A stretch of 40,052 nt of DNA from a virus, in the IMG/VR virus record IMGVR_UViG_3300035388_000083, positions 1 to 40,052 of that record. One strand, written 5' to 3'. Each line of letters begins with the position of its first letter. The first letter of the stretch is position 1. Positions 1 to 40,052 of the stretch are shown one piece after another. The notes under the pieces are model-generated. The model was not told the origin of the DNA. It was given only the letters and a program-made list of their open reading frames with translations, and searched no databases. The position numbers and the translations under genes are program-made.

Positions 1-534
1 ATGGAGTCAAAGATTAAAAAGTTTTTAGAGTTTAATGGTAAAAACATATTGTTTTTGAGCTTAAACGGAACATATTGGGTGGCTATCAAACCAATTTGCG
101 ATGCTTTAGAAATTCAGTATCATCGTCAATATAAAAATTTAGTGAATGATAAAACACTTAGTCAACTGTTGTCTAAACAGACAATGGTTGGTGCCGATAA
201 TAGGGTCAGAAACATGGTTGCTCTCCCCGAAAAGTATGTTTATGGATGGCTATTCAGCATAAACAGTAGCTCAGATGCGTTGCAACAATACAAATTAAAA
301 TGTTATGATGTGCTTTTCGATTACTTCCAGGGAGCTGTTACAAAACGAACGAATGAGCTTACAGAAAAAACATGGGCCGAACGCGAAGCCGACACCCTTC
401 GGAAAAAACTAAAATCAGATAATGAAGATTTCAAACGACTGTGTGAACTTGAAGGAAAAGCTTTATTGCACGGTAAAAAATTGAAACAAATTGATCGCGA
501 AATGGTCGATAATCAATTAAACTTATTTAACTAA
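1..534 (+). CDS. Phage antirepressor, P22_AR_N-type domain protein
   Basis: This 177-aa protein has the look of the P22 antirepressor N-terminal domain: a beta-rich start, a 'KPICDALEI' segment (residues 31-39), a 'MVALPEKYVYGWLFSI' core (about 72-87) and 'YKLKCYDVLFDYF' (about 97-109), followed by a charged helical tail. Proteins of this family interfere with phage repressors or act as regulatory DNA-binding modules. A paralogue with the same segment order lies at 38220-38777, so antirepressor-like genes sit near both ends of the phage genome. The ATG is the first base of the window, so upstream regulation cannot be seen. The family assignment is by recognised motif pattern; an actual antirepressor function is inferred. 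Confidence 0.8.
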   Translation: MESKIKKFLEFNGKNILFLSLNGTYWVAIKPICDALEIQYHRQYKNLVNDKTLSQLLSKQTMVGADNRVRNMVALPEKYVYGWLFSINSSSDALQQYKLKCYDVLFDYFQGAVTKRTNELTEKTWAEREADTLRKKLKSDNEDFKRLCELEGKALLHGKKLKQIDREMVDNQLNLFN

Positions 535-562
535 CACCACCCACACCAAACACCACGTTTAT

Positions 563-588
563 TGCTGTCCGTAATAATGCGGACAGCA
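563..588. promoter_or_regulatory. 9-bp perfect inverted repeat (TGCTGTCCG / CGGACAGCA)
   Basis: Two 9-bp arms separated by 8 nt (TAATAATG) lie 20 bp upstream of the LuxR-type gene. There is no T-run after it, so it is a poor terminator; an operator or an mRNA hairpin fits better. The half-site GCTGTCC is the same heptamer that begins four of the five CTGTCC-type promoters further downstream. Confidence 0.6.
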
Positions 589-608
589 TACACCACAAAA
601 TTTAAATT

Positions 609-1235
609 ATGGCACCAAACACCAAACACCACAAAAATAATACTGGATCCACTGGTGGACTTCAGGATGCAAATGCACCATCGGGTTTAACCGATCAGAA
701 TGCTGAGATATTTTCACATGCAGGCGACTTAAAAGGAACCTTTCAGGGTCAAACTAAACTCTTTTGTGATTTACCTAAAATTATACAAGGTTATTTTTCG
801 AACTTACTCGATAAAGCAAAAAAACTAAACCCTGAGTGTGGAGAAATGTTGAAAGATCACTTCAATTGTAAAAGCTACGAAGAAGAAGTAAAGCAATTCG
901 TACTATGCAATTACGGAGGTTTCGATAACAAACCCGATTATCATGCAAAGGGAGATCCACAAAAAGAATATTGGAATTGTGGTATGCGAGGTAAATGCAA
1001 AGCTGAATTGTGCGTTTGTCGACCCGATTGTATTGTAAGCAACGGATTATCGCTTCGAGAAGTTGATATCATAAAATGTATTGCTTCGGGAAAGACCGAC
1101 CAAGAAACTGCCGATCACTTAACCATTACCCTTCATACGGCTCGAACTCACGAGCAAAATATCCGACGAAAACTAAATATTAATCATAGGACCGAAATTG
1201 CCATTTTTGGATTAACAAATCATATAACTTTTTAA
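609..1235 (+). CDS. LuxR-type HTH transcriptional regulator with Cys-rich middle
   Basis: This 208-aa protein ends in a clear LuxR/GerE-type helix-turn-helix (about residues 147-205: 'LSLREVDIIKCIASGKTDQE', then 'TARTHEQNIRRKLN'). There is no response-regulator receiver domain. The first ~145 residues are unfamiliar but contain a cluster of cysteines (C124, C130, C135, C137, C141) that could bind a metal. The CDS opens with the CA-rich ACCAAACACCAC sequence that elsewhere in this phage lies just before start codons, so the initiation site is slightly uncertain; no better start exists. A 9-bp palindrome with GCTGTCC half-sites lies just upstream. A role as early or late transcription regulator is plausible but inferred. 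Confidence 0.8.
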   Translation: MAPNTKHHKNNTGSTGGLQDANAPSGLTDQNAEIFSHAGDLKGTFQGQTKLFCDLPKIIQGYFSNLLDKAKKLNPECGEMLKDHFNCKSYEEEVKQFVLCNYGGFDNKPDYHAKGDPQKEYWNCGMRGKCKAELCVCRPDCIVSNGLSLREVDIIKCIASGKTDQETADHLTITLHTARTHEQNIRRKLNINHRTEIAIFGLTNHITF

Positions 1236-1246
1236 ACCCAAACACC

Positions 1247-1780
1247 ATGAACACAGAAACAGTTACTACCGGAATAATGAATTGTGATATTCCACAATTA
1301 TTAGAAACCTGCAAAGAATGGATGCTTGTTTGTGAAAATTCGCAGTCAGAAGCAGGGAACAAAGGAAAAAATAAACTAGTCGATTACCTGGAAGGATCCC
1401 TCAATTCAATCGATAAATTTTACCACAAGTTTAAAAATGCCGGTGAAGCTTCCGACATCGATCGAAATACCCTTCGAATGATTATTAAGGATACCAACAA
1501 AATGCTTATTGTAAATGATATTGATCCTGAGCAATTATTGAAAATGAAAACAGAAAAGTTATTAAAAATGGCTTTTGACAAGGCAATTGAAACTATTGAG
1601 CCAACCACAGGAAAACTATCCTTTACAGGATTTAGTGGAAGTGGAGTAAATGCCGGAAAAGTAAAACTTAGAAGCGGAAGAATGGCATTAGTAAAAATAT
1701 CTATTGAAGCCGATAAAGATGAAATTGAAAGTGAATGCGATGATTTTGAAGCACTACCAATTTTAGATATATCAAAATAA
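1247..1780 (+). CDS. Unrecognised phage early protein
   Basis: This 177-aa soluble, acidic, mostly helical protein is not one I recognise. It has a Glu/Lys-rich helical first two thirds and a short Gly/Ser-rich stretch ('FTGFSGSGVNAGKVKLRSG', about 127-145) before an acidic tail. The start is supported by the leader CCCAAACACC directly abutting the ATG, a pattern repeated before many genes here. It lies 11 bp after the LuxR-type gene and is probably co-transcribed with it. Confidence 0.65.
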   Translation: MNTETVTTGIMNCDIPQLLETCKEWMLVCENSQSEAGNKGKNKLVDYLEGSLNSIDKFYHKFKNAGEASDIDRNTLRMIIKDTNKMLIVNDIDPEQLLKMKTEKLLKMAFDKAIETIEPTTGKLSFTGFSGSGVNAGKVKLRSGRMALVKISIEADKDEIESECDDFEALPILDISK

Positions 1781-1811
1781 ACTTTTTAACTAATTACCAA
1801 ACACCACAACC

Positions 1812-2309
1812 ATGAAAAATCTAAAAAAAGGCGATAAAGTAGTTATGCACACATGTGGCGAAGCCGACCATTATAACGGACAGGTTTGGACATGTAGAAC
1901 CGATTCTTTTATGAGTAAAAGCAAACACGAAGTTGTGTTTCTAAAAGGCTTTAGCGGTCATTTCCTTTGCGAATACTTGCAAATTATTGAATCGAAATCG
2001 ATTTCTAAAAATCAAATCGCACTAATCCTAATAATAATCCTAATGTACACAGCATTTATTTACCGTTGTGGAGTACAAAAAGGATTGCATATAGCAGAAA
2101 ATGCCGGGGAGCTTGCACTCGAAGCTGCAGCACAATCTTACAAAAACGACTTAACCAATGATACCATCAGATTTGAGCATTACGGAACTGAGAGATTTCA
2201 AAAAGCAACACCTAAGTATATACTGCCTGAAAACTCTCGAACAAAAGGAGCTTCATTCAAAGCCCCGAACAATAAGAAAACAACGCCGACTAGAAAAAGA
2301 ACTTTCTAG
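1812..2309 (+). CDS. Small single-pass membrane protein
   Basis: This 165-aa protein has an N-terminal ~60-residue beta-rich part ('KGDKVVMHTCGEADHYNGQV', a KOW/SH3-like flavour, unproven), one hydrophobic helix (about 68-85, 'QIALILIIILMYTAFIY') and a basic C-terminal tail. The start follows an ACCAAACACCACAACC leader. The last ~50 residues overlap another open frame (2158-2403) that encodes a plausible coiled coil, so the C-terminus could be altered by a frameshift (see findings). Function unknown. Confidence 0.6.
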   Translation: MKNLKKGDKVVMHTCGEADHYNGQVWTCRTDSFMSKSKHEVVFLKGFSGHFLCEYLQIIESKSISKNQIALILIIILMYTAFIYRCGVQKGLHIAENAGELALEAAAQSYKNDLTNDTIRFEHYGTERFQKATPKYILPENSRTKGASFKAPNNKKTTPTRKRTF

Positions 2310-2310
2310 T

Positions 2311-2403
2311 ATGGAAGCCGAAATCGAATTAATTAACGAAGAAATTAATGCAGCAATCTCACGAGAACTGCATCCAAACTTTGAACTTGAGCCTTTAAAT
2401 TAA
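2311..2403 (+). CDS. Possible 30-aa coiled-coil ORF or frameshifted extension
   Basis: An ATG directly after the stop of the membrane protein opens a 30-codon frame rich in Glu/Ile/Leu heptads ('MEAEIELINEEINAAISREL'). The frame stays open upstream to 2158 and reads through 'RRLEKELSS', so it may be an independent small gene coupled to the preceding stop, or the true C-terminus of the preceding protein after a +1 shift. No homologue is recognised. Confidence 0.3.
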   Translation: MEAEIELINEEINAAISRELHPNFELEPLN

Positions 2404-2408
2404 TTATT

Positions 2409-3437
2409 ATGAGTAAAATAGAATGGACCAACGAAACATGGAATCCAATAGTGGGTTGTTCAAAACTCTCGCCCGGATGCCAAAATTGTTATGCCGAAAA
2501 AATGGCACTAAGATTAGTGCATATGCCACACACTGATTATTACGCTTTTGTTTTAGACAATAATAAAGAAGATGATCCCGAAAAGTTTAAATATCTTCCA
2601 AAATGGAATGGTCAAACCCATTTAAATGAAGAAGGTTTGTACAAACCTTTATCATGGAAAAAACCTCGTATGGTTTTTGTAATCAGTATGGGCGATTTGT
2701 TTCACGAATCAACTCCTTTTAAAGAAATAGATAAAGTAATGGCGATAATTGCCATAAGCCCAAAACACACCTTCCAAATACTTACAAAAAGGGCAAACCG
2801 AATGCACGAATACTTTTCACAAGGCAAAGAAACTTTGATTGCATGTTGGGAAGATGCCATTTACGAAATGGGAGTAGTTGACAAACAAAGTGAATGTCCT
2901 GATGTAATTGCTTGTTATGTTAACAATCGAGCCGAAAAAGAATGGCCATTTAAAAACATTTGGCTAGGAGTTACTGCAGAGAACCAGGAACAAGCCGATA
3001 AAAGGATTCCTATTTTAAATGAGATCCCTGCAGCTGTAAAATTTGTTTCGATTGAACCAATGCTTTCTGCAGTTGATCTTAACAAATCCTTAGAACATAC
3101 CTTAAAATGTCATGCAGGTGGTTTAAAAAACTGTTTATCGTGGGTAATCTGCGGTGGCGAATCAGGTCACAAAGCACGACCAATGCATCCCAATTGGGTG
3201 CGATCTTTACGTGACCAGTGCAAAACTGCAAACGTTCCTTTCTTCTTTAAACAATGGGGCGAGTGGATGCCAGGCGATGATTTGGAACCGGCAATAATGG
3301 CAATCGAACATCCAAAATTCAGAATAAAAGCAATGCATGCATGGAATGATAAGAAAGAAGCCATGCTAAAAGTTGGTAAAAAATATTCTGGTCACCTACT
3401 CGATGGAGAAGAGTATCATCAATTCCCACAACTTTAA
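2409..3437 (+). CDS. DUF5131 / phage Gp37-Gp68 family protein
   Basis: This 342-aa protein matches the Gp37/Gp68 (DUF5131) family over its full length. It has the opening 'IEWTNETWNPIVGCSKLSPG' with three cysteines spaced CX6CX2C (C17, C24, C27), then 'VFVISMGDLFHE', 'TFQILTKRANRM', 'WLGVTAENQEQADKRIP', 'KFVSIEPML', 'VICGGESGHKARPMHPNWVR' and 'FFFKQWGEW'. The cysteine trio and barrel-like motif order resemble radical-SAM proteins, but the spacing is not the classical CX3CX2C and no reaction has been established that I know of. It is followed after 30 bp by an ASCH-like protein, so a joint role in nucleotide or RNA chemistry is possible (inference). Confidence 0.85.
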   Translation: MSKIEWTNETWNPIVGCSKLSPGCQNCYAEKMALRLVHMPHTDYYAFVLDNNKEDDPEKFKYLPKWNGQTHLNEEGLYKPLSWKKPRMVFVISMGDLFHESTPFKEIDKVMAIIAISPKHTFQILTKRANRMHEYFSQGKETLIACWEDAIYEMGVVDKQSECPDVIACYVNNRAEKEWPFKNIWLGVTAENQEQADKRIPILNEIPAAVKFVSIEPMLSAVDLNKSLEHTLKCHAGGLKNCLSWVICGGESGHKARPMHPNWVRSLRDQCKTANVPFFFKQWGEWMPGDDLEPAIMAIEHPKFRIKAMHAWNDKKEAMLKVGKKYSGHLLDGEEYHQFPQL

Positions 3438-3467
3438 ACCTTTAACCCGAAACTTTAATCTATAATC

Positions 3468-3797
3468 ATGCTTAGAATCCTAAAACTCCCTCTCAATTAT
3501 CCACCATATCAGGTGATGGAAACAGGCGAAAAAACCGATGAGTTTCGAAAGCCTGGTGCGTGGATCGAGTCCAGACTTTACAATAAAGATGGATCCAAAC
3601 GAGAGTACGATTATATCGAGTTTAGATATGGATACGGACACAAACGTCCTGCGTTTCTGTGTGAGTTCAAAGGATTTGAAAAACTTACTGAGTCCGAAAC
3701 ACACACTTATTCAAACGGATTAATCGTAAATGCAGAACCGGGCGATTACAAAATCTTTTGCGGAACAATTGTTCCCTGGACCAATCTTAAATCTTGA
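3468..3797 (+). CDS. ASCH/PUA-like domain protein
   Basis: This 109-aa protein has the layout of a small ASCH-type (PUA-related) domain: an N-terminal strand, 'YPPYQVMETGEKTDEFRKPGAW' (compare the family's GxKxxExR loop), a beta-rich middle and a C-terminal 'GDYKIFCGTIV' strand. ASCH proteins bind RNA or modified nucleotides and some are nucleoside amidohydrolases. It lies directly downstream of the DUF5131 gene. The assignment is by pattern only. Confidence 0.55.
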   Translation: MLRILKLPLNYPPYQVMETGEKTDEFRKPGAWIESRLYNKDGSKREYDYIEFRYGYGHKRPAFLCEFKGFEKLTESETHTYSNGLIVNAEPGDYKIFCGTIVPWTNLKS

Positions 3798-3828
3798 TAC
3801 TAAATACTCAATACTAAAATCTAAAAAA

Positions 3829-4266
3829 ATGCCAAACACCACCAACACCAAGAAAAAAGCAACAAGTGCAAAAAATGCACGAGTTAAGAAGGATGTCGCC
3901 CTTCGACAAGCTCAGGGTGACAAAGTAAGCGAACAGAAAAAGACTTGGAGCAAAACAGAAGCAAGTAAATCGCCACATATTAAGGTAAAATCTACTTGTC
4001 ATGCGGATGTCATCCTGAGCCCGTCGAAGGCCGACAAAGCATGCAGCCCTATAAACTTAAACGAGATTGAAAGTATCGATATCATGTTTAACTACAAAGG
4101 CAAGCTGTATGTTCTTTTGCCTAAACCCGAAGAGAAAAACGATGCACGAATATGCATGGAAACTGCTCTACGATTAGCACTCAATAAGCACAAGGCTACC
4201 GAAGTAATCGATGCCGATATCGAGAATTTGAAAGAGAATTTAACCGAAATCGAAAAAGGGCATTAA
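3829..4266 (+). CDS. Basic protein with REP-derived peptides in its N-terminal half
   Basis: This 145-aa protein has a Lys/Ala/Thr-rich N-terminal half and a compact acidic C-terminal half ('SIDIMFNYKGKLYVLLPKPEE', then helices). Two inverted REP-like repeats (3895-3921 and 4009-4030) lie in frame and are translated as 'DVALRQAQGDK' and 'CHADVILSPSKA'. I chose the ATG at 3829; the frame is open from 3730, but that region overlaps the ASCH gene. The C-terminal half looks like the conserved part and the N-terminal half like an expendable linker. Function unknown. Confidence 0.6.
   Translation: MPNTTNTKKKATSAKNARVKKDVALRQAQGDKVSEQKKTWSKTEASKSPHIKVKSTCHADVILSPSKADKACSPINLNEIESIDIMFNYKGKLYVLLPKPEEKNDARICMETALRLALNKHKATEVIDADIENLKENLTEIEKGH
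3895..4030. repeat. Inverted pair of REP-like units inside a CDS
   Basis: Unit 1 (3895-3921) is the reverse orientation (CCCTTCGACAAGCTCAGGG core); unit 2 (4009-4030) is the forward orientation (GTCATCCTGAGC..GTCGAAGG). They belong to the same family as the intergenic repeats at 10018, 11621, 12986, 16169, 16816, 27492 and 33735, but here they are within an open reading frame. Confidence 0.85.
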
Positions 4267-4268
4267 TT

Positions 4269-5063
4269 ATGAAAGGACTTTGGTCAGAAAATGACATTGA
4301 ACAGCTTAAGAAGTTATATCCGATTACCGGACCTAAAGAATTAATGAAAATTTTTGGGAGATCCCACAAAGCAATTAATTCTAAAGCCAAATCATTAAGA
4401 TTAAAAAAAGATCCGGAGTTTTTTAATCGAAATCCTTTTACGGAAAAGGAAATTCAATATCTAAAAGATCATTATTCAGATATCAGATCGGATATAATCG
4501 CTAAAAAATTTAACCGTCCTATTTCTTCTGTTTACAATAAAGCTTATAGTTTAGGTTTAACTAAATCGGAAGAGTTCTTAGCTAGTCCGGAATCCGGAAT
4601 GTTTATAAAAGGATCTACTATTGGAAAAGAATTCAGATTCAAAAAAGGACATATCTCTGCCAATAAAGGCAAAAAAATGAGTCCTGAGCTTTATAAGAAG
4701 TGTAAACCCACAATGTTTAAAAAGGGGCATTTGCCACATAATACCAAACAAGATGGTGAAATATCTATTCGCCACTTTAATACAGGCTCTCCATATTTTT
4801 ATATTCGATTATCGCTTGGTAATTGGAAAGAACTACACCGCTTTCTTTGGGAAAAAGTAAACGAACCTATCCCTAAAGGATACAATGTTGTGTTTAAAGA
4901 TGGTAACCAGGCTAATTGTGAAATCAAAAATCTTGAGCTTATTAGTGATGCTGAATTAATGCAGAGAAATACATTACATAACTATCCTAAAGATCTACAA
5001 AACTTAATTCAGATAAAAGGAGCTCTTCAACGTCAAATCAATAAAATTATAGAAAATGAGTAA
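4269..5063 (+). CDS. HNH-family endonuclease with tandem HTH (Myb/SANT-like) repeats
   Basis: This 264-aa protein has two tandem ~48-residue DNA-binding repeats: residues 4-50 ('LWSENDIEQLKKLY ... GRSHKAINSKAKSLRL') and 56-103 ('FTEKEIQYLKDHY ... NRPISSVYNKAYSLGL'). A basic linker follows, then an HNH_3-like C-terminal domain (about 175-228) with 'ELHRFLWEKVNEPIPKGY', 'VVFKDGNQAN' and 'IKNLELIS'. Such phage HNH proteins are site-specific or homing-type endonucleases. The usual second His of the motif is Phe209 in 'VVFKDGN', as in a Bacteroidota subgroup I recall, so catalytic competence is not certain. The gene ends overlapping the ATG of the next gene (ATGAGTAA). Confidence 0.8.
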   Translation: MKGLWSENDIEQLKKLYPITGPKELMKIFGRSHKAINSKAKSLRLKKDPEFFNRNPFTEKEIQYLKDHYSDIRSDIIAKKFNRPISSVYNKAYSLGLTKSEEFLASPESGMFIKGSTIGKEFRFKKGHISANKGKKMSPELYKKCKPTMFKKGHLPHNTKQDGEISIRHFNTGSPYFYIRLSLGNWKELHRFLWEKVNEPIPKGYNVVFKDGNQANCEIKNLELISDAELMQRNTLHNYPKDLQNLIQIKGALQRQINKIIENE

Positions 5064-5370
5064 TTCAGGAATAACAATGGTTGATGTTCGTAACGAAGCA
5101 ATGGACGCAATTAAGCAATTAAAAGAAAAGACTATTGATGTGCAAACAGCACGTGAAATTAGAAATCTATTAGACACTGTAATCGACACAGGAAAAACTC
5201 AAGTTGAATTTCTGAAGGCAATCCCAAATTCGATAAAAGAAAAAATGGGTGAAGATGATATAAAAGCAATTGCCGGAACACTTCGCGATCAGGATGCCGA
5301 GCTCGACCAATCTCTCATTAAAATTGAGAAAGCAAATAAAACTTACGAGATCCCTAAAAAGAGCGAATAA
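5056..5370 (+). CDS. Unrecognised small helical protein
   Basis: This 104-aa highly charged, predicted all-helical protein overlaps the end of the HNH gene by 8 bp, which suggests translational coupling. No motif is recognised; the regular Leu/Ile spacing in 'MDAIKQLKEKTIDVQTAREI' and 'AELDQSLIKIEKA' suggests a helical bundle or coiled coil. Confidence 0.6.
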   Translation: MSNSGITMVDVRNEAMDAIKQLKEKTIDVQTAREIRNLLDTVIDTGKTQVEFLKAIPNSIKEKMGEDDIKAIAGTLRDQDAELDQSLIKIEKANKTYEIPKKSE

Positions 5371-5428
5371 TATCCAGTATTTCTAAACAATTGTATAGAT
5401 AATCGAAATATTAATACAGATTTTTATT

Positions 5429-5707
5429 ATGACACAACTTTTATTTAATCCAAAAGATATAGAAACAATCTCGACTAAAAAGAAGATTAAGCATGTGAAA
5501 AAGAATAAATCATGTGAATCAAAAAAGGAAGCTCAACACAGATATTATCTACATCATAGAATCAAAAAGAAATACAAAATTCAATCAAGAAAAAGGCTTA
5601 TTGAAGTTCCTTACAATGATTTTGAAAGCGGAATACCTGATCTATTTAAAAAATATTTTACTGAACTGACCCAAAAGAACTATTCAGTGCAGTCAACGAT
5701 TAATTAA
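5429..5707 (+). CDS. Unrecognised small basic protein
   Basis: This 92-aa protein is very rich in Lys/Arg/His ('TKKKIKHVKKNKSCESKKEA', 'RYYLHHRIKKKYKIQSRKR') with a short acidic/aromatic C-terminal part. It is likely nucleic-acid-binding. No family is recognised. It stands just upstream of the replication genes after a 58-bp AT-rich gap. Confidence 0.5.
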   Translation: MTQLLFNPKDIETISTKKKIKHVKKNKSCESKKEAQHRYYLHHRIKKKYKIQSRKRLIEVPYNDFESGIPDLFKKYFTELTQKNYSVQSTIN

Positions 5708-5721
5708 CACCAAACACCACT

Positions 5722-6201
5722 ATGAAAAACACCTGGGACGAATTATTTGTTAATCTCGATGATTTTGCAACCATTATGAAAGAGTTTTTTCCGATGGTTC
5801 CGCAATCGCCGGCATTATATACCGAGATTAAGAAATTACGCAAGAAATGGAAAGTGATTCAGGGCAATGTAAATAAATTCGAAAATGAATTTAACCCTGC
5901 AAAGCCTATCATTATACAAATACCCGATGAGTTTAATCACAAAGATTTCTTAGCCGCCTGGCAAGATTGGAAAGAGTATTTAGCCGAGCAAAAAGGAGTA
6001 ACCATGCTAACTCGTATGGAGGCAAAAGCATTGCAATTATTACTCGACATGTCCGATCGGAATAAAGACGAAGCCATTTACATGCTTAATTATGCATCGG
6101 CAAACAATTACCCCAAATTTTTTAAGGTAAACCGAAACTCAGTTAATAACCAAAAACCACCAAAAGATGGAAAATTCGACCCGGATCTCGAAAACAACTA
6201 G
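5722..6201 (+). CDS. Probable replication accessory (replisome-organizer-like) protein
   Basis: This 159-aa protein follows an ACACCAAACACCAC leader. Its C-terminal half ('FLAAWQDWKEYLAEQKG ... MEAKALQLLLDMSDRNKDEAIYMLNYASANNYPKFF', about 75-138) resembles the helical domain at the C-terminus of phage replisome organizers and DnaT-like loaders, where an 'AI.MI..S..N.W...F' pattern recurs. It overlaps the DnaC-like ATPase gene by 35 bp, which fits a partner role in helicase loading. Similarity is by eye only. Confidence 0.5.
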   Translation: MKNTWDELFVNLDDFATIMKEFFPMVPQSPALYTEIKKLRKKWKVIQGNVNKFENEFNPAKPIIIQIPDEFNHKDFLAAWQDWKEYLAEQKGVTMLTRMEAKALQLLLDMSDRNKDEAIYMLNYASANNYPKFFKVNRNSVNNQKPPKDGKFDPDLENN

Positions 6202-6853
6202 CATTGGAGATATAATTGCCAAAAACGAATCGCAGAAGATCGGATCGTTAAAGAAAAATATCTATCATAAACGTTTGTTTATAAAAGAGACCCCCGAAAA
6301 TTTTAAACGCCTGATTCAATTAAAAGGTGAACGCATAATTAGAGAGAAGGGCAAAAACGATGATTTTAGCATCGATATTTACAATAAGGATATAATTACC
6401 GACTTGTATTACTATGCTACCGGAAACGCTAAATTTTCGGGCGATTTACATAAAGGATTATGGTTTTGGAGCGAAGAGTATGGAACAGGAAAAACAACCA
6501 TGCTCAGAATAATGCAAGAGTTATTTAATGATTTCAATCATAAAGTATTTCAATTAGTAGAATGCAAAATGCTACACGAAATAATACTCGAAAAAACCCT
6601 GGTTTACTTCCGTAAAAGAACCATCTATTTTGATGATATAGGGCGAGAAAGAAAAGAAATTAATGATTTTGGAAATAAAACAAAGCCCATTCCAAACATT
6701 ATTCATTTACGAGAACACGAAGGATCCTGGACACACGCTACAGCACAACGTCCGATCGAATCCTTCGAACCAATTTACGGAAGAGTAACAACCAACCGAA
6801 TGACAGCCATGTTTAATGAAATCGAATTTAAAGGAAAAACACGCAGAAAATGA
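6167..6853 (+). CDS. DnaC-like AAA+ ATPase (helicase loader)
   Basis: This 228-aa P-loop ATPase has Walker A 'YGTGKTT' (about 105-111), Walker B 'RTIYFDDIG' (about 151-159), and downstream 'ATAQRP' and 'GRVTTNRM' in the positions of sensor/arginine-finger segments. Size and motif order fit DnaC/DnaA-related loaders. It lies between a replisome-organizer-like gene (35-bp overlap) and a VirE-like helicase (ATGA overlap), consistent with a phage replication operon. The start at 6167 lies inside the preceding gene; later starts would remove part of the N-terminal extension only. Confidence 0.75.
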   Translation: MENSTRISKTTSIGDIIAKNESQKIGSLKKNIYHKRLFIKETPENFKRLIQLKGERIIREKGKNDDFSIDIYNKDIITDLYYYATGNAKFSGDLHKGLWFWSEEYGTGKTTMLRIMQELFNDFNHKVFQLVECKMLHEIILEKTLVYFRKRTIYFDDIGRERKEINDFGNKTKPIPNIIHLREHEGSWTHATAQRPIESFEPIYGRVTTNRMTAMFNEIEFKGKTRRK

Positions 6854-8124
6854 GCCAAGAAACCGCTACAACCGCCCGAAGATTATCCGATATAACTCCC
6901 GACGATAATAAAATAATGAGTCTCGATCGGATTAAAAATATTACCGATGCTATTAATTACGAGTTCGATATTAAGATGAATATTTTTGATAAATCGAAAA
7001 GTATTATCACATCAAAAAACAACAATTATAAAGACGGTGTAATTACTGTCGATGAAGTAAGCCTGCACTTATATTCAATGGGTGTAAATCATTCCGATAC
7101 AATTTTACGAAAAATTCTTAAATCGCCACATTACACCAAAATGTACAATCCGATCGAAGATTATTTTAACTCGCTTAAATACGATGGTGTATCGCATATC
7201 GATATATTATGCAATCATTTAAAAGCTCGCGAGTTTGGCGATAAAAAGAAAGGATATTATCAGAGCAGATTTAATAAGCTTTTTAAAAAATGGTTGGTTG
7301 CTGTGGTTGCATGCTCATTTGGTGCCTATAAAAACGAAGTCCTTTTTGGATTGGTGCATACGTCCGAGGGGATTGGTAAAAGTTTCTTTTTCGAATTTTT
7401 AAGTCAACCCTTACGTGATTATTACATTACAGTTACCGATAAAAAGGAACAAAAACTGAATCTTACCGAGGCATTTGTTAAAAATTTTCTGATAAATTTC
7501 GACGAACTATGTGGTATTGATAAACGAAATCCAGAACCATTTAAGAACCTGTTATCGTCGCCCGATTTATTAATAAAAGAACGCAACGATCCATTCCCAG
7601 TAAAAAGAAAACGTATAGGATCTGCAGCTTTTACTTCGAATAAAAATGCAGAGATGGGTGGTTTCTTAACTCCCGATATGGGATACCGACGATTCGGAAC
7701 TGTCGAAATCGAAAGTATTAACCAGGAATATTCTAAAAAAGTAGATCCCGATCAGGTATGGGCCGAAGCAGCAACCTTGTTTAATTCGTTTTCTGCAGAT
7801 AAGAAAAAAGGGTTCGATTATGAATTTAATTTAACCGATTTCGAAGAATTAAGAGAGTACAACTCCCGGTTTATTATTGAAACACCGGCAATGAAACTCA
7901 TAAAATTATATTACGAACGCCCGATGGATGGTAAAGAATATGCTTGGAAACAGCCGAAAGAAATTGCTCAGGATCTTATTAGTAGTAACCGTGTAAGGGG
8001 GGACTTTACAAATAGAATCTCGCCGGAATCAATCGGCTACGCATTAACCGCTTTGCATTTTGAAAAAGTTTCGAAACGAATCAGTGGCCAACCGAAAAAA
8101 GTTTATCACGTGAAAAAATTATAA
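6850..8124 (+). CDS. VirE/VapE-family ATPase (SF3-like replicative helicase)
   Basis: This 424-aa protein matches the virulence-associated E (PF05272-type) ATPase found in phage and plasmid replication modules: 'NPIEDYFNSLKYDG' (about 100-113), Walker A 'TSEGIGKSFF' (171-180), Walker B 'NFLINFDEL' (212-220), a sensor-like 'GSAAFTSNK' (257-265) and an arginine pair before 'FGTVEI' (280-287). No N-terminal primase domain is seen; the first ~90 residues are different. It overlaps the DnaC-like gene by 4 bp and is followed directly by an extremely AT-rich tract with iterons, so it probably acts at that origin. Confidence 0.85.
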   Translation: MSQETATTARRLSDITPDDNKIMSLDRIKNITDAINYEFDIKMNIFDKSKSIITSKNNNYKDGVITVDEVSLHLYSMGVNHSDTILRKILKSPHYTKMYNPIEDYFNSLKYDGVSHIDILCNHLKAREFGDKKKGYYQSRFNKLFKKWLVAVVACSFGAYKNEVLFGLVHTSEGIGKSFFFEFLSQPLRDYYITVTDKKEQKLNLTEAFVKNFLINFDELCGIDKRNPEPFKNLLSSPDLLIKERNDPFPVKRKRIGSAAFTSNKNAEMGGFLTPDMGYRRFGTVEIESINQEYSKKVDPDQVWAEAATLFNSFSADKKKGFDYEFNLTDFEELREYNSRFIIETPAMKLIKLYYERPMDGKEYAWKQPKEIAQDLISSNRVRGDFTNRISPESIGYALTALHFEKVSKRISGQPKKVYHVKKL

Positions 8125-8392
8125 TGTTTATATATATTTTATAATATTAATTATCAATTAGTTATAATAAATAAATACAAAGCATGAGCGAACAACTTAA
8201 AAAACAACATACTACACTTACTACACTCCGCAAAAATCTGAAAATCAGTGCAAAAAGCGTAGTAAGTAACCCTCTTGCGAACCTACTACATAACTTACTA
8301 CAACTTACTACAAATAAAATGTTGCAGGTGTGTTTTATACTTAATAAACAACATAACAGAAACTTACAAGCCTGTAGTAAGTAGTAGGTTAC
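8121..8392. other. Candidate phage replication origin: AT-rich tract plus iterons
   Basis: The 60 bp at 8121-8180 contain only four G/C bases, a typical unwinding element. Immediately downstream lie eight copies of a TACTACA-type site: ATACTACA 8209-8216; CTTACTACA 8217-8225, 8294-8302 and 8304-8312; CCTACTACA 8282-8290; and inverted GTAGTAAG 8259-8266, TGTAGTAAG 8373-8381 and GTAGTAGG 8381-8388. The blocks at 8281-8301 and 8373-8390 form a bulged inverted repeat. The element lies between the VirE-like helicase and a DnaA-domain-IV protein. No confident gene is in this 305-bp gap. Confidence 0.65.
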
Positions 8393-8429
8393 TTTCGGAA
8401 AAAGTTTTTAAAAATTGAGAAAAAGAGAT

Positions 8430-8807
8430 ATGGAAACAATAACAAAACCAAAATTCTCGGCTTACATAATACCGGGATTAGCAATCACAGCGAGTAAAAA
8501 GAAACTTGATAGTACAATTACAACTAATCATATTAAACTTCTTGTTGCGGAATTTCACGGAATTAGATCTTTTTTAATTGGCTACAAAAATAGAAAAAGG
8601 GAAATTGTTAAACCTCGCCAACAAGCCCACTACTTTGCTAAATTATTAACAAAAGACAGTTTAGCAACAATAGGTCTGGTAATAGGAGAAAAAGATCATG
8701 CTACTGTTCTACACTCTATAAAAACAGTTAATAATTTAAAAGATACCGATGCTAAATATCGACAAGAACTTGAACTACTTGAAAAATTTATTTATAGAAA
8801 TCTTTAA
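8430..8807 (+). CDS. Stand-alone DnaA domain IV (origin-binding) protein
   Basis: This 125-aa protein is essentially the C-terminal DNA-binding domain of DnaA without the AAA+ part. It has 'KREIVKPRQQAHYFAKLLT' (57-74; compare the DnaA 'PRQ.A.YL...LT' helix), 'SLATIGLVIG' and the signature 'GEKDHATVLHSIKTV' (86-100; DnaA 'G.RDHTTV..A...I'). The frame is open from a TTG at 8415, but the ATG at 8430 is preferred. It lies directly after the iteron array, which it may bind. It presumably recruits the phage helicase/loader or competes with host DnaA; both are inferences. Confidence 0.8.
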   Translation: METITKPKFSAYIIPGLAITASKKKLDSTITTNHIKLLVAEFHGIRSFLIGYKNRKREIVKPRQQAHYFAKLLTKDSLATIGLVIGEKDHATVLHSIKTVNNLKDTDAKYRQELELLEKFIYRNL

Positions 8808-8818
8808 AAACTAAACGA

Positions 8819-8995
8819 ATGTGTAAAAACAAAGAATTATCAGACGATGAAAAGATTGCAATGGGAATATGTGTATCACCATATACTGTTGATCGCTGCC
8901 CAAAATGTACAGATACTTGCAAAGCATCACACTGGAAACACCACGTTGAAGGATGCATTCAAGATGCAGGAATAAAAATTATAAAGGAGAAGTAA
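8819..8995 (+). CDS. Small Cys/His-rich protein
   Basis: A 58-aa ORF lies 11 bp after the DnaA-like gene. It contains six cysteines (2, 18, 27, 30, 34, 46), including 'CPKCTDTC' (27-34), and four histidines nearby (38, 41, 42 and none elsewhere before the C-terminal Cys make three close to it), suggesting a zinc-binding fold. The downstream 'AAAGGAGAAG' is inside its last codons. It is probably the last gene of the replication operon. Function unknown. Confidence 0.6.
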   Translation: MCKNKELSDDEKIAMGICVSPYTVDRCPKCTDTCKASHWKHHVEGCIQDAGIKIIKEK

Positions 8996-9146
8996 TTATG
9001 AAAAATTCATGATATTTAGATCAAATTAATATTCATTTTACTACAATTTGTAATAATTTTGATACATTTGCCCAATAATTAATAAAAATGTTTTGTTCTT
9101 TAATCGTTATTGTTTAAACAAAAAGATATTATTATTGTACTAATTA

Positions 9147-9180
9147 TTAGGAATCTTAATAACTTTTTTTATAAATTAGC
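9147..9180 (+). promoter_or_regulatory. Candidate host-type promoter for the 9210-9927 cassette
   Basis: TTAG (9147-9150), a 21-bp spacer and TAAATTAG (9172-9179) approximate the Bacteroidota -33 TTTG / -7 TAnnTTTG promoter. The expected start of transcription would be about 25 nt before the ATG at 9210. The 214-bp gap 8996-9209 is otherwise gene-free and AT-rich. Confidence 0.4.
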
Positions 9181-9209
9181 GTAAACATTACTACTATTAA
9201 TAATAGAAA

Positions 9210-9368
9210 ATGGGCAAACCAATAAAAAAAATAGCAAAAAAAGTCGTAAAAAAAACAAGCGATTTTAAGGTAAATGCTGCAAATTCCGATTTAAGTGTTA
9301 AATTTGTTAAACGAACATCTTTAGATTTAATGGACAGCAGAATACCTTGTTATGACTACATTCTCTAA
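9210..9368 (+). CDS. Small basic protein preceding the 9352 gene
   Basis: This 52-aa ORF has a strongly basic first half ('KPIKKIAKKVVKKTSDFKV') and a less charged second half ending 'SRIPCYDYIL'. It overlaps the next gene by 17 bp, which suggests coupled translation and a functional pair. No family is recognised. It sits behind a promoter-like sequence separate from the replication operon. Confidence 0.45.
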   Translation: MGKPIKKIAKKVVKKTSDFKVNAANSDLSVKFVKRTSLDLMDSRIPCYDYIL

Positions 9369-9927
9369 TTCGTCATATTTTTTATCTGACGATTATTATG
9401 GTTATCCTTTTCAGAATGTCCACAATCAAGAAGTCACAAATCAACAAGACCTAATAAAAAAATCAATATTTAGATTTAGGTCTCCAAAATCCAAGCAAAC
9501 ATATTTAGTTCATGTTGAATATTATCGCCATAACGTTGCGGTTGTTAAATATCATTTAAAAACACATCGACTATCCGAAAAGAAGTATAATATTTTAACT
9601 GGATTATATGAAGCCCGAACTGTTATAAAAACCTGTATTAATATTATGCTACAGATTGCGTACGAAAATGAAAAACTTTCATTCGGTTTTATAGGGGCTC
9701 ATACGGAGAAAAAAGATTTTGAAGAATCTAAAAGTAATACAAAAAGATTTCGAGTTTATCAGGCATTGATGAGTACATACTTTTCCGAAGATGTTTATGA
9801 ACACTACACCTTTGGTGAGCAAAGTGCATATCTATTACTTAACAAATGGGAATATCGGAAAGATTCTCATCTTCTTGAAGGAATTGCTCAAATGTTCAAA
9901 AGAAATTATCCGGAATTACACGATTAG
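9352..9927 (+). CDS. Bacteroidota hypothetical protein (candidate moron)
   Basis: This 191-aa protein contains 'IFRFRSPKSKQTYLVHVEYY', 'VVKYHLKTHRLSEKKYNILT', 'LSFGFIGAHTEKKDF', 'SNTKRFRVYQALMSTYF' and 'SAYLLLNK'. I recall this combination from uncharacterised proteins scattered across Bacteroidota genomes, without an assigned function. It forms a two-gene cassette with the small upstream ORF, between the replication and structural modules, with its own promoter-like region and a REPIN after it. This is a typical location for lysogenic-conversion or defence cargo; that role is inferred. Confidence 0.6.
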   Translation: MTTFSNSSYFLSDDYYGYPFQNVHNQEVTNQQDLIKKSIFRFRSPKSKQTYLVHVEYYRHNVAVVKYHLKTHRLSEKKYNILTGLYEARTVIKTCINIMLQIAYENEKLSFGFIGAHTEKKDFEESKSNTKRFRVYQALMSTYFSEDVYEHYTFGEQSAYLLLNKWEYRKDSHLLEGIAQMFKRNYPELHD

Positions 9928-10017
9928 TTCGTAGTATATCATGTTAATAAATCCTAATTACTTCCCACTTACAGTACTTGTTTAAAACACAGCAATTTAC
10001 TATTATTGTACTACCAT

Positions 10018-10073
10018 ACTTCGACAGGCTCAGCATGACACCACATAAATTGTCATCCTGAGTTTATCGAAGT
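10018..10073. repeat. REPIN-like inverted doublet
   Basis: ACTTCGACAGGCTCAGCATGACA (split arm 10018-10040) and its diverged inverse copy (10051-10073), separated by 10 bp, could form a long hairpin. It lies in the 170-bp gap 9928-10097, just before an ACCAAACACCACC leader. Confidence 0.85.
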
Positions 10074-10097
10074 GAAAACAAACCAAACACCACCAGT

Positions 10098-10613
10098 ATG
10101 CACGAACTTATATTACCATGTAAGCCGTATGTTAAGCGCAGTTTAATAAATCAATATGGCAATCCTGTCGATCTGAGAAAGAACCGGCATTATTTCAATT
10201 ATTTTAAAATGCTTCTGCAGCGTAAAATCTGCCGATACAATAAAAGAATCAATCTTAAAGATTTTGGCAAACGAATCTACTACGAAGAAGTAAGAATCCT
10301 TATTGATGAAGATACATCAAACCGCTTTGGTTTCGATTTAACACCCACATCGATTAAAGAGTTTAACGCCTTTCTCGAAGACAACATCAAAACACAGGCA
10401 CGCTTATTAATATTTCAGGCAAACTCATTCGGGCAAACATGGGTCGATGCCATAAAAGACTTTCAGGAGTTCTTTGGATTTTCCGAAGACGATTTTCCAA
10501 CCGACTCAATAAAAAAAGATTTACAGAGACACAAAGCAATCTTAGAAAATTTCGAAAAAACATTTGGAACAAGTGTCCCATATCTTGGAGCAACTGTCCC
10601 ACATACAAATTAA
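10098..10613 (+). CDS. Unrecognised structural-module protein
   Basis: This 171-aa, mainly helical, basic N-terminus/acidic C-terminus protein has no motif I can name. The ATG is supported by an upstream ACCAAACACCACC leader. It lies 3 bp ahead of the tube-like fusion gene and is the first gene of the apparent structural region, so a virion-assembly role is plausible but unproven. Confidence 0.6.
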   Translation: MHELILPCKPYVKRSLINQYGNPVDLRKNRHYFNYFKMLLQRKICRYNKRINLKDFGKRIYYEEVRILIDEDTSNRFGFDLTPTSIKEFNAFLEDNIKTQARLLIFQANSFGQTWVDAIKDFQEFFGFSEDDFPTDSIKKDLQRHKAILENFEKTFGTSVPYLGATVPHTN

Positions 10614-10616
10614 CCT

Positions 10617-11609
10617 ATGAAATCATTCCCAAAACCACAAGATACACTTGCCGGAATTCATAAATTTTGGTTCATTCCCGTCGACAATGTTGCAGCAATG
10701 GGTGATGTTATTCTAGGCGAATTGCAAAGTATTACCTTAACTAGTAATGCAGAGTGGTTCGATATATATGGAGTATTCAACACCAAAGGATTTATCGAAA
10801 ATAAGAAAGAAGATAAAAAAGGAATCCGTTTCGAAAATTCACTGCAGGCATTTTATCCTGGATACTCGCAAGACGTAATTCAACAATTCGAAGAAATGAA
10901 GCTGCAACGCTTCTTAATTGCCTATGCCGATTACAACGATAATTATATGATTGTAGGCACTATCGACAATCCTTTAAATTTCGAATACGATTTAAATACA
11001 GGTAAATCGGGGCAAGATCTGCAAGGACTCAATATAAAATTTTATGGCAATAGTAAAACCCGAATCTTATCATCTACCGGAGTGATACTGAAAATTATTC
11101 CTGTCGTTTTTGATGATTGGTTTTTGCCATCAGATCTTGAATTGAACTATATGTGGACTAATTTACACAGTGGAAGCGATCAATATTTGCAAAACTACAG
11201 TCCTATAGGAGGTTTTTCTTCAGATTATTATTGGAGTTCATCTGAAAATGACTCTATAACTTCAAAGTCAATTATTTTCTTTAATAGTTCTCACCAAAAC
11301 GAACTAAAATCAAACGAATATCGAGTTAGAGCTTGCAGATCATTTACTGCAGATCAGGGAACATATCAACTACGAGATATTGGACCTGCAGGTGGTTTAA
11401 TATTTTTTGTCGATGGAACGACATATTACGAGGCTGCTCCTTCTGATCTTGAAAGTTCTGTTTGGAGTGTTTATATCGATAGACCTGTTGTAGGTGGAAC
11501 AGGAACATCGATAGGAACAGGTTTGCAAAACACATTAAATATAATTAATCAAAACGGAGATCAGGTTTATGCTGCTAAACTTTGCTACGATTTAATTATT
11601 GAAAATTGA
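10617..11609 (+). CDS. Tail-tube-like domain fused to permuted DUF1566/C-type-lectin-like domain
   Basis: This 330-aa protein has two parts. Residues ~10-148 align by eye with the tail tube protein at 15239 and with the N-terminus of the next gene ('ENSLQAFYPGYSQDVIQQ', 'ADYNDNYMIVGTIDNPLNF', 'NTGKSGQDLQGLNIKF'). Residues ~160-330 carry the hallmarks of DUF1566-type lectin-like domains, but in swapped order: 'FDDWFLPSDLELNYMW' (165-180), 'YYWSSSE' (204-210) and 'EYRVRACRSF' (234-243) come first, then 'DIGPAGGLIFFVDG' (254-267), 'YEAAPSDL' (271-278), 'IGTGLQNT' (299-306) and 'AAKLCYDLI' (319-327). In the usual arrangement I know, the second block precedes the first. It is probably a virion-displayed recognition protein. 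Confidence 0.65.
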   Translation: MKSFPKPQDTLAGIHKFWFIPVDNVAAMGDVILGELQSITLTSNAEWFDIYGVFNTKGFIENKKEDKKGIRFENSLQAFYPGYSQDVIQQFEEMKLQRFLIAYADYNDNYMIVGTIDNPLNFEYDLNTGKSGQDLQGLNIKFYGNSKTRILSSTGVILKIIPVVFDDWFLPSDLELNYMWTNLHSGSDQYLQNYSPIGGFSSDYYWSSSENDSITSKSIIFFNSSHQNELKSNEYRVRACRSFTADQGTYQLRDIGPAGGLIFFVDGTTYYEAAPSDLESSVWSVYIDRPVVGGTGTSIGTGLQNTLNIINQNGDQVYAAKLCYDLIIEN

Positions 11610-11620
11610 TATTTAGTCAT

Positions 11621-11674
11621 ACTTCGATAAACTCAGCATTACAGGGTTTGTCATCCTGAGCCTGTCGAAGGGTG
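11621..11674. repeat. REPIN-like inverted doublet
   Basis: A diverged reverse unit (11621-11643) and a canonical forward unit (11649-11674) lie 11 bp after the stop of the lectin-like gene and run up to 18 bp before the ATG of the LRR gene. The GTG at 11672 lies inside the repeat, which argues against its use as a start. Confidence 0.85.
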
Positions 11675-11692
11675 AACATAAAAACAAACAAC

Positions 11693-12946
11693 ATGAAATC
11701 ATTAAACCAAATACAAGAATTATTCGCCGGGTTGTACAATCTGTATTTTATTAAAACATCCGAAATAAAATCCATTGGAGATATCATCAATGGCGAACTG
11801 CAAAGTATTACCTTAAATACAGGATCCGATTACACCCAAATTCCGTTCACACAAAATAGTGCCGGCAGCGATTCAAAAGCACGGGTTCAGAAAATTGCCT
11901 ATCTCGAAAATAGTGTGGAGCTATATTTATCTGGTAACAATCCCGACCAGGTATTTCAATTCTCCGAAATGGATGCCGATACCTATATTATTATATTACA
12001 CGATCGCAATAATAAATTATGGGTACTGGGCACACCCGAAATGCCACTTCATTTTACAGACAAGTACTCCACCGGAAAATCAATGGATCAAGCCAACGGA
12101 CGTAAAATAAAATTTCAATCCAACAGTACTATTTCAATTGCATCGTTCGAATCTTTAGATAAAATAGAGGAATACGATCCATCTACAAGCGGCAATTTCT
12201 ATATATCGAGCACCAAAGAAACAGTTACATTCCGAATTCGTGGTACCATCGACGAGGTTGTGGTTTTTACAAACGATGCAGGCGATACTGTACAAGAAAC
12301 ACTCCTCGGACACGAGTTGCCTGCCCTACCCAATAAAGATGTTTACATTACCATTCCGGCAACCGGCAATATTTATTGTATGTATGGAGCAGAGCATATA
12401 CAATGGTTCGAAGCAAACACACAAAGTATAAATATATTGGGCAACCTCGATAAATTTACAGCTCTCGAGGTGCTTTATGTACAGTTAAATAATATTACAT
12501 CTATCGATTTATCAAATTGCGGTCAGTTAACAATGCTTAACCTAGCCAATAATATCAATTTAAATAATATTGTATTTCCAGTTATCAATATACTTGAATC
12601 GGTTATACTTCAATCTTGCAATTTATCCACGATTAATATGAGTGCATTTTTCGATAATCTTAAACTATTAAGCATTCGCGATAACTCAAATCTTACATTT
12701 AATTCTGATTTCACCGAATTTAAAAAGCTCCTGGCATTAAGTGCAAACAACCTTGGACTCTCGCAATCCGATATCGATTCCATTTATACCACTTTCTTAA
12801 CATCGTGGCAAACATATGCTCGAGCCGATGAAACGTACACGTCAAAATCGGTGGTTACATTAGGCAGTGCAGCACCATCGGCGAGTGGCCTCGCAGCAAT
12901 TACCACACTCGAAGCAACATACGGATACACCATTACTTATGAGTAA
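11693..12946 (+). CDS. Tail-tube-like domain fused to leucine-rich repeats
   Basis: This 417-aa protein has an N-terminal ~140 residues paralogous to the preceding gene and to the tail tube protein ('FAGLYNLYFIKTSEIKSIGD', 'LENSVELYLSGNNPDQVFQF', 'HDRNNKLWVLGTPEMPLHF', 'YSTGKSMDQANGRKIKF'). A beta-rich linker follows, then about five to six leucine-rich repeats (~235-350; 'LEVLYVQLNNITSIDLSNC', 'LTMLNLANNINLNNI'). The C-terminal segment ends 'TTLEATYGYTITYE', typical of Bacteroidota LRR proteins. I use the ATG at 11693 rather than the upstream GTG because it matches the 'MKS' start of the paralogue and lies outside the repeat. It is likely displayed on the virion to bind a host surface ligand. 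Confidence 0.7.
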   Translation: MKSLNQIQELFAGLYNLYFIKTSEIKSIGDIINGELQSITLNTGSDYTQIPFTQNSAGSDSKARVQKIAYLENSVELYLSGNNPDQVFQFSEMDADTYIIILHDRNNKLWVLGTPEMPLHFTDKYSTGKSMDQANGRKIKFQSNSTISIASFESLDKIEEYDPSTSGNFYISSTKETVTFRIRGTIDEVVVFTNDAGDTVQETLLGHELPALPNKDVYITIPATGNIYCMYGAEHIQWFEANTQSINILGNLDKFTALEVLYVQLNNITSIDLSNCGQLTMLNLANNINLNNIVFPVINILESVILQSCNLSTINMSAFFDNLKLLSIRDNSNLTFNSDFTEFKKLLALSANNLGLSQSDIDSIYTTFLTSWQTYARADETYTSKSVVTLGSAAPSASGLAAITTLEATYGYTITYE

Positions 12947-12985
12947 ATAGTTTAATTATTATTTGTACATTTTTGTCTTGAGCAA

Positions 12986-13011
12986 TGTCATCCTGAGCCT
13001 GTCGAAGGGTG
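12986..13011 (+). repeat. REP-like unit
   Basis: TGTCATCCTGAGCCTGTCGAAGGGTG, in the forward orientation, ends 8 bp before the CTGTCC promoter element. Together with the promoter it fills the 143-bp gap before the protease gene. Confidence 0.85.
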
Positions 13012-13019
13012 TCGAAGTG

Positions 13020-13056
13020 CTGTCCTTTTTTACCCTTTCTTCAGCTTATAATATTG
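13020..13056 (+). promoter_or_regulatory. CTGTCC-type phage promoter, copy A
   Basis: CTGTCC (13020-13025) followed by six T and, 29 nt from the start of the motif, TAATATTG (13049-13056), a near match to the Bacteroidota -7 box TAnnTTTG. It ends 33 nt before the protease-scaffold ATG. Four other copies have the same geometry. Confidence 0.65.
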
Positions 13057-13089
13057 TTTGCAGATAGATTATAATCAAAAAAGCAAACG

Positions 13090-14193
13090 ATGCAAAAGCC
13101 CTTTTATGTAATAAATGCAGCGCAAGACAGCGACACTGCCGAAATTCTTATATACAAACCAATCAACTCCGATTGGAACGCATGGTTTCTTAACAAGGAA
13201 GATATTACTGCACAGAATTTTGTTTCAGAATTCAAAAAACTTGAAGATAATTACAAAAACATTCACATTCGAATTAACTCTCCAGGCGGATATGTGTTCG
13301 ACGGTAATGCAATTTTTAATGTAATCTTCCAATCTAAAGCAAAAACCAAAACCTTTATTGATGGATTAGCGGCAAGCATGGCTTCAATTATTGCTCTTGC
13401 TAGTGATGAAATTGAAATTGCTAAAAACGGAATGATGATGTTGCATTCTCCGTTAAGCTGCTCATGTGGAAATGCTCAGGATATGAGAGATTCTGCAAAT
13501 GTATTAGATAAAATTGCAGAAGCTTTAATGCCTGCAGTTATCGACCGAACTGGATTAACCAAAGAAGAAGTAAAAAACAAATGGTTTGATTATAAAGATC
13601 ATTGGTTAACTGCAGAAGATTGCCTTAAGGATAAGCTTGTAGATAAAATCACAGAGAAAGAAGGTAAGGTTCCTGAGAATGTTGCCAATATGGCCACAAA
13701 CGATCTGTTTAATTTCTACCAAAACAACACATTCGAAACGAAAACATTGGATGATGTAGCAGAGAAAACATCAAACAAGGTGATTGATTATTTTAAATCA
13801 GTATTAAATATAAACACAACCGATAAATCAAATTACGACATGAAAAAAATCGCACTCGCTTTGAACTTGGACGAGAAAGCAGCCGAACAAGCTGTTCTCG
13901 ACGCCATTAAGGCGTTGCATGACTCAAATGCGAGTCTGACAACCGACCTTGCTACTGAAACGACAGCTCGTGAAACAGCCGAAAACTCTCTTACTACAGA
14001 ACAGGGTAAGGTTGCAACCCTTACTACTGAAAAAGCTGCCTTAGAAACCAAACTTGCACAAAAAGCAGGATCTTCTGCTGCATCTGCAAATAATGGTGGT
14101 GACTCTGGTGCAGATGATGAAACAGAAGAGCAAAAGCAAATAGCCAAGCTTTCTCATAATCAGTGGGCAAACAATCAATTAAATAATAATTAA
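13090..14193 (+). CDS. ClpP-like prohead protease with C-terminal scaffold-like domain
   Basis: This 367-aa protein has an N-terminal S14/ClpP-like protease with 'RINSPGGYVFDG' (61-72), nucleophile Ser96 in 'GLAASMAS', His119 in 'MMLHSP' and a probable Asp170 in 'KDHWLTAED'. After about residue 200 comes a linker and an Ala/Thr/Glu-rich coiled coil (~265-330), then a Gly/Asp-rich tail. Fusion of a head-maturation protease to a scaffold-like region is known in several phage groups: the C-terminal part directs capsid assembly and is removed by the protease. It stands 11 bp upstream of the major capsid gene and has its own CTGTCC promoter. Confidence 0.85.
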   Translation: MQKPFYVINAAQDSDTAEILIYKPINSDWNAWFLNKEDITAQNFVSEFKKLEDNYKNIHIRINSPGGYVFDGNAIFNVIFQSKAKTKTFIDGLAASMASIIALASDEIEIAKNGMMMLHSPLSCSCGNAQDMRDSANVLDKIAEALMPAVIDRTGLTKEEVKNKWFDYKDHWLTAEDCLKDKLVDKITEKEGKVPENVANMATNDLFNFYQNNTFETKTLDDVAEKTSNKVIDYFKSVLNINTTDKSNYDMKKIALALNLDEKAAEQAVLDAIKALHDSNASLTTDLATETTARETAENSLTTEQGKVATLTTEKAALETKLAQKAGSSAASANNGGDSGADDETEEQKQIAKLSHNQWANNQLNNN

Positions 14194-14204
14194 AAAAAAA
14201 TATT

Positions 14205-15170
14205 ATGTCACTAGGAATTAATGTTGATGATATTGTAACGGAATTTGGAAGTTACTATAAGAATAGCGGTCAAAACCGTAAAGACATCTTCAAAAAGTTT
14301 TTTCAAAAGATTGAAACAGAACAGGTAATGACCCGCAGGTCAACCGAAAATACTGTTTTAGAATTAACTGCAGCCGAAATCTCTGATATTTTACAAACCT
14401 ATCAACCTGGTTGGACCCCAAAAGGTACAACTACGTTCAAGCCACGTAAAATTGAATTGCAACATTTCAAAATAGATTATTCATTGGAGCCATATGCTAT
14501 CGCAGGTACATGGTTGGATTTCTTACGTGAAAAAGAAATTGATCCTTTAAAATTCCCTTTAACAAAGTATATTCTACAGGAATTTATTATTCCTAAAATT
14601 CAAGATAACCTTGAGCGAAAAGAATTATTTAAAGGTGTGCCTGTTGCTCCAACAGAAGGAACTGCAAACAATGCAGGTGAAACCATGCTTGGTATCCGTA
14701 AGCAATTAATTGATGGCATTAAGGATGGTTCAATCAACAAAGTTTCTTTAACAGCATTAACAACTGGAACAATTTTCGATAAAGTAGAAGAGTTTGTTGA
14801 TGCAATTGGTGAAGATTATCAGGATGTTCCAATGGATGTATGCATGTCAAAAGGTTGGAGAAAAGCTTACTTCAGAGATAAGCGTTCTGAAGGTTTCTAC
14901 CAAATACCTGGTGCGGATCAGATTGACGAAAGCATTGATTTTACACCGCAAAAAGTTAAGGGACTTGCTTCTATGTCAGGTGAAGACATTATGTGGGCAA
15001 CTCCAAAATGGAATGTACTCTCTACAACTAAGAATGGAATAAACGAAGGTCGTTTTGATATTCAGAAGGACAAGCGTCAAGTGAATGTCCTTACAGATTT
15101 CTATCGTGGAACTGGATTCATTATTCCTGAACTTGTTTGGGCATTTGTTCCTGAAGCTCTTCTTGTATAA
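14205..15170 (+). CDS. Major capsid protein (HK97-fold, probable)
   Basis: This 321-aa protein lies directly downstream of the protease-scaffold gene, the standard position for the major head protein. Its size fits the family. 'KPRKIELQHFKIDYSLEPYA' and 'PELVWAFVPEALL' at the C-terminus resemble Bacteroidota phage capsid proteins. There is no long delta-domain at the N-terminus, consistent with scaffolding being supplied by the protease fusion. A stem-loop without a T-run follows (15186-15211). The fold is inferred from context and general resemblance, not from a diagnostic motif. Confidence 0.75.
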   Translation: MSLGINVDDIVTEFGSYYKNSGQNRKDIFKKFFQKIETEQVMTRRSTENTVLELTAAEISDILQTYQPGWTPKGTTTFKPRKIELQHFKIDYSLEPYAIAGTWLDFLREKEIDPLKFPLTKYILQEFIIPKIQDNLERKELFKGVPVAPTEGTANNAGETMLGIRKQLIDGIKDGSINKVSLTALTTGTIFDKVEEFVDAIGEDYQDVPMDVCMSKGWRKAYFRDKRSEGFYQIPGADQIDESIDFTPQKVKGLASMSGEDIMWATPKWNVLSTTKNGINEGRFDIQKDKRQVNVLTDFYRGTGFIIPELVWAFVPEALLV

Positions 15171-15185
15171 ATATTAACATACATT

Positions 15186-15211
15186 CCCTATCCCGATCGC
15201 TCGGGATGGGG
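15186..15211. other. Stem-loop between capsid and tail tube genes
   Basis: CCCTATCCCGA / TCGGGATGGGG forms an 11-bp stem (one T-G pair) with a TCGC loop. With no run of T it is a weak terminator at best and may tune expression of genes after the capsid gene or protect the mRNA 3' end. Its TCCCGA core is shared with the variant REP unit at 16169. Confidence 0.6.
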
Positions 15212-15238
15212 GTATTTCAATAAACTAAATAAAGCTGT

Positions 15239-15877
15239 ATGAAAAACTTCTTTAAAATACAATTTATAAGCATGTGGATGATTTTCGGTCTTATGATCGA
15301 AAGATTCATGGCAGGCTTCGGTTTAATTCAATGCATGGATATGTTTGATATCGAACATGAATCTGCAAAAGATAATACTGGTGGAATGACCCAAACCTTC
15401 TATTTTGCAATTGCAGAAGACATTGAGACTTGGCCTACATATACTCCAAAAGTAACCGCAACAACTCCCGAAGAATTAATGAATTACACGGGCGATTTCG
15501 TTATGAAAACCGGTAAACGATTCTTTAAAGGATATTGTACTCACGGAACAGGTGAAGTTAAGTTTGATGCTATTGGTCCTATCGATGGAAAATCTTTCAA
15601 ACACTCAATAGAGTTTTTTAGACCAGGTATGGATGCCAAAGCATTAGCATGGTTGGATCTAAATAAGAATGCAAATTTAGTGTTCTTAGGCTACGATAAA
15701 GACGACACATTGCTTACTGTTGGTAGCGAAAAAATGAGTGCGAAATTTGAATCGGGTGCAGGAACAACAGGTAAATCAGGCGAAGATTCAAAAGGTGCAA
15801 CTGTAACCTTCTTCTCTGAGTTGGCTAGTCCACCAAAGGCTTATACAGGAACAATACCATTAACTGAGGCTGTATAA
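15239..15877 (+). CDS. Major tail tube protein (probable)
   Basis: This 212-aa protein is likely the tail tube subunit. From about residue 48 it reads 'GGMTQTFYFAIAEDIETWP', followed by a beta-rich body with 'KHSIEFFRPGMDAKALAWL' (121-139), 'YDKDDTLLTVGSEKM' and 'TTGKSGEDSKGATVTFFSE' (176-194). This pattern is common to tail tube proteins of Bacteroidota phages and is shared with the two fusion proteins at 10617 and 11693. The first ~30 residues are hydrophobic and may be a false extension: the Met codons at residues 12 or 35 are alternatives. It lies one hairpin downstream of the capsid gene. Confidence 0.65.
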   Translation: MKNFFKIQFISMWMIFGLMIERFMAGFGLIQCMDMFDIEHESAKDNTGGMTQTFYFAIAEDIETWPTYTPKVTATTPEELMNYTGDFVMKTGKRFFKGYCTHGTGEVKFDAIGPIDGKSFKHSIEFFRPGMDAKALAWLDLNKNANLVFLGYDKDDTLLTVGSEKMSAKFESGAGTTGKSGEDSKGATVTFFSELASPPKAYTGTIPLTEAV

Positions 15878-15879
15878 TT

Positions 15880-16098
15880 ATGTGGAAAAAATATTTCAAT
15901 ATAAAAGGAATTAAGCCAGGCGAAGTTCAGTACCCTGCTCCATTTGGTAGAGTAGATTTCAGAAATGAAAACCTAGATCCTAATTTGCTATTAAAGATCT
16001 GTGAAAAGAAGCTACCTTATATCGAGTTATCGGAAGAAGGCAAGAAGCATTTTAGCACCAAAATAGAACCTAAAAACGAAAGTTCTAAATCTCAATAA
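15880..16098 (+). CDS. Small conserved-looking protein after the tail tube
   Basis: This 72-aa protein begins 2 bp after the tail tube stop and ends before a strong terminator, so it is the last gene of the capsid/tube transcript. It is compact, with 'GEVQYPAPFGRVDFRNENLD' and a helical 'PNLLLKICEKKLPYIEL'. No family is recognised; a head-tail joining or tube-associated role is possible from position only. Confidence 0.55.
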   Translation: MWKKYFNIKGIKPGEVQYPAPFGRVDFRNENLDPNLLLKICEKKLPYIELSEEGKKHFSTKIEPKNESSKSQ

Positions 16099-16127
16099 TT
16101 CTTATTTTTAATTCGCTATTCTCAATT

Positions 16128-16157
16128 AAAGCCGCTTTTATAAAGCGGCTTTTTTTT
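16128..16157 (+). terminator. Rho-independent terminator after the capsid/tube operon
   Basis: A 10-bp stem AAAGCCGCTT / AAGCGGCTTT with a 5-nt loop runs into an unbroken T tract to 16157. Confidence 0.9.
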
Positions 16158-16168
16158 GTCTTGAGCAA

Positions 16169-16208
16169 TGTCATCCTGTCCCGATAGTTATCGGGATATC
16201 GAAGGATG
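16169..16208 (+). repeat. Variant REP-like unit with internal TCCCGATA hairpin
   Basis: TGTCATCCTG is followed by TCCCGATAGTTATCGGGA and then ATCGAAGGATG: the standard unit with its central part replaced by a small perfect hairpin. It ends 7 bp before promoter copy B. Confidence 0.8.
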
Positions 16209-16215
16209 TTGATCG

Positions 16216-16252
16216 CTGTCCTTTTTGAAATTAATATTTACCAATAATTTTC
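16216..16252 (+). promoter_or_regulatory. CTGTCC-type phage promoter, copy B
   Basis: CTGTCC (16216-16221), five T, then TAATTTTC at 16245-16252, the same 29-nt offset as copy A. It drives the single secreted-protein gene at 16294. Confidence 0.6.
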
Positions 16253-16293
16253 GACTTTAATTAGAAATATATGTTTAACAAAAGCCTATTACA

Positions 16294-16761
16294 ATGAAAA
16301 GAATTCTTGTTTTATCCTTAATGTTTGCAACATTGGTTCTGGTGGTTGTGCCACTTGGAAAGTCTGAGTTGGCATTAAAGGATTCACCGATTGAAAACCT
16401 GCAGGGAGATCTTATAAGCATCGACGATGTTAATTTTGAACCCCAAACAGAAGTAACAAACCCTATAAATGTTGTGGAGGTTGAAATATCCCCGGGCGAT
16501 AATTTACAGGGCGTTTATTATTCCGAGTTTAGTAAGGATAATAACAGCCATATGGATGGTTTTCTTGCCCTTTATGCTATAAATGACTACTCGTATAAGA
16601 GAACACAGCGATTGTATGGTACAAACTATTTTACACAAAGCATTTGGCTAAATAGCGACCTTGCAACCACACCAAACACCGCCACCGGTACAAACAAAAA
16701 AGACTATACGGAGGTTGGAATATCGCCGGCTTTAAGTGTAACGCATCAATACGATGCATGA
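16294..16761 (+). CDS. Secreted protein, monocistronic (candidate moron)
   Basis: This 155-aa protein has a clear N-terminal signal sequence or anchor ('MKRILVLSLMFATLVLVVVP'). The mature part is Asn/Thr/Tyr-rich ('GVYYSEFSKDN', 'FLALYAINDYSYKRTQRLYG') and resembles nothing I can name. It is isolated: a terminator and promoter copy B precede it and another terminator follows (16787). That autonomy, inside a structural region, is typical of a moron. It could be a virion, superinfection-exclusion or lysis protein; none is shown. Confidence 0.6.
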   Translation: MKRILVLSLMFATLVLVVVPLGKSELALKDSPIENLQGDLISIDDVNFEPQTEVTNPINVVEVEISPGDNLQGVYYSEFSKDNNSHMDGFLALYAINDYSYKRTQRLYGTNYFTQSIWLNSDLATTPNTATGTNKKDYTEVGISPALSVTHQYDA

Positions 16762-16786
16762 CATATTCAATAGATAAAAATAGTAA

Positions 16787-16816
16787 AAGCATGAACTCCG
16801 GTTCATGCTTTTTTTT
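16787..16816 (+). terminator. Rho-independent terminator after the secreted-protein gene
   Basis: A 10-bp stem AAGCATGAAC / GTTCATGCTT with a TCCG tetraloop is followed by a run of T to 16816. Confidence 0.9.
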
Positions 16817-16856
16817 GTCATCCTGAGCAATGTCATCCTGAGCCTGTCGAAGGATG
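16816..16856 (+). repeat. REP-like unit with partial duplication
   Basis: TTGTCATCCTGAGCAA is followed by a full TGTCATCCTGAGCCTGTCGAAGGATG. It lies directly after the terminator T-run and 7 bp before promoter copy C. Confidence 0.8.
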
Positions 16857-16863
16857 TTGATCG

Positions 16864-16900
16864 CTGTCCTTTTTTGGCAATTGCCATTTTAAAAACTTTG
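16864..16900 (+). promoter_or_regulatory. CTGTCC-type phage promoter, copy C
   Basis: CTGTCC (16864-16869), six T, then AAACTTTG at 16893-16900 (TAnnTTTG with the first T replaced), at the 29-nt offset. It ends 22 nt before the ATG at 16923 and could drive the genes 16923 to 21781 (methyltransferase and terminases). Confidence 0.6.
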
Positions 16901-16922
16901 AGAAAACAAAAACAACAATGCT

Positions 16923-17279
16923 ATGAAAACAATATTTAAGAAAAGGTATGATGAAATGATGAGTCTTTTACTCGGTTTATTTAGTTTTTTAATAATAATT
17001 TTCATTCCTATTATTTGGATACGAAAAGGGTTTTCTTTTGATCTTTTTTCTACAATGATTATTGGAATCCTTGGACTGATTATGACCATCTCATGGATAA
17101 CTAAAAAACGAGCAAAAGGTTACTATTCTAACCAAATCAAACAAATCATTGGTGACGCTTCTGTAAGTGAAGATGCAGAAGACCTAAGAAATATGGATGA
17201 TACTACGCCTGTTTATAAAGAAAAATATAATGTGTACATCAATTCACTATCTGAAGAAATAGTTAATTTATTTTTCTAA
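16923..17279 (+). CDS. Two-pass membrane protein
   Basis: This 118-aa protein has two hydrophobic helices (about 14-33 'LLLGLFSFLIIIFIPIIWI' and 40-60 'LFSTMIIGILGLIMTISWI') and a soluble acidic C-terminal half with 'EDAEDLRNMDDTTPVYKEKY'. It is the first gene behind promoter copy C. A holin-like or superinfection-exclusion role could be imagined, but a separate lysis cassette is present at 26-28 kb; function unknown. Confidence 0.6.
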   Translation: MKTIFKKRYDEMMSLLLGLFSFLIIIFIPIIWIRKGFSFDLFSTMIIGILGLIMTISWITKKRAKGYYSNQIKQIIGDASVSEDAEDLRNMDDTTPVYKEKYNVYINSLSEEIVNLFF

Positions 17280-17309
17280 TAACTTCCACTAAAATCTAAC
17301 TAAATAATC

Positions 17310-18173
17310 ATGGAACAAAAAGCTGCAAGAAAGGAAATTTTAGACTGGCTAAGAGCAGGTCAACCATACGAAGAAGGCATTCAGTTGTTTGCAAAATACA
17401 GCAATAATGCAACTGTACTCAAGAACTTTAGTCGTAAAATGAATCAGGAGCGTAAAGATAAGCTTGCATATAAATTGGTAGTTAAAATTGCTAACCTACC
17501 CGAAAAGTATATTGCATTAGATCCTAAGAAACTTCCACAAGGCAAAAAGAAAGATCCTAAGAAACCTGTGGATCCTAAAAAGGGGCAGAATATAAAACCA
17601 AATACGGAGACAAAAGGAAAAACTCCACCACCAAACACCACGGCACCACAAACCGACTTAAAACCTGCTTACGAAAAAGCATGGGAAGGTAAAATCCCTT
17701 ATAAAGATCTACCAAAAGAAATTCGCGACCTGATTAATCAGCGTGTCGATGCCGAGCAGGATATAAAAGCACTCTCCGAAAATAGATTGGCTGTTCCTGC
17801 TAAAAACAACGAAAAAAACAATAAGGCCCGAAAGGATCTTAGCGAACAAATCGATGTTTTACTTGGTAAAAAGAACGAGCTAAACGCTCAAATTAAGCAA
17901 TACGAAGAAACTCTTGAGCTACCAAAAACAGACGAAGAAACAGGTCCCGACCCTAAACCTAAAACCGAAGCCGAAATTGTTCTCGAGCTAACCAAAAAGT
18001 ACAACAACCTTAAATCGCAACGTTCGAAATGCAGGAACCAGGTATTTGGGAATGAAAAAACCAAAAAAGACCCCTTACCTGCAGGTCCAAAACTCGAAGC
18101 TGCCAAAATAAAGCTTGCAGGCATCGAACAGGAAATTAAGGAAGTTGAAGAAAAGCTAAAACCCAGTAAATGA
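17310..18173 (+). CDS. Coiled-coil protein upstream of the methyltransferase
   Basis: This 287-aa protein has a helical N-terminal domain (1-65, 'ARKEILDWLRAGQPYEEGIQ'), a Lys/Pro-rich low-complexity linker (~72-115, repeated 'DPKK'), and a long helical/coiled-coil half with 'LSEQIDVLLGKKNELNAQIKQ' and a final 'AGIEQEIKEVEEKLK'. It overlaps the ParB-methyltransferase gene by 4 bp (ATGA). No family is recognised; the coupling suggests a partner for the methyltransferase or the packaging genes. Confidence 0.6.
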   Translation: MEQKAARKEILDWLRAGQPYEEGIQLFAKYSNNATVLKNFSRKMNQERKDKLAYKLVVKIANLPEKYIALDPKKLPQGKKKDPKKPVDPKKGQNIKPNTETKGKTPPPNTTAPQTDLKPAYEKAWEGKIPYKDLPKEIRDLINQRVDAEQDIKALSENRLAVPAKNNEKNNKARKDLSEQIDVLLGKKNELNAQIKQYEETLELPKTDEETGPDPKPKTEAEIVLELTKKYNNLKSQRSKCRNQVFGNEKTKKDPLPAGPKLEAAKIKLAGIEQEIKEVEEKLKPSK

Positions 18174-19489
18174 ACACTCCCTTAACTTGGCATAACGAGA
18201 AAAGGAAGGTTGATGATCTCCTTCCTTTTCAACACAATCCACGAAAGCTCTCCGACGAAAAAAGAGAGCTTTTAGTTAAATCCATCGAAAAGTTTAACCT
18301 GGTCGAAATACCGGTTATCAATTTAGACGATACACTTATTGCAGGTCATCAAAGATGTAAAATATTGCAGCTTTTAGGTCGTGGACAAGAAGAAATCGAC
18401 GTCCGAGTTCCAAATCGTCAATTAACCGATCAAGAATTTAAGGAATATAATATTACATCAAACGTTCAGGTTGGTGTTTGGGACGTTGATATCCTTAATG
18501 ATGTTTTCGAAGATATTGATTTAAGCGGTTTGGGACTCGACCTTGATTCTTTGCCAGGTTCCGATGCCGAAATGTTAACCCAGGAGGAAGAAGAGCTCCC
18601 TTTCGATGATACTCCACCACTCGATCCAATTACGGTCCAAGGCGATCTTTACGAACTGGTTTCGGTTTACAAAGATTTAAAACACCGTATCCATTGCGGC
18701 AATAGTAAAGATTCCGATGCTGTTGCAATATTAATGGAAGGTAAAAAAGCAAGCATGGTATTTACCGATCCACCTTATAATGTTAAGGTAAACGATATAC
18801 TTACATCGAGTGCCAAAAAGCACAAGAATTTCAAAGAAGCTGCAGGCGAAATGACACCCGAAGAGTTTATTCAGTGGTTAAAAGATGTATTTATTAACCT
18901 AATCCTGTTTTCCACTCCCGGGAGCATTCATTTTATATGTATGGATTGGAAGCATATTTATGAAGTTATATCTGCAGGAAGAGAAATGTATACAAAGTAC
19001 ATGAATCTTTGTATTTGGAATAAAGATAATGGTGGTATGGGTTCATTTTACCGATCTAAACACGAGCTCGTGTTTGTATTCAAAAATGGCGAAGAAAAAC
19101 ACATAAACAATTTCAAACTAGGTGGATCAGGTCGATATCGTACCAATGTATGGGATTATGCAGGCTGTAATTCCTTTGGCAACAAAGAAAAGGAGATGAT
19201 CGAAGATCATCCAACGCCAAAGCCAGTCGAAATGGTTGCCGATGCGATCTTGGACTGCTCCTATCGTGGAAATATTGTTCTAGAGTTGTTCCTGGGATCC
19301 GGATCCACATTAATTGCTTCCGAGATAACTAAAAGAAACTGTTTTGCTCAAGATCTTGAAGAAAAATACTGTGATTTATCAGTCCGCAGATGGGTTAAAT
19401 ACATGCGAGACAATAAACTCGAATATAAGGTATACAGAAACGGAGAAGAGCTTCTCGAACCCGAAATAGATGCATATTTTGAGAAATGA
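18170..19489 (+). CDS. ParB/Srx-like domain fused to DNA methyltransferase
   Basis: This 439-aa protein has a ParB-type N-terminal domain (about 12-100; 'LPFQHNPRKLSDEKRELLVK' and the motif 'IAGHQRC' at 57-63) followed by an amino-methyltransferase domain. That domain has 'VFTDPPYNV' (motif IV, 197-205), 'HPTPKPVEMV' (347-356) and 'FLGSGST' (motif I, 374-380). The order, motif IV before motif I, fits the beta class (N6-adenine or N4-cytosine). Phage orphan methyltransferases of this type protect DNA from restriction or mark it for packaging. It overlaps both neighbours by 4 bp and is immediately upstream of the terminase genes. The recognition site cannot be read from sequence. Confidence 0.9.
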   Translation: MNTPLTWHNEKRKVDDLLPFQHNPRKLSDEKRELLVKSIEKFNLVEIPVINLDDTLIAGHQRCKILQLLGRGQEEIDVRVPNRQLTDQEFKEYNITSNVQVGVWDVDILNDVFEDIDLSGLGLDLDSLPGSDAEMLTQEEEELPFDDTPPLDPITVQGDLYELVSVYKDLKHRIHCGNSKDSDAVAILMEGKKASMVFTDPPYNVKVNDILTSSAKKHKNFKEAAGEMTPEEFIQWLKDVFINLILFSTPGSIHFICMDWKHIYEVISAGREMYTKYMNLCIWNKDNGGMGSFYRSKHELVFVFKNGEEKHINNFKLGGSGRYRTNVWDYAGCNSFGNKEKEMIEDHPTPKPVEMVADAILDCSYRGNIVLELFLGSGSTLIASEITKRNCFAQDLEEKYCDLSVRRWVKYMRDNKLEYKVYRNGEELLEPEIDAYFEK

Positions 19490-20127
19490 AAAACAAACTT
19501 TCTAGAATAGACGACCGAATAGTAGCTCAGATCCGATCTGAAGGCACAACCCTTGACCGCATCAAAGGCAGTATGATGTTTGGCAACGACAAGGTTCCTT
19601 TAACTCTTAAAGAAAAGGAAATTCTTGAGCGTTGGGATGCAGCTTTTACACTCCTAGTTAATTACCATAGCAACGAGCAGGCTATTCCTTTATTAATGAG
19701 TCGCTATAATATTAGCAGAGCACAAGCATATAGGGATATTCGAAACGCTCGCGACCTTTACGGTGATATTAATAAAACAAGCAAGGAAGCCGACCGCATT
19801 ATCGCTCTCGAGTGGACAATTAAAACCTTTCAGTTAGCAGCCAAGCAGCGACCACCTGATCTTGAGAATATGAACAGGGCAATTTCAAATTACATCAAAT
19901 TAAAAGCCCTGGACAGAGAAGATCCGGAAACATTCCGTGAAGAAGATCTGCAGCAACATAACTTCTATATGATATTACAAATGGATAACAGTAATTATCA
20001 GATCGATTTAAATGCCAAGGGTATTGATAAGATCCCAAAAAAGAAAATGCAGAACATTATAAATACTTTATACACCGATATCGAAGAAGTCGAAGCTATT
20101 GAATTACTAGACGAAGATGGCAAATAA
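19486..20127 (+). CDS. Terminase small subunit (probable)
   Basis: This 213-aa helical protein lies directly upstream of, and overlapping by 11 bp, the large terminase. The middle has a helix-turn-helix-like stretch 'AIPLLMSRYNISRAQAYRDIRNARDLYG' (about 66-93), as in small terminases that recognise packaging sites. The ATG overlaps the stop of the methyltransferase. Position plus the HTH give the call; no direct family signature was used. Confidence 0.75.
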   Translation: MKNKLSRIDDRIVAQIRSEGTTLDRIKGSMMFGNDKVPLTLKEKEILERWDAAFTLLVNYHSNEQAIPLLMSRYNISRAQAYRDIRNARDLYGDINKTSKEADRIIALEWTIKTFQLAAKQRPPDLENMNRAISNYIKLKALDREDPETFREEDLQQHNFYMILQMDNSNYQIDLNAKGIDKIPKKKMQNIINTLYTDIEEVEAIELLDEDGK

Positions 20128-21781
20128 AACGCTAACGTTTAATCCGGCACAGTTAACATCTGTTCTGTTGAACCCAAAGCACGAAGTCGATGTTTGGGGA
20201 CGTGGAACAGGTAAATCTAACAAACATGGTTGGAAAATGGACCGAATTATCAAGTCCATGCCCCGATCAAGCTCTGTTATTACCGGTAAAACATACACCC
20301 AACTTTTGACCAGGACATTGCCACCCATGATCTCCTTTTTAGAACGCATGGGCTACATTCGTAATAAGGACTTCTTTATTGGCAAAAAATCACCCAAATC
20401 ATGGGCATGGAGAGAGCCTTACGAAGCACCGCTATCCTATGAGCATTATATGATCTTTGGTAATCCAAACGGCTCTGTTGGCTTCCATTTAGCGAGTCAG
20501 GATCGAGTTGGCTCAGGTCGTGGTCTAAACACCGACTTCGAACTAACAGATGAAGCTTTAACGCTCGATATCGATCGATATAATAAAGAGATCCACGCAA
20601 CCAATAGGGGTAACCTGGATAGGTTTGGTAAGATCCCATGGCACCACGGAACCCACCACTCCACATCGATGCCATATAGTAAAGATGGCAAATGGTTACT
20701 CGAAGCAGGCGATTATTACGATATTGAAGCAGGTATTCGCTATAAGGAACTATGGAACCGGGTTGTTAAAATGCAATTAGACTTATTGGAGATAGATAAA
20801 CCCAAAGAGTTTGCTGCTCAATGGAACGAGATACAGCTTATCCGCAGGCGAATGACACCATTTGTATCAAAAGATGGTATGTTATTTACCTTGGCCAATG
20901 CATTTGATAATATAGAGAATGTGGGATATTCGTACATAAAGGAACAATATCGCACCACTCCCCGACTTACCTTCCTTATTGAGATAATGAATATGATCAT
21001 CGATAAGGTAGAAGACTGCTATTATGCCATAGATGGTGATAAGCACGTATATTATGATTCATACAACTATAGCCACATCGATAACCTTGATTATGATTTT
21101 AAGAAGTTAGGATCTCCCGATAGCCAGTTCGATAAAGATGTGGATCCAAACGAACCACTTAAGATGTTACAGGATTGGGGATCTTCCATCTCCTGGTTAA
21201 TCATAGCCCAGGATAATTGTTTAGTGGATCCTGATCGCAGGCTTACTAAGAACTATGTAAAAGAGTTCTATGCTAAGCAGCAGCAAGGACGTGTTATGAT
21301 CGACGATGTAGTGGACGACTTCTGTAAGTATTATCGATATCACAACGATAAGACCGTTATCTATTATAAAGATAAGTATGGCGATGCCCGACGAGCTAAT
21401 TCATCCGACACCTACAATCAGCAAGCAATCAACAGGCTAAGGGATAAAGGATGGAACGTAATACTAAAGGAAGAGAAAGCACAGGAACCACCACATCACG
21501 AAAAGTATTTACTGTGGAACAACTCCTTTAAAGAGAATAACGACCGATTCCCAATCGTTCGGTTCAATGGTAACAACTGCAAGTTTCTTATAATTGCCAT
21601 GCAAAACACTAAGGTGTACGAACGCAGTGGCAAGTTCGAGAAGGATAAGAGCTCAGAGCATAAGAACAGTAAAACCCCCGTCGAAGAAGCAACTCACAGC
21701 ACCGATGCAGCCGATAAGCTGCTATGGGTAGACCACAAGTCAACCAAGAGTGGTGGTGGGTTCATCGAGACACGTATTTAA
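20117..21781 (+). CDS. Terminase large subunit
   Basis: This 554-aa protein has the packaging ATPase-nuclease layout: Walker A 'GRGTGKS' (28-34), Walker B-like 'FELTDEA' (141-147, LTDE), and a C-terminal nuclease-like region beginning near 'LQDWGSSISWLIIAQDN' and ending with 'STDAADKLLWVDH', which supplies the acidic residues expected in an RNase-H-like fold. It powers DNA translocation into the prohead and cuts genome ends. The operon ends after it with a stem-loop at 21803. Terminases lie downstream of the capsid genes here, the reverse of the common order. Confidence 0.9.
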   Translation: MANKTLTFNPAQLTSVLLNPKHEVDVWGRGTGKSNKHGWKMDRIIKSMPRSSSVITGKTYTQLLTRTLPPMISFLERMGYIRNKDFFIGKKSPKSWAWREPYEAPLSYEHYMIFGNPNGSVGFHLASQDRVGSGRGLNTDFELTDEALTLDIDRYNKEIHATNRGNLDRFGKIPWHHGTHHSTSMPYSKDGKWLLEAGDYYDIEAGIRYKELWNRVVKMQLDLLEIDKPKEFAAQWNEIQLIRRRMTPFVSKDGMLFTLANAFDNIENVGYSYIKEQYRTTPRLTFLIEIMNMIIDKVEDCYYAIDGDKHVYYDSYNYSHIDNLDYDFKKLGSPDSQFDKDVDPNEPLKMLQDWGSSISWLIIAQDNCLVDPDRRLTKNYVKEFYAKQQQGRVMIDDVVDDFCKYYRYHNDKTVIYYKDKYGDARRANSSDTYNQQAINRLRDKGWNVILKEEKAQEPPHHEKYLLWNNSFKENNDRFPIVRFNGNNCKFLIIAMQNTKVYERSGKFEKDKSSEHKNSKTPVEEATHSTDAADKLLWVDHKSTKSGGGFIETRI

Positions 21782-21802
21782 TCACTAATTTTATGCCCCC
21801 CT

Positions 21803-21827
21803 GAAAGCTGCATGTGTAGCGGCTTTC
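21803..21827 (+). terminator. Stem-loop terminator after the large terminase (weak T-run)
   Basis: GAAAGCTGC / GCGGCTTTC forms a 9-bp stem with a 7-nt loop; downstream is 'ATATACCTATATTTTT', not a clean T tract. The rest of the 260-bp gap to 22042 holds repeated CCTTAG(A/T)-type words and then promoter copy D. Confidence 0.6.
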
Positions 21828-21990
21828 ATATACCTATATTTTTCGCCTTTTGGAAATTGCCATTTGCCATAGGGCGGCTTGCGTGCTAGAACCTTAGATA
21901 TTTGCGACTTTAGAACCGATTTTAAAACCTTAGTTTTTGTATATCAAAACCTTAGTTCTTTGATTTTGAGAAACACCCCAAAATTGTGAG

Positions 21991-22027
21991 CTGTCCTTTT
22001 TTTGGCTTTGCTCATAAGCCATATTTG
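21991..22027 (+). promoter_or_regulatory. CTGTCC-type phage promoter, copy D
   Basis: CTGTCC (21991-21996), seven T, then CATATTTG at 22020-22027, at the same 29-nt offset. Unlike the other copies there is no REP unit upstream, which shows the promoter element is separable from the repeat. It ends 14 nt before the ATG at 22042. Confidence 0.65.
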
Positions 22028-22041
22028 AATAAAAATAAAAT

Positions 22042-22317
22042 ATGGCTGCAATCTCTTTAAACGATGTTCTAAACCAGTGGGATAAAATTGAGCTCGGTAA
22101 CACCGATCAATCTTTTTCGATTGGATTTATTACTAAGAACGGAGAAACACGATTTTACAAAAGAGCTGTTAAGGCCGGTTGTAGATTCAGTTTAAAGAAT
22201 AATGAAATGAGAGCTTGTATTCCTATCGATGAAGATGGCAAATCTACTGGACATATTACTCCTTTTAGCATTTGGCGTGTGACTAGTTTTAATGGTAAAA
22301 ACGTAATTATATCATAA
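22042..22317 (+). CDS. Small protein upstream of the portal gene
   Basis: This 91-aa protein has 'SFSIGFITKNGETRFYKRAVKAG' and a beta-rich C-terminal half. It is the first gene behind promoter copy D and overlaps the portal gene by one base (TAATG). I do not recognise it; small conserved proteins in this spot are common in Bacteroidota phages, but I cannot give a function. Confidence 0.6.
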   Translation: MAAISLNDVLNQWDKIELGNTDQSFSIGFITKNGETRFYKRAVKAGCRFSLKNNEMRACIPIDEDGKSTGHITPFSIWRVTSFNGKNVIIS

Positions 22318-23663
22318 TGAATGTAGAATGGAGTAAAGACGGTTATCCTTTAGCAGTATATGGTAGTAACGCTGTTGTTCAAACTACAGGATTTGACAGT
22401 ATTAAAAAACCTGCAATTTTAAAAGAAGAAAACGACGATGAGTTAATGCTCGACAATTTTAAAATTGCTTCTTGGTTTGATGCTACAAACGACTATCCAA
22501 ACAAAACAATTCAAACATATTTAAGAAAATCTCCTGCTTTGCGTTCTGCTATTGATTACAAAGTTCGATTATCGATTGGAAATGGATTAATGCCTGCAGA
22601 AATTGTGGGGATAAACGAAGATGGCACAGAAGAGTTAAAGCCTATTCTGGATATTAAGATACATAAATTTTTATCGTCGAGAATGATTCGTCGATATCAG
22701 TACGAAGCATATCAGAACTTGTGGGAATCGGGAATGGCATTTCCGCAGCTTATTTCAAATAAGGAAGGTACTTATTTCTCTGTTATAAAAAACCACGATT
22801 CTCCCTTCTGTAGATTTACAAAGAAAGAAAAAGGAGTTATTAAGCATTGTCTTGTTTCAGGAAAATGGCCCGATGTAACAAGTAAGGATGACTATGAAGC
22901 ATTATCTGTTTTAGATCTCGAAGGATCAGAAGATGAAATTATTGCAAGAGCACAACAGTTAAAAAGTTTTATATATCCTATTTCATTAAACACTTCCGGA
23001 AACATTTATTACCAATTACCACCTTGGGACACAGCTCGTGCAGGTGGACATTTGGATATCAGTATTAAAATTGCCGAATACTTAATGTATATGTTCGACA
23101 ATCAAATGTCGATTAAATATCATATTACAATACCTTATTCGTATTGGGATAAGAAATACCCACTCGAAGACTATAAATCAACTAAAGAACTAGAGATTCG
23201 CAAATCTAAAATTGCGAAGGATCTTGATGATATCGAGAATAATTTAACCACTACCAAAAACGCAAAGAAAGCAATTATGACTCACTTCGAATTAAACCAA
23301 CAAGGTAAAGCCGAAGAGAAGTGGGGCATTGAAGTAATCGACGATAAATATAAAACGGAGCAGTACTTGCCACAAGCAGCTGCAAGTAATGCCGAGATAT
23401 TTACATCATTAAATATTAATCCGGCCGTAAAAGGGCTTTCTCTTTCTTCGGGGCCTTATTCAAATTCGAGTGGTGGTTCTGATATCCGAGAAGCATTTTT
23501 AATTGATAATGCTCTCGCCTGGGTGGACAGACAAGAAATAATTGATCCAATAGAACTTATGGTGCGAATAAATTTCAAAAAAGAAAACTTGGTTCTTAGA
23601 TCTAGGAGTTTGGTATTAACAACTCTTGACACTGGATCCGGAACTCAAAAAACTTTAAGCTAA
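22317..23663 (+). CDS. Portal protein (probable)
   Basis: This 448-aa protein has portal-like features: 'SPALRSAIDYKVRLSIGNGLMP' (about 62-83), an alpha/beta middle with 'AYQNLWESGMAFPQL', and a helical region ending 'AAASNAEIFTSLNINPAVKGLSLSSGPYSNSSGGSDIREAFLI' (about 354-396), where the crown and wing of portals usually lie. Size and position after the terminase and before the connector-like protein agree. Start and stop overlap both neighbours by a base, implying coupled translation. Confidence 0.75.
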   Translation: MNVEWSKDGYPLAVYGSNAVVQTTGFDSIKKPAILKEENDDELMLDNFKIASWFDATNDYPNKTIQTYLRKSPALRSAIDYKVRLSIGNGLMPAEIVGINEDGTEELKPILDIKIHKFLSSRMIRRYQYEAYQNLWESGMAFPQLISNKEGTYFSVIKNHDSPFCRFTKKEKGVIKHCLVSGKWPDVTSKDDYEALSVLDLEGSEDEIIARAQQLKSFIYPISLNTSGNIYYQLPPWDTARAGGHLDISIKIAEYLMYMFDNQMSIKYHITIPYSYWDKKYPLEDYKSTKELEIRKSKIAKDLDDIENNLTTTKNAKKAIMTHFELNQQGKAEEKWGIEVIDDKYKTEQYLPQAAASNAEIFTSLNINPAVKGLSLSSGPYSNSSGGSDIREAFLIDNALAWVDRQEIIDPIELMVRINFKKENLVLRSRSLVLTTLDTGSGTQKTLS

Positions 23664-24658
23664 TGTTGGTAACTAATAACACAGAAATTCGCAAATTCTT
23701 GCCTGCTTCGGTTAGTATAACCTTTGCACGGATAGAACCATTTATTGAAGTGGCCGAGAAGAAATATATAAAAGAAGTTTTTGGATTAGCGTTTCTTACC
23801 GAGCTTAATGCTTACCATAAATTAGAAACTCAAGATAACGAGTACTTAAACGAAGTACTCAGTATGACTCAACGCTCCGTTACATACTTAGCTTTTTATG
23901 AAGGCTTCGATATTCTTAGCGTTTCGATAAAAGATACTGGGTTTTTCCGTGTCGAAAACAACGAAAATAAATCGCTGTTTAATTACCAGGAGAAAAAGCT
24001 TCGCGATTATTTTTCCAATACAGGATACAATACTTTAGAAGATGTTCTGGAATATATGGAAGCCAATCTCGCACAATTTACCACCTGGGCAGATTCCGAT
24101 GCATACCAAAATAACCGCAAGTATTTTATTAATTCTGCAAAGGAATTCACAGAAATATATAAGCCACTTAAGAAAAGCCGCTTAGTATTTTTAAATATTC
24201 AGTCGGATTTAAAAGCAGCTGAAGACTTTGATATTAAATCGATACTTGGCACAGCTCTTTTCGATAAATTAAAAGACCTGGTACTCGATAAGGATATCGA
24301 AGAAGCCGAGTTTATCGAATACAAAAAGCTATTGCCTTATGTACAAAATGTACTGGCTTACAGAACGGTTGTTCGTTGTATTAAAAACTTAGGCGCAAAC
24401 TTCACCGACAAAGGTTTGTTCTTTGCAAGCTTTGAAAATACCGACAAGAATTTTAAACGTGAGACACCAAATACAGAGCAGACACTTGCTTTAATTGGTG
24501 GAGCAACCGAGAATGCAAATCAATACCAGGACCAATTAGAAAGCTATTTACTCGAGAGCAAAGAAGTTCTTCCAGAATATGCAGAGTTTATTGGCGACGA
24601 AGATCAAACCTTCGACCCAAGTTTCGATAATGAAGACAAGAAGATAATAAGAATGTAA
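23663..24658 (+). CDS. Head-tail connector-like protein (DUF6712-like)
   Basis: This 331-aa helical protein resembles the DUF6712-type proteins that follow portal genes in Bacteroidota phages. Two similar halves each begin with a helix bundle ('SITFARIEPFIEVAEKKYIKEVFG', about 17-40; then 'FLNIQSDLKAAEDFDIKSILG' about 176-196). The internal duplication recalls connector/adaptor proteins of the gp6-like family. It starts one base into the portal stop. The function is inferred from position and repeat structure. Confidence 0.6.
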   Translation: MLVTNNTEIRKFLPASVSITFARIEPFIEVAEKKYIKEVFGLAFLTELNAYHKLETQDNEYLNEVLSMTQRSVTYLAFYEGFDILSVSIKDTGFFRVENNENKSLFNYQEKKLRDYFSNTGYNTLEDVLEYMEANLAQFTTWADSDAYQNNRKYFINSAKEFTEIYKPLKKSRLVFLNIQSDLKAAEDFDIKSILGTALFDKLKDLVLDKDIEEAEFIEYKKLLPYVQNVLAYRTVVRCIKNLGANFTDKGLFFASFENTDKNFKRETPNTEQTLALIGGATENANQYQDQLESYLLESKEVLPEYAEFIGDEDQTFDPSFDNEDKKIIRM

Positions 24659-24670
24659 AAACTATATATT

Positions 24671-24916
24671 ATGAAATTTACAGATGCAATCTTTTACCAC
24701 GGAAAAGCCTCAGGCGGAATTAACACCACAACAGTTAATGATGGCACCGACGATTGGGAAGTGCAAGAATTATTAAACGACGATGGGAAAGTATATTTTA
24801 AGTTGGCCATACTTTGGAACGATAAAGCTTCAGGTGATTTTAAAGCGATCCGCAAAAAGTATTTCGATACACCAGTAGATCCTACAGACGTAATTGCAAA
24901 CCCTTTAGAAGCATAG
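24671..24916 (+). CDS. Unrecognised small acidic protein
   Basis: This 81-aa, acidic, beta-leaning protein ('GGINTTTVNDGTDDWEVQEL', 'VYFKLAILWNDKASGDF') lies between the connector-like and the carbohydrate-binding-like genes with gaps of 12 and 3 bp. No family is recognised. Confidence 0.55.
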   Translation: MKFTDAIFYHGKASGGINTTTVNDGTDDWEVQELLNDDGKVYFKLAILWNDKASGDFKAIRKKYFDTPVDPTDVIANPLEA

Positions 24917-24919
24917 ATT

Positions 24920-25822
24920 ATGCGTAACCAGTTTAACCGAAAATTAAAACCACCGGGTGTTGGGTTGTTTAGTAAAGGGAGTTCTTTCTCAAAGGAAAAC
25001 CTAACAAGCAGGTACATTCAAGTTGCCGAAGGCGACGACTTAACAGACATCTATGGTGTTGAAGTTGACATTCCGTATGTATCAGGAGTTGGTAAAGATC
25101 AGATATTTGATTTCGGTGTATTGAACGATTTACGATTCGATAAAGGATGTTATGTAGGTAATCTTTATGGATTAGCAGAATATTACGATTCTCCTTATGT
25201 AAATATTTATTACGACGATTCTACAGCAATTACACGTTGTTATTGGAAATTACCCGACTTTCATTATGCTAACTTACTAGCTCAAGGAAATACACTACAA
25301 AATGTATTTTTCTTAAAAGCCAAAGCAACAACAAAGACAAGTAATGAAATATTAAGTATGCAAGAATTACTTGTATACTCAGTTGAGCAAATGAATGAAA
25401 ATTTATCAAGGATAAAAACTTGGATTGGAACACATGATTTTTATTCTGAAAATTTAGTTCTAAATGGAACGTTTGATAATTCTGATAACTGGACTATGTC
25501 TTCTGGCTGGTCAATATCTAGCGGAAAACTCAATGGAAATATAGATACTGGATTCATAAGAACAACACAAAACATATTCCTTCAGTCAGGATTAACTTAT
25601 AAAATATCTTATGAAATATCAAATATGACATTTGGGGGATTTCGAGCATATTTTAGTACAGATAGTTTTGGTATGACTCGATTTACTAATGGCAAGTACG
25701 AAGAACTGGTTAATATGAATACTCATTATAGCGTTCTTTATTTATATACATATGTCGGTTTTAAAGGAAGTATTGATAATCTTATACTGCAAAGTTTTCA
25801 TCAAAATTATTACAAATCATGA
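24920..25822 (+). CDS. Virion protein with C-terminal carbohydrate-binding-like domain
   Basis: This 300-aa protein has an N-terminal ~150 residues that are unfamiliar ('YIQVAEGDDLTDIYGVEVDIPYVSGVG'). The C-terminal ~130 residues have the jelly-roll carbohydrate-binding-module pattern: 'ENLVLNGTFDNSDNWTMSSG', 'IRTTQNIFLQSGLTYKISYEI', 'YTYVGFKGSIDNLILQ' (compare CBM4/9-like 'N..FE....W' and 'y.iDnv.l'). This suggests a tail or head fibre that binds host glycans. It overlaps the next gene by 4 bp. The domain call is by pattern. Confidence 0.55.
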   Translation: MRNQFNRKLKPPGVGLFSKGSSFSKENLTSRYIQVAEGDDLTDIYGVEVDIPYVSGVGKDQIFDFGVLNDLRFDKGCYVGNLYGLAEYYDSPYVNIYYDDSTAITRCYWKLPDFHYANLLAQGNTLQNVFFLKAKATTKTSNEILSMQELLVYSVEQMNENLSRIKTWIGTHDFYSENLVLNGTFDNSDNWTMSSGWSISSGKLNGNIDTGFIRTTQNIFLQSGLTYKISYEISNMTFGGFRAYFSTDSFGMTRFTNGKYEELVNMNTHYSVLYLYTYVGFKGSIDNLILQSFHQNYYKS

Positions 25823-26184
25823 GTCGAAAATCAGCCATAGAAATTCATATTGATACAACTGATATTCCACAAGCAATATTAGATAAGTACGATATTGAGT
25901 ATTACAAGGAAAAGGAAACCGATACTTTGTGGATTCACGAGAATGGATACAAACCATTTGAGCGTGAATTATTCAATTATATGAGTGGTGTTAAATCTGT
26001 ACTTAATCGTCGTACAAATTCAGATCATTTGGATTTATATATCGAAGCTATCGAAATAGATGAGTTTGGAATCGATACCGGCACAAAAAAATTTAAAAAT
26101 ATCCGATGGTCCGAAATTATTGCTGGGCAAATTGATATGAGCAAAGTAATTCTTAAAAAAGAAGTATATGATACAAGTGTTTAG
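25819..26184 (+). CDS. Unrecognised protein coupled to the carbohydrate-binding-like gene
   Basis: This 121-aa protein opens with 'IEIHIDTTDIPQAILDKYDIEYYKEKETDTLWIHENGYKPFE' and ends in a basic helix. It overlaps both the previous gene (4 bp) and the following membrane-protein gene (17 bp). It could be a chaperone or baseplate-like component for the upstream fibre; no motif proves it. Confidence 0.5.
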   Translation: MSRKSAIEIHIDTTDIPQAILDKYDIEYYKEKETDTLWIHENGYKPFERELFNYMSGVKSVLNRRTNSDHLDLYIEAIEIDEFGIDTGTKKFKNIRWSEIIAGQIDMSKVILKKEVYDTSV

Positions 26185-26635
26185 TTATACTGCAGATATT
26201 GTTTTTGTATCCTTCATTGCATTTGTAATTGGAAGGTATAAGGTACAAAGAAGTATTTCTGAAAATTATTACAAGCTTCGTGCCGATAATCTTGGAAACT
26301 TATTTACTCTGTTTTGTGTAGGTTTTGCTTTTCCTGTAGCCATGTTGGCTTCCGATATATTTATTACACCTGCAGCGATGCTTATATGTTTGGTTGGAGT
26401 TAGCCGAGCTTTTAAAGAATCAAAGCTATTAAGGTTCTTTCATATGTCTGGTGCTTACGTAGGCGTTGTTTTAAGTCAGATTGGTATATGTATATCCTAC
26501 GATATGTGGTATATAACAGTCGCATTTTTCAGCATTTCCGGAATATTATTCCTTTTAAAAGTTAAGAATAAAATATTTTGGGTGGAGATCCTTGCATTTT
26601 TATCCATTCGTATTGTATTAATAAATTTCCAATAA
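26168..26635 (+). CDS. Multi-pass membrane protein in the lysis region
   Basis: This 155-aa protein has about five to six hydrophobic helices (near 6-22, 44-62, 64-80, 93-110, 112-130 and 138-153). It overlaps the preceding CDS by 17 bp and is followed by another membrane protein, the endolysin and a holin-type gene. It is probably a lysis or membrane-remodelling protein of the phage; the family is not identified. Confidence 0.6.
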   Translation: MIQVFSYTADIVFVSFIAFVIGRYKVQRSISENYYKLRADNLGNLFTLFCVGFAFPVAMLASDIFITPAAMLICLVGVSRAFKESKLLRFFHMSGAYVGVVLSQIGICISYDMWYITVAFFSISGILFLLKVKNKIFWVEILAFLSIRIVLINFQ

Positions 26636-26642
26636 CACCACT

Positions 26643-26936
26643 ATGAGCGAACAAGTATACATCACACTCTTATCGATATCCGGAACAGTTCTTTTGTTGG
26701 CATTAGGATTGATAGGATATTTTTTTAAACGCATTGTAAAATCTCTCGATAATTTCGATACAACACTAAAAGGCTTTAGTGTCGATTACTCGGCCACAAA
26801 AGAGAGAGTTAAACAAATGCAGCTCGGTTGCAAAGAACGTCACGATACTATTAACAGTAGATTAACAGAACATGGCAAGCGACTTGATACAGCTGAAAAA
26901 AATATTGGCAGATTAGAAGTTATTGTTAATCCTTAA
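26643..26936 (+). CDS. Membrane-anchored coiled-coil protein (XhlA-like layout)
   Basis: This 97-aa protein has one N-terminal membrane helix (about 7-29, 'ITLLSISGTVLLLALGLIGYFF') and a C-terminal coiled coil ('RVKQMQLGCKERHDTINSRLTEHGKRLDTAEKNIGRLE', about 58-95). The layout resembles XhlA-type holin partners or spanin-like proteins, though with the helix at the N-terminus. It is placed 11 bp before the endolysin. The start follows an AACACCACT leader. Confidence 0.55.
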   Translation: MSEQVYITLLSISGTVLLLALGLIGYFFKRIVKSLDNFDTTLKGFSVDYSATKERVKQMQLGCKERHDTINSRLTEHGKRLDTAEKNIGRLEVIVNP

Positions 26937-26947
26937 AATATATTATT

Positions 26948-27487
26948 ATGGCATCAAGAGACATAAAAGTATTAGATCCGGACATGCAAATACAAACAAA
27001 TTTTGTTGTTAATCAGTGTAAGAAAAATGGAGTTGACATTTTAGTTTATTGCACATTAAGAGATTTGCACGAACAAGCAATATTATTTAGAAGCTCAGAT
27101 CCGAGGGGAGAAAAAGTACAGAAGAAAATTAAATGGTTAAGAGCGAATCAGTTCAATTTCTTGGCAGATATTATTGAAGAAATTGGTCCGCAAAAATACT
27201 CAGGGTGGAAAACCAATGCAGCACCAGGAGAATCATTTCATAATTACGCTTTAGCTTTCGATGCTGTTCCAACTATTGGAGGCAAACCAATGTGGAATTA
27301 TGATGACTATCCAGAGGGGTGGAACGAATTCGGACGTGCTTGCACAATGGCAGGTTTGGAATGGGGTGGAAACTGGACTAAGTATAAAGATCTTCCACAC
27401 GCTCAACTTGGAAATGGATCTAATCCATTAAGAAGGTATTCTTCTATACAAATAAAAGAAATGCTTATTAAGAATAATTTATTATAA
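26948..27487 (+). CDS. Endolysin, peptidase M15 family (L-alanyl-D-glutamate peptidase-like)
   Basis: This 179-aa zinc peptidase has 'YCTLRDLHEQAILF' (34-47), metal ligands His98 and Asp105 in 'SFHNYALAFD', and His151 in 'DLPHAQL', the M15 SxHxxGxAxD...HxQ pattern (the usual Gly is Tyr100-Ala101 here). 'AGLEWGGNWTKYKD' before the last ligand is typical of phage endolysins. It cleaves peptidoglycan cross-link peptides at lysis. No signal peptide is present, so release depends on a holin such as the one at 27589. Confidence 0.88.
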   Translation: MASRDIKVLDPDMQIQTNFVVNQCKKNGVDILVYCTLRDLHEQAILFRSSDPRGEKVQKKIKWLRANQFNFLADIIEEIGPQKYSGWKTNAAPGESFHNYALAFDAVPTIGGKPMWNYDDYPEGWNEFGRACTMAGLEWGGNWTKYKDLPHAQLGNGSNPLRRYSSIQIKEMLIKNNLL

Positions 27488-27491
27488 ACAT

Positions 27492-27545
27492 GCTTCGACA
27501 AGCTCAGCATGACACGGTTTGTCATCCTGAGCTTGTCGAAGGGTG
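27492..27545. repeat. REPIN-like inverted doublet
   Basis: GCTTCGACAAGCTCAGCATGACA (27492-27514) and TGTCATCCTGAGCTTGTCGAAGGGTG (27520-27545) are near-perfect inverse copies around a 5-bp loop, followed by a third partial unit (GTCGAAGGGTGACA). This is the best-preserved doublet of the window, in the 101-bp gap between endolysin and holin. Confidence 0.9.
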
Positions 27546-27588
27546 TCGAAGGGTGACAAACTAAAAACAAAACATTAAACCAAACACC

Positions 27589-28062
27589 ATGGGACAGTAT
27601 AAAGACGAACACGGAAAAACAAGAGTTGGCGATTTACTTCGCAACCTTGGCGATGTAGGAAAACCAATTTTACAAGCAGCTGCAGGTTTAACCGGGCAAG
27701 CTTGGATAAGCAATATTGCTGAAGGTATTACCACATCAAAAGAAATAAAGGAAGATCAAAAGAAGCTCGCTCTTGAATTGGCTAAACTAGATCGGCAAGA
27801 TGCGGCTAACGAACGTGAAAATGTGACCGCACGATGGAAGTCTGATATGACTAGTGATAGTTGGCTTTCAAAGAATGTGCGCCCATTAATTCTAATTTGG
27901 TCTTGGTTAATTGTTTCAACCTATGGTTTTATAGAATTGTTAAGCGATTTTTCATTATCGACACCTTTTATCCAAATGTATAGTGGTGCATGGATTGCTG
28001 TAAACGTTGCATTCTTTGGTGGTCGCGAATGGCAGAAACACATTCGAAACAAGAAACTTTAA
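27589..28062 (+). CDS. Holin of the 3TM/GTA-like family
   Basis: This 157-aa protein has an N-terminal amphipathic/soluble region ending with the family-typical 'WKSDMTSDSWLSKNVRPLIL' (83-102), then membrane helices at about 98-117 and 128-145. The 'SWLSKNVRP' segment before the first helix is a hallmark of the GTA-holin-like (3TM) family. The ATG directly follows a CCAAACACC leader. It lies downstream of the M15 endolysin, as expected for a lysis cassette. Confidence 0.8.
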   Translation: MGQYKDEHGKTRVGDLLRNLGDVGKPILQAAAGLTGQAWISNIAEGITTSKEIKEDQKKLALELAKLDRQDAANERENVTARWKSDMTSDSWLSKNVRPLILIWSWLIVSTYGFIELLSDFSLSTPFIQMYSGAWIAVNVAFFGGREWQKHIRNKKL

Positions 28063-28093
28063 ACTTTTATCTTTTTACTTTAATCTTTATTTA

Positions 28094-28804
28094 ATGCTCA
28101 AACTTACCTACAAACACCGCATACTAAAAGCTGAGCATTGGGATGAATTAAACCAAGCTGAATTTATTGAATTGTTCCGGAGAATAAATGCGCCCTGGTA
28201 CGAAATAGGATCTCGCCTTGAGTTAAGCCAGTGGATCTATAATAATCAAATCTCACATAAGTTCCTGGTTAAAAAGATTAAGTTAAAACGGCTTAAGCTT
28301 TATGGTCCATCGGAAGGTTTTCGAGATATGACAAGCGGTGAGTTCCTTTTTGCCGATACTTATTATTTTACATATCTGAACAATGAGGATCCTGCTCTCC
28401 TGGATAAATTTATTGCAAGCATCTTTCGCGAAAGAAAAGCTTGGTTTAGATTTTCGAAAAAACGAATCGACTTCGACGAAGATCTAATAAACCCACGTGC
28501 CAAACTCCTTGAGAATCTACCACAGGAAATAAAGCAAGCCATATTATTTAACTATGGTGCTGTGCGTGGAGATATAATTAAACCACTCAAATCTTTATTT
28601 CCACAGCGCAAAAGCGATCCTAAACCATTTAAGAAAGATGGATCCGTAGCAAAGAAAAAAATACCGGTTCCACAATGGGAAAAATGGATGTGGGATTTAG
28701 CTGCAGGAAACACCGATCAAGATTTCGACAAAGTGGCAAATATGCTCGTTCGAAATTTCCTTAAACGAATCGATACACTAATTAAAGAATCGAAGAAAAA
28801 ATAA
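28094..28804 (+). CDS. Unrecognised basic phage protein
   Basis: This 236-aa, helical, Lys-rich protein contains 'EFLFADTYYFTYLNNEDPALLDKFIASIFRER' and 'QAILFNYGAVRGDIIKPLKSLFP'. I know similar uncharacterised proteins from Bacteroidota phage regions but no function; an assembly or tail-chaperone role is only positional. The frame is open from 28007, inside the holin gene; I choose the ATG at 28094 because it lies beyond the holin stop. Confidence 0.6.
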   Translation: MLKLTYKHRILKAEHWDELNQAEFIELFRRINAPWYEIGSRLELSQWIYNNQISHKFLVKKIKLKRLKLYGPSEGFRDMTSGEFLFADTYYFTYLNNEDPALLDKFIASIFRERKAWFRFSKKRIDFDEDLINPRAKLLENLPQEIKQAILFNYGAVRGDIIKPLKSLFPQRKSDPKPFKKDGSVAKKKIPVPQWEKWMWDLAAGNTDQDFDKVANMLVRNFLKRIDTLIKESKKK

Positions 28805-28823
28805 ACTTCTTTCTGTTTTACCC

Positions 28824-28887
28824 ACCCACAAGTACAGAACGTTGCTAATTTTAGCAGTCGGTTAAAGCCCGTCACTTGTGGGTTTTA
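28824..28887 (+). ncRNA. Three-way-junction-like RNA structure (terminator or small RNA)
   Basis: A perfect 10-bp outer stem ACCCACAAGT (28824-28833) / ACTTGTGGGT (28874-28883), ending in TTTTAT, encloses two smaller hairpins (GCTA..TAGC near 28844-28855 and CGG..CCG near 28859-28871). As a terminator the 40-nt interior is unusually elaborate. It follows the 28094 gene by 19 bp. It begins the 308-bp gene-free stretch 28805-29112. Confidence 0.5.
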
Positions 28888-28942
28888 TGCGCTATTTTGT
28901 AAAGTGTAAAATATGTATTAACATTGTAGTGTAGAAATCATA

Positions 28943-28986
28943 AGAACAATATGTTCTAAAATCATTAATGAGTTTGCCGATTAATC
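28943..28986. promoter_or_regulatory. Cluster of short palindromes upstream of the 45-aa gene
   Basis: AGAACA-ATA-TGTTCT (28943-28957), TCATTAATGA (28962-28971) and GATTAATC (28979-28986) lie within 44 bp. They look like operator half-sites for one or two regulators of the 29113 gene. No specific regulator is indicated. Confidence 0.35.
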
Positions 28987-29017
28987 ATGAACAAAACACG
29001 GCGAAAAATCTAAAAAA

Positions 29018-29045
29018 AAACCCCGGCACCTCCATGTTGGGGTTT
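29018..29045 (-). terminator. Stem-loop, good minus-strand terminator
   Basis: AAACCCC / GGGGTTT (7 bp, 14-nt loop). On the minus strand it is followed by nine T, an effective terminator for transcription coming from the minus-strand gene at 29333-29608; on the plus strand the tail is TTTATTGTT only. The loop contains CCTCC (29029-29033), complementary to the Shine-Dalgarno GGAGG at 29104-29108. Confidence 0.55.
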
Positions 29046-29112
29046 ATTGTTACTGAGTAGCAAGGGCAATTCCGCGCCTATAAAAAGTCGGGTAAAACAG
29101 AAAGGAGGCCTT

Positions 29113-29250
29113 ATGATTTCTACAAAATTCATTAATGGCGTACTTCACAAGCTGATATTTCCTCGGTACATTGTTAGAGATGGACGAAGAATATATCCGA
29201 AAAAAGCAAAGAGTTTTTGCTTTTGGGTGCCAGTGGACGGTAACGATTAG
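29113..29250 (+). CDS. 45-aa basic protein with a strong Shine-Dalgarno
   Basis: This small protein ('MISTKFINGVLHKLIFPRYI', then 'RDGRRIYPKKAKSFCFWVP') is preceded by AAAGGAGG (29101-29108) four bases before the ATG. Such a perfect ribosome-binding site is rare in Bacteroidota and absent elsewhere in this window, and it fixes the start against the longer TTG frame from 29047. A clean terminator follows at 29281. Function unknown; size and isolation suggest a regulator, an anti-host peptide or a moron. Confidence 0.6.
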   Translation: MISTKFINGVLHKLIFPRYIVRDGRRIYPKKAKSFCFWVPVDGND

Positions 29251-29280
29251 AACAGACCTCTCCTTTTAATGGAGGTACCT

Positions 29281-29305
29281 AAGGGGCTTGGAGGAGCCCC
29301 TTTTT
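29281..29305 (+). terminator. Rho-independent terminator after the 45-aa gene
   Basis: AAGGGGCT / AGCCCCTT (8 bp, 6-nt loop TGGAGG) runs into TTTTT. A weaker hairpin ACCTC..GAGGT (29256-29276) precedes it. Confidence 0.85.
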
Positions 29306-29332
29306 AGTTGAACATATTATACTTGTCTTTGT

Positions 29333-29608
29333 TCACTTCTCCTTTAACATCCAATACAAATCGAAGCCAGTACTAGTTTTAAGCATAGTTGCTTTAAAGC
29401 CCAATCCACGAAGTGCTTTAAGAATTTGCGAATCGTTTACTCCCGGAAGAATATCTGCAAACTTATCGGTAATAGCCTGAGTAGTTAATAGAACTACACC
29501 TTCTTTTTGGTCTGTTGGTTTGTATTGTTTTTTGAATAGTTTCTTTAGATCGTCGAATATTTCATCTTCGATACGTGGTTCAATGTTCTTTTCGTGGTCG
29601 TCGCACAT
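29333..29608 (-). CDS. Minus-strand unknown protein inside the late region
   Basis: This 91-aa protein starts 'MCDDHEKNIEPRIEDEIFDD', has a basic helix 'LKKLFKKQYKPTDQ' and a C-terminal wing-like part ('AITDKFADILPGVNDSQILKALRGLGFKATMLKT'), which could be a winged-helix fold (guess). I choose this ATG, not one 42 nt upstream, because it is directly preceded by the AACCAAACACC leader. It is the only minus-strand gene besides the integrase; a divergent gene in a late operon is typical of lysogen-expressed cargo. Its leader overlaps the large inverted repeat 29643-29725. Confidence 0.6.
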   Translation of the reverse strand: MCDDHEKNIEPRIEDEIFDDLKKLFKKQYKPTDQKEGVVLLTTQAITDKFADILPGVNDSQILKALRGLGFKATMLKTSTGFDLYWMLKEK

Positions 29609-29642
29609 GGTGTTTGGTTTTAAAGAAGCACCCGAAGAGCCT

Positions 29643-29725
29643 GGCAACATCGTACATACGTGTAAGGGGATTTAAACCCCTTAGCCCAACGGGTGTGTTT
29701 CTTTAGTATGTACGATTATGTTGCC
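29643..29725. repeat. Long bulged inverted repeat with nested palindrome
   Basis: GGCAACATCGTACATAC (29643-29659) pairs with 29706-29725 over 17 bp with a single 3-nt bulge (ATT). Inside lie TAAGGGG..CCCCTTA (29663-29683) and a smaller GCCC..GGGT hairpin. The structure lies just upstream of the minus-strand gene, and most of it would be in that gene's 5' leader. The remainder of the gap 29726-29810 shows only AT-rich sequence with ATTCAATT/ATTGAAC-like words. Confidence 0.75.
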
Positions 29726-29810
29726 ATTACAAATGTAGTAAATATTCAATTATCAATGAACAATTGAACAATAAACAATCCACTATGTGTTGCTGAGCGG
29801 AGCCGAAGTA

Positions 29811-29846
29811 CTGTCCTTTTTTACCCATTTTCAAGCCATAACTTTG
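29811..29846 (+). promoter_or_regulatory. CTGTCC-type phage promoter, copy E
   Basis: CTGTCC (29811-29816), six T, then TAACTTTG at 29839-29846, a perfect TAnnTTTG, offset 28 nt. It ends 25 nt before the ATG at 29872 and probably drives the whole tail operon to 37054. A degenerate REP-like TGCTGAGCGGAGCCGAAGTA precedes it. Confidence 0.7.
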
Positions 29847-29871
29847 AACTTGAACATTCAACTTTAGTGCT

Positions 29872-30375
29872 ATGGCTACAAATTATAAAGAACTGGAAGA
29901 GTATTTTGAATCGCTTGCAACAAAGCATACCTATTTAAAACATACTCCCACCGAAAAGCATTTTTATCGCATCGATATCGAAGAGTATCTTTTGGGTGTC
30001 GATAGTGCAATTTATCCACTTGCTTCGCTCGAACGTGCTGAGTTTAATTTATCGGGTCCGCACAACGATAATATATCGAAGAATCGCACCGTATCGCTTA
30101 TGATAATTGATAAGTTCGAGGCCGACGATCACGACGAAATAAATAAGATCTATTCCGAAACCGAAGAAGTGGGCGAAGAATTCATAAAAAGAATACTGTA
30201 CGATGTGGAGCTCGGCACTTTACCAAAACTATTGCGCGACTTAAAAGCATCGAGCATTTCGCTACAGCACTTACCCAAAAATCCAATTGAATTAACATGT
30301 GGAGTTCGTATTGTTATGGAACTACAAAGCGCATTCGACAAACAAGTCGACACAACGAAATGGAGCGATCTATAA
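29872..30375 (+). CDS. Unrecognised first gene of the tail operon
   Basis: This 167-aa protein, alpha/beta with 'YRIDIEEYLLGVDSAIYPLASLERAEFNL' and 'NRTVSLMIIDKFEADDHDEINKIY', could be a tail-completion or baseplate-type protein by position. It begins the tail transcript behind promoter copy E and is followed after 17 bp by the 377-aa gene. No family signature. Confidence 0.6.
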   Translation: MATNYKELEEYFESLATKHTYLKHTPTEKHFYRIDIEEYLLGVDSAIYPLASLERAEFNLSGPHNDNISKNRTVSLMIIDKFEADDHDEINKIYSETEEVGEEFIKRILYDVELGTLPKLLRDLKASSISLQHLPKNPIELTCGVRIVMELQSAFDKQVDTTKWSDL

Positions 30376-30392
30376 ACCTTTAATTAAGAACT

Positions 30393-31526
30393 ATGGCTGT
30401 AACAATAGATATAAATCCGGCAACAATTGATTTCTGTTTAAACCCGGTTGCTTATAAAATTACAGGGAGTGCATCTCCTATAAAATTAGTTGCACGGCTT
30501 TTTATTGAGGAGGTATATGGATCAGGAACCTATACACAAATTCCAGATGTGTATCTCGACCCCGACAGCAACTACTCTGCAGTTTTCTATTTTGGCGAAT
30601 TACTTAAGGAGTATTTCGACGATGTTAAAACAGATATTTTTAACCTCTCGGTAATAACCAAAGATGAGCATTCGTTAAAAAAATATTATGTTGAGTTTTA
30701 CGAATGGGACGGCACCAATCTCGGAGCAGTTAAGCTATCAGAAACAAAATATATACTCTCCGGACAATTACCATTTCAGGAGTGGCCATCACATAACTTT
30801 GCAGCAACACTTCCAATTACCCTAGATTATTTAAACAATGCAGGAAATAAGATAAATACCTGGACAAGTGCGAAGCAATATTTATTTTGGATAAATCATG
30901 TGGCCGGATCAAATACCATTGAATTACGTGCCACTATTCATTACACCGACAAAACATCCGAAACACAAACAATTAATACTATCGAAAATGCAGAGCAATA
31001 CGATGTATTAATTATTCCTTCCGGATATGCACAACTTAGTTTGGCCACTTACAATTCCGAAAAAACAATCTACAGATACGACATTGGATTGTTTAAAGAA
31101 GATAATACTCAAGTAGGTAAAAGCATCTCTTATTACCTACAAAACAAACCGTGGTGGGCTAACCAGTTTTTATTTAGAAATAACTATGGAGTACTCGAGG
31201 CTTTAAAGGTAGAAGGAAAAGAAGCAAGCGAGTTAAAAACATCATTTACAACAAGCGAAAAAACTCTGCAGTACAATTACAATAAAACCGATTTCCAATT
31301 TGTACAACGCAAAACATCACGAACAAAAGAATTTAAAATAAACATCGGTCCGCTAACAAAATCGGAAGCCGAACATCTCGACGAACTGCTCAACGATAAG
31401 CTTTTTAAGATTGGTAAAAGCGAGCTTATTCCATGCAATATATTAAGCAAATCGATTACACCATACGATCAAAATGAAGATCTGCAAACCGTCTCGTTAA
31501 AATATCAATACGCCTTTCAGATATGA
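30393..31526 (+). CDS. Tail protein (Bacteroidota phage type, unnamed)
   Basis: This 377-aa beta-rich protein ('IDINPATIDFCLNPVAYKITG' at the start; 'LVARLFIEEVYGSGTYTQIPD'; a C-terminal 'INIGPLTKSEAEHLDELLNDK') ends 'TVSLKYQYAFQI'. I recall such proteins upstream of large hub-like proteins in Bacteroidota phages. It probably forms part of the tail tip with the 724-aa protein, with which it overlaps by 4 bp (ATGA). Confidence 0.55.
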   Translation: MAVTIDINPATIDFCLNPVAYKITGSASPIKLVARLFIEEVYGSGTYTQIPDVYLDPDSNYSAVFYFGELLKEYFDDVKTDIFNLSVITKDEHSLKKYYVEFYEWDGTNLGAVKLSETKYILSGQLPFQEWPSHNFAATLPITLDYLNNAGNKINTWTSAKQYLFWINHVAGSNTIELRATIHYTDKTSETQTINTIENAEQYDVLIIPSGYAQLSLATYNSEKTIYRYDIGLFKEDNTQVGKSISYYLQNKPWWANQFLFRNNYGVLEALKVEGKEASELKTSFTTSEKTLQYNYNKTDFQFVQRKTSRTKEFKINIGPLTKSEAEHLDELLNDKLFKIGKSELIPCNILSKSITPYDQNEDLQTVSLKYQYAFQI

Positions 31527-33697
31527 TACAACTAATTAGTTCAAATAATGTGGAATTGGTTTTAGATCCAAAAACCAAAATCAGAGTTGAATGGAACTCC
31601 CCTATTTTCTCAGAAGATACCATTCAGGGCGATAAGGTTTACTGGTTCGATATTCCTTTTCATCCAATAAATTTAAAAGAGTTTGGACATGCCAATATTC
31701 CTGCAGTAAGCGGAAAAGCAAAAATATTAGATTTTAAATTAATTCTTTTGGGCAGTATTAGCATGACAGGGAAACTTATTGTGAGTACTTCAAAAGAAAA
31801 ATTTCGAGTTGCATTTACTACCAACACTCTACAAGCATACAAAGAAATGCTTTTAAATGAAGTTGATCTTGGAGCAGATATCTCAATGGGATCCACAACG
31901 CAAAATGTAATAGATCATGCGAACGGAAAAAACAGTGTTACTTACCCAGGCTCAAATTATGCTTTCCCCGTAATAAAAAACGAAGATCTATACGGCAGCG
32001 AAAATCCTGCCTATTTAGGATATATGAATAACTTTGATTTCGTTAACAATACTTTTAAAAAGAATTACCTCGACATACCCGAAATAGATGCCGATGCTCC
32101 CGATGGTATTATTAATAAGTTTCCACTTGTTCCGCAATTCTTTTTGCAATTTATCCTGGATAAACTATTTGCAGAAATGCAACTAAACCATTTCGGGGAA
32201 TTCTTTACCGAAGCGGATTATCGACAGTTACTTCTTTTCAATGCTTTTTGCTTAGATGATAATGTGGACGAGTACTGGATAAAATCGACAGGTGGATATC
32301 GAGATCCTTATGTTCCAACAGCTATTCGTTTCGATGCAGGTGGCATAAGTCATGGTTCACAAATGTCGCCAAATGCACTTTCGAACGGATTTAGAGTACA
32401 GCAAGCCGGTTGGCATCAAATAAAGATAAAAGTATGGATGACCAAGGCGGATCCATTAACCGATCTTTATGTTCGGCAGTACTGCGATATGGTATATACC
32501 AACGATGTAGAGATTCCAAAAGAAGAAGCATTAAACAGCGAAATTATTGAAAACATACATACCGTATACTTTACTGCCGCAGATATTGGGAAAGATGTTT
32601 GGTGTGGTTGCGCTTCCGATTGGACAATTGAAGATGCAGAACTTAATGTGGTTAATTTATCCGAAACAAACCTGAATCGTTATTCTAAATCGATTACACT
32701 ATCGGATCATATCCCTGCAATTTCGATCAACGAATTTTTAAACAGTCTGCGAAAGTTTTGGCAAATGGCAATTATAATCGATCCAACCAATGCACAAGCT
32801 CAGTTCCTTTTGCTTAAAGATCTTTTTACAACGCAATCGGTTGATTTTACCGACAAGTTTAAAAAAGAAAAGCCACTTGAAAGCATCGATAGTAAAACAA
32901 TAAATATTGATTTCTCCTGGGACAAAGACAACAACTTTCTCGATACTTCAATTTATAACGATAAAGGGAATTTTGATCAATACAAGAATCTACCTGCATC
33001 GAGAAATATTTCGGATATCGCAAAGATGAATCCTGCCAATGCTATTTACAAAGTGGTTTATATCGATTTCCAAAATATATGGAAAAAACTAAGCGACTTA
33101 GATCAGCTTACAACATATGGCAACGGGGAAGATCTTGAGGAAATACCACTGGAAATGCACCCTGCATTTATGACAGGGTTTGTTCATAAAGAAGAGAAAG
33201 GCAAATCGCAATTTCTATTTGCCATTCCTGAAGTTTCCAAACAAGGAAAATCAAAAATGTTCAATTCGGAAAACGACGAAGATCCCATTCTTAAATTAAT
33301 GCGTTGGAAAGGATTATCATCTTTCGAAAAACTCGACGAGAACGATGGAACATACCCATTTGCAACATCACACAATATTGATTCGAAAGGAACCTCCACA
33401 ATGGACACTTCATTGTTCATGAAAGGAGCCAATGGTATTGGAGAAAAATTGCATAAAAAGTGGTTCGAATTTAAAAAGAATACCGAAACATTTAACCTGA
33501 ACGGTGGAGCTAATTTTCAAACAGCCTCTTTATTAAAACTACTTGAGTTAATAAAACCTCAGAACGTACCTATTGCCGAACAAAAAAGGTGGGTCATGAT
33601 TGAATCGATTAAATATTTGCCCAAACAAATTACTGCAGAGATCTCGATACAAGCATTAGAAAGTGTAGAAGTTAAATCGGTTAAACAAGCATTTTAA
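31523..33697 (+). CDS. Large tail-tip/hub-like protein (probable)
   Basis: This 724-aa protein starts 'LVLDPKTKIRVEWNSPIFSEDTIQGDKVYWFDIPFHPINL', and a later part has 'AISINEFLNSLRKFWQMAIII', reminiscent of hub or tail-associated proteins. Coupled translation with the preceding tail gene and the following 150-aa and tape-measure genes places it in the tail tip. No enzymatic motif is seen. Confidence 0.55.
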   Translation: MIQLISSNNVELVLDPKTKIRVEWNSPIFSEDTIQGDKVYWFDIPFHPINLKEFGHANIPAVSGKAKILDFKLILLGSISMTGKLIVSTSKEKFRVAFTTNTLQAYKEMLLNEVDLGADISMGSTTQNVIDHANGKNSVTYPGSNYAFPVIKNEDLYGSENPAYLGYMNNFDFVNNTFKKNYLDIPEIDADAPDGIINKFPLVPQFFLQFILDKLFAEMQLNHFGEFFTEADYRQLLLFNAFCLDDNVDEYWIKSTGGYRDPYVPTAIRFDAGGISHGSQMSPNALSNGFRVQQAGWHQIKIKVWMTKADPLTDLYVRQYCDMVYTNDVEIPKEEALNSEIIENIHTVYFTAADIGKDVWCGCASDWTIEDAELNVVNLSETNLNRYSKSITLSDHIPAISINEFLNSLRKFWQMAIIIDPTNAQAQFLLLKDLFTTQSVDFTDKFKKEKPLESIDSKTINIDFSWDKDNNFLDTSIYNDKGNFDQYKNLPASRNISDIAKMNPANAIYKVVYIDFQNIWKKLSDLDQLTTYGNGEDLEEIPLEMHPAFMTGFVHKEEKGKSQFLFAIPEVSKQGKSKMFNSENDEDPILKLMRWKGLSSFEKLDENDGTYPFATSHNIDSKGTSTMDTSLFMKGANGIGEKLHKKWFEFKKNTETFNLNGGANFQTASLLKLLELIKPQNVPIAEQKRWVMIESIKYLPKQITAEISIQALESVEVKSVKQAF

Positions 33698-33734
33698 ATA
33701 ATTACGAATGTAGAATTATAAATTAAATAAAAAC

Positions 33735-33761
33735 TTGTCACCCTGAGCTTGTCGAAGGGTG
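33735..33761 (+). repeat. REP-like unit
   Basis: TTGTCACCCTGAGCTTGTCGAAGGGTG, in the forward orientation and single, lies in the 76-bp gap before the 150-aa gene. Confidence 0.85.
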
Positions 33762-33773
33762 TAAATCAGAAAA

Positions 33774-34226
33774 ATGGAATACAAACCAACAGCATACAAT
33801 CAAAAAATTATAGCTTGGAAATCGGCTACCACCCAATTGCTTAAGATGCAAATTGGAACTATGACAAGCAAAGGGAAAGGTGAACTTTTAAATTCCTTAA
33901 AGGGATATGTAAACTTTAATCCAGATGGCGATGCCTGGCAAGCAATATGGAAATTTCCGAGACATGGAATATTCCTTTTTAAAGGAGTTGGTAAAGGATA
34001 TTTATTAGTTGATGGCAGAATAGTTCGAGCCATAACCCGACACAATGCAGTTTATTTTATCGATAAAAAATTCGTTCGTCAACCTGCAGATTGGTTTAAT
34101 TCTGTCTTCGAAATGCAGATCCCAAAGCTTGCAGATATTATGGCCGAGTACTGGGCAGATAGAGCAGTCGATCAAGCAATACCCGAATTCGAAGTAAAAG
34201 GAATTAATAAAACTTACAAAGCATAA
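33774..34226 (+). CDS. Tail accessory protein upstream of the tape measure
   Basis: This 150-aa protein has 'FPRHGIFLFKGVGKGYL' (about 60-76) and 'RQPADWFNSVFEMQIPKLADIMAEYWADRAV' (about 103-133). A 'rhGiF..kGvG.G ... p..WfN..l...ip.LadivA' pattern recurs in Bacteroidota phage tail clusters. It could be a tail-completion or chaperone protein. It is 2 bp upstream of the tape measure gene. Confidence 0.6.
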   Translation: MEYKPTAYNQKIIAWKSATTQLLKMQIGTMTSKGKGELLNSLKGYVNFNPDGDAWQAIWKFPRHGIFLFKGVGKGYLLVDGRIVRAITRHNAVYFIDKKFVRQPADWFNSVFEMQIPKLADIMAEYWADRAVDQAIPEFEVKGINKTYKA

Positions 34227-34228
34227 TC

Positions 34229-37054
34229 ATGGCAACAAAAAAAGAAATCCGAAACGTCAATATACATATTAATGGAAAAGAAGTCCGCAATGATATAAAA
34301 CATATTGGTGCCGAATATAAAGTAGCAAAAAATGAGCTCGCCAAACTAACTATTGGTAGCGATGCCTACAATAAAAAGTTAGCAGAAGTAAAAAAAGCAA
34401 AGGCCATTCTCGATGAACATCGAAAATCGTTAGGCTTTGTAAAAAGCGCATGGCAAAAAATGAAAACCGGACTTACATCCTTATTGCCCATGCTAAGTTT
34501 AGGAACACTAGTGGCAGGAACAAAACGCTTGTACGAATTTGTTGATGGATTAAAACAATCAAGAGCAGAAGTAAAAAAACTTTCCGGATTAACTGGTGAT
34601 GCCCTAAATAATGCAACATCGCGAGCAATTGCAGTTGCCGATACTTATAAGAAAGACTTTAACGAAGTATTGGAAGCTACTGATCATCTGTCAAAACAAA
34701 TGGGAATTAGCTTTTCGGAATCGTTTGATTTGATCGAAAAAGGATTCCAAGCAGGTGCAGATGCAAATGGTGAGTTTCTTGAAAATGTTCGGGAATATCC
34801 TGGTTTCTTTAAAGAAGCCGATTACAGTGCTGAACAATTTATTTCAACAATTACTAAGCAAGCAAAATCAGGTATATTTTCAGATAAAGGGATCGATGCC
34901 ATTAAGGAAGCTACACTTAGCCTTCGCGAAATGACCGAGCCTACAAAAGAAGCAATCGAGGCTTTAGGTTTCGATAGTGATGAAATGTCGCAAAAAATAA
35001 GTTCCGGACAAATGAAAATGTCTGATGCGATTGCAATGATATCCAAAAGAATGTCTGAGCTTCCCGAACATAGTCAGGCTATTGGTATGGCATTAGCAGA
35101 TATATTTAAAGGTGCAGGGGAAGATGCCGGAGTGGCTTTCATATCAACCCTATCAGATGTTAATACCGAACTCGAAGATATGATCGACAATAACGACGAT
35201 TTAGTTATTGCTCAACAAAACAATTTGATTGCTACAACTGAACTAAACGAAGCGTATCTTAAAATGTTCGGAGAAGGATCAGAACTAAGTAAAGGATGGT
35301 CCGGATTTAAAGCTGCATTTGCAACTGACTTAAATAATTTGTCAACTATTCTTACAGATGAAGACTTAGGCTTTTGGGAAAAACTAGGACTGTTAGGTAA
35401 CAGATATGCTCGAACCGCAGAAGCAAATGCAATAAAAGTATCTACAGCCGTAAAAAATGAGGAGCAAGCCTATAACTTATTAAATAAGCAACTAGTTTTA
35501 ATGGCCGAAAATTTAGGTATTGAAGCAGATCTAACAAATCTTACAAATAAGGAAATACAAGAACTTATCGATAAGAAGAAAGCTCAAATTGAAGCGGAAA
35601 GAAATCTGGCAAAAGCTGAAGATAAAAGATTTAAGGAAGCCGAAAAACTGCATAAAAAATATCTAGCTGCAGAAAAGAAACTCCAAAATAAAATTAAAGA
35701 AATTCGAGAGCAGCTTCATTTAGAAACTTTAACCGATCAGGCAAAAGAAATACAGGCTGTTCAGAATAAATACAAAAAACTTTTTGAAGAAGCTAAAGGT
35801 CATTCGGAAGCTATTAAGGAACTCGAGGAACTTCGAGAACAAGAAATTGCTGCTATCAATAAAAAGCACAACGACGATAAACTTACCAAACGTGCCGAGG
35901 TAGAACAGAAGATTCAAGAAATGCTCCTTCAGGGCAAGGATAAAGAAATACATGCCATTGCTAAAAAATACCAGGAGCTTATTAAAATGGCCGAGGAGTT
36001 CGGTTTCGACACCTCGGAATTGTTCGCTCAAATGAACAAGGAAATTACTAAAATAAAAGAAGGAAATAGTAAAGAAGGAGACACAGGTTGGATAGGCGAG
36101 ATATTGGGATTATCCTCTGGACAAACTGGTGAACTAATCGAAAACTTAGCGACTCTCCTTGATATGACATCTGAGGAGCTAGAATCTTGGGCAGAAAAAT
36201 GGGGAAATATTGGAGATGCAATACACGGTGTTATAGACTTGGCAAATGCTTATTCATCATTAACAAGAGCAAACGATGAAGCAGAAATGCAACGTTTCGA
36301 GAAAAACATGAACAGCAAAAAGGTTAAGAATCAAAAATTGTTGGATCGTGGTATTATTTCTCAAGAAGAATACGCTCAAAAGGCAAAACAAATCGACGAA
36401 CAAATCGATAAGAAAAAAGCCGACATGATGCGTGAGCAGTCGGAACGTGAAAAAGAAGCTGCTTACTTTAGCGCAATTATTAATACTGCTGCAGCAATTA
36501 TTGGCTTTTTAGCAAATCCTAGTGGAATTGCTGGGGTTGCATTATCGGCACTTGCAGCAATAACAGGAGGTTTGCAAATAGCAGCTATTAGTGCTCAACC
36601 CGTTCCTGCTTATGAACATGGTGGTTATAAAGACAAAGAAGGGCTTGCTTTATTAGCTGAAGGAAATAAAAAGGAAGGTGTATTATCAAATAAAATACTT
36701 ACCGATCCAACATACGGACCAATGGCAGAATACTTAATGGATATACAGGCAGGTAAATCTGCAGTTATGCCAACCATGGCAATTGACTCTCCCGATAGCT
36801 CCTCTGTTTCTCGTGCAATGGATTACAATGGCTTTCAACAATCAGGTGGTTCTCTATCGCAACCGGTAATAAATAATTACTATACAACATCGAGCGAAGA
36901 TAAAAGTCTTGACAATACAGAATTTGCCGAAAATATTAAGAAGCTAACAAATTATATGGCAGATCCTAAAAATCGACAGGCATATATGAATTACGATAAA
37001 CAGGTGGAATCTGATCAGGAAATGAAATATCTAAACGATTTAAATAATTTTTAG
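34229..37054 (+). CDS. Tail tape measure protein
   Basis: At 941 aa this is the largest gene of the window. It is mostly helical with long coiled-coil, Lys/Glu-rich stretches (about 440-600), an N-terminal 'NVNIHINGKEVRNDIKHIGAE', a phage-related minor-tail core ('VLEATDHLSKQMGISFSESF', 'GIDAIKEATLSLREM') and a C-terminal hydrophobic Ala/Ile segment (about 750-785) before 'QPVPAYEHGGYK'. Such proteins set tail length and form part of the DNA channel; ~940 residues would predict a tail around 130-140 nm if the usual 0.15 nm per residue applies. It ends the tail operon rather than sitting before tip genes. Confidence 0.85.
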   Translation: MATKKEIRNVNIHINGKEVRNDIKHIGAEYKVAKNELAKLTIGSDAYNKKLAEVKKAKAILDEHRKSLGFVKSAWQKMKTGLTSLLPMLSLGTLVAGTKRLYEFVDGLKQSRAEVKKLSGLTGDALNNATSRAIAVADTYKKDFNEVLEATDHLSKQMGISFSESFDLIEKGFQAGADANGEFLENVREYPGFFKEADYSAEQFISTITKQAKSGIFSDKGIDAIKEATLSLREMTEPTKEAIEALGFDSDEMSQKISSGQMKMSDAIAMISKRMSELPEHSQAIGMALADIFKGAGEDAGVAFISTLSDVNTELEDMIDNNDDLVIAQQNNLIATTELNEAYLKMFGEGSELSKGWSGFKAAFATDLNNLSTILTDEDLGFWEKLGLLGNRYARTAEANAIKVSTAVKNEEQAYNLLNKQLVLMAENLGIEADLTNLTNKEIQELIDKKKAQIEAERNLAKAEDKRFKEAEKLHKKYLAAEKKLQNKIKEIREQLHLETLTDQAKEIQAVQNKYKKLFEEAKGHSEAIKELEELREQEIAAINKKHNDDKLTKRAEVEQKIQEMLLQGKDKEIHAIAKKYQELIKMAEEFGFDTSELFAQMNKEITKIKEGNSKEGDTGWIGEILGLSSGQTGELIENLATLLDMTSEELESWAEKWGNIGDAIHGVIDLANAYSSLTRANDEAEMQRFEKNMNSKKVKNQKLLDRGIISQEEYAQKAKQIDEQIDKKKADMMREQSEREKEAAYFSAIINTAAAIIGFLANPSGIAGVALSALAAITGGLQIAAISAQPVPAYEHGGYKDKEGLALLAEGNKKEGVLSNKILTDPTYGPMAEYLMDIQAGKSAVMPTMAIDSPDSSSVSRAMDYNGFQQSGGSLSQPVINNYYTTSSEDKSLDNTEFAENIKKLTNYMADPKNRQAYMNYDKQVESDQEMKYLNDLNNF

Positions 37055-37076
37055 TACTTTCGAAATAAAAAACATT

Positions 37077-37496
37077 ATGAGAACATTACTAATTATTGTA
37101 TTAAGTGTTGTTTCGCTTGGTTGTATAGCGCAAGGATTTGGAGAGATACAATCAAACGAAAATATAATAAACACAACACTTACTCAAGATGTGATTGATC
37201 AATATATGGAAAAAGACACGTCTAATGTAAGTGTAGTTTATTGTAATATAGTTGGGACAGGTAATCTTTTTAAAACAAAAGTAAAAATTGAGATTGACTT
37301 TGGACAAAAACAGAACTACTGGAAAAGGGATTGGTTATTAGACAAAAACGGACAAGCAATAATTTTCAATACAATGGTTGATGCTGTAAATTACATGGCT
37401 GAGTACGGATGGCACTTGCATTCAACAATGTTATTGTCACATGGAAATCAATTAGTATATCATTTTGTTATGGAAAAGAAAATCAAAACAAAATAA
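37077..37496 (+). CDS. Small secreted or lipoprotein-like protein
   Basis: This 139-aa protein has an N-terminal signal peptide ('MRTLLIIVLSVVSLGCIAQ'; a Cys at 16 in 'LGC' makes a lipobox possible). The mature domain contains 'DKNGQAIIFNTMVDAVNYMAEYGWHLHSTM', a pattern familiar from secreted Bacteroidota proteins of unknown function. It follows the tape measure by 22 bp and ends with a strong terminator. It may be lysogenic-conversion cargo or act at adsorption/exclusion. Confidence 0.6.
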   Translation: MRTLLIIVLSVVSLGCIAQGFGEIQSNENIINTTLTQDVIDQYMEKDTSNVSVVYCNIVGTGNLFKTKVKIEIDFGQKQNYWKRDWLLDKNGQAIIFNTMVDAVNYMAEYGWHLHSTMLLSHGNQLVYHFVMEKKIKTK

Positions 37497-37517
37497 ACCT
37501 TATACAAGCTTACGCAC

Positions 37518-37545
37518 AAAGCCCTGCAAATTGCAGGGCTTTTTT
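37518..37545 (+). terminator. Rho-independent terminator ending the tail operon
   Basis: AAAGCCCTGC / GCAGGGCTTT (10 bp, 5-nt loop) is followed by a T run. Confidence 0.9.
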
Positions 37546-37546
37546 A

Positions 37547-37579
37547 TTTGCTTCGTATTATATATTTTTTGTATATTAG
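37547..37579 (+). promoter_or_regulatory. Candidate host-type promoter
   Basis: TTTG (37547-37550), 21-bp spacer, TATATTAG (37572-37579): close to the Bacteroidota -33/-7 pattern. It lies directly after the tail terminator and would start a ~225-nt leader before the ATG at 37809. Confidence 0.5.
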
Positions 37580-37689
37580 CAATGCTCAAATAAAATAATT
37601 ACAAGTAACGTGAGAAATCAAAATCACAAGTTTCAAATCAATTACTATCTACAAACGTGGTGTTTGGGATTAAGTAATAAAATTAATAG

Positions 37690-37778
37690 GTCGAGAGTTC
37701 GGTTGGGACTACGGTTCGCGAATCGAGAGACTTCATTCCTTGTCACGTACAAGTTATTTTGTTTGAGCAGCTCTCGAC
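37690..37778 (+). promoter_or_regulatory. Leader with two TCGAGAG copies and one CTCTCGA
   Basis: GTCGAGAG (37690-37697), TCGAGAG (37723-37729) and CTCTCGAC (37771-37778) allow two mutually exclusive hairpins; the last is followed by TCTTTTATAAACCTTTT. This is within the 312-bp gene-free stretch 37497-37808 and could act as an attenuator for the 37809 gene. An ORF from a GTG at 37610 runs through it but its translation looks random. Confidence 0.4.
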
Positions 37779-37808
37779 TCTTTTATAAACCTTTTAAAAC
37801 ATTTTATT

Positions 37809-38054
37809 ATGCTCAAACAAAATGTAAAAACAGAAAGCCAGGGTATATTAATTACACCTGCATTGCAAAAACTTATTGAGTTTTTAGAAAACCAAAAAAG
37901 AGATTCTATTTCTAAACATTTTAAGCGGGTTTTCGAACTTGCTTCTTTTCACTCTCAACTCGATCACGATGCGTTCGATGTTACTTCTTTGTATTTTCAA
38001 TACGAATTTATCGAAATGTTAAACCAAATGGAGAATGAAAATGAATGCAAATAG
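37809..38054 (+). CDS. Unrecognised 81-aa protein in the right-end regulatory region
   Basis: This small helical protein ('MLKQNVKTESQGILITPALQ' then 'ALQKLIEFLENQKRDSISKHFKRVFELASF') may be regulatory; it is not assigned to a family. It is preceded by a promoter-like element and a long structured leader, and followed by a 12-bp perfect inverted repeat. It lies beside the second antirepressor gene and the integrase, so a lysogeny-control role is reasonable but inferred. Confidence 0.5.
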   Translation: MLKQNVKTESQGILITPALQKLIEFLENQKRDSISKHFKRVFELASFHSQLDHDAFDVTSLYFQYEFIEMLNQMENENECK

Positions 38055-38113
38055 AAAGCTTTTCTTCCACCCTTCAACCAAACACTACCGATAAGCACCA
38101 TTATATAAAATCT

Positions 38114-38141
38114 GTAGTTACCCTTGTAAAAGGGTAACTAC
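38114..38141. promoter_or_regulatory. 12-bp perfect inverted repeat (operator or terminator)
   Basis: GTAGTTACCCTT / AAGGGTAACTAC with a 4-nt loop (GTAA). Followed by TTTAAAATTTG, a weak T-run, so termination is possible, but the perfect symmetry just upstream of the antirepressor gene equally fits a repressor operator. Confidence 0.6.
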
Positions 38142-38219
38142 TTTAAAATTTGTTAGTTATGAAAATAAATAATATATTTACAATATCAAATGCACCAAAC
38201 ACCACTTAAAAATTACACC

Positions 38220-38777
38220 ATGAAAAAAGAAAATTCAACAAAGACTATTGCGAAAATTAATAACGTTTCAATCTTAATGATTGAAAACGGTGATAAATTA
38301 GTACCAATTCGCCCTATTTGCGAAGCTCTGGGTATAGATGAAGAAGCTCAGAGACAAAAAATAAAAACCGATGAAATTTTAGGTTCAGTTACCTTGCTGA
38401 GCAAGGCAACTGGATCAGATAATAAACAGTACGAAATGGTATGTTTGCCTCTAAAATTTATGTTCGGTTGGCTGTTTACAATTAACTCGAAAAATGTAAA
38501 TTCGGAAGCAAAAGAAACTGTAGTTAAATATAAACTTGAATGCTACGAAGCTTTATACAGACATTTTACCGATCATACAAATTTTATTGAACAAAAGCAG
38601 GAAGCTGTTCGCGCAAAAGAAGAAATGTTAAACTCGGTTCGTAAAAATTTTAACGAAGCGAAAAACAAACTCTCAGAAGCTCGGGAAGCTCTCCACGAAG
38701 CAATACATTATCCATTTGATGAATGGTTGGCTAACGATCGCCAACTTAAAATAAATTTTGATCAAAATCAATTGTAG
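38220..38777 (+). CDS. Phage antirepressor, P22_AR_N-type domain protein (second copy)
   Basis: This 185-aa protein has 'KLVPIRPICEALGIDEEAQRQ', 'MVCLPLKFMFGWLFTINS' and 'YKLECYEALYRHF', the same blocks as the gene at 1-534, followed by a long charged helix. I choose the ATG at 38220, preceded by a CACC leader, over the one at 38190, whose first codons are themselves the CACCAAACACCAC leader motif. It probably modulates a repressor during the lysis-lysogeny decision; the target is not in view. Confidence 0.8.
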   Translation: MKKENSTKTIAKINNVSILMIENGDKLVPIRPICEALGIDEEAQRQKIKTDEILGSVTLLSKATGSDNKQYEMVCLPLKFMFGWLFTINSKNVNSEAKETVVKYKLECYEALYRHFTDHTNFIEQKQEAVRAKEEMLNSVRKNFNEAKNKLSEAREALHEAIHYPFDEWLANDRQLKINFDQNQL

Positions 38778-38803
38778 TACGTACTCGGTGTAAAGTGCAA
38801 TTG

Positions 38804-38829
38804 AGCCCCGAGGTGGTACTCGGGGTTTT
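38804..38829 (+). terminator. Terminator after the second antirepressor
   Basis: AGCCCCGAG / CTCGGGGTTTT: a 7-bp GC-rich stem with a 6-nt loop and four T. Confidence 0.8.
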
Positions 38830-38880
38830 AAAGATTTTTAATACTGTTCTTATTTTTTATTAATAACGGTATGTTGCCCA

Positions 38881-38908
38881 AACCTCGGAGTTATGACCCG
38901 AGGTTTTT
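38881..38908. terminator. Second stem-loop, abutting the integrase stop codon
   Basis: AACCTCGG / CCGAGGTT (8 bp, 9-nt loop) followed by T on the plus strand. It overlaps the end of the convergent integrase gene and shares the CTCGG core of the preceding terminator. It insulates the integrase from readthrough. Confidence 0.75.
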
Positions 38909-40052
38909 ACATTATCGGACTTGGAAACTCCTTAATAAGACGTTCGCTTATATTTGGTTTAAATTTCTTGAGATACTCATTTGTAATTGCAATATTCGAA
39001 TGTCGAAATAAGTCGCGAATAATTTTCGCATCATAACCCGCTTCAATAAGCTTGTCGGCAGCTGTATCTTTTAAAGCATAAATTTTTACATCCATAGATA
39101 TGCCCAGGGCATTTGCTATGTGTCTAAATTTTTCTGCAATTCGTGTTGGGTAAGTTGGAGTGTCGCCAGGCTGCAAACCACGCCCACAAATATAAAATGA
39201 ACTCGGATATTCCGATAAGTAATCGTCGAGCAATTTCCTAAAATCATCAACAATTGGGATCACTCCCATCTTCTTATTTTTACTTTCGGCACCCGATATA
39301 AATATCAAACCCTTATTTAAATTCACATCCTGAACTTTCAATCGGCAAATCTCTGCCGGCCGTAATCCACAATAATAAATATACAGACTAATAATATGAA
39401 AGTGTTTATCGAACTGCTTAACGTGATTAATATATAAACTCAATTCTTCGTCGCTAAAGGGTCTCTTGCTCGATTCTGTTTCAGGCAATTTCTCCACAGC
39501 ATGAAAAGGATTAATAACCATATACTTCTTTTTAACCAGGAGATTAAAAAAGGTTCTGTAATCGAGTAGATAATTATTATAAGTTCTCCCCATTATGCGT
39601 TTCTCCATAAGCAAATAGTTCATGAAGTTGATCGCGAGATCCTCGGTAAACTCGAAAATATAATTATTAAATTTTCCTTCCCTTTCGAGCCACTCGGTCA
39701 AAACTTTAAACCTTCCCTTATAAGCAGTTTTGGAAGTTTTCCGTATGTAAGTCGATTTATATGTATTAACAAAATCCAATGCACTAGAAATGGTCGTGTA
39801 CTTCTTTTTATTCTCGGAGTCATCAATAAAGGGATTCCACCCTTGATCCAGTTTATTATTAATATGATTCACCAATCGCTTGGCATACCGAACACGATTC
39901 GCTTTGGTTTTAATATTATTAAGATAGATTCTTTTGCGCTCTAGCTTCTCTGTATCGGGGTTTTTAGCGTAAAAATACACATACTCCCGATCACCACTCT
40001 TCCCTATTTCTGCATATCTGAAATCAAGCATAGACAAAGGTTTTAGCTGCAT
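38907..40052 (-). CDS. int: Tyrosine recombinase (phage integrase), Bacteroidota type
   Basis: This 381-aa integrase has an N-terminal arm, a SAM-like core-binding domain (about 85-185, 'ALDFVNTYKSTYIRKTSKTA') and a catalytic domain with Arg231 ('YYCGLRPAEICRL'), a Lys near 258-261 ('GAESKNKK'), 'LFRHSNIAITNEYLKKF' with His351 and nucleophile Tyr360. The usual HxxR box is Tyr325-x-x-Lys328 ('IYALKDTAADKL'), a variant I know from other Bacteroidota integrases. The frame reaches the last base of the window with an ATG, so it may be complete. It points inward; the attachment site would lie beyond the window edge. Confidence 0.92.
   Translation of the reverse strand: MQLKPLSMLDFRYAEIGKSGDREYVYFYAKNPDTEKLERKRIYLNNIKTKANRVRYAKRLVNHINNKLDQGWNPFIDDSENKKKYTTISSALDFVNTYKSTYIRKTSKTAYKGRFKVLTEWLEREGKFNNYIFEFTEDLAINFMNYLLMEKRIMGRTYNNYLLDYRTFFNLLVKKKYMVINPFHAVEKLPETESSKRPFSDEELSLYINHVKQFDKHFHIISLYIYYCGLRPAEICRLKVQDVNLNKGLIFISGAESKNKKMGVIPIVDDFRKLLDDYLSEYPSSFYICGRGLQPGDTPTYPTRIAEKFRHIANALGISMDVKIYALKDTAADKLIEAGYDAKIIRDLFRHSNIAITNEYLKKFKPNISERLIKEFPSPIM

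Follow-up and report, generated by a model that had tools for sequence, protein, structure and literature searches.

The window, that is the whole stretch of 40,052 bp analyzed here, is a complete IMG/VR virus record and not a host contig. Its late genes, together with the terminators, promoters and two putative regulators discussed below, are collected in Table 1. Judging by gene order, the gene that follows the head protease probably codes for the capsid; its match, Leef1_42, comes after the protease/capsid gene of Leef_1. The 155-aa protein found no match in Pfam or PHROG.

Table 1. Features of the window, with the evidence for each.
Feature	Position	Strand	Evidence
LuxR/GerE-type protein, gene separate from c19	609..1235		PF00196, 9e-12
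Candidate late-transcription activator, c19 family, 171 aa	10098..10613	+	C-terminal helix-turn-helix predicted at residues about 83-156
Late promoter 1, head protease/capsid unit (13090)	13020..13056	+	CTGTCCTTTTTT 13020-13031, -7 box TAATATTG 13049-13056
ClpP-type head maturation protease, first late gene	13090..14193	+	Pfam PF00574 1e-28, phrog_2976 2e-62
Capsid-like protein, core family c4	14205..15170	+	23% identity to Leef1_42; found in 17/17 near-complete phages
Intrinsic terminator ending capsid unit	16128..16157	+	59 nt upstream of promoter 2
Late promoter 2, 155-aa signal-peptide-like protein (16294)	16216..16252	+	CTGTCCTTTTT 16216-16226, box TAATTTTC 16245-16252
155-aa protein, signal-peptide-like N-terminus, single-gene unit	16294..16761	+	Sequence
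Intrinsic terminator ending 155-aa gene unit	16785..16816	+	48 nt upstream of promoter 3
Late promoter 3, methylase/terminase unit (16923-21781)	16864..16900	+	CTGTCCTTTTTT 16864-16875, box AAACTTTG 16893-16900
Terminase large subunit	20117..21781	+	33% identity to annotated terminase, Microcystis phage Mea-Yong924-1
Late promoter 4, portal unit (22042-28804)	21991..22027	+	CTGTCCTTTTTTT 21991-22003, box CATATTTG 22020-22027
Portal protein	22317..23663	+	27% identity to annotated portal, Polaribacter phage Leef_1
Head-tail adaptor, DUF6712	23663..24658	+	PF20459 1.8e-26; Leef_1 gene after portal annotated adaptor
Late promoter 5, tail unit (29872 on)	29811..29846	+	CTGTCCTTTTTT 29811-29822, box TAACTTTG 29839-29846, spacing shorter by one base

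The window contains exactly five copies of the pattern CTGTCCTTTTT, all on the + strand and at the starts of the five promoters of Table 1, and all five CTGTCC-T(5-7) sites are intergenic. The chance level of the pattern in 300 first-order Markov sequences was a mean of 0.07 copies (maximum 1), and the composite of TGTCCTTT and box was observed five times against a mean of 0.05 in such sequences, so that a chance origin could be rejected. The -7 boxes agree with TAnnTTTG at five or six of the six specified bases. They start 29, 29, 29, 29 and 28 nt past the C of CTGTCC, i.e., 28 nt after the beginning of TGTC at four sites and 27 nt at one, and the ATG follows 33, 41, 22, 14 and 25 nt after the box end. 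A preliminary description of this DNA had reported the five sites with a TAnnTTTG-like box 28-29 nt on, a start codon 14-42 nt after the box and one site at the head of each late unit (capsid, secreted protein, terminase, portal and tail). All of this was recovered at the same positions, the range to the start codon being 14-41 nt and the 155-aa protein having a signal-peptide-like start. Transcription starts about 7 nt after the box had been suggested there for testing; 4-5 nt would be expected instead from the starts mapped in F. johnsoniae (PMC6847099), which for promoter 1 predicts a start at about 13061-13062.

Scanning related phages, as had been proposed in that description, gave the same spacing and the same late-gene context across the phylum. 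The general form is TGTCCTTT with a TAnnTTTG that starts exactly 28 nt from its first T. In a first view of the spacing, with motif-selected viral contigs and a free gap of 12-22 nt, gap 18 was found at 23 sites and gap 17 at two; the gap-18 sites were nearly all directly upstream of genes, and the other gap classes were mostly coding matches. When sequences were picked by their c19 protein, or by the portal for some phage records, and the motif was not used, offset 28 accounted for 38 sites, whereas 50 other offsets averaged 1.64 and reached 5 at most. Whole phages carry two to seven sites each, on the late strand and at late operons, over a range of 34-62% GC, and the cultivated phages Ingeline (host Cellulophaga) and Leef (host Polaribacter), both of which also carry a c19 homologue, have five and two. 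In Ingeline (MT732435), which infects Cellulophaga sp. HaHaR_3_176, the TGTCCTTT sites are at 148, 4560, 22912, 33402 and 38832. In an exact-pattern scan of genome contigs the box was found to serve phages of many Bacteroidota orders, among the matches listed. The same scan listed some chance coding matches outside Bacteroidota.

An alignment of 89 sites delimits the element. The conserved core is TGTCC, the leading C being only preferred (48/89), and TTT is itself at the -33 distance, followed by G in just 3 of the 89. Since the -7 box was a criterion in selecting this set, only its free positions count as independent evidence, and there G is avoided (9/89 and 3/89 sites). Flanks and spacers are unconserved, with per-column information mostly below 0.15 bit. 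The five sites of the window are almost certainly late-gene promoters. CTGTCC had been proposed as an activator site or a phage-specific -35; the fixed spacing and the late context throughout the phylum favor such a role, but the element has to be redrawn as (N)TGTCCTTT.

Two readings would deny the element any part in initiation. The T-run preceded by CTGTCC could be the tail of intrinsic terminators, its spacing to the -7 box being incidental. In other phages CTGTCC is indeed preceded at several sites by a GGRCAG partner, and two of the window sites have a real terminator 48-59 nt before them. However, no unusually stable hairpin lies by the T-run at four of the five window sites (fold z -1.7 to 1.4), only site 16216 having one (z -3.0), no upstream partner is conserved in the 89 sites, and a terminator would leave the distance to the -7 box unfixed, which makes this explanation highly improbable. 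The GGRCAG...CTGTCC dyad was also considered as an operator and rejected, being present at some sites and lacking a conserved partner across the 89. The other reading, that the motif is kept by descent in related phage modules and has no regulatory role, could draw on portal, adaptor, terminase and capsid families common to all these phages. We give it next to no credence, given that box and spacing are conserved over 34-62% GC while flanks and spacers are not, and that the sites precede different genes in different phages.

The Flavobacterium phages laban6-1 and 6H carry a c19 homologue and, at the same position, private boxes of their own, TGTCACAA and TGTCTTAAA, which were picked out post hoc by looking at operon starts. 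TGTCACA heads five late operons, and no other of its 630 permutations reaches three; TGTCTTAAA is found at four late operons, which are all its copies in 6H. The place of the T-run is taken by ACAA in laban6-1 and by TTAAA in 6H, so the T-run is not essential. The proposal that the T-run replaces the host -33 TTTG is supported as to the replacement, the canonical -33 TTTG being rare in the 89 sites and missing from laban6-1 and 6H, but the T-run itself can be dispensed with.

A host-encoded factor or sigma factor might read TGTCCTTT, the phages merely borrowing it, and the finding of one box across phages of many Bacteroidota orders, among the matches listed, would suit this. Yet the preliminary description's check of host frequency gave 43 exact matches in 395 Bacteroidia genomes, fewer than the reversed control. 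A host motif was rejected on this lack of enrichment, and the two Flavobacterium phages, with differing private boxes in that place, are not what a host factor common to all would lead one to expect. We regard a host-encoded reader as very unlikely.

The family c19, whose gene the preliminary description had not pointed out, is the only non-structural one common to all 17 near-complete motif phages, with one homologue in each (17/17), although this co-occurrence with the box is not phylogenetically independent because these phages share a structural module. Some c19 loci (e.g., L404, L407, L408) had no site at the thresholds used. Members are 160-210 aa long. In the mapped phages, as in Leef, Ingeline and 6H, the gene lies just ahead of the late (capsid) block. 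Searches against Pfam, PHROGs, PDB sequences and PDB folds gave nothing convincing, and 17 members compared with Pfam at E up to 0.5 gave no Mor, zinc-finger Ogr or GerE match. A second iteration with the c19 profile also picked up tape-measure proteins, an artefact of contamination that disappeared once the length was limited. The AlphaFold2 model of the window protein has a mean pLDDT of 85 (85-86 among the c19 models), with a C-terminal helical domain. This part aligns weakly with helix-turn-helix domains such as TraR, TrpR-like, MntR and a sigma -35-binding domain, at Z 3-4.4. The PDB matches reach Z 4.5 at most, all below 5, which is not proof of DNA binding; among viral folds only the Leef_1 homologue matches well. 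In laban6-1 and 6H the putative recognition helix has RR in place of KK. All these points considered, c19 is probably a late activator that recognizes the box.

The promoters could be real and their box be read by another phage regulator, the LuxR/GerE-type protein. It is a recognizable helix-turn-helix protein, present in many of these phages and annotated in Leef, Ingeline, laban6-1 and 6H. On the other hand, its gene is distant from the late block, a convincing match was obtained in only seven motif-bearing records (G000, G004, G014, G015, G021, G023 and G031), and the near-complete G007, G016, G017, G027 and G034 have box and c19 with no convincing LuxR match, so we consider it an unlikely reader. 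A DnaA-C protein (8415-8807) was discarded as a candidate regulator, being found in only 2 of 29 records.

We think it quite probable that host RNA polymerase with the primary sigma factor of the phylum works at these TGTC-box late promoters, with c19 as the most likely binder and activator. The holoenzyme would use the -7 TAnnTTTG, and the phage-specific box (N)TGTCCTTT would take the place of the canonical -33 TTTG, its TGTC beginning 28 nt ahead of that -7 element, at about -40 to -33 from the predicted start. Made early, c19 would most likely bind the box through its C-terminal helix-turn-helix and recruit or re-aim the holoenzyme, the capsid, terminase, portal and tail units each being switched on separately. 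We lean slightly toward a wider version, in which a hitherto unrecognized family of small phage proteins reads a TGTC box at the sigma region 4/-33 position throughout the phylum, re-aiming the host sigma factor at promoters that lack the -33 element, and in which protein and box may have co-diversified (TGTCCTTT, CGTCCTAT, AGTCCTTT, TGTCACAA, TGTCTTAAA) over a fixed distance to -7.

Promoter and candidate activator together would allow late operons to be called directly from sequence in many uncultured gut and marine phages. They could also serve as a regulated promoter system in a phylum for which genetic tools are scarce, and as a test case for the way in which an unusual primary sigma factor is re-aimed by a phage; the cultivated Ingeline, Leef and laban6-1 make experiments feasible now. 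The Duneviridae/Helgolandviridae phages Ingeline, laban6-1, 6H and Leef share the same module, with portal, adaptor and a c19 homologue annotated as hypothetical, and their late promoters are of the kind described here or a variant of it. Promoters are not mentioned in the paper describing Leef and Ingeline (PMC8776804), and neither this motif nor a dedicated Bacteroidota phage late promoter was described in the literature searched, most subscription journals lying outside it.

Sigma-ABfr promoters (-33 TTTG / -7 TAnnTTTG), whose mapped -7 consensus is TAHHTTTG (PMC6847099), have the same -7 element with G avoided at both free positions. The phage promoters differ from them in that TTT is seldom followed by G, a TGTC box is added at a constant 28 nt, and laban6-1 and 6H do altogether without TTTG at -33. 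Several copies head the late operons of one phage, as is the case for phage late promoters that have an activator of their own. In phage Mu (C/Mor) a middle/late activator gene lies upstream of the late genes, there are several late promoters, and the activator site is near or overlaps the -35 region. The candidate gene, the number of promoters and the location of the site are alike here, but there is no detectable sequence relation, the box found here is a single, short and direct one in which no dyad is conserved, and the sigma system is different. P2 Ogr and the RinA/ArpU-type activators are small phage DNA-binding proteins that turn on late operons, Ogr being a zinc-finger protein whose site of action is a dyad at about -55; c19 would be a similarly small phage-encoded protein, although in the Pfam scan it matched neither family. 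At the middle promoters of T4 (MotA/AsiA) a phage box replaces the -35 at a fixed distance from a -10-type element and the host sigma factor is kept. The promoters described here resemble them in all three respects, but no relative of MotA or AsiA was detected, there is a single candidate protein, and the genes controlled are late and not middle ones.

We have found that the five CTGTCC/T-run sites of the window, which the preliminary description had noted together with a TAnnTTTG-like box at fixed spacing, are far from a chance occurrence: CTGTCCTTTTT is present in five copies, all on the plus strand and all intergenic, against a mean of 0.07 in random sequences matched for dinucleotide composition. 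The box, which resembles the -7 element of Bacteroidota primary sigma promoters, lies 28–29 nt after each site and a gene follows 14–41 nt past it (see table). Intrinsic terminators end two of the preceding units, 48–59 nt upstream of the next site; that the sites themselves act as terminators is unlikely. The window, an entire IMG/VR virus record of 40,052 bp, also has the repeat TGTCATCCTGAGC(C/T)TGTCGAAGG in several places, in part as inverted pairs, with variants directly upstream of late promoters 1–3. The repeat has the look of an intergenic element of the host type, carried in the phage genome.

Features of the window and of compared phages (window promoters are on the plus strand)
Record	Feature	Position	Remarks
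Window	LuxR/GerE-type regulator	609–1235	Cys-rich middle
Window	130-aa protein	8415–8807	mainly DnaA C-terminal helix-turn-helix domain
Window	c19	10098–10613	171 aa
Window	family c9, three members	10617–11609, 11672–12946, 15239–15877
Window	repeat copies (approximate)	4008, 10051, 11649, 12986, 16169, 16831, 27520, 33736
Window	late promoter 1	13020	ClpP-type head protease and capsid-like gene
Window	late promoter 2	16216	155-aa gene, signal-peptide-like start
Window	late promoter 3	16864	methylase/terminase unit
Window	N6/N4 DNA methylase	18170–19489	within terminase unit; PF01555, 8e-30
Window	late promoter 4	21991	portal/adaptor unit
Window	late promoter 5	29811	tail unit
Ingeline_1	promoter sites	148, 4560, 22912, 33402, 38832	late strand
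Ingeline_1	Ingeline1_41, c19 homologue	32734–33315	E 6e-6; directly 5' of capsid promoter
Leef_1	Leef1_39, c19 homologue	29520–29993
G028 (L169)	TGTCCTTT site	7975	upstream of its own c19 gene (8298)

Public viral contigs were scanned for CTGTCCTTTTT-N{12,22}-TAnnTTTG. Among the matches listed, 23 sites had a gap of 18, the geometry of the window, and two a gap of 17; the gap-18 sites were nearly all directly 5' of genes, in phages of 34–62% GC, and the matches at other gaps were mostly coding and came from families of near-identical contigs. With a free first base and a T-run allowed to vary in part, whole phage records carry 2–7 sites on the late-gene strand. Together, 89 distinct sites give the profile (c)TGTCCTTTTT-N(about 18)-TAnnTTTG. 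The search conditions themselves fixed TGTCC and the greater part of both TTT and the -7 box. The T-rich stretch after TTT (G follows directly in 3/89), the unconserved flanks, with almost zero information, and the near absence of G at the two free -7 positions are independent of them. The leading C, found in 48 of the 89, is a preference. The observation holds, and its reading as a composite late phage promoter is supported, with the core corrected from CTGTCC to TGTC(CTTT) and the distance to 28 nt from the first T of TGTC. At some loci (L057, L068, L069, L070, L117) CTGTCC is preceded at 6–16 nt by a GGRCAG element that makes an inverted repeat with it and may be either a terminator or a second half-site.

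The geometry was also recovered without selecting for the motif. Viral contigs and a sample of 395 Bacteroidia genomes were searched with the c19 protein alone, phage records found via c19 or portal similarity were added, and the resulting 669 kb were scored for TGTCC+TTT and, after it, a TAnnTTTG-like box, each with up to one mismatch. There were 38 occurrences at offset 28; the 50 other offsets averaged 1.64 apiece, with a maximum of 5. Because some loci are close relatives, the nominal P of 6e-38 overstates the significance, but the contrast is plain despite them. Inert conservation is an unlikely explanation. A host motif, equally common in sequence unrelated to phages, was rejected: the exact TGTCCTTT-N20-TAnnTTTG has 43 matches in the 395 genomes, against roughly twice as many for the reversed control (some 95 by hand count). 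Several of the 43 fall inside prophages; a Prevotella bivia prophage, for instance, holds three, and another match is <10 kb from a c19 gene. Among the matches listed in Bacteroidota genome contigs, the intergenic ones are mostly beside phage genes; a host factor is unlikely to be the protein that reads the box. The promoter system is phylum-wide in the Bacteroidota.

Cultivated phages show the same arrangement. Five sites, each at offset 28, are found in Cellulophaga phage Ingeline_1 and two in Polaribacter phage Leef_1; in the viral library, the window c19 model is best matched structurally by Leef1_39 (E 1e-5, TM 0.70–0.76). The paper describing these isolates makes no mention of promoters (PMC8776804). 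Microcystis phage Mea-Yong924-1 (MZ447863) has a Bacteroidota-type portal, terminase and c19 homologue and two TGTCCTTT promoters, and its recorded host, Microcystis, may merit checking. No TGTCCTTT site is present in Flavobacterium phage laban6-1, which does encode a c19 homologue (1.6e-12); at its inspected late operon starts, TGTCACA is found exactly 28 nt 5' of a -7 box at five operons, and no other of 630 permutations of this heptamer reaches three. The c19 proteins of laban6-1 and Flavobacterium phage 6H share 35% identity; 6H has TGTCTTAAA in exactly four copies, each at a late operon with a -7-like box 27–28 nt further on, and one copy directly follows the 6H c19 gene. More distant prophages have CGTCCTA and AGTCCTTT at the equivalent place. 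Many TGTCCTTT phages have a KK-type putative recognition helix in c19; laban6-1 and 6H have RR there, and the CGTCCTA loci an AR-type helix. The helix thus seems to differ in accord with the box, in small numbers and as a match found after the fact.

Since the -7 box is of the phylum's primary sigma type, the late promoters probably use the host polymerase. With the T of TA set at -12, the TGTCCTTT box spans -40 to -33, the place of the weak -33 element (TTTG), for which the TGTC box appears to stand in, as the region is not TTTG in laban6-1 and 6H. The simplest mechanism would be a phage activator bound at the TGTC box. By gene content, the motif phages have in common portal, adaptor, terminase, capsid and c19, the one shared family outside the structural class; a profile search detected c19 in 17/17 near-complete phages, where the remaining universal families are structural or packaging, and most c19 genes of bacterial genomes adjoin this phage module. 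Its universality, its position before the late block, its confident models (pLDDT 85–86), its conserved basic helix, its C-terminal helical domain weakly like HTH domains (Z 3–4.4) and its divergence alongside the box make c19 the best candidate for a protein that would bind there and activate transcription. The main rival is that the LuxR-type protein reads the box; it is present in the cultivated phages Ingeline, Leef, laban6-1 and 6H but absent from several near-complete motif phages. Such regulators, with a CPLRGxC-like middle in the relatives, occur in several of these phages, and a counterpart of the window protein with the DnaA-type domain was found in a single further related record, G031. 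Two of the three c9 genes lie between c19 and the first late promoter. The site 5' of c19 in phage record G028 could mediate c19 self-activation.

The late promoters have, in c19, a concrete candidate activator. Their form and the c19 family appear undescribed in the literature searched; control of late promoters by a phage activator is of an already known kind, and the avoidance of G at the free -7 positions is common to the phage sites and the mapped promoters of F. johnsoniae, TAHHTTTG with starts 4–5 nt downstream (PMC6847099).
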